In this document: piece by piece, positions 1-64,000 of the stretch
Layout: each line of letters begins with the position of its first letter
Position numbering within the stretch: position 1 is the first letter of the stretch
Assembly: GCF_007827695.1 (NCBI RefSeq)
Contig: NZ_VITA01000005.1
Coordinates: 1 to 64,000 of the forward strand
Source: Sinorhizobium medicae
GTDB taxonomy: Bacteria > Pseudomonadota > Alphaproteobacteria > Rhizobiales > Rhizobiaceae
Reading direction: 5' to 3'
Length of the DNA stretch: 64,000 bases
The notes under the pieces: model-generated
Seen by the model: only the letters and a program-made list of their open reading frames with translations
Databases searched by the model: none
Told to the model about the DNA's origin: nothing
Program-made: the position numbers and the translations under genes

Positions 1-93
1 GCCCATATCCACCACCGCTGCTTCATCAACGGCAACCGCGTCGTCGTCTTCCCGCCGAGCCCGGGAAGCTACGCCTCCGAACGGATGGGCTGA
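1..93 (+). CDS. 3' end of an unidentified gene (partial)
   Basis: An open frame enters from the left edge and ends at a TGA at 91-93, giving 30 residues. The visible tail begins AHIHHRCFINGNRVVVFPP and ends in a Ser/Gly-rich stretch. An HxHH motif followed by a short beta-rich tail is seen at the end of some calcineurin-type metallophosphoesterases, but 30 residues are too few to assign a family. The rest of the gene lies outside the window. The 190 bases after it hold no convincing gene. Confidence 0.5.
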   Translation, partial: AHIHHRCFINGNRVVVFPPSPGSYASERMG

Positions 94-234
94 GGCTGGT
101 TCAGGTCGCGGCCCGCCGGATCGGCTGTCTCGTGGCGCCCGTCGCCCCGAGCTCGAAGCCGTCGAAACCGTTGAGAAGCGGTGCCGCGCCGGGCCGGGAA
201 AAATAATCGGGCTGGCTTGCCTCCACGTGGAATT

Positions 235-248
235 CTGAATATATTCAG
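235..248. promoter_or_regulatory. Perfect 14-bp palindrome upstream of dmmD
   Basis: CTGAATATATTCAG is a perfect inverted repeat in an AT-rich patch 38 bases before the dmmD start codon, within otherwise GC-rich sequence. Its position suits an operator or activator site for the dmm-tmm operon. No regulator gene is visible in this part of the window, so the binding protein is unknown. Confidence 0.4.
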
Positions 249-286
249 GAAATAAATATTCCGTATGGGAAAAAAGAGGGAACGAA

Positions 287-1420
287 ATGGCTTTATCCTG
301 GCGTTTCTCCGCCTTGGCGGATCGACATCGCGCTCTCGGATCGAAACTGGAGGACTGGAGCGGCATGGGGACCGCCTGGACCTATGAAAAGGACATGTCC
401 GAAGAGCATGTCGCGATCCGTACGAAAGCCGGGATCATGGATGTTTCCGGCCTGAAGAAAGTGCATCTGGTCGGTCCGCATGCCATTGCCGTGCTCGATT
501 ACATCACCACCCGCGACATGACGAAAATTTATCCCGGCCGCTCCGTCTATGCCTGCATGCTGAACGACCGTGGGCATTTCACCGACGACTGCATCGTCTA
601 CCGCACCGGCCCCAATTCCTGGATGCTGGTCCACGGCTCCGGTTCCGGCTACGAGGAGATCGTGAAGCAGGCTGCGGGCCGTAACTGCGCAGTGCTGTTC
701 GACGACGATCTGCATGATCTGTCGCTGCAGGGGCCGCTTGCGGTCGACTATCTCGACAAACACGTACCGGGCATCCGCGACCTCAAATATTTCCATCACA
801 TGCAGACGACGCTCTTTGGCGCTCCGGTCATGATTTCGCGCACCGGCTATACCGGAGAGCGCGGTTATGAAATCTTCGTGCGCGGCCAGGATGCGGTCAT
901 GGTCTGGGACCGTATCCTCTCGGAAGGCAAGGAGATGGGCATCATCCCCTGCTGTTTCAGCGTGCTCGACATGCTGCGGGTGGAAAGCTACCTGCTCTTT
1001 TATCCCTACGACAATTCGCAGATGTACCCCTTCGCCGACCAGCCGCCGGGCGACAGCCTATGGGAACTCGGCCTCGATTTCACCGTCAGTCCCGGCAAGG
1101 CGGGCTTCCGTGGCGCCGAGGAACATGCGCGGCTGAAAGGCAAGGAGCGCTTCAAGATTTTCGGCATGCTGATCGACGCCGATGGCCCGGCCGATCTCGG
1201 GGACGAGGTCTATGCCGAAGACAGGAAGGTCGGCGTAATCACCTGTCCGAGCTATTCGACACTGACGAAGAAGTCCATGGCGATCGCCCGTTTGGACGTC
1301 GACAAGGCCGTCCAGGGCGCGAAGCTGGAGGTGCGCGGCAAGAACCTCGACGCTAGAGCGATCGCCCACACGCTGACATTCGACGATCCGGAGAAGAAGA
1401 AGAGAACGGCCGTCAGTTAG
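287..1420 (+). CDS. dmmD: Dimethylamine oxidative demethylase, THF-binding delta subunit (GcvT fold)
   Basis: This is a 377-residue protein of the GcvT/aminomethyltransferase fold; the segment FGAPVMISRTGYTGERGYEIF is typical of the folate-binding domain. The ATG at 287 follows an AGAGGG ribosome site. It heads a run that also encodes a DmmA-like protein, a flavin/2Fe-2S reductase and a DUF3445 haem protein. That is the subunit set (delta, gamma, beta, alpha) and gene order of the haem-dependent oxidative N-demethylase, or dimethylamine monooxygenase, known from Pseudomonas mendocina and marine Roseobacter. In that complex the GcvT-like subunit passes the one-carbon unit released from dimethylamine to tetrahydrofolate. 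Glycine-cleavage T protein is the alternative by fold, but no gcvH or gcvP is nearby. Assignment is by context plus fold. Confidence 0.82.
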   Translation: MALSWRFSALADRHRALGSKLEDWSGMGTAWTYEKDMSEEHVAIRTKAGIMDVSGLKKVHLVGPHAIAVLDYITTRDMTKIYPGRSVYACMLNDRGHFTDDCIVYRTGPNSWMLVHGSGSGYEEIVKQAAGRNCAVLFDDDLHDLSLQGPLAVDYLDKHVPGIRDLKYFHHMQTTLFGAPVMISRTGYTGERGYEIFVRGQDAVMVWDRILSEGKEMGIIPCCFSVLDMLRVESYLLFYPYDNSQMYPFADQPPGDSLWELGLDFTVSPGKAGFRGAEEHARLKGKERFKIFGMLIDADGPADLGDEVYAEDRKVGVITCPSYSTLTKKSMAIARLDVDKAVQGAKLEVRGKNLDARAIAHTLTFDDPEKKKRTAVS

Positions 1421-1431
1421 GAGAGGCGGCC

Positions 1432-2037
1432 ATGCTTGTCGAAGGCATTAAGAGCCGTCCGGTCTATATGGGACTTTCCATCCAGCCGCGCGCCCGGCGG
1501 CACATCTTCGCACTGGAAGGGGAGGGCGCCCATGCCCTTCTCGATCGTAAGGCGGCACTCGACAGCACGGCGCTATCCCGCAGTGAGATCCTCTATGCCC
1601 CGCGCGGCTCGCAGGGCAAGGGAAATGACGAGGCGCTGCGCGCGCTTGGCGCCGACATGTTTTTCGCAGCCCCGACAATCGCGACGCTGCTCTTCCGCCT
1701 CAGGGGGACGTTGACGACCGCTCATATGGGAACACGGCTTTATATCGCCGGCACTGAGGGCTTCATCGGCCAGGCGATGATCGTGGCACTCGATCACGGC
1801 ATGGATCATGCCTCGGTCATCACCGAACATCGTGGCTCATTGGCGCGCCGCGTGCAATGCGTCCACTGCAAAGGCGTCACCGAGGACGTCACTCACAGCC
1901 CCTTTCCCTGCGGCCATTGCGGTCTGCCGCTTCTCGTACGCGACCATTACTCGCGGCGCCTCGGCGCCTTTCAGGGCGTCAATATCGATGCGGAAGAACC
2001 CGGCAGCGCACCTGACCCGGAGGAGTTGTTCCTGTGA
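1432..2037 (+). CDS. dmmA: Dimethylamine monooxygenase subunit, DmmA family (gamma subunit)
   Basis: This is a 201-residue protein starting 11 bases after dmmD behind a strong GGAGAGG site. The N-terminal part is a mixed fold without catalytic signatures. The C-terminal part has paired cysteines at about residues 143/146 (CVHC) and 160/163 (CGHC), which look like a zinc ribbon or rubredoxin-like metal knuckle. Size and CxxC pairs match the DmmA family, the small subunit of the haem-dependent N-demethylase. Its last codons overlap the start of dmmB (GTGA), so the two are translationally coupled. The exact role of this subunit is not evident from sequence. Confidence 0.8.
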   Translation: MLVEGIKSRPVYMGLSIQPRARRHIFALEGEGAHALLDRKAALDSTALSRSEILYAPRGSQGKGNDEALRALGADMFFAAPTIATLLFRLRGTLTTAHMGTRLYIAGTEGFIGQAMIVALDHGMDHASVITEHRGSLARRVQCVHCKGVTEDVTHSPFPCGHCGLPLLVRDHYSRRLGAFQGVNIDAEEPGSAPDPEELFL

Positions 2038-2999
2038 GCGGTGGTACCGAAATTCCCGTCCGCGTGACCAAGGTGACGCCCGTTGCGCATCGCATCAAGC
2101 GCTTCCGCTTCGAGCGCCTGGATGGCCGGCCGATGCCGTACTTCTCCGGTGGCGCTCACGTCATCGTTTCGATGAACGACAATGGCCACCTCCGGCGCAA
2201 CGCCTACTCGCTGATGTCGCCGCCATATGATTGCTCGGCCTACGAGATCAGCGTTCTGCATGTCGATGATTCGCGTGGCGGCTCGTCCTTCATGCACGAG
2301 AAGGTGCGCGAAGGCGACGAGATGAGGGTCTCCCATCCGGTCAATCTGTTCCAGCCGGATTGGCGCGGCCGCAAACATCTGCTGATTGCCGGCGGCATCG
2401 GGATCACGCCCTTCATCGCCATGATGGAGCAGTTTTCCCGCGAGGGTGCCCAGTTCGAATTGCATTATGCCATTCGGTCGCGCGACCGCGGCGCATATTG
2501 CGAGGACCTCGTCGCCCACTACGGACGGCATCGGGTGAAGATCTATTGCGATGCCGAAGACAATCGCATTCCGGTCGCCCGCTTGCTCGACAGCCAACCG
2601 CTCGGCACGCATCTCTATGTCTGCGGTCCCGCGGGCCTGATCGACGGCGTACTCAAGTCCGGGCTGGAGTCTGGCTGGCCGGAGCAGAACCTGCATTCCG
2701 AGCGCTTTCTGTCCTCCCAGCCCGGCAAGCCCTTTTCGATCGAGCTGACGCGCTCCGGCAAGACCGTCCATGTCGGTCATCATGAGAGCATGCTGGAGGC
2801 GATTGAGTCGGCCGGCGTCGATGCGCCCTTTCTCTGTCGCGGCGGTGCCTGCGGGCAATGCGAAACAAGGGTCGCACTCTGCGACGGCAAGCTGCTGCAC
2901 AACGACGTCTATCTGACCGACGAAGAAAAGGCTTCCGGCCGAAAGGTGATGCTCTGCGTCTCTCGATTCGAGGGAAAGGCCTTGCATCTCGACCTCTAG
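2034..2999 (+). CDS. dmmB: Dimethylamine monooxygenase reductase subunit (flavin, NAD(P)H and 2Fe-2S domains)
   Basis: This 321-residue reductase has the layout of phthalate dioxygenase reductases. It has a flavin-binding barrel with RRNAYSLMSPP (about residues 54-64), a nucleotide-binding domain with AGGIGITPF and YVCGPAGL, and a C-terminal plant-type [2Fe-2S] ferredoxin domain with cysteines near 268, 273, 276 and 308 (CRGGACGQC...C). It would move electrons from NAD(P)H to the haem subunit encoded next. The GTG start at 2034 overlaps the dmmA stop codon (GTGA). In the haem-dependent oxidative N-demethylase the corresponding beta subunit is described as an FMN/2Fe-2S protein; the cofactor here is inferred from that family. 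Confidence 0.88.
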   Translation: MSGGTEIPVRVTKVTPVAHRIKRFRFERLDGRPMPYFSGGAHVIVSMNDNGHLRRNAYSLMSPPYDCSAYEISVLHVDDSRGGSSFMHEKVREGDEMRVSHPVNLFQPDWRGRKHLLIAGGIGITPFIAMMEQFSREGAQFELHYAIRSRDRGAYCEDLVAHYGRHRVKIYCDAEDNRIPVARLLDSQPLGTHLYVCGPAGLIDGVLKSGLESGWPEQNLHSERFLSSQPGKPFSIELTRSGKTVHVGHHESMLEAIESAGVDAPFLCRGGACGQCETRVALCDGKLLHNDVYLTDEEKASGRKVMLCVSRFEGKALHLDL

Positions 3000-3068
3000 A
3001 GCCGTTCCGGGAAAACCGTCCAACAGTTTTCCGCCCAGAAATGTGTAGCTTCAAAGACTTGGATTGTT
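3000..3068. repeat. Hairpin-forming intergenic element inside the dmm operon
   Basis: The gap between dmmB and dmmC contains a stem of GGAAAAC (3010-3016) and GTTTTCC (3026-3032), followed by an AT-richer tail. Layout and wording (ending in a stop, GCCGTTCCGGGAAAA, then a TTTTCCG half) resemble a degenerate copy of a short palindromic element common between rhizobial genes. It may act as an mRNA processing or stability element within the operon. Membership of a repeat family is from memory and was not checked. Confidence 0.4.
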
Positions 3069-3109
3069 CGACGAAACAATCCATCGGGCCGACGAGGAGG
3101 AGAACGGGC

Positions 3110-4150
3110 ATGGCAATCGCCTTCAAGCAGGAAACATTCCGGGATGATTTCAGCTATCGCAACAGTGCGGAAAACATTCGGCGCTTCCCGTTTCCGTTCG
3201 ACCGCGACGAGTACATGTACGCAGTCAACATGGAACCGCATGTGAAGGGGCAGAAGGGCACCGCCTTCGAAAACCTGATCGACATCGATGAGCATTACGT
3301 CGCCGAGATGCGAGACCGGGCTCTGGTTCTCAAAGAGGACCCGCTGCGCTATCAGGCCCTGCCTCATATGATGGCCGCGCAATGGGATACGCTCGAACTT
3401 CTGATGGAGGAGCAGGCCGTCGGATTTCCCGAGCATTTCACGCTCGCCAGGAACGGCGATCAATGGCGCTGGATCAACCGGCCGCTCGGCATCGACGACA
3501 CCTTCACCTTCGGCGATCGCTCGACGCTTCCCTGTGAGCCGCTCGAATACATCACCCGCCAAGCCCAGGGGGACTTCTGCATCGTCGATCAGCGCGACGG
3601 CAATCTCTGGATGGATGCCGGCATGGTCACGACCCAGGCGGACTGGTCGCTCGATTTCGATATCGGCATGAATTTCATGGAATGGCACGGACCGGTGCCG
3701 CTCGCCCATCAGATGGGGGTCTTCGACCGCGCGCTGAAATTTCTCCTGAACCTGCAGCAGGGCAAGCCTACGCGCCGCTTCAACTGGACGATGACGATCA
3801 ATCCGCGCCTCGATACCAGTCCGGAAAACTATCATAAATGGGGTCCGGACCGTGCCACCGTCACGACGGGAAATGTCGGCGACAAGGTGCATCTGCGCGT
3901 CGAGGTGCAGAGCCTCTGGCGCCTTCCGCGCTCGAACGCCATCCTCTTCGTCATCCGCTGTTATCTGATGAATATGAATGAGCTCGTGACGGTACCGAAA
4001 TGGGCGCGCCGCTTTCCGCGCGTGCTCAGAACGCTGCCGCCGGAGCTTATCGATTACAAGGGCCTTACGCGCTATCGCCAGACCACGATCGACTGGCTTT
4101 CGAAATTCGACGACGGCGAGCCGACCAGTCCCGGCACCTTTCCGGATTGA
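3110..4150 (+). CDS. dmmC: Haem-dependent oxidative N-demethylase, catalytic alpha subunit (DUF3445)
   Basis: This is a 346-residue protein of the DUF3445/HODM alpha-subunit family, whose characterised member is a PAS-fold haem enzyme that oxidatively demethylates dimethylamine. Recognisable blocks are FPFDRDEYMYAVNMEPH near the N terminus, AAQWDTLELLMEEQAVGFPEHF, and the C-terminal IRCYLMNMNELVTVPKWARR. The ATG at 3110 follows GAGGAGGAG. The frame is open upstream to 2858, but that part only overlaps dmmB and lacks a ribosome site, so it is excluded. The product would be monomethylamine plus a formaldehyde-level carbon handed to DmmD. The haem ligand cannot be named from sequence alone. Confidence 0.85.
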   Translation: MAIAFKQETFRDDFSYRNSAENIRRFPFPFDRDEYMYAVNMEPHVKGQKGTAFENLIDIDEHYVAEMRDRALVLKEDPLRYQALPHMMAAQWDTLELLMEEQAVGFPEHFTLARNGDQWRWINRPLGIDDTFTFGDRSTLPCEPLEYITRQAQGDFCIVDQRDGNLWMDAGMVTTQADWSLDFDIGMNFMEWHGPVPLAHQMGVFDRALKFLLNLQQGKPTRRFNWTMTINPRLDTSPENYHKWGPDRATVTTGNVGDKVHLRVEVQSLWRLPRSNAILFVIRCYLMNMNELVTVPKWARRFPRVLRTLPPELIDYKGLTRYRQTTIDWLSKFDDGEPTSPGTFPD

Positions 4151-4219
4151 CGCCCTATCCAGCGCCAAGACGACTGCATGCAACAGCAACTTCCACCAAA
4201 ATCAAAAGGGGAATGCTTC

Positions 4220-5557
4220 ATGACAAGAGTTGCCGTCATCGGTGCCGGTCCATCGGGCCTTGCTCAATTGCGGGCCTTTCAGTCGGCCGCCCAGAAGGGC
4301 GCCGAGATTCCGGAAGTCGTATGCTATGAAAAGCAGGCCGACTGGGGAGGACTTTGGAATTATACCTGGCGTACCGGACTGGACGAATATGGCGAGCCCG
4401 TGCATGGCAGCATGTATCGCTACCTCTGGTCGAACGGCCCCAAGGAGTGCCTCGAGTTCGCGGACTATACCTTCGAGGAGCATTTCGGCAAACCGATCGC
4501 TTCCTATCCGCCGCGCGCGGTGCTGTGGGATTATATAAAGGGTCGCGTGGAGAAGGCGAATGTGCGCCACTGGGTGCGTTTCCACACGCCGGTTCGCATG
4601 GTGCGCTTCGACGGAGAGACGAAGAAGTTCACGGTGACCGCTCACAATCGTCTCGAAGACCGCATGTATGACGAAGAGTTCGACTATGTCGTCGTTGCGA
4701 GCGGTCACTTCTCTACACCGCAGGTCCCCTATTTCGAAGGCGTGAAGACCTTCAACGGCCGGGTGCTGCATGCGCATGACTTCCGCGATGCGCTGGAGTT
4801 CAAGGGCAAGGACGTTCTCATCGTCGGCCGCAGCTATTCGGCCGAGGATATCGGCTCGCAATGCTGGAAGTATGGGGCGAAATCGGTGACGACGAGCTAT
4901 CGCTCCAAGCCGATGGGCTTCAACTGGCCGGAAAATTTCGAGGAACGGCCACTGCTGACGAAGCTCGAAAACACGACGGCTCATTTCGCGGACGGCTCGA
5001 CAAAGGAAGTGGACGCGCTGATCCTGTGCACCGGCTACCAGCACCACTTTCCCTTCCTGCCCGACGAACTCAGACTCAAGACCGCAAACCGCCTTTGGGC
5101 CGACCATCTCTACAAGGGCGTGGTCTTCGATGGGAATCCGCAGCTCTTCTACATCGGCATGCAGGATCAGTTCTATACCTTCAACATGTTCGACGTGCAG
5201 GCCTGGTGGGCGCGCGATGTCATGATGGGCCGCATCGAGCTGCCGCCGGAAGAGGAACTGAAGGCGAATTTCGACATGTGGCGTGCCCGCGAGGAAACGC
5301 TCGAGCATGCCGAGGAGATGATCTGGTACCAGGGCGACTATGTGAAGGAACTGCTCGCTGAAACCGATTATCCGAGCTTCGATATCGAAGGGGTCAACCG
5401 GACCTTCATGAAATGGGAGCACCACAAGGCTGAAAACATCATGGGTTTTCGCAACCATGCCTATAGGTCGCTGATGACGGGCAACATGTCGCCCGAACAC
5501 CACACTCCCTGGGTCGAAGCGCTTGACGATTCGCTCGAGGAATATCTGCGCGAGTGA
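4220..5557 (+). CDS. tmm: Trimethylamine monooxygenase (flavin-containing monooxygenase family)
   Basis: This is a 445-residue class B flavin monooxygenase. The FAD motif is [15 protein letters not shown] near the N terminus. Further on are the FMO-type region [25 protein letters not shown] and an NADP-binding segment [20 protein letters not shown] followed by [14 protein letters not shown]. That combination is characteristic of bacterial Tmm, which oxidises trimethylamine to trimethylamine N-oxide using NADPH and O2. The ATG at 4220 follows AAAGGGGAA. It lies 69 bases behind dmmC on the same strand and beside tdm, which uses its product. A related substrate such as dimethylsulfide or an indole is possible, but the neighbourhood argues for methylamines. 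Confidence 0.88.
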
Positions 5558-5584
5558 CGCTCTCCGATAATCCCGCGAAATCGC

Positions 5585-5619
5585 TTCGCCCTTCATCCGT
5601 ATGCCGGATGAAGGGCGAA
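5585..5619. terminator. Bidirectional terminator hairpin between tmm and tdm
   Basis: A perfect 15-bp stem, TTCGCCCTTCATCCG (5585-5599) pairing with its complement at 5605-5619 around a 5-base loop, sits between the convergent ends of tmm and tdm. On the plus strand it is followed by ATTGTTT, a short T-rich tail. Confidence 0.75.
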
Positions 5620-5674
5620 ATTGTTTAGATCACGTTCATGTTTTTAGATCGATCCCACGTGAAAACGTCGCGGT

Positions 5675-8044
5675 CTACGAGCGCGGCCGCTTCTTCTGGG
5701 GATCGTAATGCGACAGCGGCACGACAGCCGCCGGCAGGCGTTTTTGCTGGCCGTCGAGTTTGCCGATCTCGACCTGCGTACCGACCGTCGCATGCGTGAC
5801 GTCGATCCGGGCGAGTGCGATCGTCTTGCCGAGGACCGGCGAACGGGTTGCACTGGTGACAACGCCGATCTGCGCGCGTCCGACATGCACGCAATCGCCA
5901 TGGCCGATCGCCTCGTTCGCCAGAACGTCGAGCCCGACCATCAGCTGGCGTGGGCTTTCCTTGCGGCGCATCAGCGCTTCGCGGCCTATGAAATCGTCCG
6001 GCTTTGATTTCAGCGGCACCGTGAAGCCGATACCGGCCTCGAACGGGTCGGTCTGATCGTCGAAGTCGTAATGGGCGAAGATCAGGCCCGCCTCGATGCG
6101 AACCATGTCGAGCGCTTCCAACCCCATCGGCTTCATCCCATGCGGCTCTCCAGCCTGCCAGACCGCGTCGAATACGGTCAGTGCATCTTTCGGATGACAG
6201 AATATTTCGTAGCCGAGTTCGCCGGTATACCCGGTGCGGGAGACGACGACAGGTGCGCCTTCGAACCCCCCGATGCGACCGACCGCAAAGCGGAACCATT
6301 CGAGCTCGCTGATCGTGGACTGACGGGGTGCTGTCCAGATGATCTCCCTGAGGATATCGCGGCTCTTCGGCCCCTGAACGGCAATATTATGCATCTGGTC
6401 GGTCGATGAGCGCACCCAGGCCCTGAAGCCCTTCTTCTCCGCCTGCTCTCGCAGCCAGATGCCGCTGTAATCGTCGCCGCCGATCCAGCGGAAGTTCTTA
6501 TCACCGAGGCGGAAGAGGGTTCCGTCGTCGATCATGCCGCCATGCTCGTAGCACATTGCGGAATAGACGACCTGGCCCGTGGAAAGCTTGCGTACGTCGC
6601 GCGTCAGGCAATATTGCAGCAATTCCTCGGCATCCGGGCCCGTGACCTCGAACTTCCGCAGCGGCGAGAGGTCGATGACTGCGGCTCTCTCGCGGCAGGC
6701 CCAGTATTCCTCGATCGGTCCTTCCGACGAAAACCGGTTCGGCAGCCAATAGCCGCGATACTCGGCGTAGTCCCGCGTGAGCGCCGAGAAGCGGGGATGG
6801 AAGGCTGTTTCGCGCGTCATTTCGGGATCGGCATCGGGTGTCATGCGATAGGCTACCGCTCGTGAGAATTGCTCGTTTCCGGAAAAGGTCCGGACGTGAA
6901 TGTCGGTCGGATCCCAGCCGTTTGCCGCATCGATGTCGTCTGGGCAGGAGGACGAGACGCAGATCAGGTCCGTCACGGCTCGCATCAGCACATAGTCGCC
7001 CGGACGAGACCAGGGCTCATCGAGATAGAGCTGGTTGTTGTGATCGGTACTGGTGTTGTAGAAATAATTGAGCGCTTCCCAGCCCTTCCGGCCGGAAATT
7101 CCGTAAGGAGCAAGCGCCGCATTGAAATTGTCCGTACAATTGACGTGGCCGGGATAGCCCATATCGTCGTAGTACCGCGCATTGCAGGCGGTGGCGAAGG
7201 CGTCATGGCGGCCGACCGTGTCCTGTACGATCTCCACAAGCGGCTCGAAATCGCGATCGAAAGCCTTGGACGGCAGGCCCGGCGCCGGGTAGCTGCGTCC
7301 CAGCAGGGTACGCGTGACGGTCGAATCGAGCGCCCGGTCGAGGCCCTTGTCGACCTTGCGGGCGGCAAAGGCCTGGAAGTCCGTGCACTGGCGGCCGTAT
7401 ACGTCGATGATTTGTATGAATTCTCCGGCCCGTACGAAATATGCTGACGCAGTGGCGGCCTTGATGCGGATGTCGTGGATCGGATCGGCCAGCGGTTCCG
7501 GCAGGGCGGAGGTATAGTCGCGGATCGGCCTGCTGCGGCGGATCATGGTCTCGATGGGCGTTGCCGTGTCCTGTGCCTCTGGCGCCATCGCCTTTCCGGG
7601 AGCGGCAACGATCAGCAGTCCCTTCATCGTGGTCGTGAATTCCGCCTTGCTGCCCGGCGTGGACCGCTCCCCGAAGACACGCAGAGCGCCGGCCGTGGAG
7701 AGATCCGCGCCGCGACGCCGGAGGGCGTTTCGAGTGCGAAGCGAGCTCTCCTCTTCGAGGGACAGAATGGTCTTCAGTCCCTCCGCGTCATTGGTGAAAG
7801 CGGTGCCAAGTCCTGCCGACTGGAAGCGGCCGTCTTCGTCGAGGAAGGAAAGCTCGCATGCCTGGCAACCTTCGATATCGGTGACCGTCACGTGGTCTCC
7901 CGCTTCGACGCGAACGACCAGCGAGCCGCCACCCTTGCATCGATACCGTTCCCTGTCCTTTGGCAGCGCAGGAATGCCCGGATAGCGGATGATGCTCGCC
8001 GAAACGGGCCTCCCTCCAAGCATTCCGGGATGGCGATCTTCCAT
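5675..8044 (-). CDS. tdm: Trimethylamine N-oxide demethylase (DUF1989 + GcvT domains)
   Basis: This is a 789-residue two-domain protein. The N-terminal half is a DUF1989 (urea-carboxylase-associated-like) module, beginning with RVEAGDHVTVTDIEGCQACELSF and containing a conserved-looking stretch GYPGHVNCTDNFNAALAPYG. The C-terminal half (from about residue 420) is a GcvT-type tetrahydrofolate-binding domain with VVVSRTGYTGELGYEIF. This architecture is that of Tdm, known from Methylocella silvestris and Roseobacter, which splits trimethylamine N-oxide into dimethylamine and formaldehyde, the GcvT part being thought to channel the formaldehyde to THF. The start at 8044 follows a GAGGG site. It is convergent with tmm and divergent from a permease. 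Its product is the substrate of the Dmm complex upstream. Confidence 0.87.
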   Translation of the reverse strand: MEDRHPGMLGGRPVSASIIRYPGIPALPKDRERYRCKGGGSLVVRVEAGDHVTVTDIEGCQACELSFLDEDGRFQSAGLGTAFTNDAEGLKTILSLEEESSLRTRNALRRRGADLSTAGALRVFGERSTPGSKAEFTTTMKGLLIVAAPGKAMAPEAQDTATPIETMIRRSRPIRDYTSALPEPLADPIHDIRIKAATASAYFVRAGEFIQIIDVYGRQCTDFQAFAARKVDKGLDRALDSTVTRTLLGRSYPAPGLPSKAFDRDFEPLVEIVQDTVGRHDAFATACNARYYDDMGYPGHVNCTDNFNAALAPYGISGRKGWEALNYFYNTSTDHNNQLYLDEPWSRPGDYVLMRAVTDLICVSSSCPDDIDAANGWDPTDIHVRTFSGNEQFSRAVAYRMTPDADPEMTRETAFHPRFSALTRDYAEYRGYWLPNRFSSEGPIEEYWACRERAAVIDLSPLRKFEVTGPDAEELLQYCLTRDVRKLSTGQVVYSAMCYEHGGMIDDGTLFRLGDKNFRWIGGDDYSGIWLREQAEKKGFRAWVRSSTDQMHNIAVQGPKSRDILREIIWTAPRQSTISELEWFRFAVGRIGGFEGAPVVVSRTGYTGELGYEIFCHPKDALTVFDAVWQAGEPHGMKPMGLEALDMVRIEAGLIFAHYDFDDQTDPFEAGIGFTVPLKSKPDDFIGREALMRRKESPRQLMVGLDVLANEAIGHGDCVHVGRAQIGVVTSATRSPVLGKTIALARIDVTHATVGTQVEIGKLDGQQKRLPAAVVPLSHYDPQKKRPRS

Positions 8045-8116
8045 AACAACCCTCGCGTAGGAATGTCCCCTGGCCCGATCATGCTGGCAAAGTACCAGGC
8101 GGAAGTAAAGGGGATA

Positions 8117-8147
8117 TTGACTAAGAAGAAACTTTCTTCACTATGCA
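8117..8147 (+). promoter_or_regulatory. Candidate promoter with internal palindrome upstream of the permease
   Basis: In the 229-base divergent gap between tdm and the permease, TTGACT (8117-8122) and TATGCA (8142-8147) could form a -35/-10 pair. The 19-base spacing is longer than optimal, so the -10 is uncertain. Between them lies the perfect palindrome GAAGAAA-C-TTTCTTC (8125-8139), where a repressor or a MerR-like activator would act. The rest of the gap has no further gene. Confidence 0.45.
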
Positions 8148-8273
8148 TAAACGGCCGGACCCGAGTTCAAAGCATCGACGGGTCATCCAATAACGGTCCG
8201 ACCGCCACGGGGAGGCGCGTTCAGGGAGACGTAGGAAAAATACGTCCGGAACAAATCAAAGGGGAATTCACTG

Positions 8274-10058
8274 ATGACAGATATGGTGGACGCCGGCATT
8301 TCCGCCGGCACCGAGGGCAAGCTCATACGCGCTCTCGATTGGAAGGGCGCCTTCTGGGTAGCAGCCGGCGTGCCGCCGCTTGTGCTCTTCTCCATCGGCG
8401 GCATTGCCGGTACGACCGGCAAACTGGCCTTTGCGGTCTGGATCATCTCGATGATCATGGGCTTCCTGCAATCCTTCACCTATGCGGAAATCGCCGGAAT
8501 GTTCGCCAACAAGTCGGGCGGCGCCTCGATCTATGGAGCGACCGCATGGCTGCGCTATTCGAAGTTCATCGCGCCGCTTTCCGTCTGGTGCAACTGGTTC
8601 GCGTGGTCGCCTGTGCTCTCGCTCGGTTGCGTCATTGCCGCCGGCTATATTCTCAACGCCCTCTTCCCCATTCCGGCAGCGGATTCGCAAGCCGTCCTCG
8701 ACTGGATCGGCGCCCATGCCGCCTCCGTCACCGTTGATAGCCCCCGCGTCGCCGAGTATATTGCCGCCCATGCCGGAACCGCGCCGGCAGACGCCGTCAA
8801 GGCGCTGCTCGGGGCCGACGGGGTAGCGGCGCTGACCCCGGCGATCCGCAACTGGTCGCTGGCCAGCTTCAGCATTCCCTTTCTTGCCACGGCGAACATC
8901 AACGCCACCTTCGTGATCGGCGGCATTCTGATGCTGATCATCTTCGCGATTCAGCATCGCGGCATTGCCGGGACCGCAAGCGTCCAGAAGTGGCTGGCGA
9001 TGATCGTCCTTATTCCCTTGCTGATCATCGGCATCTATCCGATCGTCAGCGGTCACATCGTTTCCTCCAACGTCACCGGCCTGGTGCCTCCGACGGCCGC
9101 TTACTCGGGCGAGGACGGCGCCTGGAGCAATGGCGGCTGGACGCTCTTTCTCGGCGGCCTCTACATCGCCGCCTGGTCGACCTACGGCTTCGAAACAGCC
9201 GTCTGCTATACGCGCGAACTGAAGAACCCCCGTACCGACACCTTCAAGGCCATCTTCTATTCCGGCCTTGTCTGCTGTCTCTTCTTCTTCCTCGTGCCCT
9301 TCGCTTTCCAGGGCGTACTCGGCCATGGCGGCATGCTGGCCCCCGGCATCATCGACGGCACGGGCGTGGCCGAGGCGCTCGGCGGCCTGATCGGCGCCGG
9401 CCGTATCGTCACACAGCTTCTCGTCGTCCTGATGATTCTTGCGCTTTTCCTCGCGATCATGACGGCTATGGCAGGCTCTTCGCGCACGCTTTATCAGGGC
9501 TCGAAGGATGGCTGGCTGCCGAAGTATCTCGACCATGTGAATGAGAACGGCGCGCCGACCCGGGCCATGTGGACCGACTTCGCTTTCAATCTCTTCCTGC
9601 TTGCCATCGCATCGGATGCCGGCGGCTATTTTTTCGTGCTCGCCGTCTCCAATGTCGGCTACATCATCTTCAACTTCCTGAACCTCAACTCTGGCTGGAT
9701 CCACCGCATCGACTCCGGCCATATCGAACGGCCCTGGCGGGCGCCGACCTGGCTGATCGGCCTGAACACCGTGCTTGCCTTCGTGAACGCGCTCTTCCTC
9801 GGCGCCGGCGCCAAGGTCTGGGGTTATTCCAATGCGCTCTGGATCGGCTTCGCCTTCGCCGCGCTCATCCTGCCGGTCTTCGCCTATCGGCATTATTTTC
9901 AAGACCGGGGCAGATTCCCGCCCGAAGCCATGGATGATCTCGGCCTCGCCGGACAGGATCTCGGCGTTAGGAAAGCGGGCATGCTGCCTTATCTGGCCCT
10001 CGGCGCAGGCCTCTCCATCGTGCTGTTCGCGAACTGGTTCTTCCAGCTGCCGGCCTGA
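8274..10058 (+). CDS. APC-superfamily permease, probably for methylated amines or an amino acid
   Basis: This is a 594-residue integral membrane protein with about 12 hydrophobic helices and an N-terminal GGIAGTTGKLAFAVWIISMIM segment typical of amino acid-polyamine-organocation permeases. The helix motif YGFETAVCYTRELKNPRTDTFKA resembles the conserved loop of this family. A long hydrophilic insertion (about residues 130-185) separates early helices. The ATG at 8274 follows AAAGGGGAA. Because it shares a divergent promoter region with tdm, import of trimethylamine N-oxide, a methylated amine or a methylated amino acid such as a betaine is plausible, but specificity cannot be read from sequence. 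A terminator follows. Confidence 0.75.
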   Translation: MTDMVDAGISAGTEGKLIRALDWKGAFWVAAGVPPLVLFSIGGIAGTTGKLAFAVWIISMIMGFLQSFTYAEIAGMFANKSGGASIYGATAWLRYSKFIAPLSVWCNWFAWSPVLSLGCVIAAGYILNALFPIPAADSQAVLDWIGAHAASVTVDSPRVAEYIAAHAGTAPADAVKALLGADGVAALTPAIRNWSLASFSIPFLATANINATFVIGGILMLIIFAIQHRGIAGTASVQKWLAMIVLIPLLIIGIYPIVSGHIVSSNVTGLVPPTAAYSGEDGAWSNGGWTLFLGGLYIAAWSTYGFETAVCYTRELKNPRTDTFKAIFYSGLVCCLFFFLVPFAFQGVLGHGGMLAPGIIDGTGVAEALGGLIGAGRIVTQLLVVLMILALFLAIMTAMAGSSRTLYQGSKDGWLPKYLDHVNENGAPTRAMWTDFAFNLFLLAIASDAGGYFFVLAVSNVGYIIFNFLNLNSGWIHRIDSGHIERPWRAPTWLIGLNTVLAFVNALFLGAGAKVWGYSNALWIGFAFAALILPVFAYRHYFQDRGRFPPEAMDDLGLAGQDLGVRKAGMLPYLALGAGLSIVLFANWFFQLPA

Positions 10059-10074
10059 ACCTGCCCGAACGCGC

Positions 10075-10101
10075 AAAAAGGCCCGCTTCGGCGGGCCTTT
10101 T
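10075..10101 (+). terminator. Rho-independent terminator after the permease
   Basis: AAAAGGCCCGC (10076-10086), a TTCG tetraloop and GCGGGCCTTTT (10091-10101) form an 11-bp stem ending in T residues, 17 bases after the permease stop codon. The A-tract on the left also lets it serve leftward transcription. Confidence 0.9.
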
Positions 10102-10135
10102 CATTCAGGGATTCGGACGCGGAAGCGCGGCCGCC

Positions 10136-11443
10136 TCAGACATTGTCGCCTTCAGTCGATGTCCCCTGCGCGTTGCCGGCCCTGCCGGCGCCCCATTTCC
10201 AGCCGCTGATCGCCGGCATGTCCTCTCCGTGTTTTTCGATATGGTGTCGGTGGTCGATCAGCCGTTCGTGGATCGCCTGTTTGAAATAGGCGGCGCGGGC
10301 TCCCAGTTGCGGCAGCCGGTCAATGACGTCCTCGACCAGGTGAACGATCCAGATGGTTGAGCGCCACCATGTCCAAAGGGGTGGTCGTCGTTCCTTCTTC
10401 CTTGTAGCCGCGGACATGTGAGGCGGTGGATCAGCCAGGGATAGCCGTGAAAGGCGGAGATGATCGGCTTGCCTCCCATCGGCACCTGATGCGATCCCCA
10501 GTAGTCCTCGCATTTCTTGCCGTCGATCTCGGCCGGGCAGGTCCAGCCCTTGGGGGTGCGGAAAACGATCGTCGGTCAGGCCGGTCGTTTCAGATTGCCG
10601 TTGAGGCGGGCGTCGGTCTGAATGCGTCTGACATCGGCAAGCGCTGCGTCGAGCGCGCCCGCGAGTTGCCGATGTATGCCGGCGGGATCATGGCCTTCCA
10701 CGAAAAGCGCGCAGAACCCATGCCCTCGAAGAGCTTCTGCAGCTCTTCCTTCGCAACGCGCGCGAGAAAACAGGGATTGGCGATCTTGTACCCGTTAAGG
10801 TGCAGGATCGGCAGGAAGCAGCCGTCCCGCGCGGGGTTCAGGAACTTGTTGCCGTGCCAGCCGGTTGCGAGCGGTCCGGTTTCGGCTTCCCCGTCGCCCA
10901 CCACGCAGGCGATGATCAGTTCCGGATTGTCGAAGGCGGCCCGTAGGCATGGCTCAGCGCATAGCCGAGCTCGCCGCCCTCGTGAATGCTGCCCGGCGTT
11001 TCCGGCGCGACATGGCTCGGGATACGGCCGGAAAGCTGAACTGCTTGAAGAGCTTGCGCATGCCTTCCGCGTCCTGGCTGATGTCCGGATAGACCTCGCT
11101 ATAGGTGCCTTCCAGAAAGGCGTGGGCGACAAGCGAGGGACCGCCATGCCCAGGGTCGATGACATACATCATCTCGAGGCCGTCTCGCTTGATCACCCGG
11201 TTAAGATGGACATAGAGCATGTTCATGCCGGACGCCCAAATGACCAGGAAGCCGCGGCTTGATATGCTCCCGCTTGAGCGGCTCCCTCAGCAGAGGGTTG
11301 TCGAGAAGATAGATCTGGCCGACCGAAAGATAGTTCGACGCCCGCCAATAGGGGTTCATCCGCTGAAGCTCATCCATGGGCAGCGGGCTCCCGGATGGCC
11401 GATTCTGGTCCGAAGCGTCGCCTCCCGTCCTGGGGGAAGTCAT
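10136..11443 (-). pseudogene. xfp: Decayed phosphoketolase (xfp) pseudogene
   Basis: Pieces in different minus-strand frames line up in order with phosphoketolase, a thiamine-diphosphate enzyme of about 790 residues that cleaves xylulose-5-P or fructose-6-P. From 11443 the N terminus reads [21 protein letters not shown] frame change near 11230 leads to [20 protein letters not shown]; after another near 11040 the TPP motif [19 protein letters not shown] appears (about 10900). Another change leads to [17 protein letters not shown], and the frame then jumps directly to [12 protein letters not shown] and, after a further shift, to [20 protein letters not shown], which belong close to the C terminus. 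Roughly 390 residues of the middle are missing. At least four frameshifts plus this deletion make a functional protein impossible. Confidence 0.9.
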
Positions 11444-11466
11444 GGGGTCCCTCCTGAAGCGAGAAC

Positions 11467-11637
11467 TCAGACCGTGAGGATGCGCGGCCTGTCGAAGTTG
11501 CCGAGGCAGAATCTATGGCGGTGATCCGTCAAGGCAATGCCGAGGGTGGAAACGGGCGCCCTTTCGATCTGCGGCAGCAGAAGAGCCTCCGCCTGCAGGC
11601 ACCTTCGGCCCGCAAGCGGCGGCGCCGTCAGAGAGCC
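11467..11637 (-). other. Short in-frame remnant between the xfp pseudogene and the Udh-family gene
   Basis: Directly after the stop codon of the dehydrogenase gene (11638-11640) the same frame stays open for another 56 codons to a TGA at 11467-11469. The translation contains LLPQIERAPVSTLGIALTD and ends [10 protein letters not shown], which looks protein-like, but there is no start codon with a ribosome site. It may be the tail of a gene whose body was lost in the event that damaged xfp. The family was not recognised. Confidence 0.3.
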
Positions 11638-12423
11638 TCAATCCGAAAGCTTCAGGGCCGCATGCCGGCCGCCCTGATAGCGAACGCCTTTCGCGGGTTC
11701 CTCTTCGCGTGCTTCGATCGCTGGCCGGTAGGCTTCGCTGCTGTCCTGCGGGCGCCAGCCGAGAAAGTCCGCATGTGCGTTCGACCACCAGACGTCGCGG
11801 TTCGCGGAGACGCCGTAGAGCACCAGATGACCGATTTCCGAAGCGGCGAGAAGCTGGCGTATCAGCGTCCGGAAGTCACCGGGGCTCAGCCAGGTGGAGA
11901 GCATGCGCCGGTTCGTGGGCTCGGCGAAGCAGCTGCCGATCCTCAGACACGCGGTCTCGAGTCCGTATTTGTCGAAATAGAGGCGGGAGAGATCCTCCCC
12001 GAAGCACTTGCTGACGCCGTAAAGGCTGTCGGGACGCCGCGGCGACAGGTGGTCGAGCCTTTCGCCGACAGGGTGAAAACCGGTCACATGGTTGGTGCTG
12101 GCGAAAAGGATCCGGCTTACGCCGGCTCTGCGCGCCGCCTCGTAGAGGTTGTAGGTGCCGAGAATATTGGCCTGGAGAAGAGCGTCGAACTCGGCTTCTG
12201 CCGAAATAGCGCCAAGATGCAGGATCGCATCGCAATCGTGCACGAGTTCGTCGACGGCCTCGCGCTCGGCAAGATCGCAACGGACCACCTCTTCGCCCTT
12301 TCCGGCAGGAGAAAGCTCGGCCACGTCGGAAAGGCGCAAAATCTGTGCGCAGTCCTTCAATCCCTCGCGCGCATAGCCGCCGAGGCTGCCTGCGGCTCCG
12401 GTTATAAGCAGTCGCGTCATCAT
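11638..12423 (-). CDS. NAD-dependent sugar dehydrogenase, uronate dehydrogenase (Udh) family
   Basis: This is a 261-residue short-chain (extended SDR) enzyme. It has the NAD motif TGAAGSLGGYAREGL at the N terminus and the catalytic Tyr-Lys pair in DSLYGVSKCFGEDLSRLYFDK (about residues 133-137). RIGSCFAEPTNRRMLSTWLS and the tail FLGWRPQDSSEAYR closely resemble uronate dehydrogenase of Agrobacterium, which oxidises galacturonate or glucuronate to an aldarolactone. It lies 60 bases downstream of the sugar-acid dehydratase gene, so the two are probably cotranscribed. The substrate may be another aldose or uronate, since lactone isomerase and keto-deoxy-glucarate genes are absent nearby. ATG codons at 12423 and 12420 are both possible starts. 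Confidence 0.8.
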   Translation of the reverse strand: MMTRLLITGAAGSLGGYAREGLKDCAQILRLSDVAELSPAGKGEEVVRCDLAEREAVDELVHDCDAILHLGAISAEAEFDALLQANILGTYNLYEAARRAGVSRILFASTNHVTGFHPVGERLDHLSPRRPDSLYGVSKCFGEDLSRLYFDKYGLETACLRIGSCFAEPTNRRMLSTWLSPGDFRTLIRQLLAASEIGHLVLYGVSANRDVWWSNAHADFLGWRPQDSSEAYRPAIEAREEEPAKGVRYQGGRHAALKLSD

Positions 12424-12483
12424 TCGTTTCGACCTGTCCGCGAAGAGGCACGTCTCCTGCCGGCTTGCCCGGTCCGTATCCGT

Positions 12484-14208
12484 TCAATGAATCTCCGGCT
12501 CGGGCAGTTTATGCGGCGATTGCAGGAAGGTGAAGTCGCAGCCTTCCGGCGCCTGCTGGATATTCTCCGCATGCATTTTCAGGTAGCCGCGCGAGTAATC
12601 CCGCTCCGGCGGGCGCCACTCGGCGAGCCGCCGCTCGATCTCCGCCGCGTCGACTTCGAGGGTGATCGTGCGGCGGGCGACGTCGAGGGCGATGATATCG
12701 CCGTTGCGCACCGCCGCCAGCGGTCCGCCGACATAGGCTTCGGGCGCAACGTGAAGGACACAGGCACCGTAGCTGGTGCCGCTCATGCGGGCGTCGGAAA
12801 TGCGCACCATGTCGCGTACGCCCTCTTTCAGCAGTTTTTTCGGGATCGGCAGCATGCCCCATTCCGGCATGCCCGGTCCGCCGACCGGGCCCGCATTGCG
12901 CAGAATCATGACCGTGTCGGCGGTGACGTCGAGATCCTCGTCGTTCACCGCTTTCATCATCGTTTCGTAATTGTCGAAGACGAGTGCCGGCCCGCGGTGT
13001 TCCAGTAGGTGAGGGTCGGCCGCCGCGGGTTTCATGACGCAGCCTTGCGGCGCAAGATTTCCCTTGAGGATAGCCGTGCCGCCGCGCGCGGCAACCGGCC
13101 TGTCGAGTGGACGGATCACCTCGGGCAGATGGACTTCGGCCTCGTCGAGAGCACCGCCGATCGTGCCGATCACATTGCGTTCCGCGGTATGCAGGAGCGG
13201 CTTCAATTGTTTCCAAAGCGCGATCAGACCGCCGGCATAGTAGAAATCCTCCATCAGGTACTCGCCGGTCGGCCGGATGTTGCAGAGGACCGGGACCTCG
13301 GCCGAAACGCGGTCGAAATCGTCGAGCGTCAGCGCAACACCGCAGCGTCGCGCGATCGCGATCAGGTGGATCATCGCATTGGTCGAGCCGGCCATTGCCA
13401 TGTGCACGGCGAGCGCGTTTTCGAATGCTTTCGCTGTTAGGATGCCGGACGGCTTCAGGTCCTCGAAGACCATTTCGACGATGCGCGCGCCGGAAAGCGC
13501 GGCCATGCGCGCGTGGCCGGCATCGGCGGCGGGAATAGCCGAGGCGCCGGGCAGCGAGAGCCCCAGCGTGTCGGCGAGCGCCGTCATGGTCGAGGCGGTG
13601 CCCATGGTCATGCAGGTGCCGAAGGAGCGGGCGATACCGCGCTCCATTTCGCTCCATTCATTGTCGGTGACGCGGCCGGCTTCCTTTTCCGCCCAGTATT
13701 TCCAGACGTCCGATCCGGAGCCCAGCATCCGGCCGCGATAATTGCCGCGCAGCATCGGCCCTGCAGGCACGAAGATCGTCGGCAGGTCGACCTGGATCGC
13801 TCCCATGATCGTTCCCGGCGTGGTCTTGTCGCAGCCGGCAAGCAGCACCACACCGTCGACGGGATGCGAACGGATGAGCTCTTCCACCTCCATTGCAAGG
13901 AAGTTGCGGTAGAGCATTGTCGTGGGCTTCACATAGGTCTCGGCCAGCGACATGGCCGGCAGCTCGATCGGGAAGCCGCCCGCCTGCCACACGCCGCGCT
14001 TGACTTCCTCGGCTCGGGCTCTCAGATGCGCGTGGCATGGATTGATGTCGCTCCAGGTATTGATGATGGCAATGACGGGCTTGTTTGCGAGTTCCGCATG
14101 GTCATAGCCCATCTGATAGAGTCGGGACCGATGGCCGAAGGAGCGAAGGTCCTTGACGCCGAACCAGCGAAAGCTGCGAAATTGCTCCGGATTCTTGCGT
14201 CTGCTCAT
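12484..14208 (-). CDS. IlvD/Edd-family sugar-acid dehydratase (arabinonate/xylonate type)
   Basis: This is a 574-residue dehydratase. Cysteines at about 58 (NTWSDINPC), 126 (LLAGCDKTTPG) and 199 (FGTCMTMGTASTM) match the three [2Fe-2S] ligands of the characterised L-arabinonate dehydratase of Rhizobium leguminosarum. The C-terminal DARMSGTSYGACVLHVAPE carries the catalytic serine. The family removes water from aldonic or related acids to give 2-keto-3-deoxy acids. The start is set at 14208, 8 bases behind AAAGGAGG; an upstream ATG at 14226 would overlap that site. It is divergent from a GntR regulator and followed by a sugar dehydrogenase, which favours a sugar-acid substrate over the branched-chain amino acid substrate of IlvD. 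Confidence 0.85.
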   Translation of the reverse strand: MSRRKNPEQFRSFRWFGVKDLRSFGHRSRLYQMGYDHAELANKPVIAIINTWSDINPCHAHLRARAEEVKRGVWQAGGFPIELPAMSLAETYVKPTTMLYRNFLAMEVEELIRSHPVDGVVLLAGCDKTTPGTIMGAIQVDLPTIFVPAGPMLRGNYRGRMLGSGSDVWKYWAEKEAGRVTDNEWSEMERGIARSFGTCMTMGTASTMTALADTLGLSLPGASAIPAADAGHARMAALSGARIVEMVFEDLKPSGILTAKAFENALAVHMAMAGSTNAMIHLIAIARRCGVALTLDDFDRVSAEVPVLCNIRPTGEYLMEDFYYAGGLIALWKQLKPLLHTAERNVIGTIGGALDEAEVHLPEVIRPLDRPVAARGGTAILKGNLAPQGCVMKPAAADPHLLEHRGPALVFDNYETMMKAVNDEDLDVTADTVMILRNAGPVGGPGMPEWGMLPIPKKLLKEGVRDMVRISDARMSGTSYGACVLHVAPEAYVGGPLAAVRNGDIIALDVARRTITLEVDAAEIERRLAEWRPPERDYSRGYLKMHAENIQQAPEGCDFTFLQSPHKLPEPEIH

Positions 14209-14264
14209 TGGCGGCCTCCTTTGCATTTCCAGGCGGGTCGGCTAGATTGCGCCTGTACAGAAAA

Positions 14265-15008
14265 ATGACAGGTGAAGGCAGACCCTTGAACGACGTAACA
14301 TTGAAACTGAAACCGGCGCGGCGGGAGAGGCTCGCAGACGTTCTCTACGGACAGATCCTCGAACAGATCGTAAGCGGCCAGATGGCCGAAGGCGCGAAAC
14401 TGCCGTCGGAAGCGCATATCTGCCGCGACTTTCAAGTTTCCCGTCCGGTCGTGCGAGAGGCGCTGATGCGGTTGCAGGCCGACGGGCTGGTCGTGTCGCG
14501 CCAGGGGATCGGCACCTTCGTCAAATCGCGTCCGTCCGACAAGCTCACCAGTCTCGCCGCCTCGGCCGAGATCGCGAGCTATCTCAGGGCTTTCGAGCCC
14601 CGGCTCGCGCTCGAGACGGAGTGTGCGGGACTTGCCGCGATGCGCCGTACAAAGGCCCAGCTCAACCAGATAGGCGAGGCGCTGTCGGCCTTGGAAGGCG
14701 CTTTTGCGCGCGGCGAAACCGGATGGGAAGAGGACTTCGCCTTTCACCACGCCGTGGCTGAGGCTGCGGGAAACGAACTTTTTCCGCGACTTCTGGAGGA
14801 TTTGCGTGAAATTCTTAGCGGCTCGATGCGCATGGCGCTCGGTCTGACGCGGCAGGGCTCCGATGACCGCCGCCGCCGTGTCCTGGAAGAGCACCGCAAG
14901 ATCTACTCTGCCATTTCCGGCCAGAACCGGGATCTCGCCCGCCTTTACATGCGCTACCATCTGACGGAATCGCGCGCCCGTATCACCGGGTCCCATGGCG
15001 ATCTCTGA
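14265..15008 (+). CDS. GntR/FadR-type transcriptional regulator
   Basis: This is a 247-residue regulator. An N-terminal winged helix-turn-helix (LADVLYGQILEQIVSGQMAEG, then CRDFQVSRPVVREALMRLQADGL) is followed by an all-helical FCD effector domain with VLEEHRKIYSAISGQNRDLARLYMRYHL, the usual metal/ligand-binding histidine region. It is divergent from the sugar-acid dehydratase with a 56-base gap, so it probably controls that gene and binds a sugar acid. The start is uncertain: ATG at 14265 is used here, a TTG at 14286 is possible, and no strong ribosome site decides. Confidence 0.85.
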   Translation: MTGEGRPLNDVTLKLKPARRERLADVLYGQILEQIVSGQMAEGAKLPSEAHICRDFQVSRPVVREALMRLQADGLVVSRQGIGTFVKSRPSDKLTSLAASAEIASYLRAFEPRLALETECAGLAAMRRTKAQLNQIGEALSALEGAFARGETGWEEDFAFHHAVAEAAGNELFPRLLEDLREILSGSMRMALGLTRQGSDDRRRRVLEEHRKIYSAISGQNRDLARLYMRYHLTESRARITGSHGDL

Positions 15009-15110
15009 TCCGGTCATGCTTCGACCCATTTTACGCGCTCACCGATAGCTCGATTCGACCATGTCGGACGGCGTTTTCATGCAACCCTCCCAGCCGATTT
15101 CCTGTATAGT

Positions 15111-15124
15111 TATTTTACAAGTTA
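15111..15124 (+). promoter_or_regulatory. TATTTTACAAGTTA motif upstream of the SMP-30 gene
   Basis: This AT-rich motif lies in the 232-base gap between the GntR gene and the SMP-30 gene. Its first 12 bases occur again, inverted, at 23273-23284 in front of the TetR gene, and the core TTACAAGTTA recurs at 23215-23224 beside the substrate-binding-protein promoter. It may be an operator half-site shared by the sugar genes. The rest of the gap holds only a 29-codon open frame (15141-15230) of doubtful meaning. Confidence 0.35.
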
Positions 15125-15240
15125 AGCGAGAGCAAACGCAATGATAGACCAAATAACTGCGGCAAAGAACTCAAGAATGGACCTTAAGCGCAGTCCGGAG
15201 GCATTCAGCGGCGAACATAGTCCGCTTTAGGGTGTGAGAC

Positions 15241-16125
15241 ATGTCTTTTGATTTAACATTCGAATGTCTTCTCGACGCGCGCTGCCATGTCGCCGAAAGC
15301 CCGGTTTTCGATGAGCGCCGGAATTGCCTTTTCTTCGTCGACATCGGCCGCAGCACCCTTCATCGCGTCGAGCTTTCGGGCGCCGGCCATGTCGAATGGA
15401 CCCTCGAGGGCGGCGCCTGCAGCATCGGCCTTGCGCAATCCGGACGCCTCGTGCTGGCGCAGCGCGACCGCGTCGTACTCTTTGATCCCGCCAAGGGCGC
15501 GATCACCACCGAGATTGCTGCGATCGAGCCGGACAGACCGGACACGCGTCTGAACGATGGCAAGGTGGGGCCGGACGGCGCCTTCTGGGTGGGCACGATG
15601 CACGACGTCGCCGACCGCCGGCCCGTCGCGTCGCTTTACCGTGTGACGCGGGACGGCACGGTCGAACGTAAGGTCGAAGAGATCGTCTGCTCGAATGGCC
15701 TCGCCTGGAGCGGCGATGGTTCCCTGCTGTTTCACTCCGACTCGCGCGGACCCTGGATCAACCGCTGGCGGTTCGATCCGTCGACGGGGGCGCTTTCGGC
15801 GTGCCGGCGGCTGGTCGACCTTGACGAAGCGAGCGGCCGTCCCGACGGAGCAGCCACCGATGCGGAGGGGAGTTACTGGAGCGCCGGCGTCTCGGCGAGC
15901 GTCATAAACCGCTTCTCGCCCGAAGGCCGGCTTATCCAGGCGCATCGCTTCCCGGTACCCGCGCCAACGATGCCGTGTTTCGCCGGGCCGGACCTGAAAA
16001 CGCTCGTCGTGACATCGCTGCGGCCGGCGGCCACCGGCGAAGAATGCCGGTCGGGGGGGATATTTGCAGCACAAAGTCCGGTGGCAGGCGTCGCAGTGCG
16101 CCGCTTCGACGATCGCGGTCTTTGA
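15241..16125 (+). CDS. SMP-30/gluconolactonase-family lactonase
   Basis: This is a 294-residue six-bladed beta-propeller of the SMP-30/LRE family. The first metal ligand is the Glu in CHVAESPVFDERRNCLFFVDI. The core motifs RLNDGKVGPDGAFWVGTMHD, CSNGLAWSGDGSLLFHSDS and GRPDGAATDAEGSYWSAG supply the Asn and Asp ligands expected for the divalent metal site. Such enzymes open sugar lactones to the free acid. That step fits between the sugar dehydrogenase and the dehydratase encoded at 11.6-14.2 kb. It stands alone on the plus strand, facing the leftward ABC-transporter operon. Exact lactone specificity is unknown. Confidence 0.87.
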   Translation: MSFDLTFECLLDARCHVAESPVFDERRNCLFFVDIGRSTLHRVELSGAGHVEWTLEGGACSIGLAQSGRLVLAQRDRVVLFDPAKGAITTEIAAIEPDRPDTRLNDGKVGPDGAFWVGTMHDVADRRPVASLYRVTRDGTVERKVEEIVCSNGLAWSGDGSLLFHSDSRGPWINRWRFDPSTGALSACRRLVDLDEASGRPDGAATDAEGSYWSAGVSASVINRFSPEGRLIQAHRFPVPAPTMPCFAGPDLKTLVVTSLRPAATGEECRSGGIFAAQSPVAGVAVRRFDDRGL

Positions 16126-16145
16126 ACCTCGTGTCTGCGGCGGCT

Positions 16146-16787
16146 TCAGCGCTCCGGGACAGGGGGCAGTTCCGGCGCATCCAAACCCTTGAAGGGATCG
16201 CGCCAGGCATCGATCTCCTCGAGCCGGCCATACCAGCGGCAGACGGAAGGGTAATCGCCAAGCGGCAATCCGGCCACATCGTTGAAGGGCAGGAAGGTCG
16301 CCATCCGGAAGTCCGCATAGGAAAGCCGATCTCCGGCAAGCCATCTTCGATCGGAAAGCGCGGCGTCCAGTATCGCGGCCGCCGTGCGGAAATTGTTCAG
16401 CCCCTCCTCGACCATTCGCGGGTCGGTGGACCCAAGTCCATAGCGCAGCTTCGTGCCCCGCTCGAACTGCACCACGTCGCATGCTCTCACGAAATTCTCC
16501 TTGCCCCAGCTGAGCCAACGGATCATCTCGGGTTCATTGTCGCCGGTGCGCCAGAAATCCGAGCCCACCGCGCGTGAAAGCCGGCAAGCGATCGCGTCGG
16601 CCTCCCAGAGGCTTTCCCCCGACCAGACAAGTATGGGCAGCGAAAGATTCGGATTGAGTGGCCGAAAACGCTCCGCCTGCCCCGTTGAAAAGGGCGAGGC
16701 GAACTCGTATTCGACGCCAGCCCCTAGATGGCGTGCCACCGCTACGGCGAGGCGCGGATTGGGATTGCGACTGTAGAACAGTTTCAT
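16146..16787 (-). CDS. Glutathione S-transferase-like protein
   Basis: This is a 213-residue protein with a thioredoxin-fold N terminus (KLFYSRNPNPRLAVAVARHL) and an all-helical C-terminal domain typical of GSTs. Positions GESLWEADAIACRLSR and GDRLSYADFRMATFLPF match the conserved Glu/Ser glutathione site and the N-capping box of the family. The ATG at 16787 follows GGAGAG; an apparent start at 16802 is a TTG that overlaps that site. It lies 24 bases after the ABC ATPase gene and is probably the last gene of the leftward sugar operon. Whether it conjugates, isomerises or reduces a pathway intermediate cannot be told. Confidence 0.8.
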   Translation of the reverse strand: MKLFYSRNPNPRLAVAVARHLGAGVEYEFASPFSTGQAERFRPLNPNLSLPILVWSGESLWEADAIACRLSRAVGSDFWRTGDNEPEMIRWLSWGKENFVRACDVVQFERGTKLRYGLGSTDPRMVEEGLNNFRTAAAILDAALSDRRWLAGDRLSYADFRMATFLPFNDVAGLPLGDYPSVCRWYGRLEEIDAWRDPFKGLDAPELPPVPER

Positions 16788-16811
16788 TCTCAATCTCTCC
16801 AAACGCCGGCT

Positions 16812-17891
16812 CTACATCGCCCTGCCATCGGAACCGAAGACGTGGCAGCGCGAAGGGTCGAAGTGGACGGCGAGGTTGGAGCCCCGCTCGACCTTCTGTT
16901 GTCCCTCCAGCGCGACGGTCAGTTGCTGGCGATCCGGTGTAATCCCGTAGAGCATGGTTTCGCCACCGAGATTTTCGACGATCTCGACATTGATCTGAGC
17001 GAGTGCGATGCCGCCCTCATGCGCCGAAAGATGCTCCGGCCGGATGCCGAAAGTGACCTCCTGTCCCTGTGTCGCCCCCTCCAGGCGCCGGGGCAGTCGC
17101 AGCGCCCCGCCGCACACCTGCACAGCGGTTTCATTGCCGCCGACCTCCTCGATCCGCGCCTTCAGGAAGTTCATCTTCGGGCTGCCGATGAAGCCCGCGA
17201 CGAAGCGGTTGACGGGATTGTTGTAGAGGTCGAGCGGTGCGCCCACCTGCTCGATGCGGCCGGAGTTCAAGACGACGATCTTGTCCGCCATGGTCATGGC
17301 CTCCACCTGATCGTGCGTCACATAGATCATGGTGTTTCCGAGGTCCCGATGAAGCCTCGATATCTCGACGCGCATCTGTACGCGCAGTTCCGCGTCCAGA
17401 TTGGACAGCGGCTCATCGAAGAGGAAGATGCGGGGTTCGCGCACGATTGCGCGGCCGATCGCCACGCGCTGCCGCTGGCCGCCGGAAAGCGCCTTCGGTT
17501 TGCGGTCGAGCAGCTTCTCGATCTGCAGGATTTCTGCAGCGCGGCGTACCTTCGGCTCGATCTCGGCTTTCCGGTAGCCGGCTGTTTCCAGGCCGAAGGC
17601 GAGATTCTTGTAGACCGACATGTGCGGATAAAGCGCATAGGACTGAAACACCATGGCGATTCCGCGTTTGGCGGGCGCCACTTCGTTCATCCGGTCGCTA
17701 TCGAGCAGAAGCGTTCCGCCGGTAATCTCTTCGAGCCCTGCGATCATGCGCAGCAAGGTCGATTTGCCGCAACCGGACGGACCGACGAAGACGGCGAACT
17801 CGCCGGGATCGATGGTCAGGTCGATGCCGTGGATCACGTCGAACGCGCCGTAACGCTTTTCGACCTTTTGAAGAACGACGCTCGTCGCCAT
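16812..17891 (-). CDS. Sugar ABC transporter ATPase (MalK/UgpC family)
   Basis: This is a 359-residue ATPase of the CUT1 sugar-importer type. It has Walker A GPSGCGKSTLLRMIAG, signature [20 protein letters not shown] and Walker B IFLFDEPLSNLDAELR, followed by a C-terminal regulatory beta domain (TOBE type) with FGIRPEHL. The start at 17891 follows GGAGGAG; an in-frame extension to 17963 lies over the adjacent gene and is rejected. It energises uptake with the two permeases and binding protein at 20.0-23.2 kb. The insertion of two oxidoreductase genes between permeases and ATPase suggests that import and first oxidation are co-regulated. Confidence 0.93.
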   Translation of the reverse strand: MATSVVLQKVEKRYGAFDVIHGIDLTIDPGEFAVFVGPSGCGKSTLLRMIAGLEEITGGTLLLDSDRMNEVAPAKRGIAMVFQSYALYPHMSVYKNLAFGLETAGYRKAEIEPKVRRAAEILQIEKLLDRKPKALSGGQRQRVAIGRAIVREPRIFLFDEPLSNLDAELRVQMRVEISRLHRDLGNTMIYVTHDQVEAMTMADKIVVLNSGRIEQVGAPLDLYNNPVNRFVAGFIGSPKMNFLKARIEEVGGNETAVQVCGGALRLPRRLEGATQGQEVTFGIRPEHLSAHEGGIALAQINVEIVENLGGETMLYGITPDRQQLTVALEGQQKVERGSNLAVHFDPSRCHVFGSDGRAM

Positions 17892-17913
17892 GTCAAACTC
17901 CTCCCCTGCGGCC

Positions 17914-18987
17914 CTATCGGGTAATCGCTCGCCAATCGGCATATTTCGGACTTTCCGGCCCAAGCGGTAGTTCTATTTCTCGACCGGTATCTGCGGACTG
18001 ATAGATCGCCGTCACCAGTTCCAGCGCGCGACGCGCATCCTGCGTCGTCACCGGCAGCGGCGCTTTTCCGCCCAGGAAATCGTGGAAATGTGCCATCTGC
18101 GTCGTGAATCGCGGCGAGACCGGACGCCAGTCGCCGATCACATCGTCGATCCGGGCCTGGACTTCGCTATTGGCCGCGATGATCTTCCACGGGTCTTTAC
18201 CGGGCGCGTAGGGTTCGTGGCTGCTTTCGAAAGTCACGTTTTCGAAATGCAGCCTGAGCCGGCTGATCTGTTCCTGCGAGCCGAGCGTGCAGGAGAGTGA
18301 AACGAAGGCGCCGTTCTTCATCAGCAGGCTCGCGGAGGCGCAATCCTCGACTTCTATGTCGTTGACGCGCGTCGCGACCCGGCCGAACACGCGCGCCACC
18401 GGGCCGAGAAGGTGCAGCATCATGTCATGCAGGTGCAGCGCATGGGTGACGAGCACACCGCCGAGCTCCGTTGCCCATTTGCCCCGCCAGGGCACGGAAT
18501 AATATTCCGGCGTGCGCAGCCAGAAAGTTTCGACCGAGCCGACATAGGGCTTTCCGGCAATGCCCGCATCGATGATGCGTTTTGCTTTCTCGATGCCGTC
18601 GCCGTAGCGATACTGGAAAATCGGCATCAGCACGCCGCTTGCCTGCTTCTCGGCTTCCATGATCGCATCGACGCCCTTGAGCGATCCGGTCAGCGGCTTC
18701 TCGCAGATCACGTGCTTGCCGGCGGCGAGAGCCGCGAGCACCTGTTCGAGGTGGATGCCGGGTGGGGTGCAGATGTCGATGATGTCGATGCCGTCGTCGG
18801 CAAGCAGTTCGTCGAAGGACCGCGTCCGCTGTTCGATGCCGAATTCGTCGCCGACCTCGTTCATCCGTTCCTCGTTGAGATCGCAAAGTGCCTGGACGCG
18901 GAACCTGTCCGGGTGCGGCTGATAGCCCTCGACAATGTGCGAACGCCCGATGCCGCAGCCGATGATGGCAACTGTCTTCACGCTCAT
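17914..18987 (-). CDS. Gfo/Idh/MocA-family oxidoreductase (A)
   Basis: This is a 357-residue NAD(P)-dependent sugar oxidoreductase. The Rossmann motif is VAIIGCGIGRSHIVEGYQ; CEKPLTGS is the family's EKP lysine motif. The segment GGVLVTHALHLHDMMLHLLG provides the catalytic histidine region. The ATG lies one base after the stop codon of the next upstream gene (oxidoreductase B), so translation is coupled. Members of this family oxidise or reduce ring hydroxyls of sugars, inositols and glycosides. The substrate is unknown. It is one of four family members in 12 kb and is distinct in sequence from the other three. Confidence 0.88.
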   Translation of the reverse strand: MSVKTVAIIGCGIGRSHIVEGYQPHPDRFRVQALCDLNEERMNEVGDEFGIEQRTRSFDELLADDGIDIIDICTPPGIHLEQVLAALAAGKHVICEKPLTGSLKGVDAIMEAEKQASGVLMPIFQYRYGDGIEKAKRIIDAGIAGKPYVGSVETFWLRTPEYYSVPWRGKWATELGGVLVTHALHLHDMMLHLLGPVARVFGRVATRVNDIEVEDCASASLLMKNGAFVSLSCTLGSQEQISRLRLHFENVTFESSHEPYAPGKDPWKIIAANSEVQARIDDVIGDWRPVSPRFTTQMAHFHDFLGGKAPLPVTTQDARRALELVTAIYQSADTGREIELPLGPESPKYADWRAITR

Positions 18988-18988
18988 G

Positions 18989-20005
18989 TCAGTTCCTGCC
19001 TCCGTTCAGCTCGGCGATCGCCTGCGCTTGAAGCGCGAGTTCCATGGCTTTGAAGCAGCGCTCCTGCTGCATCGCGGTTTCGGTACGGTCCCTGAGGTCG
19101 GCCAGGAAGAGGCGGCCGAACGGCAGGTCGACGCCGGAGCAATCGATATGTTCGACGCCCTTGCGGTCGGCGATAAGCAGGTGGTTGCCGCCCTGGCGTC
19201 CGGCGAGATCGACCGTCTTGCGCACCTCGATCGTACCTGACGTGCCGACGATGAAGAGGCGGCCGTCGCCCCAGGTCGGCATTCCATCCGGGGTCAGCCA
19301 GTTTACATGGATCATGCCGGTCGCCTGCCCGGTCGTAAGATGGATGCTCCCCGTATCCTGCAGTTCCGGAGCGTCGGGAACGCTCCGATTGCCGACACTT
19401 GCCGAAAGAACCGTGGCGTCGCTCGCGCCGGTGAAGAACAGAAACTGCTCGCACTGGTGCGAGGCGATATCGGTCAGGATGCCGCCGTAATCGGCGCGCC
19501 GGAAAAACCAGCCGGGCCGCGACTCGCGCCGCAGCCGGTGCGGCCCGAGACCGACGACGTGCACCACATCGCCGATCGCGCCTTCAGCGACGAGCTCGCC
19601 GGCCTTGACCGTTGCCGGGCTTTCGAAATGCTCCGAATAAAGAATGGAGAAGATGCGGCCCGTATCGGCCTGGACCCGGCGCAGTTTCGCGAGCTGGTCG
19701 AAGCTTGTCATGCCCGGCTTGTCGGTGAGCACATCCTTGCCGTTTTGCATGGCGCGGATCGCCAGTTCTGCGCGCTGGCTCGAAACGGCGGCGGTGACGA
19801 TGAGGCCGATGCTCTCGTCTTCAAGGATTTCCTCCAGCGTCGCGATGCGCGGCGCATCCCCGTAGGCGCCGGAGAATTCCGCGGCGAGCGCATTGTCCTC
19901 TTCGTGGTAGCCGGCGAGGCGGGCGCCCGCTCGCAGCAGGCAATTGACCTGGCCGTAGATATGGTTGTGATTGAGCCCAACGGCGGCGAAGCGCAGTTCG
20001 TCCAT
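18989..20005 (-). CDS. Gfo/Idh/MocA-family oxidoreductase (B), atypical nucleotide loop
   Basis: This is a 338-residue protein related to Gfo/Idh/MocA enzymes. The first beta strand is FAAVGLNHNHIYGQ, which lacks the usual GxGxxG loop and may change cofactor handling. TDKPGMTSFDQLAKL keeps the Lys-Pro motif with Asp instead of Glu, and GGILTDIASHQCEQFLFF supplies the Asp/His catalytic region. It is located between the permeases and oxidoreductase A. The family often contains paired genes acting on the same 3-keto-sugar or cyclitol, so a joint role with A is likely but unproven. Confidence 0.82.
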   Translation of the reverse strand: MDELRFAAVGLNHNHIYGQVNCLLRAGARLAGYHEEDNALAAEFSGAYGDAPRIATLEEILEDESIGLIVTAAVSSQRAELAIRAMQNGKDVLTDKPGMTSFDQLAKLRRVQADTGRIFSILYSEHFESPATVKAGELVAEGAIGDVVHVVGLGPHRLRRESRPGWFFRRADYGGILTDIASHQCEQFLFFTGASDATVLSASVGNRSVPDAPELQDTGSIHLTTGQATGMIHVNWLTPDGMPTWGDGRLFIVGTSGTIEVRKTVDLAGRQGGNHLLIADRKGVEHIDCSGVDLPFGRLFLADLRDRTETAMQQERCFKAMELALQAQAIAELNGGRN

Positions 20006-20024
20006 GATGATTTGGCTCCGTCGC

Positions 20025-20912
20025 TCAGCGCTTCATGCCGGTGGTGGCGATGCCCTCGATCAGAAGGCGCTGGAAGAACAGGAAGAAAAAGAACACCGGT
20101 ACCAGCGAGAGCGTCGACATCGCGAAGAGCCCGCCCCAGTCGGAGGTGCTGCTCGAGTCGACGAAGGTCCGCAGGCCAAGCTGGATCGTGTAGCTGTTCA
20201 TGTCGTTCAGGTAGATCAGCGGGCCGAAGAAATCGTCCCAGGTCCAGATGAAGGAGAAGATCGCGGCTGTCGCCAGGACAGGAAGCGACAGCGGCAGCAT
20301 GATCTTCCAGTAGATGCGCCAGGCGCCGCAACCGTCCATCATCGCCGCCTCGTCGAGTTCGCGCGGGATTCCGCGGAAGAACTGCACCATCAGGAAGATG
20401 AAGAAGGCGTCGCTGGCGAGGAACTTCGGCACGACCAGCGGCAGGAAGGTGTTCACCCAGCCGAGATCGAGGAAGAGCACATATTGGGGAATGAGCGTCA
20501 CATGATAGGGGACCATCATCGTGCCGAGCATGATCGCGAACCAGAAATTTCGCCCGGCAAAGCGCAGCCGCGCGAAGGCATAGGCCGCGAGCGAGCAGGC
20601 GACGACATTGCCGATGACGGTCAGGACGGCAATGACGAGCGAGTTCCAGAAGAACCGGCCGAAGCTGACGTCCAACCCGAACCAGCCGCGCAGATAGGAG
20701 GAGAAATCGACCGATGAAGGCGAGAGCGAGGTCGAGGCGAAGATCTCGTCCTCCGGCCGCACCGAGGCCGAAATCATCCAGAGCAGCGGATAGATCATGG
20801 CGATGGAGGCGGCGATCAGGGCGGCGTGAACGAGAGCCGATCCGATAGGGCCGCGGCGACCGGGCGGGGCCGGTGGCGGGGCGGTTACCAAGCTCATGGT
20901 CGCGTCAGTCAT
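20025..20912 (-). CDS. Sugar ABC transporter permease (MalG type)
   Basis: This is a 295-residue membrane protein with six predicted helices. It carries the EAA loop that docks on the ATPase: ELDEAAMMDGCGAWRIYWKI in the middle of the protein. The first helix follows a proline-rich N terminus, and the LINGxxPxD-like end of the pore domain is replaced by a short tail. It overlaps the upstream permease gene by 8 bases. It is the MalG-type partner of the 318-residue permease encoded just upstream. Confidence 0.92.
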   Translation of the reverse strand: MTDATMSLVTAPPPAPPGRRGPIGSALVHAALIAASIAMIYPLLWMISASVRPEDEIFASTSLSPSSVDFSSYLRGWFGLDVSFGRFFWNSLVIAVLTVIGNVVACSLAAYAFARLRFAGRNFWFAIMLGTMMVPYHVTLIPQYVLFLDLGWVNTFLPLVVPKFLASDAFFIFLMVQFFRGIPRELDEAAMMDGCGAWRIYWKIMLPLSLPVLATAAIFSFIWTWDDFFGPLIYLNDMNSYTIQLGLRTFVDSSSTSDWGGLFAMSTLSLVPVFFFFLFFQRLLIEGIATTGMKR

Positions 20913-21861
20913 CGTAATGCACCCAGTAGCGGGAGGTGAGGAACGAGAAGGCCGTGAACAGGCCGATGATCAGCACGAGAATCCAGGCAAGCGCTGAGGC
21001 GTAGCCCATGCGGAAATTACCGAAGGCTTCCTGGTAGAGATAAAGCGTGTAGAACAGAGTCGAATTGATCGGTCCGCCGGTGCCGCCGGAAATGATGAAG
21101 GCGGGTGTGAAAGCCTTGAAGGCGTCGATCGTCTGGACAACCGCGTTGAAGAAGATGACCGGTGTGAGAAGCGGCAGCGTGATCTTGTAGAATTGACGGA
21201 ACTTCGACGCTCCATCGAGGCTCGCCGCCTCGTACATGTCCGTCGGGATCTGCCGAAGACCCGCTAGGAAGATGATCATCGGCGACCCGAATTGCCAGAC
21301 GCTCAAGACCACGAGTGTCCATATCGAGTAGTCCGGATGCGAGATCCAGCTCGGCCCCTCGATGCCGAACCGTGCGAGCAGGCTGTTGATCAGGCCGTCG
21401 CCGGCGAAGAGCTGCCGCCAGAGCACGGCGATCGCGACGCTGCCTCCAAGCAGCGAAGGCAGGTAGAAGATCGCCCGATAGACGGTGAGCCCTCGGACGC
21501 CGCGGTCGAGAAGGATCGCGACGAGCAGCGCAAAAGCGAGCTTGAAGGGCACCGAAAGGACCACATAGAGGAAGGTCACCTTGACGGCGGCGGCGAATTT
21601 TGGGTCGGCCGTCGCGATGCGCGCGTAATTGGCCGTGCCGACCCATTCCGGCGCCCGTATCAGGTCGAAATTGGTGAAGGAGAGATAGAGCGAGGCGATG
21701 GCAGGCCCGAGCGTCAGGCCGAAGAAGCCTATGAGCCACGGCAACAGGAACATGTAGCCGGCGCCGTGCCTGGCCCAGATTCTTGCCAGGCGGCCCTGTG
21801 CGGCCGGGCGCGAAGGAGCGCCCGTGCCGACGGTGACAGCGGTGTCCTGCACGGCCGCCAT
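20905..21861 (-). CDS. Sugar ABC transporter permease (MalF/UgpA type)
   Basis: This is a 318-residue permease with six helices, a large N-terminal hydrophilic stretch and the EAA motif MYEAASLDGASKFRQFYKIT. The sequence FLLPWLIGFFGLTLGPAIASLYLSF forms the first helix. It lies 4 bases after the binding-protein stop codon and 8 bases into the next permease, so the three are one transcript. The CUT1 type suggests import of a disaccharide, glycoside or polyol rather than a simple pentose. Confidence 0.92.
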   Translation of the reverse strand: MAAVQDTAVTVGTGAPSRPAAQGRLARIWARHGAGYMFLLPWLIGFFGLTLGPAIASLYLSFTNFDLIRAPEWVGTANYARIATADPKFAAAVKVTFLYVVLSVPFKLAFALLVAILLDRGVRGLTVYRAIFYLPSLLGGSVAIAVLWRQLFAGDGLINSLLARFGIEGPSWISHPDYSIWTLVVLSVWQFGSPMIIFLAGLRQIPTDMYEAASLDGASKFRQFYKITLPLLTPVIFFNAVVQTIDAFKAFTPAFIISGGTGGPINSTLFYTLYLYQEAFGNFRMGYASALAWILVLIIGLFTAFSFLTSRYWVHYDD

Positions 21862-21865
21862 CCTC

Positions 21866-23152
21866 CTAACCCCGCGCGAGAATTTGGCTGACTTCGTTCA
21901 CCAGCGTCTCGCCGCCCTGCTTGGCATCGAGCTGACCGAAGCCCACCTGTTCGGCGACGTTGCGCAGTGCGAATTCCGCCTCGCCGGCACCGCTCGGCGG
22001 GGGTGGCGGCAGTTCGCCGGCAAGGGGACCGAGGCCGGAGACATAGTCGAGCATGGCGCGGCCGAGCTCGTCGAGCGTCGGCGCGAGAGCCTCGCGCACG
22101 GCGGACGATTCCGGTACGCCGCGCTCGACGCCGAGGATTTCTGCGGCCTTCGGATCCTTGACGAAGAAGTTGACATATTTGGCGCCGAGTTCCGGGTCCT
22201 TCGTCTGAGCCGCGACCGAGAAGAACATCGACGGCTTGCGGTAATGGCCGCCCTTCGAATCCTTGCTGATCAACGGGTGGCTGCGGAGCGCCAGCTTGTC
22301 CTTGCTGACGCCCTGATAGGCGACGAACTGGTTGGAATGCGCAAAGGAGGCGGCCGACTTGCCGAGCGACAGCGGGCTCGTCTCCACGGTGTACTGGTCG
22401 AGCGCCTGCACGTCCGGCGGAACGCACGCCTTGGCCTCGCGCATGTTCTGCCACATGGTAAACCATTCTGCCGCATCATTGGCATCGTAACCGATCTTGC
22501 CTTCGGCGGTGAAGAGCGCCTTGCCGCGCTGGCGAAGCCAGTTTTCGAGCAGCGGCTCGACGGCACTGCCATCGGAAAGGCCGTAGAACCCCTTGCGCTT
22601 GCCCGCCTGGGTGATCTCAGCGCCGATCTTTGCCATCTCTTCCCAGGTGGTGGATGGGCTCGGCAGGTCGACTCCGGCTTCCTCGAAAGCGGCGGCGTTG
22701 ACCATCATCGCTGCCGAGTTGGCGCCGAGGCTGATGCCGTAGAGCTTGCCGTCGACGCTGCCGCCCTTGATCTGCACCTGGTCGAAATCCTCGACCTTGA
22801 GCACGGAGCCGAGATAGTCGTCGAGCGGCGCGAGCGCGCCGCGCCGGGCATATTCGACGATGTAGCGATAGTCCATCTGTATGATGTCGGGTGCGTTACG
22901 GCCGGCGACCTGCGTCGCGAGCCGAGGCCAGTAATCGCTCCAGCCGAGAAATTCGCCGTTGATGGCGACACCCGCATTCTGCTCCTGGAAGAGCTGGTTG
23001 ACCTTGTTGGTCCGGTCGGCCCGGGCCTGAGAGCCCCACCAGAGCACGCGCAGCCGCGCCTCCTGCGCAAGGGCGCTCCTTGCCATCGCCGACATCGAAA
23101 GAAGTGCCGCCCCACCCGCGAGTACACTTCGCCTGCTGATTTTATGCGTCAT
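21866..23152 (-). CDS. Sugar ABC transporter substrate-binding protein
   Basis: This is a 428-residue periplasmic binding protein (cluster 1 type). The N terminus MTHKISRRSVLAGGAALLS has a twin-arginine-like RR motif followed by a hydrophobic core and an ALAQ cleavage site, so export by Tat or Sec is expected. The mature part opens with LRVLWWGSQARADRTNKVNQ, typical of extracytoplasmic sugar receptors. The start at 23152 follows GGAGGAG; the extra upstream residues of the frame have no ribosome site. It is the first gene of a leftward operon of binding protein, two permeases, two oxidoreductases, ATPase and GST. A TetR-type operator candidate lies 51 bases upstream. Confidence 0.92.
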   Translation of the reverse strand: MTHKISRRSVLAGGAALLSMSAMARSALAQEARLRVLWWGSQARADRTNKVNQLFQEQNAGVAINGEFLGWSDYWPRLATQVAGRNAPDIIQMDYRYIVEYARRGALAPLDDYLGSVLKVEDFDQVQIKGGSVDGKLYGISLGANSAAMMVNAAAFEEAGVDLPSPSTTWEEMAKIGAEITQAGKRKGFYGLSDGSAVEPLLENWLRQRGKALFTAEGKIGYDANDAAEWFTMWQNMREAKACVPPDVQALDQYTVETSPLSLGKSAASFAHSNQFVAYQGVSKDKLALRSHPLISKDSKGGHYRKPSMFFSVAAQTKDPELGAKYVNFFVKDPKAAEILGVERGVPESSAVREALAPTLDELGRAMLDYVSGLGPLAGELPPPPPSGAGEAEFALRNVAEQVGFGQLDAKQGGETLVNEVSQILARG

Positions 23153-23202
23153 CTGTTCCTCCTCCCTTCGGAACGCCTCCACAACGTTCCGGCTTGCAAC
23201 AA

Positions 23203-23218
23203 ATAACTATTTGGTTAC
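23203..23218. promoter_or_regulatory. Operator candidate 1 for the TetR regulator
   Basis: ATAACTATTTGGTTAC, read on the other strand as GTAACCAAATAGTTAT, is a near-perfect 16-bp inverted repeat in the promoter gap between the substrate-binding protein and the TetR gene. It matches the site at 24073-24088 in 13 of 16 positions, including both GTAAC-type arms. The pair brackets the TetR gene. Confidence 0.65.
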
Positions 23219-23340
23219 AAGTTATGGACAAGCAATGATCCTGTCAAGCAGTTGTGTGCGGAACTATCATTGACTTGTAAAATATTTTAACAAAGTTGCA
23301 CCGAGTGCCGTCTGAGGCAAGAGGTTCCGGAGGCTGCGTG

Positions 23341-24018
23341 ATGGAGAAGATGCAAGGCGGGGCGAAAGGCAGAAACGGGGCTGCAGGCCGTGCGGAGCGG
23401 CCTCTGCAGCGCGATCCCGAGCGCACGCGCGCCTCGATCCTCGCCGCCGCGACCCAGGAGTTTGCCGAAAATGGCATAGGTGGCGCGCGTGTGGACGCCA
23501 TTGCCGAGCGTGCGGGCATCAACAAGCGGATGCTCTATCACTACTTCGGCGACAAGGAGCAGCTTTACCTTGCGGTCCTGGAAGAGGCTTACGTGGGCAT
23601 CAGAACGGCCGAGAAATCCCTTAACCTCAGTGACTTGGAGCCTGAGCAGGGAATTGCCGAGCTCGCCATGTTCACCTGGGGCTACTTCCTGGAGCATCCG
23701 GAATTTCTCAGTCTTCTCGGCACCGAGAACCTGCATCGGGCGCGCTGGCTGCGCCAATCGACGCGCCTCAAGGAATTGCATTCGAGCTTTATCGACAAGC
23801 TGTCCGACCTTCTCCAGCGCGGCAGGAAGGAGGGGCTCTTCCGGCCGGATGTCGACCCGCTGAACCTTTATCTGACGATCGCCGCCCTGGGCTATTTCTA
23901 CCTTTCCAATCAGTACACGCTGTCGACGATCTTTGGCCGCGACCTCATGGACAAGAGCAATCTCGACGTCTGGAAGCGCCATATCGTCCACGTCACGCTG
24001 GCGTCCATCCGAGGCTGA
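23341..24018 (+). CDS. TetR-family transcriptional regulator
   Basis: This is a 225-residue regulator. An N-terminal helix-turn-helix has ILAAATQEFAENGIGGARVD, IAERAGINKRMLYHYFGDKE; the C-terminal helical domain resembles those with a TetR_C-type ligand pocket. The ATG at 23341 is chosen because GGAGG lies 7 bases upstream; an earlier start at 23296 is a TTG without such a site. It sits between two divergent operons (transport/oxidoreductase to the left, catabolic enzymes to the right) and between two matching palindromes, so it probably represses both in the absence of a pathway ligand and also limits its own expression. Confidence 0.9.
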   Translation: MEKMQGGAKGRNGAAGRAERPLQRDPERTRASILAAATQEFAENGIGGARVDAIAERAGINKRMLYHYFGDKEQLYLAVLEEAYVGIRTAEKSLNLSDLEPEQGIAELAMFTWGYFLEHPEFLSLLGTENLHRARWLRQSTRLKELHSSFIDKLSDLLQRGRKEGLFRPDVDPLNLYLTIAALGYFYLSNQYTLSTIFGRDLMDKSNLDVWKRHIVHVTLASIRG

Positions 24019-24072
24019 TCCAAGCGCTTGTCGTTTTTTTTGTTGACAAGTGCGATTCTCCTCTGCCACAAA

Positions 24073-24088
24073 GTAACCGATTAGTTAC
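24073..24088. promoter_or_regulatory. Operator candidate 2 for the TetR regulator
   Basis: GTAACCGATTAGTTAC has perfect GTAAC/GTTAC arms and lies 53 bases before the rightward catabolic operon. A -35-like TTGACA occurs at 24051-24056, 16 bases upstream of it, so binding would cover the likely -10 region. It is the counterpart of the site at 23203-23218. Confidence 0.7.
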
Positions 24089-24141
24089 TGGCTTGGGAGG
24101 GCTGGTTCTCTCCCCTCACGGGCACCTCAGGGAGGAAGCGC

Positions 24142-25290
24142 ATGCCGCGTTTGGGAATCATTCTGCACGGCGTTACCGGCCGGATGGGTTACAATCAGCA
24201 TCTGGTGCGATCGGTTCTGGCCATCCGCGATCAAGGCGGGATAATGCTCAAATCCGGCGGACGGCTGGAGATCGATCCGATTATCGTCGGGCGCAATCGC
24301 GACAAGATCGAGCAACTGGCGAAGCGGCATGATATCGCGCGCTGGTCGACGGACCTCGATGCGGCACTTGCCGATCCGAACGATCAGATCTTCTTCGATG
24401 CGGGCACGACGCTGATGCGCGCAGAACTCATCGGCCGCGCTCTCGACGCAGGCAAGCATGTCTATTGCGAGAAGCCGGTCTCCGACGATCTCAGGACCGC
24501 CGTCAAACTGGCGCGCAAGGCACGCGCCTCCGGCCTCAAGCACGGCGTCGTGCAGGACAAGCTGTTTCTGCCGGGCCTTCAGAAGTTGGCTCTGCTCAGG
24601 GATTCAGGCTTCTTCGGCAAGATCCTCTCGGTGCGCGGGGAGTTCGGCTATTGGGTGTTCGAAGGCGATTGGGGCGTTCCGGCCCAGCGGCCTTCCTGGA
24701 ACTACCGAAAGAAGGACGGCGGCGGCATCATCCTCGACATGCTCTGCCACTGGCGCTACGTGCTCGACAATCTTTTCGGCGAGGTGAAGGCGGTCTCATG
24801 CCTCGGCGCCACCCATATCTCAAGCCGCATCGACGAGCAGGGCCGCGCCTATGACTGCGACACTGACGATGCGGCCTATGCCACTTTCGAACTCGAAGGC
24901 GGCGTGATCGCGCAGATCAATTCCTCCTGGACGGTCCGGGTGCGCCGTGACGATCTCGTCACCTTCCAGGTCGATGGAACGCACGGTTCCGCCGTGGCGG
25001 GGCTGACGAAGTGCTGGACGCAGCACCGCGTCAATACGCCGAAGCCGGTCTGGAACCCGGATCAGCCGCAGACGATCGATTTCTACGAGACCTGGGACGA
25101 AGTTCCGGACACGCAAGCCTTCGACAACGGCTTCAAGGCGCAATGGGAAATGTTCCTGCGCCACGTAGCCGAGGACAGCCCATGGCCCTACGGGCTGGAG
25201 GCTGGCGCCAAGGGCGTGCAGCTCGCCGAACTGGGCTTGAAATCCTGGGCGGAGCGCCGCTGGCTCGACGTTCCGGAACTGGAGTTCTGA
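24142..25290 (+). CDS. Gfo/Idh/MocA-family oxidoreductase (C)
   Basis: This is a 382-residue oxidoreductase. The N terminus LGIILHGVTGRMGYNQH has a dihydrodipicolinate-reductase-like GxxGRMG nucleotide loop rather than the classical one. YCEKPVSDDLRTAVKLA gives the EKP motif, and GGGIILDMLCHWRYVLDNLFG the Asp/His catalytic region. The ATG follows AGGGAGGAAG. It is the first gene of a rightward operon with 3-base to 19-base gaps: C, DUF993, enolase-superfamily, TIM barrel. It probably carries out the first or second oxidation in that pathway. Substrate unknown. Confidence 0.87.
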   Translation: MPRLGIILHGVTGRMGYNQHLVRSVLAIRDQGGIMLKSGGRLEIDPIIVGRNRDKIEQLAKRHDIARWSTDLDAALADPNDQIFFDAGTTLMRAELIGRALDAGKHVYCEKPVSDDLRTAVKLARKARASGLKHGVVQDKLFLPGLQKLALLRDSGFFGKILSVRGEFGYWVFEGDWGVPAQRPSWNYRKKDGGGIILDMLCHWRYVLDNLFGEVKAVSCLGATHISSRIDEQGRAYDCDTDDAAYATFELEGGVIAQINSSWTVRVRRDDLVTFQVDGTHGSAVAGLTKCWTQHRVNTPKPVWNPDQPQTIDFYETWDEVPDTQAFDNGFKAQWEMFLRHVAEDSPWPYGLEAGAKGVQLAELGLKSWAERRWLDVPELEF

Positions 25291-25293
25291 GAG

Positions 25294-26457
25294 ATGGCAA
25301 GCATCAGTCTTCCCGTCGGCGGTCGGCTCCTTCCCTACGAACTCACCGGCCGGCCGGTGCCGTTGAAGGGGCGCGATGCGGCTGCCTTTCCGAGGGTCGC
25401 TTTCGCCGCCGCCCATGTCGTCGCCGACCCGCTTGCCGACAATGATCCCTGGGTGACGCCGGCAATCGACTGGGAGCGTACGCTTGCCTTTCGCCATCGC
25501 CTCTGGGATCTCGGGCTCGGTGTCGCCGAATCGATGGACACGGCCCAGCGCGGCATGGGTCTCGGCTGGCCTGAGGCACGCGAACTCATCGGCCGCTCGC
25601 TCAGCGAGGCGCGCGGCCGTTCCGGCGCGCTGATAGCCTGCGGCGCGGGAACCGATCATCTGGTCCCGGGGCCCAACGTCACGATCGACGAAATCCTCAG
25701 GGCTTATGAGAGTCAGATCGAGACGATCGAGGCCGAAGGCGGCCGCATCATCCTGATGGCGAGCCGGGCGCTTGCTGCCGCGGCAAAGGGGCCGGAGGAC
25801 TATTTCCGGGTCTACGACCGCATTCTCTCGCAGGTGAAGGAGCCGGTGATCATCCACTGGCTCGGTGAGATGTTCGATCCGGCGCTCGAAGGCTATTGGG
25901 GCAATGCCGACCATATGGCGGCGATGAAGACCTGCCTCGACGTCATCGAGGCGCATGCCGCCAAGGTCGACGGCATCAAGATTTCACTCCTTTCCAAGAA
26001 GAAGGAGATCGTGATGCGACGGCAATTGCCGAAGGGCGTGCGCATGTACACCGGGGACGATTTCAACTATGCCGAGCTGATTTCCGGCGACGAGGAAGGG
26101 TATTCGGACGCACTGCTCGGCATCTTCGATGCGATCGCGCCGGTTGCTTCGGCTGCGCTGGAAGCGCTGGGCGGCGGGCGAAATGGGGAATTCTTCGAAT
26201 TGCTGGATCCGACGGTGCCGCTCTCGCGCCACATCTTCAAGGCACCGACGCGCTTCTACAAGACCGGTGTCGTGTTTCTGGCCTATCTCAACGGCCTTCA
26301 GGACCATTTCGCCATGATCGGCGGACAGCAGAGCGCCCGGTCGCTCGTCCATCTCGCCGAGCTTTTCCGTCTGGCGGACAGAGCCGGCGTTCTCCAGGAT
26401 CCGGAGCTGGCCGCCGGGCGCATGCGGCGCGTCCTCGCCGTCAACGGCGTCGCGTGA
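25294..26457 (+). CDS. DUF993 protein, dihydrodipicolinate-synthase-like TIM barrel
   Basis: This is a 387-residue member of DUF993, a family without an established reaction that is predicted to share the class I aldolase barrel of dihydrodipicolinate synthase. The segment KVDGIKISLLSKKKEI places Lys229 where a Schiff-base lysine sits in that fold; CGAGTDHLVPGPN and IIHWLGEMFDPALEGYWG are further conserved-looking blocks. The ATG at 25294 lies 3 bases after the preceding gene. An aldolase or dehydratase step on a keto-sugar acid is a reasonable guess, but nothing in the sequence proves catalysis. Its neighbours (oxidoreductase C and the enolase-superfamily protein) are cotranscribed. Confidence 0.8.
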   Translation: MASISLPVGGRLLPYELTGRPVPLKGRDAAAFPRVAFAAAHVVADPLADNDPWVTPAIDWERTLAFRHRLWDLGLGVAESMDTAQRGMGLGWPEARELIGRSLSEARGRSGALIACGAGTDHLVPGPNVTIDEILRAYESQIETIEAEGGRIILMASRALAAAAKGPEDYFRVYDRILSQVKEPVIIHWLGEMFDPALEGYWGNADHMAAMKTCLDVIEAHAAKVDGIKISLLSKKKEIVMRRQLPKGVRMYTGDDFNYAELISGDEEGYSDALLGIFDAIAPVASAALEALGGGRNGEFFELLDPTVPLSRHIFKAPTRFYKTGVVFLAYLNGLQDHFAMIGGQQSARSLVHLAELFRLADRAGVLQDPELAAGRMRRVLAVNGVA

Positions 26458-26466
26458 GGCCCCGGC

Positions 26467-27888
26467 ATGACGGAAGCCCCGCGCGTCCGGCTTGTCGGCG
26501 CTGAGATTTTCGAGCGGCCGGTCGAGTTCCGTTTCCCTTTCCGCTTCGGGGCGGCGCGCGTTACGAACGCGCCGCAGGCCTTCGTTCGGGTGCGGGTGGA
26601 GGATGCGAGCGGCCGATCCACCATCGGTAGGTCCGCCGAGATGATGATGCCGAAATGGTTCGACAAGAATCCGAGCCTTTCGCCGGAAGATAATGTCGGG
26701 CAGCTTCGCGCGTCTTTGCGTCTGGCCGCCGAAGGGTTGAAATCCTTGCAGGCGGAGACCGCTTTCGGCCTGCATGTTGCCGCAGAGACCGAACACCACC
26801 AGGCGGCGGCAACGCATGGCCTGCCGCCTCTCGTCGCATCCTACGGCCTGGCGCTCCTTGACCGCGCCATCCTTGATGCGGTGTGCCGCATGATGGGAGC
26901 ATGCGCCGCCGAAGCGGTCAGAAACAACCTGCTCGGCGTCAGCGGCGTCGCCGCGCCGGATCTCGCCGGTTTCGACCTCACGCGCTTCCTCTCGCGTCTA
27001 AACGTTTCGTCGCGGCTCGCCGTGCGGCACACGATCGGACTTGCGGACGTTCTGACTGTGGCCGATCTCGGCGCGATGCAGCGGCCGGCGGACGGTCTTC
27101 CTCAAACGCTCGAAGATGTGATCGCCGCCTATGGTCACAGGTATTTCAAGATCAAGGTTTCCGGCAGGCCGGCAGAAGATATCGAGCGCCTCGTCGCCAT
27201 CGCGGCCATACTCGATGACCGTGTCGGCGATTACAGGGCGACACTCGACGGCAATGAACAGTTCGAGAATATCGACCTGGTCTGCGATCTTCTCGATCGG
27301 ATCGAAGAAGAGCCGCGTCTCAAGCGACTCCGGGCGTCGATGCTCTTTTTTGAACAGCCGATCGCGCGTGCAGAGGCGCTGTCGAAGCCGGTCGTCGCCG
27401 CCGCGCAACGGATGCCCCTGGAAATCGACGAGTCCGACGGCGACATGGGTGCGTTTCTCCGGGCTCGTGAGCTTGGTTATGCCGGCATCTCCTCGAAGTC
27501 ATGCAAGGGCTTCTATCGGGCACTCATCAATCGCGCCCGGGTGGAAAAGTGGAACGCCGAGGCGGGCTCATCCCATTATTTCATGTCCGCCGAGGACCTG
27601 ACGACGCAAGCGGGTTTGGCCCTGCAGCAGGATCTGGTGCTGGCATCACTTGTCGGCGCCGGTCACGTCGAGCGCAACGGTCACCATTATGTCGACGGAA
27701 TGGCGGGGGCACCCGAGGGCGAGCAATTGGCCTATCTGTCGCATCACGGCGATCTATACGAAGGCGCCGCCGGGCAGACGCGGCTCGCCATACAGGCGGG
27801 TGAAATCACCTTTGCAACAGCCTTGCGATCCGTCGGCCTCGGCTCATCCGTCGACCCGGACTGGGCCGCGATGAGGCCCGTTTCGTGA
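26467..27888 (+). CDS. Enolase-superfamily protein of unknown specificity
   Basis: This is a 473-residue protein with the enolase-superfamily barrel. Residues in order: K228/K230 in YFKIKVSG, a metal Asp at about 261 in TLDGNEQF, Glu296 in FFEQPIAR, Asp321/Glu322 in PLEIDESDGD, and lysines 344/347 in GISSKSCKGFY. A lysine on both the second and sixth strands resembles the muconate-lactonising subgroup rather than classical mandelate racemases. The protein is about 100 residues longer than usual for that subgroup, mostly before the barrel. Likely chemistry is alpha-proton abstraction next to a carboxylate: dehydration, epimerisation or cycloisomerisation of an acid. Which acid is unknown; context suggests a sugar-derived one. 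Confidence 0.78.
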   Translation: MTEAPRVRLVGAEIFERPVEFRFPFRFGAARVTNAPQAFVRVRVEDASGRSTIGRSAEMMMPKWFDKNPSLSPEDNVGQLRASLRLAAEGLKSLQAETAFGLHVAAETEHHQAAATHGLPPLVASYGLALLDRAILDAVCRMMGACAAEAVRNNLLGVSGVAAPDLAGFDLTRFLSRLNVSSRLAVRHTIGLADVLTVADLGAMQRPADGLPQTLEDVIAAYGHRYFKIKVSGRPAEDIERLVAIAAILDDRVGDYRATLDGNEQFENIDLVCDLLDRIEEEPRLKRLRASMLFFEQPIARAEALSKPVVAAAQRMPLEIDESDGDMGAFLRARELGYAGISSKSCKGFYRALINRARVEKWNAEAGSSHYFMSAEDLTTQAGLALQQDLVLASLVGAGHVERNGHHYVDGMAGAPEGEQLAYLSHHGDLYEGAAGQTRLAIQAGEITFATALRSVGLGSSVDPDWAAMRPVS

Positions 27889-27907
27889 AGAATGCGAGGA
27901 GAGTACC

Positions 27908-28741
27908 ATGCAGGTCGAAGGCCTTTCCATCAATCTGGCGACCATCCGGGAGCAATGCGGCTTCGCCGAAGCCGTGGATGTCTGTCTGAAGCATGGCATC
28001 ACGGCCATTGCTCCCTGGCGCGACCAGGTGGCGGCGATCGGCCTTGAAGAGGCCTCGCGCATCGTCCGCTCCAACGGGCTGAAGCTGACGGGGCTCTGCC
28101 GCGGAGGCTTTTTTCCGGCGCCGGATGCGGCGGGCCGGGAGAAGGCGATCGACGACAACAAGCGCGCAGTCGACGAGGCAGCGGAGCTCGGCGCCGATTG
28201 CCTGGTGCTGGTCGTCGGCGGGCTGCCGGGCGGCTCGAAGAACATCGACGCGGCCCGCAGCATGGTTCTGGAAGGGATTGCTGCGGTGCTGCCGCATGCC
28301 CGCGCGGCCGGCGTGCCGCTGGCGATCGAGCCGCTGCATCCGATGTATGCTGCCGACCGCGCCTGCGTGAACACGCTCGGCCAGGCGCTCGACATCTGCG
28401 AGGCCCTTGGCCCCGGCGTCGGCGCTGCGATCGACGTCTATCACGTCTGGTGGGATCCTGATCTGAACGAACAGATAGCGCGGGCAGGCCGAATGAAGGC
28501 GATACTCGCTCACCACATCTGCGATTGGCTGGTTCCGACGAAGGACATGCTTACCGATCGCGGGATGATGGGCGACGGCGTCATCGACCTTAAGGCGATC
28601 CGCCGGGAGGTCGAGGCGGCCGGCTTCCACGGGGCGCAGGAGGTCGAGATTTTCTCCGCCGACAACTGGTGGAAACGCCCGGCCGAAGAGGTGATCGCGA
28701 CTTGTGTGGAACGTTATCGGAGCTGCTGCCGAGATGATTGA
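27908..28741 (+). CDS. Xylose-isomerase-like TIM-barrel protein (sugar isomerase/epimerase family)
   Basis: This is a 277-residue protein of the AP-endonuclease-2/xylose-isomerase-like barrel family. Probable metal ligands are Glu141 (LAIEPLHPM), Asp176 and His179 (AIDVYHVWWDP), His202/203 (LAHHICDW) and Glu247 (QEVEIFS). Such enzymes isomerise or epimerise ketoses, or act on inosose and 3-keto sugars. It closes the rightward operon, 19 bases behind the enolase-superfamily gene. In combination with Gfo/Idh oxidoreductases these barrels commonly act on keto-sugars. Specific substrate not recognised. Confidence 0.82.
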   Translation: MQVEGLSINLATIREQCGFAEAVDVCLKHGITAIAPWRDQVAAIGLEEASRIVRSNGLKLTGLCRGGFFPAPDAAGREKAIDDNKRAVDEAAELGADCLVLVVGGLPGGSKNIDAARSMVLEGIAAVLPHARAAGVPLAIEPLHPMYAADRACVNTLGQALDICEALGPGVGAAIDVYHVWWDPDLNEQIARAGRMKAILAHHICDWLVPTKDMLTDRGMMGDGVIDLKAIRREVEAAGFHGAQEVEIFSADNWWKRPAEEVIATCVERYRSCCRDD

Positions 28742-28816
28742 CCTCGCCTGTTGTTCTTACAAGTCGGCAGCAGTTCACCCGGCAATCGCATTGACTTTCG
28801 CCAAGTCCGATCTCAA

Positions 28817-28839
28817 ACATGTATGATAAATTTACATGT
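28817..28839. promoter_or_regulatory. Inverted repeat ACATGTA-N9-TACATGT upstream of oxidoreductase D
   Basis: Perfect 7-base arms (28817-28823 and 28833-28839) separated by nine AT-rich bases lie 54 bases before the coding start of the fourth Gfo/Idh gene. It differs from the GTAAC-type TetR operators, so this gene may answer to another regulator. The surrounding 150 bases hold no gene. Confidence 0.55.
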
Positions 28840-28893
28840 AAGTACCGCTGCCGCGGAGAGCGGCGTCACCCCGAAACAGAATTGCACGAGGGA

Positions 28894-30186
28894 ATGATGG
28901 ACAACAAGCGTCGCTTTGCGCTGGTCGGCACCGGCAATCGCGGAACCACCATGTGGGGCAAGGATCTTCTCGCCGGATGGCGCGGACTTGTCGACCTCGT
29001 CGCCATTGCGGACACCAACTCGCTCAGGGCCGAGCGCGCCCGGACGATGATCGCAACCAATGCGCCGATCTATGACAGTGTCGATTCGATGCTTGCCGAA
29101 ACGCGCCCCGATCTCGTCATAGTCTGTACGCCTGACGATACGCATGACGACATCGTCGTGCGTGCGCTCGAATCGGGTGCCGACGTCATCACCGAAAAAC
29201 CGATGTCGACCACGGTTGAGAAGATCCGGCGGATTCTCGAAGCCGAGAAGCGCACCGGCCGACGGGTGGATGTGTCCTTCAACTACCGTTTTGCGCCGAC
29301 GGCGGCACGCATAAAGGAACTCCTGAACGCCGGTGAGATCGGCCGCATCACCTCCGTAGACTTCCATTGGTATCTGGATACAAGGCACGGCGCCGATTAT
29401 TTCCGCCGCTGGCATGCCTATGCGGAACGCTCGGGAAGCCTTTTCGTGCACAAGGCGACCCACCATTTCGACCTCCTGAACTGGTATCTGGACAGCGATC
29501 CGGACTCCGTCGGTGCCTTTGCCGACCTGCAGATGTACGGCCGCAAGGGACCGTTTCGCGGGCCGCGCTGCAAGCTCTGTCCCCACAAGAGCGAGTGCGA
29601 CTTCTATCTCGACCTCGAAGCCGATCCGTTTCTCGACGCGCTCTACGAGGAACCCTCCGAAATCGACGGCTATTTCCGCGACGGTTGCGTCTTTCGAGAG
29701 GACATCGACATACCGGACACGATGGTTGCGAATATCCGGTATCGCAACGACGTCCACGTTTCCTATTCGCTCAACACCTTCCAGCCGATCGAGGGCCACC
29801 ACATCGCCTTCAACGGAACGAAGGGCAGGATAGAGCTTCGCCAGTACGAAGATCAGCCGTGGGAGGCGCCGCCGGAAGACGTAATCCTGCTCGTCCGCAA
29901 TTTCCCCAAGGGCAAGGCTGCGGTGGAGCGCATCACGGTTCCGCATTCCGCCGGCGGCCACTACGGCGGCGACGATAGACTTCGAAATACGCTCTTCAAG
30001 CCGGGCGCGACCGATCCTTTGGGGCAGCGCGCAGGGGCCCGGGCGGGTGCCATGTCCGTGCTTTGCGGCATTGCCGCTCTGGAGAGCGCCCGCAAGGGCA
30101 AGGTTGTGCGGCTTGCCGATTTAATGCCGGAATTGTTCGTGGAGGAGACGCAGGCGGTAAGCAGGCTTGCGGCGAATGGCGCATAG
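28894..30186 (+). CDS. Gfo/Idh/MocA-family oxidoreductase (D) with a cysteine-containing insertion
   Basis: This is a protein of about 430 residues, longer than typical family members. The nucleotide loop is FALVGTGNRGTTMWGKDL, the EKP motif TEKPMSTTVEKI, and the catalytic region SGSLFVHKATHHFDLLNWYL. An insertion CKLCPHKSECDFY carries three cysteines, as in some relatives, and may bind a metal. The frame is open to 28819, but ATG 28894 (or 28897) beside GAGGG is more plausible. It has its own upstream palindrome and so may be a separate transcript, though it sits directly behind the catabolic operon and probably works in the same pathway. Confidence 0.83.
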   Translation: MMDNKRRFALVGTGNRGTTMWGKDLLAGWRGLVDLVAIADTNSLRAERARTMIATNAPIYDSVDSMLAETRPDLVIVCTPDDTHDDIVVRALESGADVITEKPMSTTVEKIRRILEAEKRTGRRVDVSFNYRFAPTAARIKELLNAGEIGRITSVDFHWYLDTRHGADYFRRWHAYAERSGSLFVHKATHHFDLLNWYLDSDPDSVGAFADLQMYGRKGPFRGPRCKLCPHKSECDFYLDLEADPFLDALYEEPSEIDGYFRDGCVFREDIDIPDTMVANIRYRNDVHVSYSLNTFQPIEGHHIAFNGTKGRIELRQYEDQPWEAPPEDVILLVRNFPKGKAAVERITVPHSAGGHYGGDDRLRNTLFKPGATDPLGQRAGARAGAMSVLCGIAALESARKGKVVRLADLMPELFVEETQAVSRLAANGA

Positions 30187-30209
30187 AACGCCAGCAAACT
30201 TTTTTCCTC

Positions 30210-30240
30210 TTGAACCTCTAGTCGCTAGAGGAGTTAGCCT
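30210..30240 (+). promoter_or_regulatory. MerR-family metal-responsive promoter of the P-type ATPase
   Basis: TTGAAC (30210-30215) and TAGCCT (30235-30240) are separated by 19 bases, the lengthened spacer typical of MerR-activated promoters. The perfect dyad CCTCTAG-TCG-CTAGAGG (30215-30231) fills the spacer and resembles the ZntR/CadR/PbrR operator type rather than the copper (CueR/HmrR) type. No merR-family gene is present in the window. Confidence 0.85.
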
Positions 30241-30265
30241 GCTCTTGGTTTCGAAGGAGCAGATA

Positions 30266-32500
30266 ATGACAGGCATATTTCGGGAAACGAGATTCCGGGT
30301 CGAGGGAATGGATTGCGCATCCTGCGCGGCGAAGATCGACACGGCCGTCAGGCGGGTGTCTGGCGTCGAGGACGTCAACGTGTCGGTGGCTGCGGGAACG
30401 ATGACGGTACGGCATGCGGCGCGCGACGATGTCGGTGCGCAGGTGATGCGCAAAGTCGGCGGTCTCGGCTACAGGCTGTCGCCGCTTCGCGGCGAGAGGG
30501 ACCGGCAGGATGCCGGCGAGGGTGTTTGCTGCGGGCACGACCATTCGGTGAACGAAGCTTCGCACCGCCACGATCATGGCGATGATAAGGTTCTGCCGGC
30601 AGCCGCCAGGACTGCCGGTGCCACAGCGCCATTGCAGTGGTGGCAGACGGCAAAAGGCAAGCTCACGCTCGCCTGCGGCCTGAGCCTCGCTGCGGCCTAT
30701 GTTATCGGCACATTCGTTCCTGCCAGCGATCCCTGGATTTTCACGCTTGCGATGCTTGTCGGCCTGATGCCGATCGCAAGACGGGCATTCATGGCTGCGA
30801 TCTCCGGCACTCCTTTCTCGATCGAGATGCTGATGACCATTGCGGCTGCCGGTGCCGTTTTCATCGGTGCCGGCGAGGAAGCGGCCATGGTCGTCTTTCT
30901 CTTCCTGATAGGTGAACTGCTCGAGGGCGTTGCCGCGGGCAAGGCGCGGGCGAGCATCCAGTCGCTTTCGGCACTGGTGCCGAAATCGGCGCTTCTCGAG
31001 GAGAACGGCCGGACGGTTGAGGTTCCCGCAGAGAGCCTGGCGCCTGGCGCTGTCGTTCTCGTCCGCCCTGGCGACCGGCTACCCGCCGATGGCGTCATCG
31101 TCGCCGGCGAGAGCAGCGTCGACGAGGCGCCGGTCACCGGCGAAAGCACGCCTGTCCTCAAGGGAGCCGGGGCGGATGTCTTTGCCGGAACGGTCAACGG
31201 CGATGGGGCGCTTCGCGTGTGTGTCACCGCCGCCGCGGCCGATAATACCATCGCGCGCGTCATTCGGCTGGTGGAGGAGGCGCAGGAGAAGAAGGCCCCG
31301 ACGGAACGTTTCATCGATCGCTTCTCGCGCTACTACACGCCTGCCGTCGTGCTGGTTGCGGCCCTGGTTGCGATCGTGCCGCCGCTCTTCTTCGGCGGTC
31401 TGTGGCAGGAGTGGATCTATAAGGGCCTCGCGCTTCTCCTGATAGGCTGCCCCTGCGCGCTCGTCATTTCGACGCCGGCCGCCATTGCAGCGAGCCTCTC
31501 GGCGGGCGCGCGCCGGGGCCTTCTGATCAAGGGCGGCGCGGTCCTCGAAACCCTCGGCGGGATCACGGCCGTCGCCTTCGACAAGACCGGGACACTTACC
31601 GAAGGCAAGCCTAAGCTGACCGACATCGTCGGTTTCGGCAGATCGGAGGCAGAGGTCCTCGGCTATGCCGCTGCGCTCGAACAGGGCTCCAGCCATCCGC
31701 TGGCACGAGCCGTCCTTTGGCGGGCTGAGGCCGATGGATTAACGCCCGCTCCTGTCGAAGATGCCAGGGCCATCGGGGGCAAGGGCGTTGCCGCGTTCGC
31801 AAACGGCGTCGAGCTTTTTCTGGGCTCGCCCGAGGCGGCCGGGGAGCGGGCGCCACTGGACGCCGGGGAGAAGGCGGAGATAGAGGCATTGCAGCGGGCG
31901 GGTAAAACTGTCTCCGTTCTGATTGTCGGCGGCAAGGCGGCCGGGGCGCTTGCCATGCGCGATGAACCGCGTGCGGATGCCGCAGCGGGCCTCAGAGCGC
32001 TCGCCGAAGCCGGCCTGCGCGTGGTGATGCTTACCGGCGACAACCGTGCGACCGCCGAGGCGATTGCAGGGCGTCTCGGCGGCATAGAGGCGCATGCCGG
32101 GCTTCTTCCCGAGGACAAACAGCGCATCGTCAACAGGCTCAAGACGGAAGGATTCGTCGTGGCCAAGGTCGGCGACGGGATCAACGATGCGCCGGCGCTC
32201 GCTGCAGCGGATGTCGGGATCGCCGTCGGCGGCGGCACCGATGTTGCGCTCGAAACGGCCGACGCCGCCAGCCTCCATGCCCGCGTCTCCGACATTGCGG
32301 CAATGGTGAGGCTTTCGCGGGTGACGATGCGCAACATCCACCAGAACATCGCGATCGCACTCGGCCTGAAGGCCGTGTTCCTGGTCACGACGATCGCGGG
32401 CATAACGGGCCTCTGGCCGGCGATCCTCGCCGATACCGGGGCGACGGTGCTGGTGACGATGAATGCGCTGAGATTGCTCGCTTCGCCGGTCAAGCGTTGA
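30266..32500 (+). CDS. zntA: Zn/Cd/Pb-exporting P1B-type ATPase (ZntA/CadA type)
   Basis: This is a 744-residue heavy-metal ATPase. The N-terminal metal-binding domain has GMDCASC (Cys17, Cys20), followed by a His-rich linker (HDHSVNEASHRHDHGDD). Eight membrane helices are expected. The transmembrane metal site is CPC at about 395-397, the phosphorylated Asp439 lies in DKTGTLTEG, and VGDGINDAPAL forms the hinge. The last helix carries DTGATVLVTMNALRLL with an Asp at about 723. The CPC plus C-terminal Asp-x-Gly pattern is that of the P1B-2 group (Zn2+, Cd2+, Pb2+). The ATG at 30266 follows GAAGGAGC; the open frame to 30167 would overlap both the promoter and the preceding gene. It is monocistronic. 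Confidence 0.92.
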   Translation: MTGIFRETRFRVEGMDCASCAAKIDTAVRRVSGVEDVNVSVAAGTMTVRHAARDDVGAQVMRKVGGLGYRLSPLRGERDRQDAGEGVCCGHDHSVNEASHRHDHGDDKVLPAAARTAGATAPLQWWQTAKGKLTLACGLSLAAAYVIGTFVPASDPWIFTLAMLVGLMPIARRAFMAAISGTPFSIEMLMTIAAAGAVFIGAGEEAAMVVFLFLIGELLEGVAAGKARASIQSLSALVPKSALLEENGRTVEVPAESLAPGAVVLVRPGDRLPADGVIVAGESSVDEAPVTGESTPVLKGAGADVFAGTVNGDGALRVCVTAAAADNTIARVIRLVEEAQEKKAPTERFIDRFSRYYTPAVVLVAALVAIVPPLFFGGLWQEWIYKGLALLLIGCPCALVISTPAAIAASLSAGARRGLLIKGGAVLETLGGITAVAFDKTGTLTEGKPKLTDIVGFGRSEAEVLGYAAALEQGSSHPLARAVLWRAEADGLTPAPVEDARAIGGKGVAAFANGVELFLGSPEAAGERAPLDAGEKAEIEALQRAGKTVSVLIVGGKAAGALAMRDEPRADAAAGLRALAEAGLRVVMLTGDNRATAEAIAGRLGGIEAHAGLLPEDKQRIVNRLKTEGFVVAKVGDGINDAPALAAADVGIAVGGGTDVALETADAASLHARVSDIAAMVRLSRVTMRNIHQNIAIALGLKAVFLVTTIAGITGLWPAILADTGATVLVTMNALRLLASPVKR

Positions 32501-32697
32501 AGAGGTTAAGCGTCCCCCCGACCTCCCGCGAAGAGGCCGGGGGCAGGTCCCGGCACATGCAACCCGCACGGAATTCGCTCAGCCGCTGCAATCTCCCCTG
32601 TGTATATTCGCGCTGGACTCTCACCGGCGATCCTATGAGAGTATAAGCAGATCTTCATCGCCGAGGCTTTCGCGCCTGAAAAACGATGCTAAACTTA

Positions 32698-32709
32698 TAC
32701 CAAACGGTA
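32698..32709. promoter_or_regulatory. Palindrome TACC-AAAC-GGTA in the nucleoside-operon leader
   Basis: A 12-bp inverted repeat stands 63 bases before the nucleoside ABC ATPase start, in the 271-base gap after zntA. The gap is otherwise AT-richer than its surroundings and contains no gene. The palindrome could be an operator for the salvage operon; the cognate regulator is not visible. Confidence 0.4.
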
Positions 32710-32771
32710 AAAAATTGCCGGCACGGTTTCTGGGTGAACCGAAGCGGGCAAATAGGGGATCGCAGGCCAAT

Positions 32772-34307
32772 ATGGACAATATTGCCATCGAACTGCGTGG
32801 AATAGACAAGAGCTTCGGCCTGGTCCACGCCAACAGAAACATCAATCTTAAGGTTGGCAAGGGCACGATACACGGCATCATCGGTGAAAACGGTGCAGGA
32901 AAGTCGACGCTGATGTCGATCCTCTACGGCTTTTACCAGGCCGACCGTGGCGAGATCCTGGTCGACGGCAAGGCCGTTTCCATCCGCGACCCGAATGCCG
33001 CGATCTCCGTCGGCATCGGCATGGTCCATCAGCACTTCATGCTGGTCGAGAATTTCACCGTTCTCGAAAACGTCATGCTCGGCGCCGAGGACAGCCAGAT
33101 CCTCAACAAGGGCATCGCCAAGGCGAGGCAGGAGCTGAAGCGGCTCGAGAAGGAATATGCGCTCGAGGTCAACCCGGACGCCGTGATCGAAGAACTGCCG
33201 GTCGGTCTCCAGCAGCGTGTGGAAATCCTGAAGGCGCTTTATCGCAGGGCCGATATCCTTATCCTCGACGAGCCGACCGGCGTGCTGACGCCGCCGGAGG
33301 CCGACCACCTGTTCCGAATCCTCGACCAGCTCAAGGCGCAGGGTAAAACGATCATCCTCATAACCCATAAGCTGCGTGAGATCATGGCGGTCACCGACGA
33401 GGTTTCCGTCATGCGCCGCGGCGAGATGGTGGCGACACGGACGACCCGCGAAACCTCGGTCGAGGAACTTGCCGAGCTGATGGTCGGCCGCCGCGTACTG
33501 CTTCGCGTCGAAAAAGGCGAGAGCAAACCCGGCGACGTGAAGCTCGCCGTCAAGGGGCTGACGGTCAGGGACAGCCGCGGCGTGACGATGGTGGACGACG
33601 TCTCCCTGGAGGTCCGGGCGGGCGAAATCGTCGGCATCGCCGGTGTGGCCGGCAACGGCCAGTCGGAACTGCTCGAAGCGATCGCCGGCATCCGCAAGGC
33701 GGCCTTCGGAGCGGTTCTCCTGAACGGCGAGCCGGTAGACGTCAGGGGCCATGCGGACCCGGCCGAACTCAGGGAGCGCGGACTGGCGCATGTGCCGGAG
33801 GACCGGCATCACGTCGGGCTCGTGCTCAAATTCGAGGAGTGCGAGAACGCGATCCTCGGTTACCATCATGATCCGCGCTTCGCGAAGGGCATGTTCCTCG
33901 ACGTCGACGCGATCCGCAAGGATGCCGAGGAGAAGATTGCCAAATACGACATTCGCCCGCCGAATGCGCGGCTGAGGACGGCCAACTTTTCCGGCGGCAA
34001 CCAGCAGAAGGTCGTTCTTGCGCGAGAGATGGAACAGGATCCCGACGTCCTGATCATCGGTCAGCCGACCCGCGGCGTCGATGTCGGCGCGATTGAATTC
34101 ATTCACAAGCGGATCATCGAGATGCGCGACCAGGGCAAGGCCGTTCTGCTGGTGTCGGTCGAGCTCGACGAGATACGTTCTCTGTCCGACCGCATCCTGG
34201 TGATGTTTTCCGGGCGTGTCGTCGGCGAGCGCAGCCCCGAGGCGACCGAGGGCGAGCTCGGCCTGCTGATGGCCGGCGTCGAAGGCCGCAAGGAGGCTGC
34301 AGAATGA
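32772..34307 (+). CDS. Nucleoside ABC transporter, tandem ATPase subunit
   Basis: This is a 511-residue protein with two ABC domains, as in the nucleoside (BmpA-type) and ribose importers. The first Walker A is GENGAGKSTLMSILYG; the second domain has the weaker GVAGNGQSELLEAIAG. The signature NFSGGNQQKVVLAREMEQDP is in the second half. The ATG at 32772 is chosen over an in-frame TTG at 32715; neither has a strong ribosome site. It is followed by two permeases and three nucleoside salvage genes, which indicates purine and pyrimidine nucleoside uptake. A binding-protein gene, normally first in such operons, is absent here. Confidence 0.88.
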   Translation: MDNIAIELRGIDKSFGLVHANRNINLKVGKGTIHGIIGENGAGKSTLMSILYGFYQADRGEILVDGKAVSIRDPNAAISVGIGMVHQHFMLVENFTVLENVMLGAEDSQILNKGIAKARQELKRLEKEYALEVNPDAVIEELPVGLQQRVEILKALYRRADILILDEPTGVLTPPEADHLFRILDQLKAQGKTIILITHKLREIMAVTDEVSVMRRGEMVATRTTRETSVEELAELMVGRRVLLRVEKGESKPGDVKLAVKGLTVRDSRGVTMVDDVSLEVRAGEIVGIAGVAGNGQSELLEAIAGIRKAAFGAVLLNGEPVDVRGHADPAELRERGLAHVPEDRHHVGLVLKFEECENAILGYHHDPRFAKGMFLDVDAIRKDAEEKIAKYDIRPPNARLRTANFSGGNQQKVVLAREMEQDPDVLIIGQPTRGVDVGAIEFIHKRIIEMRDQGKAVLLVSVELDEIRSLSDRILVMFSGRVVGERSPEATEGELGLLMAGVEGRKEAAE

Positions 34308-35437
34308 GCACCCCTTATGCGAAACTCCCGGGATGGGTGGAATATGGCCTCATCCCGCTGATCAACCTTGCCGTCGCTTTTCTCGTCGCCGGTCTCGTCG
34401 TTCTTCTCGTCGGCGAAAACCCGCTTGAAGCCGCCTATCATCTCATCAATGGTGCTTTCGGCCGCGGCGAATATATCGGATTCACGCTCTATTACGCAAC
34501 GACCTTCATCTTCACCGGTCTCGCGGTGGCAGTCGCCTTTCATTCAGGGCTTTTCAATATAGGCGGCGAGGGTCAGGCCTATGTCGGGGGCATCGGTGTG
34601 GCGCTCGCTTGCCTCTGGCTCGATCAAATGATGCCCTGGTATGTGGTCTTTCCGCTGGCCATCGTCGGCTCCGTCTTCTTCGGCGCGCTCTGGGCGTTCC
34701 TGCCGGGCTGGCTGCAGGCCAGGCGCGGCAGCCATATCGTCATCACCACCATCATGTTCAATTTCATTGCATCGAGCCTGATGGTCTACCTTCTGACGCG
34801 GGTGCTGAAACCACTTGGCTCTATGGCGCCGCAGACGCGGACGTTCGCCGAGGGAGGGCAATTGCCGAAGCTCGACTGGCTGTTGTCGATCTTCGGGCTG
34901 AATATCGGTACGGCACCGTTCAACATCTCCTTCCTGCTGGCGCTGGCCGCAGCCTTCGCCGTATGGGTGCTGATCTGGCGCACCAGGCTCGGCTACGAAA
35001 TGCGCACCATGGGGCACAGCCCGTCGGCAGCACGTTACGCCGGTATCAGCGAAAGCCGCATCACCGTCGTCGCCATGATGATGTCCGGCGGCCTCGCCGG
35101 CATGATGGCGCTGAACCCGATCATGGGCGAGCAGTTCCGCATGCAGCTCGACTTCGTGCAAGGCGCGGGCTTCGTCGGCATCGCGGTGGCGCTGATGGGA
35201 CGCTCGCATCCGGGCGGCATCATCCCCGCCGCGATCCTCTTCGGCGTTCTCTATCAGGGCGGCGCCGAGATCGCCTTCGAGATGCCTTCGATCTCGAGGG
35301 ACATGATCGTGATCATCCAGGGTCTCGTCATTCTCTTTGCCGGCGCGCTCGAGAACATGTTCCGGCCGGCGATCACGCGCGTTTTCGCGGCGCGCGGCCA
35401 GCGCGCGGCTGCGCTCGTGCAGACCAAGGGAGCCTGA
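34304..35437 (+). CDS. Nucleoside ABC transporter permease 1
   Basis: This is a 377-residue permease of the BPD_transp_2 (ribose/nucleoside) family with about nine helices. GLFNIGGEGQAYVGGIGVALA is the conserved glycine-rich segment. The gene overlaps the ATPase gene by 4 bases (ATGA), so the two are translationally coupled. The C-terminal half ends VIIQGLVILFAGALENMFRP, characteristic of the family. It forms a heterodimer with the next permease. Confidence 0.9.
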   Translation: MSTPYAKLPGWVEYGLIPLINLAVAFLVAGLVVLLVGENPLEAAYHLINGAFGRGEYIGFTLYYATTFIFTGLAVAVAFHSGLFNIGGEGQAYVGGIGVALACLWLDQMMPWYVVFPLAIVGSVFFGALWAFLPGWLQARRGSHIVITTIMFNFIASSLMVYLLTRVLKPLGSMAPQTRTFAEGGQLPKLDWLLSIFGLNIGTAPFNISFLLALAAAFAVWVLIWRTRLGYEMRTMGHSPSAARYAGISESRITVVAMMMSGGLAGMMALNPIMGEQFRMQLDFVQGAGFVGIAVALMGRSHPGGIIPAAILFGVLYQGGAEIAFEMPSISRDMIVIIQGLVILFAGALENMFRPAITRVFAARGQRAAALVQTKGA

Positions 35438-35439
35438 TC

Positions 35440-36411
35440 ATGGATTTTCTTCACGTTCTCTTCGTGCTCCTGGAATCGACGATCCGCGTCTCCGTGCCTC
35501 TGGTGTTCGCGGCGCTTGCCGGCCTCTTCACCGAGCGCGCCGGCGTCTTCGACATCGGGCTGGAAGGCAAGATGCTTGGTGCGGCCTTTGCCGCCGGTGC
35601 GGCGGCGGCAGTCACGCAATCGGTTTGGGTCGGGCTCGTTGCGGCCGTCCTCGTTTCGGTGGCTCTGTCGCTGGTCCATGGCTATGCTTCGATCACCCAG
35701 CGCGGCAACCAGATCGTTTCCGGCGTCGCGATCAACTTCATCGTCGCCGGGTCCACCGTTATCCTGGGCGAAGCCTGGTTCCGGCAGGGCGGCCGGACGC
35801 CGGCCCTTGCCGAAGGGGCGCGATTCCAGACGATCAATTTTCCGGGTGCCGACGCGGTCCGCGAAATTCCGGTCCTCGGACCTGTCTATGCGGACCTCCT
35901 GTCCGGCCATTTCCTGCTCACCTATCTGGCCTTCGCAATGGTGCCGTTCAGCTGGTGGATTCTCTATCGCACCCGTTTCGGCCTGAGACTGCGTGCCGTC
36001 GGCGAGAATCCGGGCGCCGTCGACACCGCCGGAATCTCGGTGATCTGGCTCAGATATCGCGCTGTCATCTGCTGCGGCATTCTCTGCGGCTTTGCCGGCG
36101 CCTATCTCTCGCTTGCGATGACGGCGGGCTTCGTCAAGGGCATGACGGCGGGCAAGGGCTATATCGCGCTCGCGGCGCTCATCTTCGCAAAATGGCGCCC
36201 GCTCAACATAATGTTCGCCTGCCTGCTCTTCGGCTTCCTCGACGCGCTCGCCATCCGTCTGCAAGGCACGCCCCTGCCGCTTATCGGCCAGGTTCCGGTA
36301 CAGCTCATGCAGGCACTGCCCTATATCCTCACCGTCGTTCTGCTTGCCGGATTTATCGGCAAGGCCATTCCGCCCAAGGCGGGCGGCGTACCCTATGTGA
36401 AGGAGCGCTAA
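35440..36411 (+). CDS. Nucleoside ABC transporter permease 2
   Basis: This is a 323-residue permease with about eight helices and the family motif GVFDIGLEGKMLGAAFAAG. The ATG at 35440 is two bases after the previous stop codon. The frame is open far upstream (to 34609), but that stretch merely overlaps permease 1. GLRLRAVGENPGAVDTAGISV is the loop expected to contact the ATPase. It completes the membrane part of the nucleoside importer. Confidence 0.9.
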   Translation: MDFLHVLFVLLESTIRVSVPLVFAALAGLFTERAGVFDIGLEGKMLGAAFAAGAAAAVTQSVWVGLVAAVLVSVALSLVHGYASITQRGNQIVSGVAINFIVAGSTVILGEAWFRQGGRTPALAEGARFQTINFPGADAVREIPVLGPVYADLLSGHFLLTYLAFAMVPFSWWILYRTRFGLRLRAVGENPGAVDTAGISVIWLRYRAVICCGILCGFAGAYLSLAMTAGFVKGMTAGKGYIALAALIFAKWRPLNIMFACLLFGFLDALAIRLQGTPLPLIGQVPVQLMQALPYILTVVLLAGFIGKAIPPKAGGVPYVKER

Positions 36412-36412
36412 T

Positions 36413-36457
36413 GCATGTCGCCCGGAAGTGTGCAGCGGTTCCGGGATGACGACATGC
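36413..36457. repeat. Palindromic intergenic element between permease and cdd
   Basis: GCATGTCG and CCCGGAA (36413-36427) pair with TTCCGGG (36439-36445) and CGACATGC (36450-36457), giving a long imperfect stem around GTGTGCAGCGG. The left half recurs at 42119-42144. It matches my recollection of a short dispersed palindrome common in Sinorhizobium and Agrobacterium intergenic regions. Lying inside an operon, it probably forms an RNA hairpin that affects the expression of cdd and the genes after it. Confidence 0.7.
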
Positions 36458-36477
36458 ACAACAATAAGGAATGCCCC

Positions 36478-36873
36478 ATGTCGAAGGACGAACTCTTTGT
36501 CGCGGCGCGCGAAGCCATGGCAAAGGCGCATGCGCCCTATTCGAAGTTTCCGGTCGGCGCCGCCATTCGCGCCGAGGACGGCAAGATCTATACGGGCGCG
36601 AACATCGAGAACCTGTCCTTTCCGGAAGGCTGGTGCGCCGAGACCACCGCGATCAGCCACATGGTGATGGCCGGCCAGCGCAAGATCACGGAAGTGGCAG
36701 TGGTTGCCGAGAAGCTCGCGCTCTGCCCGCCCTGCGGCGGCTGCCGCCAGCGCCTGGCGGAATTTTCCGGCGCCAGCACCCGCATCTATCTCTGTGACGA
36801 GACGGGGATCAGGAAGACGCTGGCGCTCTCCGATCTTCTGCCGCACAGCTTCGAGACGGAGATCCTCGGATGA
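36478..36873 (+). CDS. cdd: Cytidine deaminase
   Basis: This is a 131-residue protein, the size of the small tetrameric cytidine deaminases. The zinc site is complete: Cys53 with the catalytic Glu55 in GWCAETTAI, and CPPCGGCRQ with Cys86 and Cys89. YSKFPVGAAI is the usual N-terminal substrate loop. It converts cytidine and deoxycytidine to uridine and deoxyuridine. The ATG at 36478 follows AAGGA. The stop overlaps the punA start (ATGA). It feeds the deoA and punA phosphorylases that follow. Confidence 0.93.
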   Translation: MSKDELFVAAREAMAKAHAPYSKFPVGAAIRAEDGKIYTGANIENLSFPEGWCAETTAISHMVMAGQRKITEVAVVAEKLALCPPCGGCRQRLAEFSGASTRIYLCDETGIRKTLALSDLLPHSFETEILG

Positions 36874-37667
36874 CGGCGGCGGCAGAGTTCCTCAAGGGTA
36901 AACTCGGAGCGCTTGCGCCCCGCTACGCAATCGTGCTCGGTTCCGGTCTCGGTGCGCTCGTCGACGCAGTGGCCGACCCGCTGCGTATTCCCTATGCGGA
37001 GATACCGGGCTTCCCGGTGAGTGGCGTTTCCGGCCATGCCGGCACGTTCGTCGCGGGCAGGATCGGCGGTACTCCGGTCGCTGTGCTTTCCGGCCGGGCG
37101 CACTATTACGAGCGCGGCGACGCAAACGCCATGCGCGTGCCGATAGAGACGCTGAAGCGGATCGGCGTCGACAACTTGATCCTTACCAATTCGGCCGGGT
37201 CGCTGCGCGAAGACATGCCGCCGGGCTCCGTGATGCGGATCGCCGATCACATCGCCTTTGCCGGTGCCAATCCGCTGATCGGCGTGGAGAGCGACGCGCG
37301 TTTCGTGGGCATGACCAATGCATACGACGCGGCGCTGGCTGTCGGGATGGAGGAGACCGCCGAGCGCCTCGGCATTCCGCTCGCGCGCGGCGTCTATATG
37401 TGGTTCTCCGGGCCAAGCTTCGAAACGCCGGCCGAAATCCGCATGGCACGTATTTTAGGCGCCGATGCTGTCGGCATGTCCACGGTGCCGGAGGTCATTC
37501 TCGCCCGGTTTTTCGGCATCAGGGTTGCCGCCGCCTCCGTCATCACCAATTTCGCTGCCGGAATGACCGGGGCCGAGCTCAGCCATGAAGAAACCAAGGA
37601 AATGGCGCCGCTTGGCGGCACGCGCCTGGCGGCCATCCTGAAGGAAATGGTCGCGAGCGAAGGCTGA
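36870..37667 (+). CDS. punA: Purine-nucleoside phosphorylase (PNP type I)
   Basis: This is a 265-residue phosphorylase. The phosphate loop is VLGSGLGALV; other family blocks are GHAGTFVAGRIGG, LTNSAGSL, YMWFSGPSFETPAEIR (nucleoside binding) and MSTVPEVILARFFG. It splits inosine and guanosine (and deoxy forms) with phosphate to a base and (deoxy)ribose-1-P. It overlaps cdd by 4 bases and runs directly into deoA. Confidence 0.92.
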   Translation: MTAAAEFLKGKLGALAPRYAIVLGSGLGALVDAVADPLRIPYAEIPGFPVSGVSGHAGTFVAGRIGGTPVAVLSGRAHYYERGDANAMRVPIETLKRIGVDNLILTNSAGSLREDMPPGSVMRIADHIAFAGANPLIGVESDARFVGMTNAYDAALAVGMEETAERLGIPLARGVYMWFSGPSFETPAEIRMARILGADAVGMSTVPEVILARFFGIRVAAASVITNFAAGMTGAELSHEETKEMAPLGGTRLAAILKEMVASEG

Positions 37668-38984
<1,317 letters not shown>

Positions 38985-39014
38985 CCGGATGAAGCGCGCC
39001 GTTATCCGGCAGCG

Positions 39015-39644
39015 CTACTTCGTTCCGTACATGCGGTCGCCGGCATCCCCAAGACCTGGAACGATATAGCCCAACTCGTTGAGGTGGCTGTCGATCGAGG
39101 CCGTGAAGATCGGCACGTCCGGATGTACGCCCTGGAAGTTGCGGATGCCCTCGGGAGCCGCAAGGAGGCAGAGGAAACGGATGTTCCGCGCACCACGCTC
39201 TTTGAGTTTCTCGACCGCTGCGATCGAAGAGTTGCCGGTGGCGAGCATCGGGTCGACGACGATGACGAGGCGTTCGTTGATGTTGTCCGGCGCCTTGAAA
39301 AAATATTCGACCGCCTGCAGCGTCTCGTGGTCCCTGTAGACGCCGATATGCGCAACGCGTGCCGAGGGGACCAGTTCGAGCATGCCCTCGAGCAGGCCGT
39401 TGCCGGCGCGCAGGATCGAAGCGAAGACAAGCTTCTTGCCCTCGAGCACCGGCGCGTCCGTTTCCTCCAGAGGCGTCTCGATCCGCTCCGTCGTCAATTC
39501 CAGATCGCGTGTGACCTCGTAACAGAGCAGCGTCGATATTTCCTTGAGCAGCCGGCGGAAGCCCGCAGTCGACGTTTCCTTCTTGCGCATGATGGTCAGC
39601 TTGTGCTGCACCAGCGGATGACCGATCACCGTTACGCCGTCCAT
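39015..39644 (-). CDS. upp: Uracil phosphoribosyltransferase
   Basis: This is a 209-residue enzyme of the standard Upp length. [20 protein letters not shown] and the PRPP loop [20 protein letters not shown] are diagnostic; the C terminus [11 protein letters not shown] is also conserved. It converts uracil and PRPP to UMP, salvaging the base released by DeoA. The start at 39644 follows AAGGTGAG. It is the last gene of the leftward deoB-add-upp series, with a 162-base gap after add. Confidence 0.95.
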
Positions 39645-39806
39645 GGCTCACCTTCTCCGCGAAAATTGGCTATCCACCCTCTTTTCCATGGAAAGGGCGG
39701 GGGCTGCAAGGGTGTAGGTGGAAGTTGATGGCAGATGGCGCTCCTATTCCCCCGCCGACACCTTCTTCCGTTTTGAGCGGCGAGGGCGAGGCCAATCGCC
39801 CGGCAA

Positions 39807-40781
39807 TCAGATGTGCAACGCAGCCAGCAGCCTCTCTCGCGTCGGCTCGTCCACGAAGGCGGCTTCGAGCGCCGTTCTCGTCATCCGGTCGATCTCGCCG
39901 TCGGAGAATCCCATGGCGTGGGCGGCGATCTCGTATTCCTGCGCCAGCGAGGTATGGAAGAAGGGGGGATCGTCGGAGTTGAGCGTCACGCGGACGCCGG
40001 CGTCGTAAAGCCGCCGCAGCGGATGCGAGGGGAAATCCGGAAACACCTTCAACGCGATATTCGAGCCGGGGCAGACTTCGAGCACCACGCCCTCATCGGC
40101 AAGCCGCCTGACGAGGTCCGTGTCCTCGATCGCCCGGACACCGTGACTGATCCGGGCGGGGCGGACGTGGTCCAGAGCGTCGCGCACGCTGAAGGCGCCG
40201 GAAAGCTCGCCGGCGTGAATGGTCAGGCCGAGACCGGCATCGCGGACGATGTCGAAGGCACGGGAAAATTCAGCCACGCTATGCATGCGCTCCTCGCCGG
40301 CCAGGTTGAAACCGGTGACGAGCGGATGCCGATGCGAGGCTGCATATTCCGCGGTCCTGACGACTGCTTCCGGGCCGAGGTGCCGGATGCCGGTGATCAG
40401 CATGCGGGATTCGATCCCCTTTCTGGCCTTCGCGGCTTCCATGCCGGCGGCCAGCCCCTCGAGATATGCATCTGCCCCGAGGCCGACCGTGTTGCCGTGG
40501 TCGGGCGAGACGATGATCTCGCTATAGATCGTGCCGGCTTCTGCAAGCTCCGTCAGATAGGCCTCGGCGAGAAGCGCATAATCCCCCTCGGTGCGAAACA
40601 GCGAAGCCACGGCATCGTAGCACTTCACGAAGCTGGTGAAATCCTCCCAGACATAGGCACCGTCCCGGATGATTGTGCCGGTATCGACGCCGTATTTCCG
40701 AGCCTGTCTCACCGCCAGTTCCGGCGGCGTCGCGCCTTCGATGTGGCAGTGCAGCTCTGCCTTCTTCAGATGAGCGGTCAA
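39807..40781 (-). CDS. add: Adenosine deaminase
   Basis: This is a 324-residue metal-dependent deaminase. [14 protein letters not shown] gives the first two histidine ligands, [17 protein letters not shown] the third and the catalytic Glu, [11 protein letters not shown] the next His, and [14 protein letters not shown] the Asp pair. It turns adenosine and deoxyadenosine into inosine and deoxyinosine, the substrates of PunA. It starts with TTG at 40781, placed behind GGAGGAG and overlapping the deoB stop codon by four bases (TTGA), a coupling arrangement. Confidence 0.92.
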
Positions 40782-41998
40782 ATGAGGCTCCTCCCATGCG
40801 GGCCGGGGTCAATTCCGAGATGACTTGCAACGGTTTCACCGATATGTGCGAAGCTCCCGACAATACCGACGGAGCGGCTCCGAAGCGTCGGTCCGAACAT
40901 CAGAACGGGCACGCGCTCGCGGGTGTGGTCGGTGCCGCGCCAGGTCGGGTCGCAGCCATGGTCGGCAGTCAGGATGACCATGTCGCCGGGCTTCAGGCGG
41001 CGGTCGAGATCGGGAAGGCGTGCATCGAAGGCTTCGAGCGCTGCGGCATAGCCGGCCACGTCGCGGCGATGACCGTAGAGCATATCGAAATCGACGAAAT
41101 TGGTGAAGATGAGCGCGCCGTCCTCGGCCTCGTCGATCGCCGCCAGGCTTGCGTCGAACAGAGCCATGTTGCCGTTGGCCTTGGTAAGCCTGGTTACACC
41201 CTGATGCGCGAAGATGTCGGCGATCTTGCCGATTGCGTGCACTGTTCGCCCGGCCTCCTTCAGTCGGTCGAGAACGGTCGGTGCCGGCGGCAGCACCGAA
41301 TAATCCCGCCGATTGCCGGTGCGCGTGAAGCTGCCCGGATCGCTGCCGACGAACGGGCGAGCGATCACACGGCCGATATTGTACTCGTCGACGAGCCGGC
41401 GGACGACCGCGCAAAGGTCCTGCAGACGCTCCAGACCGAAGGTCTGTTCGTGTGCGGCAATCTGAAAGACCGAGTCCGACGAGGTATAGCAGATCGGCTT
41501 GCCGGTCCGCATATGCTCTTCGCCGAGACGCGCGATGATATCGGTGCCCGAGGCATGGCAATTGCCGAGAATGCCGGGCACGTCGCCCTCGCGACAGATC
41601 GCCTCGACGAGTTCGGGAGGGAAGGCGTCGCCGTCCGCGGGGAAATAGCCCCAGTCGAAGGTCACCGGCGTGCCGGCGATTTCCCAATGGCCGGACGGCG
41701 TGTCCTTGCCGCGCGAGACTTCACTGGCGGCGCCGTAGACGCCGTAAACGCGCTCCGGCAGCGCCATGCCGGCGGGCAGCCGACCGGTCGCCAGCCGCGC
41801 CGCATGCATGAGGCCCAGCGCTGACATGTTTGGCAGATTGAGCGGCCCTTCCCTGAGGCCCGCCCGGTCGGCGGCCCCGGCCGCGCAGAATTCCGCTATG
41901 TGTCCGAGCGTATCGGCGCCGAGATCGCCGAAAGCCCCCGCGTCCGGCGCATTGCCGATGCCGAAGGAATCGAGGACGAAAAGGAAGGCGCGCGCCAT
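40778..41998 (-). CDS. deoB: Phosphopentomutase
   Basis: This is a 406-residue metalloenzyme of the alkaline-phosphatase superfamily. [19 protein letters not shown] holds the first metal Asp, [13 protein letters not shown] the phospho-acceptor Thr, and the C-terminal [19 protein letters not shown] the second metal set. It interconverts (deoxy)ribose-1-P and 5-P, linking PunA and DeoA to central metabolism. The start MARAFLF at 41998 is preferred to the open frame reaching 42115, which has no ribosome site or homology. It is the first gene of the leftward run. Confidence 0.95.
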
Positions 41999-42118
41999 GA
42001 AACACCTTGTCCGACCCGGCGCGCGCGTGGGGAACGGCGAGCCGGCGCTATTAAGATTTTCGCGGCCGTCGCCGCACAATCCGGCAGGAATAGCGCGCCG
42101 TTTTATCCATTGCAATTG

Positions 42119-42144
42119 ATGTATGTCGCCCGGCAGTGTGCAGC
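42119..42144. repeat. Half copy of the palindromic element seen at 36.4 kb
   Basis: This stretch repeats the left part of the 36413-36457 element (ATGTCGCCCGG, one differing base, then AGTGTGCAGC) but continues into unrelated sequence, so it lacks the complementary half. It lies in the 171-base gap between deoB and the TadE-like gene, which has no gene of its own. Confidence 0.6.
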
Positions 42145-42169
42145 AGGTGCGAGGGCCCCGGGAAGGGCC

Positions 42170-42754
42170 TCAGCAGTCCGTGCATTTGATGGTCGTGCCG
42201 AAGCGCTGACGATAGTAGGAGGTCCGGGAAAGGGGGATCATGGCGCCGGCGTCCGAGCCGAACAGGGAAAGCTGATGGTTCACGACGAGTTCCGTTCGCA
42301 CGACGAAGGCATTCACCGCGTCGAGATCGGCCGGAACGCTGACGACCGAATTGAGTGCGTAGGGAACCGTGGCGCTATTGCTCGCATCCGACCAGGCCCG
42401 GGACCAGGCGACCCTGCCTTCCGTCGTACCGTCCACCTGTATGCCGGTGATTTTGAGCTCGTAGTCGGAGCTGTCATAGGGCACCAACATGTTTTTAGCG
42501 ACGTTCCGCATATCGTCCAGAAAGGCCTTGTTCACCTGCTGCCCGGTGGTGACGATATCGCTCACCGCACTCGAGGCGCGCGACACCTTTCTCGCGACGG
42601 TGAAGCCGAGCGAAAGCTCGAAGGCGCCGATATAGGCGGCAATCAGAAGCGGCGCGACAATGGCGAATTCCACGGCACCGGCGCCGCGCCGATCCCGCAG
42701 CAGACGGCGAAGGGTACGGAACGGCGACTGTCTACGCGCATGCATGCACCCCAT
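42170..42754 (-). CDS. TadE-like pilus assembly pseudopilin (1)
   Basis: This is a protein of about 194 residues with the TadE layout: a short basic N terminus, then DRRGAGAVEFAIVAPLLIAAYIGAFELS, a prepilin-like hydrophobic helix with Glu at position +5 after a likely Gly/Ala cleavage site, then a soluble domain ending in CTDC. TadE-like pseudopilins are processed by the TadV/CpaA peptidase and are needed for Flp pilus assembly. ATG 42754 is favoured by GAGG 5 bases upstream; 42775 is an alternative overlapping the preceding gene. Paired with a second TadE-like gene. Confidence 0.82.
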   Translation of the reverse strand: MGCMHARRQSPFRTLRRLLRDRRGAGAVEFAIVAPLLIAAYIGAFELSLGFTVARKVSRASSAVSDIVTTGQQVNKAFLDDMRNVAKNMLVPYDSSDYELKITGIQVDGTTEGRVAWSRAWSDASNSATVPYALNSVVSVPADLDAVNAFVVRTELVVNHQLSLFGSDAGAMIPLSRTSYYRQRFGTTIKCTDC

Positions 42755-42761
42755 GGCGACC

Positions 42762-43376
42762 TCAATAGTTTTCATTGCGGAACGTCGCCGTTGCGACCAT
42801 CAGATAATCGCGCGGCATGCTCTCGCCGGCCGATCTCAGCTTGGTCACCAGGGGACGCACGAGATCGGTGATCACCGTCCAGCGGTAATAGGCGCGCACC
42901 ATGGTGTAGTCGTTCGGTCCTCCGGGTGCGAAGGTGAAGCCGCTGGTGTCGAGATCGGAACCTATTCGCGGAACTGCCTGCGGAAAGGCGCCGAGGTCCT
43001 CGGGGAGTTCTCGGACGTCGAGATAGAGCTTCGAAGGTTGCGTCGCCTCGGTCGCCGAGCAGGTCATCATGACCGCGATTTCCTCGCAGAAGGCCTGGCG
43101 GAACTGAGCCTCGGTCATGAAGCCGTCCTTGCCTGCCTCGGTGGTGATGTCGCCAGTGCGGATCCTGCGCGCCAGCGTATCCGTCGCATTGGCGAGCAAC
43201 TGCTCTCCGGCAAAGGCGACGAATGTTTCGATCGAGGCGAAGACGACGATGAAGAAGGGGAGCGCCAGAATGGCGAATTCGATCGCGGTCGCACCTTCAC
43301 GATCGCCGATCAGGCGCCGAAAGGGGCCGCGCGGCGAGCGCGTCGGGGAGGTGGATGCTGTCTTTCCGATCGACAT
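42762..43376 (-). CDS. TadE/TadG-like pilus assembly pseudopilin (2)
   Basis: This is a 204-residue protein with IGDREGATAIEFAILALPFFIVVFASIE as the prepilin-like helix: cleavage would fall at Gly-Ala with Glu at +5, as in Flp-type pseudopilins. The remaining domain has a cysteine pair and no von Willebrand domain, so it is TadE-like rather than full-length TadG. It immediately precedes the other TadE-like gene, transcribed together and away from pilA. Confidence 0.82.
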   Translation of the reverse strand: MSIGKTASTSPTRSPRGPFRRLIGDREGATAIEFAILALPFFIVVFASIETFVAFAGEQLLANATDTLARRIRTGDITTEAGKDGFMTEAQFRQAFCEEIAVMMTCSATEATQPSKLYLDVRELPEDLGAFPQAVPRIGSDLDTSGFTFAPGGPNDYTMVRAYYRWTVITDLVRPLVTKLRSAGESMPRDYLMVATATFRNENY

Positions 43377-43422
43377 CGCGCCGTTCCGTCATATCACTGG
43401 TTGGCGCAATGTAAGCAGTGAC

Positions 43423-43444
43423 TGTTGAAGAATTGTTTTCAACA
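43423..43444. promoter_or_regulatory. Inverted repeat upstream of the TadE-like genes
   Basis: TGTTGAA (43423-43429) and TTCAACA (43438-43444) are perfect arms around eight bases, 47 bases from the start of the first TadE-like gene. It could be an operator or, read from the small secretin-domain gene at 43545, a transcription-end hairpin, although the usual U-run is lacking. Confidence 0.4.
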
Positions 43445-43544
43445 ACCCAAAAAATCTTAGTGGTTTGGATCGACCCTTGGGCCTCGGACGAAGCTCCTAT
43501 CCGGCTGCCGATGCCCGCAAGCGGAGACGGGGTAGACAGGCGCC

Positions 43545-43967
43545 TCAGTTGCTATTCGCGGCTGAAGCCTGCCGCTCCGCGCGCTCGCAATTGGGCGTGC
43601 AGGAAAGAACGGTGCGGACGGTCTGCTTATAGACGCGCACGGTGTTGCCCTCGTCGATAGAGACGAGGATCCGCTCGTCCACCATGGCATTGCCGTCCTG
43701 GTCGAGGATGACGAGATTGGTGGTGCCGAAATTGCGTCCGGTCAGCACGATCGTCTTCGCATCGGCGACCGTCGCGTCGGCAACGTCCGAATTGCCTATG
43801 ATCACCTTGCTGACGGGCCGGTCGAGCTTCAACACGCGCGCGTGATCCATATAGACGCGCATCATTTCTTCAGCCGCGCGGGCACCACTCGGGGCGTGCC
43901 CCCCCGAAAGCGCAGTCGTGAGAAATGCAAGCATGGCGACCCGCTTGGTCGCTGAGAGCGTGTTCAT
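43545..43967 (-). CDS. Stand-alone pilus/secretin N-domain protein (CpaC N-terminal type)
   Basis: This is a 140-residue exported protein. A Sec signal peptide (about residues 1-31, cleavage after ARA) is followed by one domain matching the N-terminal ring domain of RcpA/CpaC secretins: VLKLDRPVSKVIIGNSDVAD, AKTIVLTGRNFGTTNLVILD. The gate domain of a secretin is absent. Two cysteines near the C terminus (SCTPNC) could form a disulfide. It is divergent from pilA and belongs to the pilus locus. It may act as a periplasmic partner of the CpaC secretin; no exact role is known to me. Confidence 0.78.
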   Translation of the reverse strand: MNTLSATKRVAMLAFLTTALSGGHAPSGARAAEEMMRVYMDHARVLKLDRPVSKVIIGNSDVADATVADAKTIVLTGRNFGTTNLVILDQDGNAMVDERILVSIDEGNTVRVYKQTVRTVLSCTPNCERAERQASAANSN

Positions 43968-44091
43968 GGCGCGTCCTGACGGTGTAACTGCCGCATCTTG
44001 GCGCTTTTTGGTGAATGAATGGTTACGCCGGCCGAACGCAGTTTAACGCATCCGTTTTCCGCACATTTACCCAAGAAAAAGCGAGCTGGCC

Positions 44092-44107
44092 TTAACGTCA
44101 CGGTAAC
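44092..44107 (+). promoter_or_regulatory. CtrA-like site upstream of pilA
   Basis: TTAA-N7-GTAAC (44092-44107) differs by one base from the CtrA consensus TTAA-N7-TTAAC and lies about 110 bases before pilA in the divergent gap. A second related half-site, ATGGTTAC (44019-44026), is 66 bases further upstream. In Caulobacter pilA is a direct CtrA target; the same logic here is inferred. Confidence 0.45.
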
Positions 44108-44218
44108 CGGATTCCTTAAGCGGAAAGCAATTAGACCCCGCTAATTTCAGGGCATCCGATCAACGGCAACAGTTTGACGGACGTGCTGAACAACAAGCGA
44201 AGTCTGAGGAGAATCGTC

Positions 44219-44404
44219 ATGAAGACCATTTTTACACGCCTGATGAAGGACGAGTCCGGCGCAACCGCAATTGAATACGGCCTGATCGCAGCGTTGATTT
44301 CTGTGGCGCTGATTGGTGGCGCGCAGACGCTCGGCGGCGCCCTGGATACCCAGTTTAACAACCTGAGCACCTTCCTCAGCGTTGGAGAAGCTCCAGCGCC
44401 GTGA
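44219..44404 (+). CDS. pilA: Flp-family type IVb pilin
   Basis: This is a 61-residue major pilin. After a short leader (MKTIFTRLMKDESG) the cut by the prepilin peptidase would leave ATAIEYGLIAALISVALIGG, with Glu at +5 and Tyr at +6, the Flp signature. The ATG at 44219 follows GAGGAG; the frame's upstream TTG at 44174 is not used. The short C-terminal tail ends APAP. Encoded in front of cpaA-F and tadBC, which assemble it into the pilus. A strong hairpin follows the gene. Confidence 0.93.
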   Translation: MKTIFTRLMKDESGATAIEYGLIAALISVALIGGAQTLGGALDTQFNNLSTFLSVGEAPAP

Positions 44405-44418
44405 TCGCTGGCTTTTTT

Positions 44419-44451
44419 CCGAAAGGCCGCCTTTTCGAGGCGGCCTTTCGG
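44419..44451 (+). terminator. Strong 3' hairpin after pilA
   Basis: CCGAAAGGCCGCC (44419-44431) and GGCGGCCTTTCGG (44439-44451) form a perfect 13-bp stem with a 7-base loop, 14 bases after the pilA stop. No T-run follows, so it may stabilise or partly terminate the pilin transcript rather than end transcription completely, letting cpaA and later genes be expressed at a lower level. Confidence 0.65.
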
Positions 44452-44479
44452 TGTTGCAGGTGACGTCAGCTGTTTCAGA

Positions 44480-45004
44480 TTGGTAGCCCAGGTGACTATC
44501 GCAGCGATCTTTGTAGTTTTCCCATTTTGCCTGGCATTTGCAGCGTTCTCGGACCTGTTCACAATGACAATTCCGAACCGCATATCGGCAATCGTGCTTG
44601 TTTCTTTCGTCGTTATCTCACCTTTAGCCGGCCTCGACGCATCCAAGGCATGCTTGCATGTGGCAGCTGCTGTGCTGGTATTTGGAGCTTGCTTCTGCCT
44701 TTTCGCAGTGAATGTCATGGGAGGCGGTGACGCAAAACTCCTTACGGCAAGTGCGATTTGGTTCGGTTTCGAGGCGTCCCTGATTGATTTTCTCTTGTAT
44801 GTCTCCGCCTTCGGCGGTCTGTTGACGATCGCCGTTCTTCTCCTGCGCAGCCAGGAAAACCTGATCCTTGCCGCGCGCATCCCGGTTCCGCGCTTGCTGC
44901 TGACGGCGAAGAAAATCCCATACGGCATCGCCATAGCGCTGGGCGGGTTCGCCGCCTATCCTTCTTCGCCGCTGATGAAGCTGGCCCTCACACAGTTCTC
45001 CTGA
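44480..45004 (+). CDS. cpaA: Prepilin peptidase of the Flp pilus (CpaA/TadV)
   Basis: This is a 174-residue integral membrane aspartic peptidase with about six helices. The two catalytic aspartates are in AAFSDLFTMTIPNR and in NVMGGGDAKLLTA (the GxGD motif). It processes PilA and the TadE-like pseudopilins. The start is uncertain: the frame opens at a TTG (44480), with a GTG at 44492 as another option, and no strong ribosome site. The gene looks less GC-rich than its neighbours. Confidence 0.85.
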   Translation: MVAQVTIAAIFVVFPFCLAFAAFSDLFTMTIPNRISAIVLVSFVVISPLAGLDASKACLHVAAAVLVFGACFCLFAVNVMGGGDAKLLTASAIWFGFEASLIDFLLYVSAFGGLLTIAVLLLRSQENLILAARIPVPRLLLTAKKIPYGIAIALGGFAAYPSSPLMKLALTQFS

Positions 45005-45040
45005 AGCGCATTCCGCCTCTCGGCCGCGCCACAGCCTTCT

Positions 45041-45096
45041 GTTAATCATCTTCATAAGCAAGTTAACCATATCCATAAGCAGACCGTTAACCATAA
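45041..45096 (+). promoter_or_regulatory. Three phased GTTAAyCATA repeats upstream of cpaB
   Basis: GTTAATCATCTTCATAAGCA (45041-45060), GTTAACCATATCCATAAGCA (45062-45081) and GTTAACCATAA (45086-45096) are direct repeats starting 21 and 24 bases apart, about two helical turns. TTAACCAT is, as I recall, reported as a CtrA half-site in alphaproteobacteria. The array lies in the 149-base cpaA-cpaB gap and suggests a regulated internal promoter for cpaB-tadC. Confidence 0.6.
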
Positions 45097-45153
45097 CTAC
45101 ACCAATTCCTGATCAACCTGATCCCGGGCAATTTTCTGGGGTTCGGGGCGATC

Positions 45154-45963
45154 ATGAAACCGGTGCGCATTATCATTCTGGCCGTGGCGGTCGGCTCGGC
45201 TGCCATGGCCGGGCTGCTGGCGATGAAGCTTACCCGCGCGCCCGCCGCCCGAATGGCGGAACCGGTCATCGAGCAGGCGCCGACGATCAACGTGCTCGTT
45301 GCCGGCAAGAGCCTGCCCGTCGGCTCCCGTCTCGGCGCCGATTCCATTCACTGGAAAGCCTGGCCGAAGGACGGCATCGCCGAAGGCATGATTACAGAGG
45401 AAACACGTCCCTCTGCCGTCGACGACCTTGCCGGCGCGGTCGTCCGCCTGCCGATCTTCACCGGGGAGCCGGTCCGTCAGGAAAAGATCGCCGATGCATC
45501 GAACCGGATCATGTCGTCGCTGTTGCCGGCCGGAAAGCGGGCGGTGGCGACGGAAATCACGGTCGCGACCGGTGCGGGCGGATTCATCCTGCCGAACGAT
45601 CGCGTCGACGTCATCATGGTGCGCAAGTCCGACGGCGATCTCTATCTGACGGAAACCGTCCTCAGCAATGTGCGCGTGCTCGCGATCGACCAGCAGATCG
45701 AGGAGAAGGAGGACGGCACAAAGGCCGTCGTCGGCACGACTGCGACGCTGGAACTCACGCCGGATCAGTCGAAAGTCATGACGGTGACGCAGCAGATGGC
45801 GGACCGCATCTCGCTGGCGCTCCGCAGCGTCGCCGACGCGCAGGAGCCGGACACCACGGCTGCCGACCACCTTCTCAACGGCGACGGCCAACCAAGCATT
45901 CAGGTCATCAAGTCGGGCTCCATCGTCAAGGGCGACGGTGTGGCTCTCCAGAATCAGAAGTAG
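45154..45963 (+). CDS. cpaB: Flp pilus assembly protein CpaB (RcpC)
   Basis: This is a 269-residue protein with one N-terminal membrane helix (IIILAVAVGSAAMAGLLAMKL), a SAF domain (VAGKSLPVGSRLGADSIHWKAWP) and the RcpC-type region NDRVDVIMVRKSD..LTETVLSNVRVLAID. It is thought to work with the secretin in the periplasm, possibly binding peptidoglycan. The next gene, cpaC, begins 13 bases later. Confidence 0.92.
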   Translation: MKPVRIIILAVAVGSAAMAGLLAMKLTRAPAARMAEPVIEQAPTINVLVAGKSLPVGSRLGADSIHWKAWPKDGIAEGMITEETRPSAVDDLAGAVVRLPIFTGEPVRQEKIADASNRIMSSLLPAGKRAVATEITVATGAGGFILPNDRVDVIMVRKSDGDLYLTETVLSNVRVLAIDQQIEEKEDGTKAVVGTTATLELTPDQSKVMTVTQQMADRISLALRSVADAQEPDTTAADHLLNGDGQPSIQVIKSGSIVKGDGVALQNQK

Positions 45964-45976
45964 GACGGGGCGCAAG

Positions 45977-47512
45977 GTGAAACGGATCGAAAACAGGTTT
46001 CGGGCGTCTCTCGCAGCCGGCTTCTCCTTCTGGCTGATTTTCTCGGGCATGGCGCTGCCGACGGCTGCTCCGGCCGAGGCCGCGTCCTCCTCGGTCGTGC
46101 GGATCGTCAATAGTGGCCCGGGCGCCCGCAAGACCATCAACCTCGGCCTCAACAAGGCGGTCGTCGTCGATCTGCCGAGCGACGCCCATGACATTCTCGT
46201 CGCCGATCCGTCGCTCGCCGACGCGATCACCCGCACCTCCCGCCGCATCTATCTCTTCGGCAAGTCCGTCGGCCAGACGAATATCTTCGTCTTCGGTCCG
46301 GGAGGCGAGGAGATCGTCAGCCTTGAGGTTGCCGTGGAGCGTGACGTCGCGGGCCTGGAGTCGAACCTCCGCCGCTTCATTCCCGATGCCGACATCAAGG
46401 TCGAGATCATCTCGGACAACGTGGTGTTGACGGGCACGGTGCGCACGCCGCTCGACTCGACCAGGGCTGTCGATCTTGCGCGCGCTTTCCTCAAGGGCGG
46501 CGAAGCGACCACACGCAATATCACGGCTCAGGGCAATAACGGTGATGCGGATATCTTCGCCGAAGACCGCCAGAGCTCGCAGATCGTCAATCTCCTGACC
46601 ATCGAGGGCGACGATCAGGTGACGCTGAAGGTGACTGTGGCAGAGGTCAGCCGGCAGGTGCTGAAGCAGCTCGGATTCAACGGCCGCGTATCGGACGGCG
46701 AAAGCGGCATCAGCTTCCGCAACCCGGCAAATCTGGGCGATATGATCGGCATCGGCACGAACGCCCTCATCAAGGGTTCGATCGGCGGCACCACCATTTC
46801 GAGCTACATCAACGCGATGGAGCAGGCGGGCGTCATGCGCACGCTCGCCGAGCCGAGCCTCACGGCTATTTCCGGCCAGGAGGCGAAGTTCTATGTCGGC
46901 GGCGAATTCCGGCTGGCCGGCGTGCAGGAAGTTTCAACTGACGACGACAGCGGCGAAACCACGGTCGAGCGGGAGGTGAACGACGTCGAGTATGGTATCA
47001 GGCTGAACTTCAAGCCGGTCGTCCTCGGCCCCGGCCGCATCAGCCTGCAGATCGAGACCGATGTTTCCGAGCCGACCTATGAGGGTTCGGTCGTCACCGG
47101 CAACGGTACGGTCAATATTCCGGGCAATACCTTCCTCGGCATTCGCCGGCGCGAGGCCTCTACCAGCGTCGAACTTCCGTCCGGCGGTTCGATCGTCATC
47201 GCCGGTCTCGTGCAGGACAATATCCGCCAGGCGATGTCGGGTCTGCCCGCCGCCTCGAAGATCCCGATCCTCGGCACGCTCTTCCGCAGCAAGGATTTCC
47301 AGCGAAGCGAGACGGAGCTCGTCATCATCGCCACACCCTATCTCGTGCGGCCGGTGGCCCGCAGCGCGATCTCGCGTCCGGACGACAATTTCAATCCGGC
47401 CAACGATCTCGAAAGCTTTTTCCTGGGCCGCGTCAACCGGATCTATGGGCGCGCCGAGGCACAGCCGCCCGCCGGCCGTTACCACGGCAATGTCGGCTTC
47501 ATCTACAAATAG
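45977..47512 (+). CDS. cpaC: Outer-membrane secretin of the Flp pilus (CpaC/RcpA)
   Basis: This is a 511-residue secretin. A signal peptide (LAAGFSFWLIFSGMALPTAAPAEA) precedes a pilus N-domain (INLGLNKAVVVDLPSDAHDILVAD), a BON-like domain (IKVEIISDNVVLTGTVRTPLD) and the secretin gate domain, with VEYGIRLNFKPVVLGPGRI and VELPSGGSIVIAGLVQ toward the C terminus. It forms the outer-membrane pore through which the pilus leaves the cell. The start is GTG at 45977, just after cpaB; the ORF could be read from 45938, but that overlaps cpaB. Confidence 0.93.
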   Translation: MKRIENRFRASLAAGFSFWLIFSGMALPTAAPAEAASSSVVRIVNSGPGARKTINLGLNKAVVVDLPSDAHDILVADPSLADAITRTSRRIYLFGKSVGQTNIFVFGPGGEEIVSLEVAVERDVAGLESNLRRFIPDADIKVEIISDNVVLTGTVRTPLDSTRAVDLARAFLKGGEATTRNITAQGNNGDADIFAEDRQSSQIVNLLTIEGDDQVTLKVTVAEVSRQVLKQLGFNGRVSDGESGISFRNPANLGDMIGIGTNALIKGSIGGTTISSYINAMEQAGVMRTLAEPSLTAISGQEAKFYVGGEFRLAGVQEVSTDDDSGETTVEREVNDVEYGIRLNFKPVVLGPGRISLQIETDVSEPTYEGSVVTGNGTVNIPGNTFLGIRRREASTSVELPSGGSIVIAGLVQDNIRQAMSGLPAASKIPILGTLFRSKDFQRSETELVIIATPYLVRPVARSAISRPDDNFNPANDLESFFLGRVNRIYGRAEAQPPAGRYHGNVGFIYK

Positions 47513-47520
47513 GTCCGGCC

Positions 47521-48249
47521 ATGAAGAAGCGATGCGCAACACGCAACAGACTTGAAAGGCAGCCCTTGATGGCCCCCACCCGCTTTCCGCATCGTGCGGT
47601 CCTGTGCGCGATCGCCTTCGCCTTGCTGGCAGGCTGCGCCAACAAGGACAGGCTCGCAACCGGCGCCCTGCCGGACGACTACCGGACGCGCCACCCGATC
47701 GTGCTCACGGAAGGCGAGCGAACCATCGACATTCCCGTCGCCTCGGGCGACACGCGGCTTACTCAGGGGACGCGCGACGTCATCCGCGGCTTTGCCGCCG
47801 AGTATCGCAACGCATCGAGCGGCGTCGTCCAGATCATGCTGCCGCGCGGCTCGGTCAACGGCCGTGCCGCCCAGATCCTCCGCAAGGAAATTCGTCGCCT
47901 GCTGGCAGGGAGCGGTGTGTCGCCGAAGAAGATAATCGAGACGAGCTACGACGCGTCGGTCACGGGCGACGCCGCTCCCATCCGGCTCAGCTATGTCGCC
48001 ATTACCGCGCAGACAGCGCCCTGCGGCGCTTGGCCGGAAGACCTGGCGCTGAACACGCTGGAGAACCGCAATTACTATAATTTCGGCTGCGCCACCCAGT
48101 CCAACCTTGCCGCGCAGATCGCCAATCCAACGGATCTCGTCGGTCCGCGCCGTATGTCGCCGATCGATGCGGAGCAGCGCGGGCAGGTGATCGATAGCTG
48201 GCGCGGCACGGAAAAGGGCGACGGCGGAACCACGATCGTCTTCAACTGA
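47521..48249 (+). CDS. cpaD: Pilus assembly lipoprotein CpaD
   Basis: This is a 242-residue protein with a lipoprotein signal (lipobox LLAGC, Cys at about residue 39). The middle carries VVQIMLPRGSVNGRAAQILRKEI and the end NYYNFGCATQSNLAAQIANPTDLVGPR, both typical of the CpaD family (OmpA-like fold in part). It is an outer-membrane partner of the secretin. It lies 8 bases after cpaC. A downstream ATG at residue 17 is another possible start. Confidence 0.9.
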   Translation: MKKRCATRNRLERQPLMAPTRFPHRAVLCAIAFALLAGCANKDRLATGALPDDYRTRHPIVLTEGERTIDIPVASGDTRLTQGTRDVIRGFAAEYRNASSGVVQIMLPRGSVNGRAAQILRKEIRRLLAGSGVSPKKIIETSYDASVTGDAAPIRLSYVAITAQTAPCGAWPEDLALNTLENRNYYNFGCATQSNLAAQIANPTDLVGPRRMSPIDAEQRGQVIDSWRGTEKGDGGTTIVFN

Positions 48250-48273
48250 CATGGAGCCATCCAGGGAAAAGCG

Positions 48274-49560
48274 ATGAACGCGATTGAATATACGATCGAC
48301 AGCGGCGCAGCCGGAGATTGGCCTTTCGAGGGGACGCGATCGGGCGATCTCGAGCAGCTTCGGCCTCTGCCGCGCATCTCGATTCATGCCTTTTGCGAGA
48401 GCGAAGCCGTCCAGCGGCTGATGGAGCGCTGCGGCCAGGATCGCCGGATGGCGAAAGTGAGCCTGCGCGTTACCGGCGGCGGCATCGCAGCCGCCGCGAC
48501 CACCTTTGCGAGCGTCTCGACCCCCAACCTGATCATTCTTGAAACCGCGACCGAGCCGCGCTCGCTGCTTTCGGAACTTGCGCCGCTTGCCGAAGTCTGC
48601 GATCCGAGCACCAGGGTCATCGTCATCGGTCGTCACAACGACATCGCGCTCTACCGCGAGCTTCTCCGCAACGGCATCTCCGAATACATGGTCGCGCCCG
48701 TCGGCATGGCCGATATGCTGAGCGCTGTCTCGGCGATCTTCGTGGACCCGGAGGCCGAGCCGCTCGGGCGCAGCCTTGCCTTCATCGGCGCGAAGGGCGG
48801 CTGCGGCTCGTCGGGCATCGCCCACAATTGCGCCTGGGGCATTTCAAATCTGTTTTCGACCGAGACGATCCTTGCCGATCTCGACCTGCCTTATGGCACC
48901 GCCAATATCGACTTCGACCAGGACCCGCCGCAGGGGATTGCCGAGGCGGTTTTCGCACCGGAGCGGTTGGACGAGGTCTTCCTCGATCGGCTCCTGACCA
49001 GATGCTCGGAGCATCTGTCGCTGCTCGCTGCTCCCTCCATGCTCGACCGCGCCTATGATTTCGAGACAGCCGCCTTTCAGCCGATCCTCGAGATCCTTCA
49101 GCGTAGCGCACCCGTATCCGTTCTGGATCTGCCGCACAGCTGGTCAGACTGGACCCGATCGGTGCTGTCGGCCGCCGACGAGGTCGTCATCACCGCCGCT
49201 CCGGACCTTGCGAGCCTCAGGAACGCGAAGAACCTGCTCGATGCCATGAAGAAGCTGAGGCCGAACGACAAGCCGCCGCATCTCGTGCTCAACCAGGTTG
49301 GCCTGCCGAAGCGTCCGGAGATTGCGCCCGACGAGTTCTGCGCATCACTGGAGGTCGAGGCCGCAGCAATCATTCCGTTCGATGCGGTCCTCTTCGGTAA
49401 CGCCTCCAACAGCGGCCGCATGATCGCGGAGATCGACAGGAAATCGCCGGCCGCCGAGACCTTTTCGCAGCTGTCCCACCTTTTGACCGGGCGAACCGCC
49501 GCCAAGAAAGCCCGTCGGGGCGGCCTCGGCAAGGTTCTGGCAAAGCTCGGAAAGCGGTAG
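48274..49560 (+). CDS. cpaE: Pilus assembly ATPase-like localisation protein CpaE (TadZ)
   Basis: This is a 428-residue protein of the MinD/ParA-like CpaE family. An N-terminal receiver-like domain (about residues 35-165, ITIRVTGGG-type strand, VIVIGRHNDIALYRELLRNGISEYM) precedes an ATPase domain with a deviant Walker A, FIGAKGGCGSSGIAHN, and ADLDLPYGTANIDFDQDP. In the model systems CpaE positions the pilus machinery at the cell pole. It lies 24 bases after cpaD. Confidence 0.92.
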   Translation: MNAIEYTIDSGAAGDWPFEGTRSGDLEQLRPLPRISIHAFCESEAVQRLMERCGQDRRMAKVSLRVTGGGIAAAATTFASVSTPNLIILETATEPRSLLSELAPLAEVCDPSTRVIVIGRHNDIALYRELLRNGISEYMVAPVGMADMLSAVSAIFVDPEAEPLGRSLAFIGAKGGCGSSGIAHNCAWGISNLFSTETILADLDLPYGTANIDFDQDPPQGIAEAVFAPERLDEVFLDRLLTRCSEHLSLLAAPSMLDRAYDFETAAFQPILEILQRSAPVSVLDLPHSWSDWTRSVLSAADEVVITAAPDLASLRNAKNLLDAMKKLRPNDKPPHLVLNQVGLPKRPEIAPDEFCASLEVEAAAIIPFDAVLFGNASNSGRMIAEIDRKSPAAETFSQLSHLLTGRTAAKKARRGGLGKVLAKLGKR

Positions 49561-49621
49561 CGGCAATATTATCGATCCTGCATCCGCAGGTAACGAGTGC
49601 TGAAGCAATTGGAATGAAGTC

Positions 49622-51088
49622 ATGTTTGGCAAACGCGGAAATGAAGGTCCTGGCAAGGGTGGTGCACGCGGTTTCACACCTGCGCCTTCAATACCCGCGG
49701 TCGAGCTGGCGGTTGTCGAGCGTCCCTCGGCCCCTGATTATGGAGAGCCGGCCGCTCCGCCATCCCGGCCGCAGGCGGCAGCGCCCCCTCAGCGCCGGCG
49801 CCCGGCGCGGGCAGAGGATTACTACGACACGAAATCGCAGGTCTTCTCCGCGCTGATCGCCACGATCGACCTGTCGCAGCTCTCCAAGCTCGATATCGAG
49901 AGCGCGCGCGAGGAAATTCGCGACATCGTCAACGACATCATCACCATCAAGAATTTCGCGATGTCGATCTCGGAGCAGGAGGAACTGCTCGACGACATCT
50001 GCAACGACGTGCTCGGCTACGGACCGCTGGAGCCGCTGCTCGCGCGCGACGATATCGCCGACATCATGGTCAACGGCGCCGGGCAAACCTTCATCGAAGT
50101 GGGCGGGAAGGTCGAAGAATCGGAGATACGGTTCCGCGACAACGGGCAACTCCTGTCGATCTGCCAGCGCATCGTCAGTCAGGTGGGCCGCCGCGTAGAC
50201 GAGTCCAGCCCGATCTGCGACGCGCGTCTGCCGGATGGCTCGCGTGTCAACGTCATCGCCCCGCCGCTCGCGATCGACGGCACGGCACTCACGATCCGCA
50301 AGTTCAAAAAGGACAAGCTGACGCTCGAGCAGCTGGTACGTTTCGGCTCGGTCACACCGGAGGCCGCGGTGCTGCTGCAGATCATCGGCCGCGTCCGCTG
50401 CAACATCGTCATCTCCGGCGGTACCGGCTCCGGCAAGACGACGCTGCTCAACTGCCTGACGCGCTATATAGACAGCAACGAGCGCATCATCACCTGCGAA
50501 GACTCCGCCGAACTGCAATTGCAGCAGCCGCATGTGGTCCGTCTCGAGACTCGCCCGCCGAACATCGAGGGCGAGGGCGAGATCACCATGCGCGACCTGG
50601 TGAAGAACTGCCTGCGCATGCGCCCGGAGCGCATCATCGTCGGCGAGGTGCGCGGCCCGGAAGTCTTCGATCTGCTGCAGGCGATGAACACCGGCCATGA
50701 CGGATCGATGGGAACCATCCACGCGAACACGCCGCGCGAATGCCTGAGCCGAATGGAATCGATGATCGCCATGGGCGGTTACACCCTGCCTGCCAGGACC
50801 GTGCGCGAAATCATCTCCGGCTCGGTGGACGTCATCATCCAGGCATCGCGCCTGCGCGACGGTTCGCGCCGGATCACCCACATCACCGAGGTCGTCGGCA
50901 TGGAAGGCGACGTAATCATCACACAGGATCTGATGCGCTACGAGATCGACGGCGAGGATGCCAATGGCCGGATTGTCGGCCGCCACGTTTCGACCGGGAT
51001 AGGCCGGCCGCATTTCTGGGACCGGGCCCGCTACTTCAACGAGGACAAGCGGCTCGCCGCGACACTCGATGCGATGGAAAAGCAATAG
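49622..51088 (+). CDS. cpaF: Pilus assembly motor ATPase CpaF (TadA)
   Basis: This is a 488-residue secretion ATPase of the VirB11/TadA group. A proline-rich N terminus is followed by the ring domain, Walker [21 protein letters not shown], Walker B region [20 protein letters not shown], and the His box [18 protein letters not shown]. It powers pilus extension and retraction at the inner membrane with TadB and TadC. It is separated by 61 bases from cpaE. Confidence 0.95.
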
Positions 51089-51149
51089 AGCGGGATGAGG
51101 CCGCTGCTCTAGCGCAGCATACTTCTGACGCGAGGGGACAGACCGAGCG

Positions 51150-52160
51150 ATGTTCGGCATAGACATCACCGTCCTGGGATTGGCCGGCCTCGTCGCCTTG
51201 GCGGCGGCGGCGCTCGCCTATGGTTTGCTCTATCCCCGGATCGAGACCGAAAAGAAAACCGAAGGCCGCCTGCTCCGGGTCAGCGCCGCCGAGACGGACC
51301 GAACCAAGATCAAGGCCGCGCGGGACCGCGTCAACGAGATGTCGAAGCGCCGCAAGTCCGTTCAGGATTCGCTGAAGGAACTCGAGAAGAAGCAACAGGA
51401 AAAATCTGCCAATTCGGCACCTTCGATGAAGAAACGCCTGCTGCAGGCCAACCTTTCGATATCGGTCGCGCAGTTCTATCTGTTCAGCGCGCTTTTCGGA
51501 TTGTTCACCTTTGTCGTCGTCTTCCTGGCGGGCGCGGGGGCGCTCATTGCCGCGGGTGTTGGGCTGACCGCCGCCGCCGGGCTGCCGCGCTGGATCGTCG
51601 GCTCCAGGATCAAACGCCGCTGCAGGAAGTTCCTGGACGAGTTTCCGAACGCGCTCGATGTGATGGTCCGATCGATCAAGTCGGGGCTACCTCTGAACGA
51701 CGCGCTGCGACTGATCGCAAGCGACGGACAGGAGCCGGTCAGGACGGAATTCCGGCGCGTTGTCGAGTCCCAGCAGGTGGGCCTCAACGTTCCCGAAGCC
51801 TGCGCCCGCATGATCCACAGCATCCCGCTGCCGGAAGTGAATTTCTTCGCGATCGTCATCGCCATTCAGGCGCAGGCGGGCGGCAATCTCTCCGAGGCGC
51901 TCGGCAACCTTTCCAAGGTGCTGCGCGAGCGCAGGAAGATGAAGGCGAAGGTCAATGCGCTGTCCATGGAAGCCAAGGCATCCGCCTGCATTATCGGAGC
52001 ACTGCCCTTCATCGTGGCAACGCTCGTCTATCTGACGTCGCCCGCCTACATGGCCATTCTTTTCACCGATCCGCGCGGTCACCTCATAATGGGCGCCTCC
52101 GCCGTGTGGATGAGCATCGGTATCTGGATGATGCGCAACATGATCAATTTCGATATTTGA
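51150..52160 (+). CDS. tadB: Inner-membrane platform protein TadB
   Basis: This is a 336-residue protein of the GspF/TadB family. An N-terminal helix is followed by a charged coiled-coil-like stretch (residues 45-95, rich in K/E/R). Then come two helices near 110-155, the cytoplasmic F domain (KSGLPLNDALRLIASDGQEPV..VIAIQAQAGGNLSEALGNLS) and two C-terminal helices. It forms the platform on which CpaF acts, with TadC. It lies 61 bases after cpaF. Confidence 0.92.
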   Translation: MFGIDITVLGLAGLVALAAAALAYGLLYPRIETEKKTEGRLLRVSAAETDRTKIKAARDRVNEMSKRRKSVQDSLKELEKKQQEKSANSAPSMKKRLLQANLSISVAQFYLFSALFGLFTFVVVFLAGAGALIAAGVGLTAAAGLPRWIVGSRIKRRCRKFLDEFPNALDVMVRSIKSGLPLNDALRLIASDGQEPVRTEFRRVVESQQVGLNVPEACARMIHSIPLPEVNFFAIVIAIQAQAGGNLSEALGNLSKVLRERRKMKAKVNALSMEAKASACIIGALPFIVATLVYLTSPAYMAILFTDPRGHLIMGASAVWMSIGIWMMRNMINFDI

Positions 52161-52173
52161 GGGCCAGACTGAC

Positions 52174-53157
52174 GTGGACGGCTGGATAGAGACGCTTACC
52201 GATCCGAATATCATCGTCGCGGTGCTGGTTTCGATGGCCGTGCTCGCTACCTTCTATTCGCTCGTGGCCCCCCTGCTCGAACGGGGAGACCTCGCGAAAC
52301 GGATGAAATCGGTCGCAACCGAGCGCGAGCAGATTCGTGCCCGCGAACGCGCCCGTCTCAATACCGAGGCGCCGACCGGCAGAGCGAGCCTGAGAACACA
52401 GCACAACAGCTCGGTACGCGAGGTCGTCGAGCGGTTGAACCTCCGCAAGGCCCTGGTGGACGACAATACCGTCAACCGCCTCAAGACGGCCGGCTTCCGC
52501 TCTCAGAACGCGCTAAACACTTTTCTCTTCGCCCGCTTCTGCCTGCCGTTCCTGTTTCTGACCGTTTCGGTCCTCTACATCTTTGTGCTCGGGAATTTTG
52601 CCGACAAGCCGGTCATGGTCAGGGTGTCTTTCGCCATCGGTTTTGCCTATGTCGGTTTCTACGCCCCCAACATCTTCATCGCCAATGCGATCTCAAAGCG
52701 GCAGCACTCCATTCGCCGCGCCTGGCCGGACGCCCTCGATCTCCTGCTTATCTGCGTCGAATCGGGTGTCTCCATGGAACTTGCCATGCGCCGCGTGGCC
52801 GACGAAATCGCCGTCCAGTCGCAGCCGCTGGCGGAGGAACTGGTGCTGACGACGGCGGAGCTCTCTTTTCTGCCCGAAAGGCGCGTCGCGCTCGAAAATC
52901 TGGGACGACGCACGGGCCTCGAAGAGGTGAAATCAGTCATGCAGGCCTTGATACAGGCCGATCGCTACGGCACGCCCGTGGCCCAGGCGTTGCGCGTGCT
53001 GGCACAGGAAAGCCGCGATCAGCGCATGACCGCCGCGGAGAAGAAGGCCGCCGCCTTGCCTCCGAAGCTGACGGTGCCGATGATCCTGTTCTTCCTGCCG
53101 GTCCTCGTCGCCGTCATCCTGGGTCCCGCGGGGATACAGGTGGCGGATAAGTTTTAG
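52174..53157 (+). CDS. tadC: Inner-membrane platform protein TadC
   Basis: This is a 327-residue GspF-type protein, the partner of TadB. Helices near residues 12-32 and 112-165 flank a basic stretch; the F domain reads DALDLLLICVESGVSMELAMRRV..ALIQADRYGTPVAQALRVLAQ, and PPKLTVPMILFFLPVLVAVILGPA is the last helix. It starts with GTG at 52174, 13 bases after tadB. It is the last plus-strand gene of the pilus locus, with a repeat-rich gap behind it. Confidence 0.92.
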   Translation: MDGWIETLTDPNIIVAVLVSMAVLATFYSLVAPLLERGDLAKRMKSVATEREQIRARERARLNTEAPTGRASLRTQHNSSVREVVERLNLRKALVDDNTVNRLKTAGFRSQNALNTFLFARFCLPFLFLTVSVLYIFVLGNFADKPVMVRVSFAIGFAYVGFYAPNIFIANAISKRQHSIRRAWPDALDLLLICVESGVSMELAMRRVADEIAVQSQPLAEELVLTTAELSFLPERRVALENLGRRTGLEEVKSVMQALIQADRYGTPVAQALRVLAQESRDQRMTAAEKKAAALPPKLTVPMILFFLPVLVAVILGPAGIQVADKF

Positions 53158-53181
53158 CCTCTCAGCGCTTCAGGGTCTTGC

Positions 53182-53431
53182 GTGGATCCTCGGGTCAAGC
53201 CCGAGGATGACGAATGGAAAAGTGTTGAAAACAGGGCGGCCGTTCTGCCGGGAGCCACATTGGTCACAAGCACGTTGGCGCGCCGACACCGTCATCCTCG
53301 GGCTTGACCCCATGACGACGAATGGGGCGCTCACACCACCGTCATCGCGCTTGACCCGAGGATCCATGCACAAGCATCATCGATTATATGCCCGGGGATG
53401 GCAGATCTGGTCAGGCCCGAGGATGGCGATG
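53182..53431. repeat. Cluster of palindromic repeats between tadC and tadD
   Basis: The first unit, ATCCTCGGG-TCAAG-CCCGAGGAT (53186-53208), is a perfect 9-bp-arm hairpin. Twenty bases of it reappear inverted at 53291-53310; a further inverted, slightly damaged copy is at about 53341-53370 and a degenerate direct copy at about 53409-53430. The 278-base gap holds nothing else. The two convergent genes beside it suggest a transcription-end role. Confidence 0.8.
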
Positions 53432-53435
53432 CGTG

Positions 53436-54251
53436 TCAATCCGCCTTCGCGTCCGCCTGTGCGAGCTGTTTCCAGGCGCCCTGCTGCGATAGCATCGAGC
53501 GCAGATAGGCGACGTTGGCTTCCGCCTGCTCCGATGTCAGTTCCTGCCGGGCGATCGTCTCGGCTTCCTGGAAGCGTCCCTGCAGACCGACGGCCAAAGC
53601 GAGGTTCTGGCGCACGCTGCTGCCGGCATCCGGCTGGCTCGCTGCAGATTTGAGGTAGGTCTCGGCTGTCCGCAAATCCTTCGTCAGCAGGTATGACATG
53701 CCGAGATTGGACAGGACAGATGGTTCGTTGGGCTTGAGGTCCAGCGCTTCGCGGTAGCGCAGCCGCGCCTCGGTGGAGCGGCCAAGCTGGTCGAGAATGG
53801 CGCCTTCCGCGGATTTCAGCTTCCAGTCGGGCCGGTCAGGGGTCTGCGCGCGGCCGATCGTCGTGAGCGCCTGTTCGAGCTGTCCCGCGGCGGCCTGGGC
53901 CTTTCCGTAGGCGCCGAGGACCTCCCGGTCGGCCGGGTGGTAGATTGCCACCTGCTGCATGACGGCAAGCGCTTGCTCGTTGCGGCCCGTCATGCGCAGG
54001 AGATTGGCATAGTTCAGACCCGCCTCCCGGTCCTTCGGGTTGCGCTCATAGGCCTGGCCGATGCGCTCGGCCGCGGCGGCCAGCTCCGTCGCGTTCATCG
54101 ACTGCACCGGCCTGGAGAGTTTCGGGATCGAGCCGGTCGTCAGCTCTTCCCTGCCCTGTTGGCCGGCGCAGGAGGCCAGCGCCAGAGCGACCATCACCGC
54201 GGCGGCTCCCGCCGCGCGGCGCCGCAAGGAAGAGGAGGAAGTGTGTTGCAT
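53436..54251 (-). CDS. tadD: TadD-like tetratricopeptide lipoprotein
   Basis: This is a 271-residue protein with a lipoprotein signal (LALASCAGQQG, Cys at about residue 28) and about five TPR-type helix pairs, for example AGLNYANLLRMTGRNEQALAVM and VLSNLGMSYLLTKDLRTAETYL. TadD-like lipoproteins assist secretin assembly in Flp/Tad systems. It faces the pilus operon from the right and is transcribed toward it, ending next to a repeat cluster. Assignment depends on this position plus the TPR and lipobox. Confidence 0.83.
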   Translation of the reverse strand: MQHTSSSSLRRRAAGAAAVMVALALASCAGQQGREELTTGSIPKLSRPVQSMNATELAAAAERIGQAYERNPKDREAGLNYANLLRMTGRNEQALAVMQQVAIYHPADREVLGAYGKAQAAAGQLEQALTTIGRAQTPDRPDWKLKSAEGAILDQLGRSTEARLRYREALDLKPNEPSVLSNLGMSYLLTKDLRTAETYLKSAASQPDAGSSVRQNLALAVGLQGRFQEAETIARQELTSEQAEANVAYLRSMLSQQGAWKQLAQADAKAD

Positions 54252-54387
54252 CGTCTAAAGCCCCAGCATCAAGTGATGCACCGGAACTCCCGAACACCCA
54301 GCGGCGCAACTTTCACTCCAGCAATAATCTGTTAACCCTAACGGAGCGTTAATCGCGCTTGTTCTTATCCGTCAGTCGAGGATTTCC

Positions 54388-55785
54388 ATGGCTCCCTACC
54401 AGTTCATCGAGCGGCCATCGCCGTTCAACACAAGCAACGGCAAGACGCTGCCGATCTTTGCGGTGACGCCGTCGCATATCGAGACGGGGAGCATCGACCC
54501 TATAGCGCTCGACTGGGCGAAGAAGGCCGGCTTCAAGGCGGAATCGGGCGCGGTGCTGCTTATCCCCTCGGCCGACGGCCAACTCGGCGGCGCGCTGTTC
54601 GGTCTGGGCGCCAACCCTTCCGAGGCACCATTCCTGACCGGCAAGCTCGCCCGGACGCTCCCTGCCGGCAAATGGCATGTCGAAACGGCGCCTCTCACGG
54701 CCAACCGGCTGGCGCTCGGCTACGGCCTCGGCTCCTATCGTTTCGAGCGCTACAAATCTGCAAAAGCCGAAGCGCCGACGCTGCTCGTTCCGGCCGATGC
54801 CGACGCGGCGGATATCAAGCGCCAGCTCGCTGGCGTCTTCCTCGCCCGCGACCTCATCAACACACCCACCAACGACATGGGGCCGGAAGCGTTGGAGGCC
54901 GCCTTCCGGGCACTGGCTGCCCATTACAAGGCCGAGGTTTCGGTGGTCTCGGGCGAAGCGCTGCTCGCGGAGAATTTTCCGCTCGTTCATACGGTCGGCC
55001 GCGCCAGTGCCGAAGCGCCGCGGCTTCTTGAAATGCGCTGGGGCAGGAAAGGGCACAAGAGGGTGACGCTCGTCGGCAAGGGCGTCTGCTTCGACACCGG
55101 CGGACTGGACATCAAGCCGGCCGCATCGATGCTGCTCATGAAGAAGGATATGGGCGGTGCTGCAAACGTCATGGGCCTCGCTCTGATGATCATGGATGCC
55201 AAACTCAAGGTGGATCTGCGCGTCCTCATCCCGGTGGTCGAGAACTCGATCTCGGCAAACGCCTTCCGCCCGGGCGACATCTACAAGAGCCGGAAGGGCC
55301 TGACCGTGCAGATCGACAACACGGACGCAGAGGGCCGACTGATCCTCGCCGATGCGCTCGCTTACGCGGACGAGGAGAAGACAGACCTCATTATCGACAT
55401 GGCGACGCTGACCGGCGCCGCCCGAGTCGCGCTCGGTCCGGACCTGCCGCCCTTCTTCACCGACGACGAAGATCTCGCCCGCGATCTGGCTGAGGCGAGC
55501 CTTACCGTGGACGATCCGCTCTGGCGGATGCCGCTCTACAAGGGCTACGACAAAGATGTTTCCGCCCGCATCGCCGATCTGACCAACGCGCCTTCCGGCG
55601 GTATGGCCGGTTCGATCACAGCGGCGCTTTTCCTCAGACGCTTCGTAACGAATGCGAAAAGCTGGGTTCACTTCGACATTTTCGGCTGGGCACAAGCCGA
55701 GCGTCCGCATTCGCCGGTCGGCGGCGAGGCGCAGGCGATCCGGGCGCTTTATCATCATATCGGGAGGGGCGCGGCCCGCATTTGA
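54388..55785 (+). CDS. Leucyl aminopeptidase (M17 family)
   Basis: This is a 465-residue M17 peptidase. The metal site and catalytic residues are in VGKGVCFDTGGLDIKPAASM, KKDMGGAANVMGLAL and the signature NTDAEGRLILADALAY. It hydrolyses N-terminal residues from peptides, a two-metal reaction in the cytoplasm. The ATG follows GAGG. It is 136 bases from the divergent tadD. The N-terminal domain is shorter than in E. coli PepA, resembling the PepB-like rhizobial form. Confidence 0.93.
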   Translation: MAPYQFIERPSPFNTSNGKTLPIFAVTPSHIETGSIDPIALDWAKKAGFKAESGAVLLIPSADGQLGGALFGLGANPSEAPFLTGKLARTLPAGKWHVETAPLTANRLALGYGLGSYRFERYKSAKAEAPTLLVPADADAADIKRQLAGVFLARDLINTPTNDMGPEALEAAFRALAAHYKAEVSVVSGEALLAENFPLVHTVGRASAEAPRLLEMRWGRKGHKRVTLVGKGVCFDTGGLDIKPAASMLLMKKDMGGAANVMGLALMIMDAKLKVDLRVLIPVVENSISANAFRPGDIYKSRKGLTVQIDNTDAEGRLILADALAYADEEKTDLIIDMATLTGAARVALGPDLPPFFTDDEDLARDLAEASLTVDDPLWRMPLYKGYDKDVSARIADLTNAPSGGMAGSITAALFLRRFVTNAKSWVHFDIFGWAQAERPHSPVGGEAQAIRALYHHIGRGAARI

Positions 55786-55842
55786 TTCACAAGAGAAACG
55801 CTTGCGTAACGATCGGCCGGCTATGCTCCCGCAGCCTTATCC

Positions 55843-56202
55843 ATGCAGGAGTTTCCTTTGCCGGTCGAACTTACCCCTTCTCAGGCGCTGGGGCTCTGGC
55901 ATACGGTGTCACTCGAACAGGTGCGCATCGACAGCCGCGATCTGACCTTGCGTCAGATGGCGATCCTGTTACAGATTTACCTGGTACCGCCGCCCCACAC
56001 GGTGCGCGGCCTCGCCGCCGCCCTCGATGTGACGAAGCCGGTGATCACACGTGCGCTCGACACCATGGGCGCGCTTGGCCTCGTCGATCGCTCCCGCGAC
56101 GAGCGCGACAGGCGCAATGTCATCATCAAGCGCACTTTGGAAGGTGCTCTCTATCTTGAAAAATTCGGCGATCTGATCATCAATCAAGGCCGGAAACTAT
56201 GA
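55843..56202 (+). CDS. MarR-type winged-helix regulator
   Basis: This is a protein of about 119 residues, nearly all winged helix: LTLRQMAILLQIYLVPPPHTVRGLAAAL, recognition helix DVTKPVITRALDTMGALGLVDR and wing DERDRRNVIIKRT. It is shorter than most MarR proteins, lacking the long dimerisation helices. Two starts are possible: ATG 55843 has no ribosome site, and TTG 55858 lies 6 bases behind CAGGAG. Its stop overlaps the start of the NlpC/P60 gene (ATGA). The regulated genes are unknown. Confidence 0.78.
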   Translation: MQEFPLPVELTPSQALGLWHTVSLEQVRIDSRDLTLRQMAILLQIYLVPPPHTVRGLAAALDVTKPVITRALDTMGALGLVDRSRDERDRRNVIIKRTLEGALYLEKFGDLIINQGRKL

Positions 56203-57065
56203 GCTCGCCAATGCCAGAAGTTCTCGATCGCCGTCTCAATGCCTATCGCGAAGACCTCGCGGAGGAGCGTCTGCGCGGCATCGTCGAGGCGAAGCGCTTC
56301 GTGGAAGGCACGCCGGCGGCAGTGGCTGTGCCGGTGACGCCGCTCCGTCCGAGGCCGGAGGCCGATTGCGGCACCGATACCGAGCTGCTTTATGGCGAGA
56401 CGCTGCGCATACTCGACGTCGCCGGCGGATGGGCGTGGGTCAAATCCGACCTCGACGGCTATGTCGGCTACGTACCGCAGGATCTGCTGAAGCCTGCGCA
56501 CTCCGCGGCAACGCACATCGTCTCGGTGCCGCGGACATTCGTCTATCGCGGCGCGGATCTGCGTTTTCCCCAGGTCCATGCTCTTTCCATGGGGAGCCGG
56601 GTTGAGGTCGTCGGGGAGACCGAGACGCGCGGCACGCGCTATTTTCTGCTGGAAGGCGGGCTGGCGATCGTCGCCGATCATTGCATCCAGGCCGGCAATC
56701 CGCTCACGGACGACTACGTCGCGGTCGCGTCCCGCTTTATCGAGACGCCTTATCTTTGGGGCGGCCGCTCCGGGTTCGGCATCGACTGTTCGGGCCTTGT
56801 GCAACTCGCGATGCAGATGACCGGGCGCAATGCGCCGCGCGACTCCGATATGCAGGCAAGGGACCTCGGCCGCGTCATCGAGCGCGAGGGACTCACGCGC
56901 GGCGACCTCGTCTTCTGGAAGGGCCATGTGGCGATCATGGAAGACGAGAAGACGCTGATACATGCCAATGGCCACACGATGACGGTGGCGCGGGAAGGTC
57001 TCGAAGACGCCATCCGGCGCATCGGCTGGCTGTATGCGCAGCCGACGGGATACAGGCGGCCCTAG
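56199..57065 (+). CDS. NlpC/P60-family C40 peptidase with SH3-like domains
   Basis: This is a 288-residue protein. About residues 60-165 carry two bacterial SH3-like modules (LLYGETLRILDVAGGWAWVKSDLDGYVGYV, then a second). The C-terminal NlpC/P60 domain has the catalytic Cys197 (FGIDCSGLVQLA), His243 (WKGHVAIM) and a third polar residue in HANGH. It should cut peptide stems of peptidoglycan or related gamma-glutamyl bonds. No signal peptide is seen, so it may act on imported muropeptides in the cytoplasm, which fits the adjacent aminopeptidase and the yej-type peptide importer. Confidence 0.87.
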   Translation: MSSPMPEVLDRRLNAYREDLAEERLRGIVEAKRFVEGTPAAVAVPVTPLRPRPEADCGTDTELLYGETLRILDVAGGWAWVKSDLDGYVGYVPQDLLKPAHSAATHIVSVPRTFVYRGADLRFPQVHALSMGSRVEVVGETETRGTRYFLLEGGLAIVADHCIQAGNPLTDDYVAVASRFIETPYLWGGRSGFGIDCSGLVQLAMQMTGRNAPRDSDMQARDLGRVIEREGLTRGDLVFWKGHVAIMEDEKTLIHANGHTMTVAREGLEDAIRRIGWLYAQPTGYRRP

Positions 57066-57174
57066 GGGCGCAGCAACGGTCAGGCTTTATTGCCGGCATG
57101 ATCGCCCGCAGATTTGCCCCTTCAACCCTTGCCCTCTCCCCGTACGCGGGGGAGCGCGACCGGACACCGGCCAA

Positions 57175-58134
57175 TCAGTAGCCGGCTACCTTATCCACCA
57201 CATGTTCCAGGGGAAGCCCGCTCTCGAAGCGCGCGATCTGATGTTCTACATGGACGAAGAGGGCCCTGACGTCGGACGAGGCTGCGACATGCGGGGTCAC
57301 GTAGACGTTCGGCAGGTCCCAGAAGCGGCTTTCCTGCGGGAGCGGCTCCCGTTCGAAGACGTCGAGCGAGGCGCCTGCGAGCATACTGGAATCGATGCAT
57401 TCCAGGATATCGGCCTCGACCTGGCTGCCGCCCCGGCCTGCATTGATGAAAACAGGCGCGCCGAAAGGTCCTCGGCGGCTGAGCTTGGCAAAAAGGGCGC
57501 CGTTGAATATGCCTCTGGTCTCCGGCGTCAGCGGCAGCAGGCCGACGAGGAAATCCGTTTGGCCGAGAAATGCGTCCAGTCCGGCAGCGTCGTAGGTCTC
57601 TACACCCTCGATCACCCGCTTGCTTCGCGACCAGCCGATCACCTTGAAGCCCATGACGGCGAGCTTGCGGGCGGCGTCCTGGCCGAGCACGCCCATTCCC
57701 ATGATGCCGACGGTCACGTCGGCTGCCTCTGGCTGACTGAGGTCGCGCCATTCGTGCCTGTTCGCAAGCGCCTCGTAGGCGTGGTGCTGGCGAAGATGCA
57801 GGAGGCACTGCATTACGACCCACTCGCTCATCCGCGTCGTCAACGTCCGATCGACGAAGCGCACCAGCGGCACGTCGGGCAGGCCGGGAAGCGTCAGCAC
57901 GTGGTCGACGCCGGCGCCGCCGGAAAAGACCACTTTGAGGTCCGGTGCCCGCGAAAAGAGGTCGGGGGCGGATTTCCAGACCACGGCATAATCGATGCCG
58001 GACAGGTCACGCCCCCGATGCACCGGGTCAGCGAGATCGATGACCTCTCGGTCGGGAAAGGCCCCTGCAAGGGCCGCCTCCACCTCTTCGGGGATGAATT
58101 TCAGGTCGACGATCACCGGGCTTTTGGCGGACAT
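57175..58134 (-). CDS. D-isomer 2-hydroxyacid dehydrogenase, GhrA type
   Basis: This is a 319-residue NAD(P)-dependent dehydrogenase. VGIMGMGVLGQDAARKLAVMG is the nucleotide loop, the catalytic Arg is near NAGRGGSQVEADIL, Glu in FEREPLP and His in VYVTPHVAASS. The low conservation of the substrate domain resembles glyoxylate/hydroxypyruvate reductase A. It ends 110 bases beyond the NlpC gene (convergent) and starts 12 bases downstream of yejF, so it may be cotranscribed with the yej operon. Substrate is inferred. Confidence 0.83.
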   Translation of the reverse strand: MSAKSPVIVDLKFIPEEVEAALAGAFPDREVIDLADPVHRGRDLSGIDYAVVWKSAPDLFSRAPDLKVVFSGGAGVDHVLTLPGLPDVPLVRFVDRTLTTRMSEWVVMQCLLHLRQHHAYEALANRHEWRDLSQPEAADVTVGIMGMGVLGQDAARKLAVMGFKVIGWSRSKRVIEGVETYDAAGLDAFLGQTDFLVGLLPLTPETRGIFNGALFAKLSRRGPFGAPVFINAGRGGSQVEADILECIDSSMLAGASLDVFEREPLPQESRFWDLPNVYVTPHVAASSDVRALFVHVEHQIARFESGLPLEHVVDKVAGY

Positions 58135-58145
58135 GGACGAAAACT

Positions 58146-59786
58146 CTACTGATGAACGGCGGCGAGATTGACCGCTTCGAGATTGAAGGCGGCGGCCATC
58201 AGCGCCCGTGTATAGTCTTCCGCGGGCGCATCGAAGATGCGCTCGGCGGGTCCCTGCTCCACGACCTTGCCGAGCCGCATGACGATCACCTCGTTTGCGA
58301 GCGCGCGCACGACCCTGAGATCGTGGCTGATGAAAAGGTAAGCGAGATTGTGCTTGCGCTGAAGGTCGCGCAGGAGATCGACGACCTGGGCCTGCACGCT
58401 CATGTCGAGCGCGGAAGTGGGCTCGTCGAGCATGACGAATTGCGGTTTCAGCACCATCGCCCGGGCGATGGCAATGCGCTGGCGCTGGCCGCCGGAGAAC
58501 TCGTGCGGATAGCGCCAGCGCGTCGCGGGATCGAGGCCGACCTCTTCCAAAGCGGCGGCGACGCGCCCGTCGCGTTCGTTATCCGTCAGTGCTTTCTCGT
58601 GGATTTTCAAGCCCTCGCCGATGATGTCGGCGATCGACATGCGCGGGCTGAGCGACCCGTAAGGGTCCTGGAACACCACCTGCATCCGATTTCGGAGCGG
58701 ACGCATCTCGCGGAAACTATGGGCGTCGATGTTCTCCCCGACGAAGGCGATCCGGCCCTTGGACGAGATCAGCCGCGTCAGCGCCAGGCCCAGCGTCGTC
58801 TTGCCGGAACCCGACTCGCCGACCACGCCAAGCGTCTGGCCGGCACGGAGCGTCAGATCGATGCCGTCCACCGCCTTGACGTGATCGACCACGCGCCGCA
58901 GGAAACCCGCTTTGATCGGAAACCAGACCTTCATGCCGCTCGCTTCCACGACGATCGGGCTCGACGTGTCGGAGGGAGGCGGTTCGCCCCGGGGTTCGGA
59001 GGCAAGCAGATGCCGGGTATAGTCGTGCTGAGGATTGGCGAAAATCTCGGCAGTCGGTCCGGTTTCGACGATCTTGCCCTTGGTCATGACGCAGACCCGA
59101 TCGGCGATCTTGCGGACGATGCCGAGGTCGTGGGTGATGAACAGCATGGACATGCCGTGCTCGTCCTTGAGCGACTTCAAAAGCTCGAGGATCTGCGCTT
59201 GCACCGTCACGTCGAGCGCCGTCGTCGGTTCGTCGGCGATCAAGAGCTCCGGCCGGTTGGCGAGCGCCATCGCGATCATCACGCGCTGGCGCTGACCGCC
59301 GGAGAGCTGGTGCGGATAGGCGCCGAGGCGCTTCTCCGCTTCGCGGATTCCGACCTGATCGAGGAGCTCCAGCGTTCTCGCGCGGGCGGCGGCACCCTTC
59401 AGGTTCTGGTGGATTTCCAGGATTTCGCCGATCTGCTGCTCGATCGTATGCAGCGGATTGAGCGATGTCATCGGCTCCTGGAAGATCATGGTCACGTCGT
59501 TGCCGCGGACGTGCCTGAGTTCGTCCTCGCCCACCTTCAGGAGATCTTTCCCGTTGAAGACGATCTCGCCGCTCGGATGGCTTGCAGCCGGATAGGGAAG
59601 CAGCCTCAGTATGGAGTTGGCCGAGACCGATTTCCCGGAACCCGACTCACCGACAAGAGCGACGGTCTCGCCTCGCTTGATGTCGAACGAGATACGATCG
59701 ACGGCGAGCGAGGTTTCGCCGCCCTGGTGAAAGGCGACGGAGAGGTCGCGCACGGAGAGGATGGTGTCTGTCATCGTGGCGCTCAC
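58146..59786 (-). CDS. yejF: Peptide ABC transporter tandem ATPase (YejF type)
   Basis: This is a 546-residue fused ATPase with two complete domains: [16 protein letters not shown] with [19 protein letters not shown] in the first half, [16 protein letters not shown] with [19 protein letters not shown] in the second. The fused form of the OppD/OppF pair in one polypeptide is typical of YejF. It overlaps yejE by 4 bases (ATGA). With YejA, YejB and YejE it forms an importer for oligopeptides or microcin C-like compounds. Confidence 0.93.
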
Positions 59787-60913
59787 CGGAAGGTCTTTCT
59801 CGGATCAAAGGCGTCGCGCGTCGCCTCACCGACGAAGATCAGCAGCGACAGCATGATCGACATGGCAAAAAAGGCCGTCAATCCCAGCCAGGGCGCCTGC
59901 AGGTTGGATTTGCCCTGCGCGATCATCTCGCCGAGTGAAGGCGATCCGGGCGGCATGCCGAAGCCAAGGAAGTCGAGCGAGGTGAGGGTGGTGATCGACC
60001 CCGAAAGGATGAAGGGAAGGAAGGTGAGCGTTGCGACCATGGCGTTCGGCAGGAGATGCCGATACATGATGGTGCCATTGCCGACGCCGAGTGCCCGCGC
60101 CGCGTTCACATATTCGAAATTGCGCGCGCGCAGGAATTCGGCCCTGACGACGCCAACGAAGCCGACCCAGGAGAAAAGCAGCATGATGCCGAGCAGGATG
60201 AAGAAGCCGGGGGGCAGAATGGCGGCGATGATGAGCAGGATGTAGAGCACCGGCATCGACGACCAGATTTCGATGAAGCGCTGCATGAGCAGATCGGTCC
60301 AGCCGCCGAAATAACCCTGCACGGCGCCGGCCGAAACGCCGATGACGGCGGAAGCAATCGTCAGCGCCAGCCCGAAGAGCACCGAAATTCGGAAGCCGTA
60401 AATCATCCGCGCCATGACGTCGCGCGCCTGGTCGTCGGTGCCGAGCCAGTTGAGATTGCCGAGCATGCATCCGGGATCGGCCGCCCCTTGCGGATAGGCG
60501 GAGCAGCGCTCTTCCTCGCTCATCAGCCAGAATGGCGGCGTCGGCGCCGAATGCGGAATGTTGGAATTGACCGTCTGGTAGGAATAGCGGATCGGCGGCC
60601 AGATCGCCCAGCCATTCGCATCGATCTCGTCGCGAATGAAGTCGGACCGGAAGTCGGTCACGGCGAGAAAGCCGCCGAACTTCTCCTCCGGATAGTCGAT
60701 CAGCACCGGAAACAGGATCTCGCCCTTGTAGGAGGCCACGATCGGCTTGTCGTTGGCGATGAACTCCGCACACAGGCTGAGGCCGAACAGGAGAAGGAAA
60801 AGCCAGAACGACCAGTAGCCGCGGCGGTTGGCCTTGAAATTCTGCCAGCGGCGGCGCCCGATCGGCGTGAGCCAGCCCTTTTCCGGCGCGGCATAGGCGG
60901 TGACGGCGCTCAT
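59783..60913 (-). CDS. yejE: Peptide ABC transporter permease (YejE type)
   Basis: This is a 376-residue permease. After an N-terminal cytoplasmic stretch and a first helix (YWSFWLFLLLFGLSLCAEFI) there is a large periplasmic insertion characteristic of YejE. The core DppC-type region includes DDQARDVMARMIYGFRISVLFG and the loop YVNAARALGVGNGTIMYRHLL that contacts the ATPase. It overlaps yejB by one base (TGATG). Confidence 0.93.
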   Translation of the reverse strand: MSAVTAYAAPEKGWLTPIGRRRWQNFKANRRGYWSFWLFLLLFGLSLCAEFIANDKPIVASYKGEILFPVLIDYPEEKFGGFLAVTDFRSDFIRDEIDANGWAIWPPIRYSYQTVNSNIPHSAPTPPFWLMSEEERCSAYPQGAADPGCMLGNLNWLGTDDQARDVMARMIYGFRISVLFGLALTIASAVIGVSAGAVQGYFGGWTDLLMQRFIEIWSSMPVLYILLIIAAILPPGFFILLGIMLLFSWVGFVGVVRAEFLRARNFEYVNAARALGVGNGTIMYRHLLPNAMVATLTFLPFILSGSITTLTSLDFLGFGMPPGSPSLGEMIAQGKSNLQAPWLGLTAFFAMSIMLSLLIFVGEATRDAFDPRKTFR

Positions 60914-61995
60914 CAGACGTCCCTCCGCTCGAAATCGATGCGTGGGTCGACCCAGGTGTAGATGAGATCCGAGACGAGGCTCACGACGAGTCCCATCAGC
61001 GAGTAGATGAAGAGAGTTGCGAAGACGATCGGATAGTCGCGCTTGACGACCGCGTCGTAGCCGAGCCGACCCAGCCCATCGAGTGAGAAGATGTATTCGA
61101 TGAGGAGCGATCCCGTGAAGAAGGCGGAGATGAAGGCGCCGGGGAAGCCGGCGATGATGATCAGCATCGCATTACGGAAAACATGCCCGTAGAGGACGCG
61201 ACGCTCGTTCAGGCCCTTTGCCCGCGCCGTCGTCACATATTGCTTCTTGATCTCGTCGATGAAGGAATTCTTCGTGAGCAGCGTCGTGGTCGCGAAGGCA
61301 GAGAGCAGAAGCGTGATCAGCGGCAGCGTCATATGCCAGAAATAATCGAGGATCTTCTCGTACCAGGTGAGCTCCTCGAAATTGTCCGAGACCAGGCCCC
61401 GCAAGGGGAACCAGTCGAAAAACGAACCGCCGGCGAAAAGCACGATCAGGAGAATGCCGAAGAGGAAGCTCGGCACCGCATAGCCGACGATGATGATGCC
61501 GGACGTCCAGACGTCGAAGGTCGAACCGTCGGAAACGGCCTTCTTGATGCCGAGAGGGATCGAAATGGCATAGGAGAATATGAGGATCCAGACACCGAGC
61601 GAGATGGAAACGGGCATTTTCTGGACGATCAGGTCGATGACCGGCGTATTGCGGAAAAAGCTCTCGCCGAAGTCGAATCGGGCATAGTCCCACATCATCG
61701 TGACGAAGCGCTCGAGCGGCGGCTTGTCGAAGCCGAACTGCTTTTCGAGCTTGGCGATGAAATCGGGATCGAGACCTTGAGCCCCGCGATACTGCCCGCC
61801 GTCGCCACCGCCTACAGGCGCGAGATCGCCGGAATTGCCGGAAAGCCTGTCTGAGCCGGCAGCATTGGTCAGGTCGGAGATCACCTGTTCGACCGGCCCG
61901 CCCGGCGCGAACTGTACCACTGCAAAGGAGATCGCCATGATCCCAACGATGGTCGGGATCATCAGCAGAAGCCGGCGCAGGATATAGGCACCCAT
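60913..61995 (-). CDS. yejB: Peptide ABC transporter permease (YejB type)
   Basis: This is a 360-residue DppB-type permease starting [20 protein letters not shown], the usual N-terminal helix. A periplasmic stretch of about 60 residues with [28 protein letters not shown] separates the first helix from the rest. The ATPase-contact loop is [21 protein letters not shown]. The start at 61995 behind AGAGG replaces the open frame to 62034. It lies 180 bases after yejA. Confidence 0.93.
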
Positions 61996-62175
61996 CAGGC
62001 GAACCTCTGGATCGACGAATTGCTGGCTAGGCACACCGGCGCAGCGTCGACTGGAATTGCTCTAATGTGCGTCAAATCCTGCTTCTCCCAGCGGCTGCGG
62101 CCTCTGCGGAGCCGTTCGTGTTTCGTGATTCGTTTCCCGCATTTGGAATCGAGACGGCGCCCGAGCGCAAGGGCT

Positions 62176-64000
62176 TCATTTGGCAGCGGCGCTCTTCGAC
62201 CACCACGCAGCCGGGAAATCCATCCCGTAATAGGGCAGCTCCTCCGGGCGGGCCAGGTGGCTCCAATAGGCGATGCGGTAGGCCTTCGAATAGAAAAGAG
62301 GCACGACGTAATGATGGGCGAGAAGGACGCGGTCGAGCGCCCGTGTCGTCGCGACGAGTTCCTCGCGGTTCGGCGCGAAGATGATTTTCCGGATGAGTTC
62401 GTCGATGGCCGGATCGGCGATACCGGCATAGTTCATGGATCCCGGCCGGTCAACCGACGCCGAGCCCCAGTAATCGCTCTGTTCGTTGCCGGGCACCAGA
62501 GTCTGCGCCCAGACGCCGTAGATCATGTCATAGTCGAAGCTTCTGACGCGATTTGTATATTGCGAGTCGTCGACCGTGCGAATGCGAGCATCTATGCCGA
62601 TTTTCCTCACGCTGTTCACGAAGGGCGTAACCGTACGCTCGAGTGAGGGATTGGGCAGAAGGATCTCGAAGCGGAACGGCTCGCCGGTCTTCGAGTTCAC
62701 CAATCGGCTGCCCTTGAGTTCGTAACCCGCTTCCTTGAAGAGAGAGAGCGACTTGCGCAAGTTATCGCGTACCTTCTGCGGATCGCCGTTGACGGGATTC
62801 TTGTAGGGCTTGTCGAAAACGGCGGCGGGGACCTTGTCCTTCAGTTCCTCGAGGATCTCCTTTTCGCGCCCCTCGGGCAGACCGGAAGAGGCAAGCTCGG
62901 TGCCCCAGAAATAACTGTCGACGCGCTGATACGCATTGTGGGCGAGGCTGCGATTCAGGTCTTCGAAGTCGAAGGCGTAGTTCAACGCTTCGCGTACCCG
63001 CTGATCCTTGAATTTTTCCCGACGCAGATTGGGTACGAAGGCCTGCATCACGCCGGTTGCGCGCAGCGGGTTCTCGATTTCCTCGCGGATCACCCGTCCG
63101 TCCTTCATTGCCGGAAAGTCGTAGGCCGTGGCCCAGTGGCTCGCGCTGTTGTCCCGGTAGAAATGGACATTGCCGGCACGGAAGGCTTCGAACTCCACGC
63201 TTCGGTCACTGAAGAAAACGTAGTTGATCGTGCGGAAATTGTACCTGCCGACATTCACATTGAGATCCTTGCCCCAATAGTCGTCGCGCAATTCGAAACG
63301 GATGGAGCCGCCAGGCTGGAAAGCGGCGATCTTGTAAGGACCGGAGCCCATGACCGGTTCCAGTGTCGTGCGTCCGATATCGCGCTTCTTGCCTTCTGCG
63401 TCCTGACCTTCCCACCAGTGCTTCGGCAGGATGGGAAACTGGCCGAGAATGTTCGGAAGTTCGAGATTGTTCTTCTCGTCGAACCGGAAGGTAACGTCCC
63501 GTTCGCCGGTCTTTTCCGCTGAAACCACGTGACGGTAGTAGTTGGAAAAGAGCGGATTGTGCTCCTTCACCCTATCGAAGGAGAAGATGACATCCTCCGG
63601 TCTCACCGGTCTGCCGTCGGCCCATCTGGCTTCTGCCCTCAGGCGAAAAGTGGCGGAGGAAATATCGGCCGGATAGGAAACGCCCTCTGCAAGCAGGCCG
63701 TAGGAGGTGGTGATCTCGTCCTCGGACGACATCAGGAGTGTGTCGAAGACCAGCGAAGAGACGCCCGTAGCCACCTCGCCCTTGGCGAGGATGGGATTGA
63801 AGGAGTCGAACGTCCCGTTCTCCGAAAGCTGTAGCTCTCCGCCTTTTGGCGCATCGGGATTGACGTAGTTGAAACGCGCAAAATCCGTCTTGTATTTGGG
63901 CTCGCCGATCGACGAGGTAGCGTGGCGCCAGGCGGGCTGTTCCTCGGCATTCGATGCAGCAGGGAGGAGGAGAAGCGCTGCTGTCAGAAGCGAGGCCGCA
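62176..64000 (-). CDS. yejA: Peptide ABC transporter substrate-binding protein (YejA type), 5' end missing
   Basis: This is a gene running off the right edge; 608 residues are visible. The first visible residues AASLLTAALLLLPAASNA are the end of a signal peptide. The mature start EPKYKTDFARFNYVNPDAPKGG is typical of the YejA/MppA group of cluster C peptide-binding proteins. VEFEAFRAGNVHFYRDNSAS and FDFEDLNRSLAHNAYQRVDS are family blocks, and the C terminus carries PFFYSKAYRIAYWSHLARP-like wording. The frame is open with no internal stop up to 63999. Confidence 0.9.
   Translation of the reverse strand, partial: AASLLTAALLLLPAASNAEEQPAWRHATSSIGEPKYKTDFARFNYVNPDAPKGGELQLSENGTFDSFNPILAKGEVATGVSSLVFDTLLMSSEDEITTSYGLLAEGVSYPADISSATFRLRAEARWADGRPVRPEDVIFSFDRVKEHNPLFSNYYRHVVSAEKTGERDVTFRFDEKNNLELPNILGQFPILPKHWWEGQDAEGKKRDIGRTTLEPVMGSGPYKIAAFQPGGSIRFELRDDYWGKDLNVNVGRYNFRTINYVFFSDRSVEFEAFRAGNVHFYRDNSASHWATAYDFPAMKDGRVIREEIENPLRATGVMQAFVPNLRREKFKDQRVREALNYAFDFEDLNRSLAHNAYQRVDSYFWGTELASSGLPEGREKEILEELKDKVPAAVFDKPYKNPVNGDPQKVRDNLRKSLSLFKEAGYELKGSRLVNSKTGEPFRFEILLPNPSLERTVTPFVNSVRKIGIDARIRTVDDSQYTNRVRSFDYDMIYGVWAQTLVPGNEQSDYWGSASVDRPGSMNYAGIADPAIDELIRKIIFAPNREELVATTRALDRVLLAHHYVVPLFYSKAYRIAYWSHLARPEELPYYGMDFPAAWWSKSAAAK

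Follow-up and report, generated by a model that had tools for sequence, protein, structure and literature searches.

The gene cluster at positions 16146 to 30186 of the window, the whole 64,000-nucleotide stretch analyzed here (Sinorhizobium medicae GCF_007827695.1, contig NZ_VITA01000005.1, positions 1 to 64,000), probably serves the uptake and breakdown of an acidic, pectin-like plant sugar. The more specific reading, that TetR controls the cluster as one regulon for the catabolism of a hexuronate-bearing (pectin-type) saccharide, has in our judgment about an even chance of being correct. More tentatively, and with the balance somewhat against us, we propose that GfoC, TIM1, and DUF993 together carry out a nonphosphorylative route that has not been described before. 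In this proposal, DUF993 would represent a new class of Schiff-base aldolase that splits a keto sugar or keto-uronate despite lacking its superfamily's pyruvate-binding motif, one TetR type with the operator TAACYRNNYRGTTA would control the route across the Alphaproteobacteria, and the palindrome would also mark a second, CoA-linked DUF993 system. A literature search found no described pathway matching the gene set, also not among papers on plasmid pAO1 and xylose, and no paper on DUF993, in agreement with an initial sequence-only reading that knew of no characterized pathway with such a set.

Gene content and layout

That reading had listed a CUT1 transporter, a GST, four mutually different Gfo/Idh proteins, DUF993, an enolase-type protein, and a xylose-isomerase-like barrel around one TetR regulator. 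All are present: every listed enzyme and transporter protein in the cluster was confirmed by Pfam, and the TetR was seen with NCBIfam (Table 1). The four Gfo/Idh proteins do differ, with pairwise identities of 20.6 to 30.7% (longest BLASTP alignment per pair, all partial). The two gene arms diverge, with the TetR gene between them. From the binding-protein gene through GfoA the intergenic gaps are -8 to 19 bases, those along GfoC-DUF993-enolase-TIM1 are 3, 9, and 19 bases in turn, and 155 bases separate TIM1 from GfoD. GfoA overlaps the ATPase ORF as listed by 50 bases, which is probably a start-codon matter; the annotated S. meliloti ATPase is shorter than the listed ORF. The gene order is identical in the annotation of Sinorhizobium meliloti Ak57. 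One study (PMC12542648) places the S. meliloti proteins SMc04132, -33, -35, -38, and -39 in one coexpression module, in TY medium only and lower without PhaR.

Table 1. Features of the cluster, in window coordinates. The TetR start was set to match the 225 amino acids of the S. meliloti annotation, and the GfoD start was also set after that annotation.
Feature	Position	Strand	Evidence or remark
GST-like protein	16146..16802	-	GST_C domains; probably outside the conserved system
UgpC/MalK-type ATPase, CUT1 importer	16812..17963	-	ABC_tran, OB_MalK, TOBE_2; ORF as listed
GfoA, Gfo/Idh/MocA oxidoreductase	17914..18987	-	Pfam; EKP and DxxxH
GfoB, Gfo/Idh/MocA oxidoreductase	18989..20005	-	Pfam; DKP replaces EKP; DxxxH
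CUT1 permease B	20025..20912	-	BPD_transp_1
CUT1 permease A	20905..21861	-	BPD_transp_1
Solute-binding protein, YesO type	21866..23152	-	PDB relatives; nearly complete hexuronate subsite
Operator 1, TAACTATTTGGTTA	23204..23217	.	Between the divergent binding-protein and TetR genes
TetR-family regulator, RutR-like	23341..24018	+	NCBIfam RutR 1e-17, below curated cut-off
Operator 2, TAACCGATTAGTTA	24074..24087	.	54 bases upstream of the GfoC start codon
GfoC, core Gfo/Idh/MocA dehydrogenase	24142..25290	+	Pfam; EKP and DxxxH
DUF993, predicted Schiff-base (class I) lyase/aldolase, lysine 229	25294..26457	+	Pfam 613.6 bits
Enolase-superfamily protein (muconate-lactonizing-like), optional module	26467..27888	+	MR_MLE_C
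TIM1, xylose-isomerase-like barrel, core isomerase/epimerase	27908..28741	+	AP_endonuc_2
GfoD, Gfo/Idh/MocA oxidoreductase	28897..30186	+	Pfam; EKP (DxxxH absent from the stretch scanned)

Recurrence of the gene set

DUF993 is encoded in at least 594 stretches of public prokaryote genomes. We compared 127 DUF993 neighborhoods: the window, the genome's own second copy, 25 from a survey of the class, the 80 most similar of those 594 or more public stretches, and 20 plasmid loci. Some genomes occur twice among them (e.g., L060/L159 and L067/L153), some contigs are short, and rows under 38 to 45% identity (by family) were dropped from the gene counts. TIM1 was present in 115 neighborhoods, GfoC in 103, and the enolase in 48. 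The proposed search for the gene set in other genomes thereby recovered a GfoC-DUF993-TIM1 core that recurs with differing transporters. Across 289 genomes of the class, 25 encode DUF993, 22 encode the enolase, and 17 encode both, compared to 1.9 expected, so the pairing is beyond chance (Fisher p = 2e-17, relatedness ignored). The pathway is nevertheless not one fixed set, because the enolase is missing in 19 of the 32 loci having a CUT1 binding protein and because TIM2, a second barrel beside many TTT relatives, is absent from the window locus.

Several neighbors were rejected as members. The GST, matched by C-terminal-domain Pfam models only, occurs in 3 of the 127 neighborhoods, namely, the window and two Sinorhizobium/Ensifer relatives (L004 and L090), and its proposed part in the pathway was dropped. 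The gluconolactonase, FadR-like, and IlvD/Edd genes on the left were set aside because the operator is not near them. The P-type ATPase on the right was rejected as well. The same three left-hand genes adjoin the cluster in S. meliloti. The gluconolactonase turned up in only two of the 41 loci mapped first, the window and L004.

TetR operators

Both promoter regions carry the palindrome TAAC-N6-GTTA. In a scan of the whole 6.53-Mb genome, the only two consensus sites were these two, 870 bases apart, and none of 100 window shuffles contained the consensus. It occurs 124 times in 72 of the 103 GfoC-bearing loci, compared to 2 occurrences of a reversed control pattern; 30 of the 103 loci lack TAAC-N6-GTTA. 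Since the consensus was partly derived from loci in which it was later counted, it was checked with spacing, arm, and reversed-pattern controls and whole-genome scans. In the GfoC loci, the N6 spacing gave 132 occurrences versus at most 8 at every other spacing from 0 to 14, and the arm ranked first of 64 (next, 51; median, 7.5).

The scans also covered 38 other genomes of our choosing: 24 encode DUF993, 5 encode the enolase without DUF993, and 9 encode neither. The 24 DUF993 genomes together hold 50 consensus sites, 29 of them no more than 15 kb from DUF993 or the enolase; 9 of these genomes have no site near either gene. The nine genomes with neither gene had 2 consensus and 26 reversed-control sites. 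Across whole genomes, the consensus is not more frequent than the reversed control (2 versus 2 in this genome; 50 versus 55 in the 24 genomes), so it is informative by location alone. These sequence patterns, with one operator type shared by the two promoter regions, support the initial reading of the gene set as one regulon jointly controlled by TetR. Repression by TetR would be relieved by the imported ligand or a metabolite of it.

Binding protein and ligand

PDB relatives of the binding protein include 4r6k (2e-60) and 5z6b (4e-60), both of YesO, as well as 4ovj and 2uvh. YesO is the solute-binding protein of the Bacillus subtilis rhamnogalacturonan-I importer (PMC7596534). Ten of the 11 YesO residues contacting unsaturated galacturonate are identical in the binding protein (residues counted from the longer ORF, 21866 to 23182; P = 5e-5 at a 31% background), and these ten are invariant in 32/32 related binding proteins (one per locus, near relatives included). 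A site of this unsaturated-galacturonate type points to a uronide and speaks against a cyclitol or neutral 3-keto sugar. From sequence comparison, the ligand is thus likely a hexuronate-bearing saccharide. Of the 3-keto sugar, cyclitol, or glycoside import originally suggested, saccharide uptake stands, and a cyclitol or neutral 3-keto sugar is disfavored by the same site.

No GH88/GH105 hydrolase was found over the Pfam cut-off in the genome. DUF2264, which we take to be family GH154, adjoins a CUT1 version of the system in Rhizobium. Relatives elsewhere use TTT or NMT1-type importers; TTT transporters are typical for acids, and the ligands in these relatives need not be uronides. The cluster suggests that plant-associated bacteria may be able to use acidic sugars of the plant cell wall even when they lack the customary unsaturated-uronyl hydrolases.

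Predicted enzyme functions

The DUF993 protein exceeds the Pfam cut-off of 24 bits by far, and its AlphaFold model has a pLDDT of 87. In a fold search, 4dnh ranked first, followed among the 50 matches listed by structures annotated as dihydrodipicolinate synthase (DHDPS; E values of 3e-9 to 1e-7). A weak profile match (E = 0.13; 3 of 9 DHDPS loci used) aligns K229, which does not vary among 30 sequences, with the strand-6 lysine that forms the Schiff base in DHDPS. The modeled fold and this one aligned lysine make a carbon-carbon lyase acting by retro-aldol cleavage the likely function. TIM1 is likely a metal-dependent isomerase, with E141, D176, H203, and E247 invariant in 27 sequences. The enolase-type protein (MR_MLE_C, 33.8 versus a cut-off of 29.4; model pLDDT, 89.5) has K228xK230, D261, E296, D321/E322, K344, K347, and E376 invariant in 25 sequences. 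Its best PDB sequence match has an E value of 0.035, the fold search gave remote matches only, and it scored 18.7 bits against muconate cycloisomerase TIGR02534 (cut-off, 334.95). Cleavage by DUF993 and rearrangement by the barrel, both suggested earlier, are backed by these predictions; dehydration by the enolase as an obligatory step is not, as 13 of 32 CUT1 loci have the enolase.

In the proposed scheme, a hexuronate-bearing ligand would enter via the CUT1 importer, and GfoA, GfoB, and GfoD would oxidize or free the sugar via NAD-dependent steps. GfoC would yield a keto sugar or keto acid, whose carbonyl TIM1 could shift or epimerize via an enediol. The enolase may serve as an optional branch that deprotonates a carboxylate at the alpha position, in a dehydration or a beta-elimination. 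Through a Schiff base at its lysine 229, DUF993 would cleave the chain by retro-aldol reaction to small fragments, which in some relatives probably go to an aldehyde dehydrogenase and glycerate kinase; glycerate kinase occurs in 12 of the 127 neighborhoods.

The structure of DUF993 has been available since 2012 (4dnh), with no function in its title or in searchable papers, and the same holds for the close solved relatives of GfoC (3oqb, 2e-179, titled only "Oxidoreductase") and TIM1 (3ju2, which is SMc04130). Searches on the PDB codes, SMc04130, and a Paenibacillus sugar isomerase returned unrelated papers only, and no reported activity for the core enzymes was found in the searchable literature. 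An operator, a likely ligand class, and a minimal three-enzyme core make this annotation problem directly testable.

Alternative pathways

The known oxidative hexuronate route uses a uronate dehydrogenase, an enolase-superfamily lactone cycloisomerase, and KdgD of the DHDPS superfamily. A variant of it, its three roles filled by GfoC, the enolase, and DUF993, would account for the presence in one operon of a dehydrogenase, an enolase-superfamily member of the muconate-lactonizing type, and a DHDPS-fold protein, as well as for the hexuronate subsite and the adjoining gluconolactonase. We consider it unlikely. Identity of DUF993 with KdgD was set aside because DUF993 had no NCBIfam match at E 0.01, KdgD model TIGR03249 included, and a separate KdgD scores over the cut-off elsewhere in the genome (G000:C3:71300). 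DUF993 has other residues in place of the catalytic tyrosine and TTGE motif, the enolase is absent from 19 of the 32 CUT1 loci, and both operators lie away from the gluconolactonase.

A 3-keto-glycoside route appears similarly improbable. In such routes, a Gfo/Idh protein oxidizes C3, a barrel eliminates the aglycone, and another Gfo/Idh protein reduces the sugar back; here the route would resemble levoglucosan or C-glycoside breakdown, with DUF993 and the enolase processing the remainder. Several Gfo/Idh proteins beside a xylose-isomerase-like barrel fit this idea, as does DgpA among the PDB relatives of GfoA (after 3q2k and 3q2i, the nearest), GfoC, and GfoD. However, curated NCBIfam cut-offs for levoglucosan, disaccharide, and glycoside dehydrogenases were missed by far (levoglucosan dehydrogenase NF052479, at most 96.3 bits versus 650). 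The nearest solved relatives of TIM1 (3ju2, 3qc0, and 7vpf) carry generic isomerase names only, with IolI and tagatose epimerases next, and GfoA, GfoB, and GfoD occur in 25, 19, and 24 of the 127 neighborhoods, well below GfoC and TIM1.

Least probable is a pentose or neutral-sugar pathway, with GfoC oxidizing free D-xylose or another free sugar and DUF993 cleaving a keto compound derived from a sugar: on Paenarthrobacter pAO1, a Gfo/Idh gene beside DUF993 is a GfoC relative (58% identical) adjoining an AldH annotated to D-xylose catabolism, and a pAO1 sugar dehydrogenase reportedly (2013) prefers D-xylose, but that locus lacks TIM1 and the enolase (at the identity thresholds used) and the operator, the uronate subsite is kept in all 32 CUT1 binding proteins compared, and relatives use acid-typical TTT transporters.

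Comparison with known systems

The inositol and levoglucosan pathways (IolG and LgdA) pair Gfo/Idh dehydrogenases with xylose-isomerase-like barrels, as the cluster does, but the curated cut-offs were missed here. GfoA to GfoD scored 108.8, 40.4, 69.3, and 94.9 bits against inositol 2-dehydrogenase IolG (TIGR04380; cut-off, 355), and the inositol, levoglucosan, and disaccharide 3-dehydrogenase families were set aside on this basis. We know of no DUF993 in either pathway.

The binding protein is identical to YesO in 93 of 300 aligned pairs (last alignment block excluded), but it differs at each of the six mapped positions that face the ligand solely outside the unsaturated galacturonate (YesO Asn172, Asp178, Ile179, and Met236 are unmapped). 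The muconate-lactonizing subgroup is marked by KxK on strand 2, acidic metal ligands, and a lysine on strand 6. The enolase matches the KxK, the acidic ligands, and the later lysines, but it has 473 residues and is 12 to 19% identical to its 50 best fold matches. DUF993 shares the barrel fold of the DHDPS/N-acetylneuraminate lyase superfamily (target-normalized TM scores of 0.72 to 0.83 among the listed matches after 4dnh). It differs in being about 90 residues longer and, in the weak alignment, in having H188 in place of the catalytic tyrosine and D82-T-A-Q85-R86 in place of the TTGE carboxylate motif.

Gene content and arrangement

Pfam and NCBIfam searches bore out the gene list that the sequence-only reading had given for 16146-30186. 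To the left of the TetR gene, the minus strand carries the binding protein, two permeases, GfoB, GfoA, the ATPase, and a GST-like gene; to its right, the plus strand carries GfoC, DUF993, the enolase-type protein, TIM1 (a xylose-isomerase-like barrel), and GfoD, with small intergenic gaps within both arms. The four Gfo/Idh/MocA oxidoreductases (GfoA to GfoD) are indeed mutually different, as had been claimed, with 20.6 to 30.7% identity over the longest partial alignment per pair. The annotation of S. meliloti Ak57 shows an identical gene order, and, judged by PDB title and sequence, relatives of DUF993 and TIM1 are SMc04132 (4dnh; 89% identical in the fold alignment) and SMc04130 (3ju2), respectively.

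The genes at 12484-16125, an IlvD/Edd-type dehydratase, a FadR-type gene (by analogy with the S. meliloti locus L004), and a gluconolactonase, adjoin the cluster in S. meliloti too and are possibly a separate sugar-acid operon. At 32715-34307 and beyond lie relatives of an ABC importer known from S. meliloti, which in L004 precedes cytidine deaminase, purine-nucleoside phosphorylase, and thymidine phosphorylase; this is an ordinary nucleoside-salvage cluster.

Conserved core and variable modules

Of 289 genomes of the class, 25 encode DUF993 and 22 encode the enolase, the latter tally including a short, weak match in a genome without DUF993 (G125). Both were present in 17 genomes versus 1.9 expected (Fisher p = 2e-17, with no correction for relatedness), and by coordinates the two genes lie less than 10 kb apart on one contig in 11 of these 17 and apart in 6. 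The same gene set was also sought in 127 DUF993 neighbourhoods, a sample with near relatives and some repeats. TIM1 and GfoC recurred (115 and 103 neighbourhoods) and TetR was found in 87, but the enolase was found in only 48, and glycerate kinase in 12. These counts therefore define GfoC, DUF993, and TIM1 as the core, and the enolase, TIM2 (a second barrel), GfoA, GfoB, GfoD, and the transporter as modules around it. The importer type varies: a CUT1 binding protein was found in 32 of the 127 neighbourhoods (enolase in 13 of the 32), TctA at >38% identity in 21 (enolase in 15), and NMT1-type proteins at >38% identity in 14 (enolase in all 14).

The genome encodes another DUF993 protein (G000:C4:302498-303643; L007:9487-10656), 60% identical, whose gene adjoins LacI, another Gfo/Idh, CoA transferase, and aldehyde dehydrogenase genes; GfoC, the enolase, and the operator are all absent from this neighbourhood. 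A second kind of DUF993 locus (L171, L173, L174, L189, L190, L193, L195, and L197) carries an SDR gene, with varying sets of acyl-CoA dehydrogenase, CoA transferase, enoyl-CoA hydratase, GMC oxidoreductase, and glycerate kinase. Enolase relatives 34 to 35% identical lie beside Gfo/Idh genes on haloarchaeal plasmids (L176 and L177), L177 additionally carrying heparinase-like and acetylxylan-esterase genes. In Rhizobium leguminosarum (L005:6234-11386), an enolase relative accompanies a GH39 glycosidase, a 2-hydroxyacid dehydrogenase, an oligopeptide-type importer, and a barrel unlike TIM1, with no DUF993 annotated nearby.

Operator and regulon

Palindromic operator sites in the window
Site	Sequence	Position	Location
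Operator 1	TAACTATTTGGTTA	23204-23217	between divergent arms
Operator 2	TAACCGATTAGTTA	24074-24087	before GfoC

The pattern TAACYNNNNRGTTA matched twice in the window and never in 100 shuffles, and the consensus TAACYRNNYRGTTA matched only these two sites in the whole 6,532,790-base genome. A reversed control pattern likewise had two genomic matches, so it is the location of the consensus sites that counts, not their number. Across 103 GfoC-bearing loci, window included, TAAC-N6-GTTA matched 132 times in 73 loci; 48 of these matches fell in the 400 bases preceding GfoC and 40 preceding TetR. Any other spacing from 0 to 14 gave at most 8 matches, and of the 64 arms with comparable composition TAAC was the most frequent (132 versus 51 for the next; median, 7.5). 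The full consensus had 124 matches in 72 of these loci, versus 2 matches in 2 loci for the reverse; when only the 18 class-survey loci with GfoC were counted, it had 26 matches in 13 loci versus none. TAAC-N6-GTTA also occurred in 8 of 16 scanned DUF993 loci that were of the second kind or lacked GfoC.

The excess over the control did not extend to whole genomes: 24 other DUF993 genomes held 50 consensus and 55 reversed-control sites. In 15 of these genomes, however, DUF993 or the enolase had consensus sites no more than 15 kb away, 29 of the 50 in total. Some remaining sites mark other pieces of such systems: one stretch (G231:C287) carries GfoC, TetR, CUT1 genes, and GfoB, another (G087:C247) TIM1 and GfoC, and a third (G117:C87) acyl-CoA dehydrogenase and TetR. 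Most other inspected stretches around these sites lacked core genes.

In a proteome study, SMc04132, SMc04133, SMc04135, SMc04138, and SMc04139 belong to one S. meliloti module, detected in TY medium only and lower upon phaR deletion (PMC12542648). Judged by tag order, the five genes fall in both arms, and the module is therefore independent evidence of joint expression. It also points to further control of the cluster by carbon storage, direct or indirect. The regulon and the core merit high confidence.

Predicted enzyme functions

The DUF993 model (pLDDT 87) matched 4dnh first and the dihydrodipicolinate synthase (DHDPS) superfamily next. Catalysis by DHDPS involves a Schiff-base lysine, a catalytic tyrosine, and a TTGE motif. 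A profile alignment, weak in score though collinear, shows K229, which all 30 sequences share, in the position of the lysine, whereas H188 stands at the tyrosine and D82-T-A-Q-R86 at the TTGE motif. K229 and H188 lie on barrel strands 6 and 5 of the model, as expected. From sequence and model, we infer that DUF993 is a class I lyase that would act on substrates other than simple pyruvate derivatives.

GfoC retains EKP and DxxxH motifs. The xylose-isomerase-like barrel fold has a four-metal-ligand motif, and TIM1 retains all four (E141, D176, H203, and E247). The enolase retains residues for proton abstraction beside a carboxylate, which fits an acidic substrate, but it is missing from 19 of the 32 CUT1 loci. 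Glycerate kinase and aldehyde dehydrogenase lie near GfoC and DUF993 in annotated relatives (Paracoccus and pAO1), pointing to the release of C3 fragments, for example glyceraldehyde or glycerate. The proposed order of the enzyme steps is rather doubtful.

Binding protein and comparison with known systems

The binding protein is the most informative part of the cluster. Its nearest solved relatives are YesO, the rhamnogalacturonan-I binding protein of Bacillus subtilis (4r6k, E = 2e-60; 5z6b, E = 4e-60), 4ovj, and 2uvh, the oligogalacturonide-binding TogB. A published table for YesO lists 11 residues that touch unsaturated galacturonate (PMC7596534). Ten of these tabulated contacts are identical in the window protein (W49, R54, W81, D104, N155, N284, Q285, K316, S318, and M319), the sole change being tyrosine 252 of YesO to histidine 282. 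Given a background identity to YesO of 93 of 300 pairs in three alignment blocks, this retention has P = 5e-5, and the ten residues are invariant in all 32 related binding proteins. In contrast, of the YesO residues directed solely at the remainder of the ligand, six were mapped, and none of these is kept. Retained uronate contacts in an otherwise changed pocket argue that the ligand is likely a hexuronate with another partner than that of YesO; a uronide of some kind is a reasonably probable ligand.

No GH88/GH105 hydrolase above the Pfam cut-off was found in the genome (one weak partial match, 25 versus 26.6 bits). The genome thus apparently lacks the usual enzyme for unsaturated uronides, and the sugar could instead be released oxidatively, a step that GfoA, GfoB, or GfoD might perform.

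The literature searched, in which subscription journals were thinly covered, yielded no description of DUF993 or of the gene set, in agreement with the earlier statement that no characterised pathway with this set was known. No NCBIfam model reached its cut-off for GfoA to GfoD, DUF993, the enolase, or TIM1. The canonical KdgD, the DHDPS-superfamily enzyme of the oxidative uronate route, sits elsewhere in the genome, and we class the present cluster as an ABC-imported sugar regulon with the predicted lyase DUF993.
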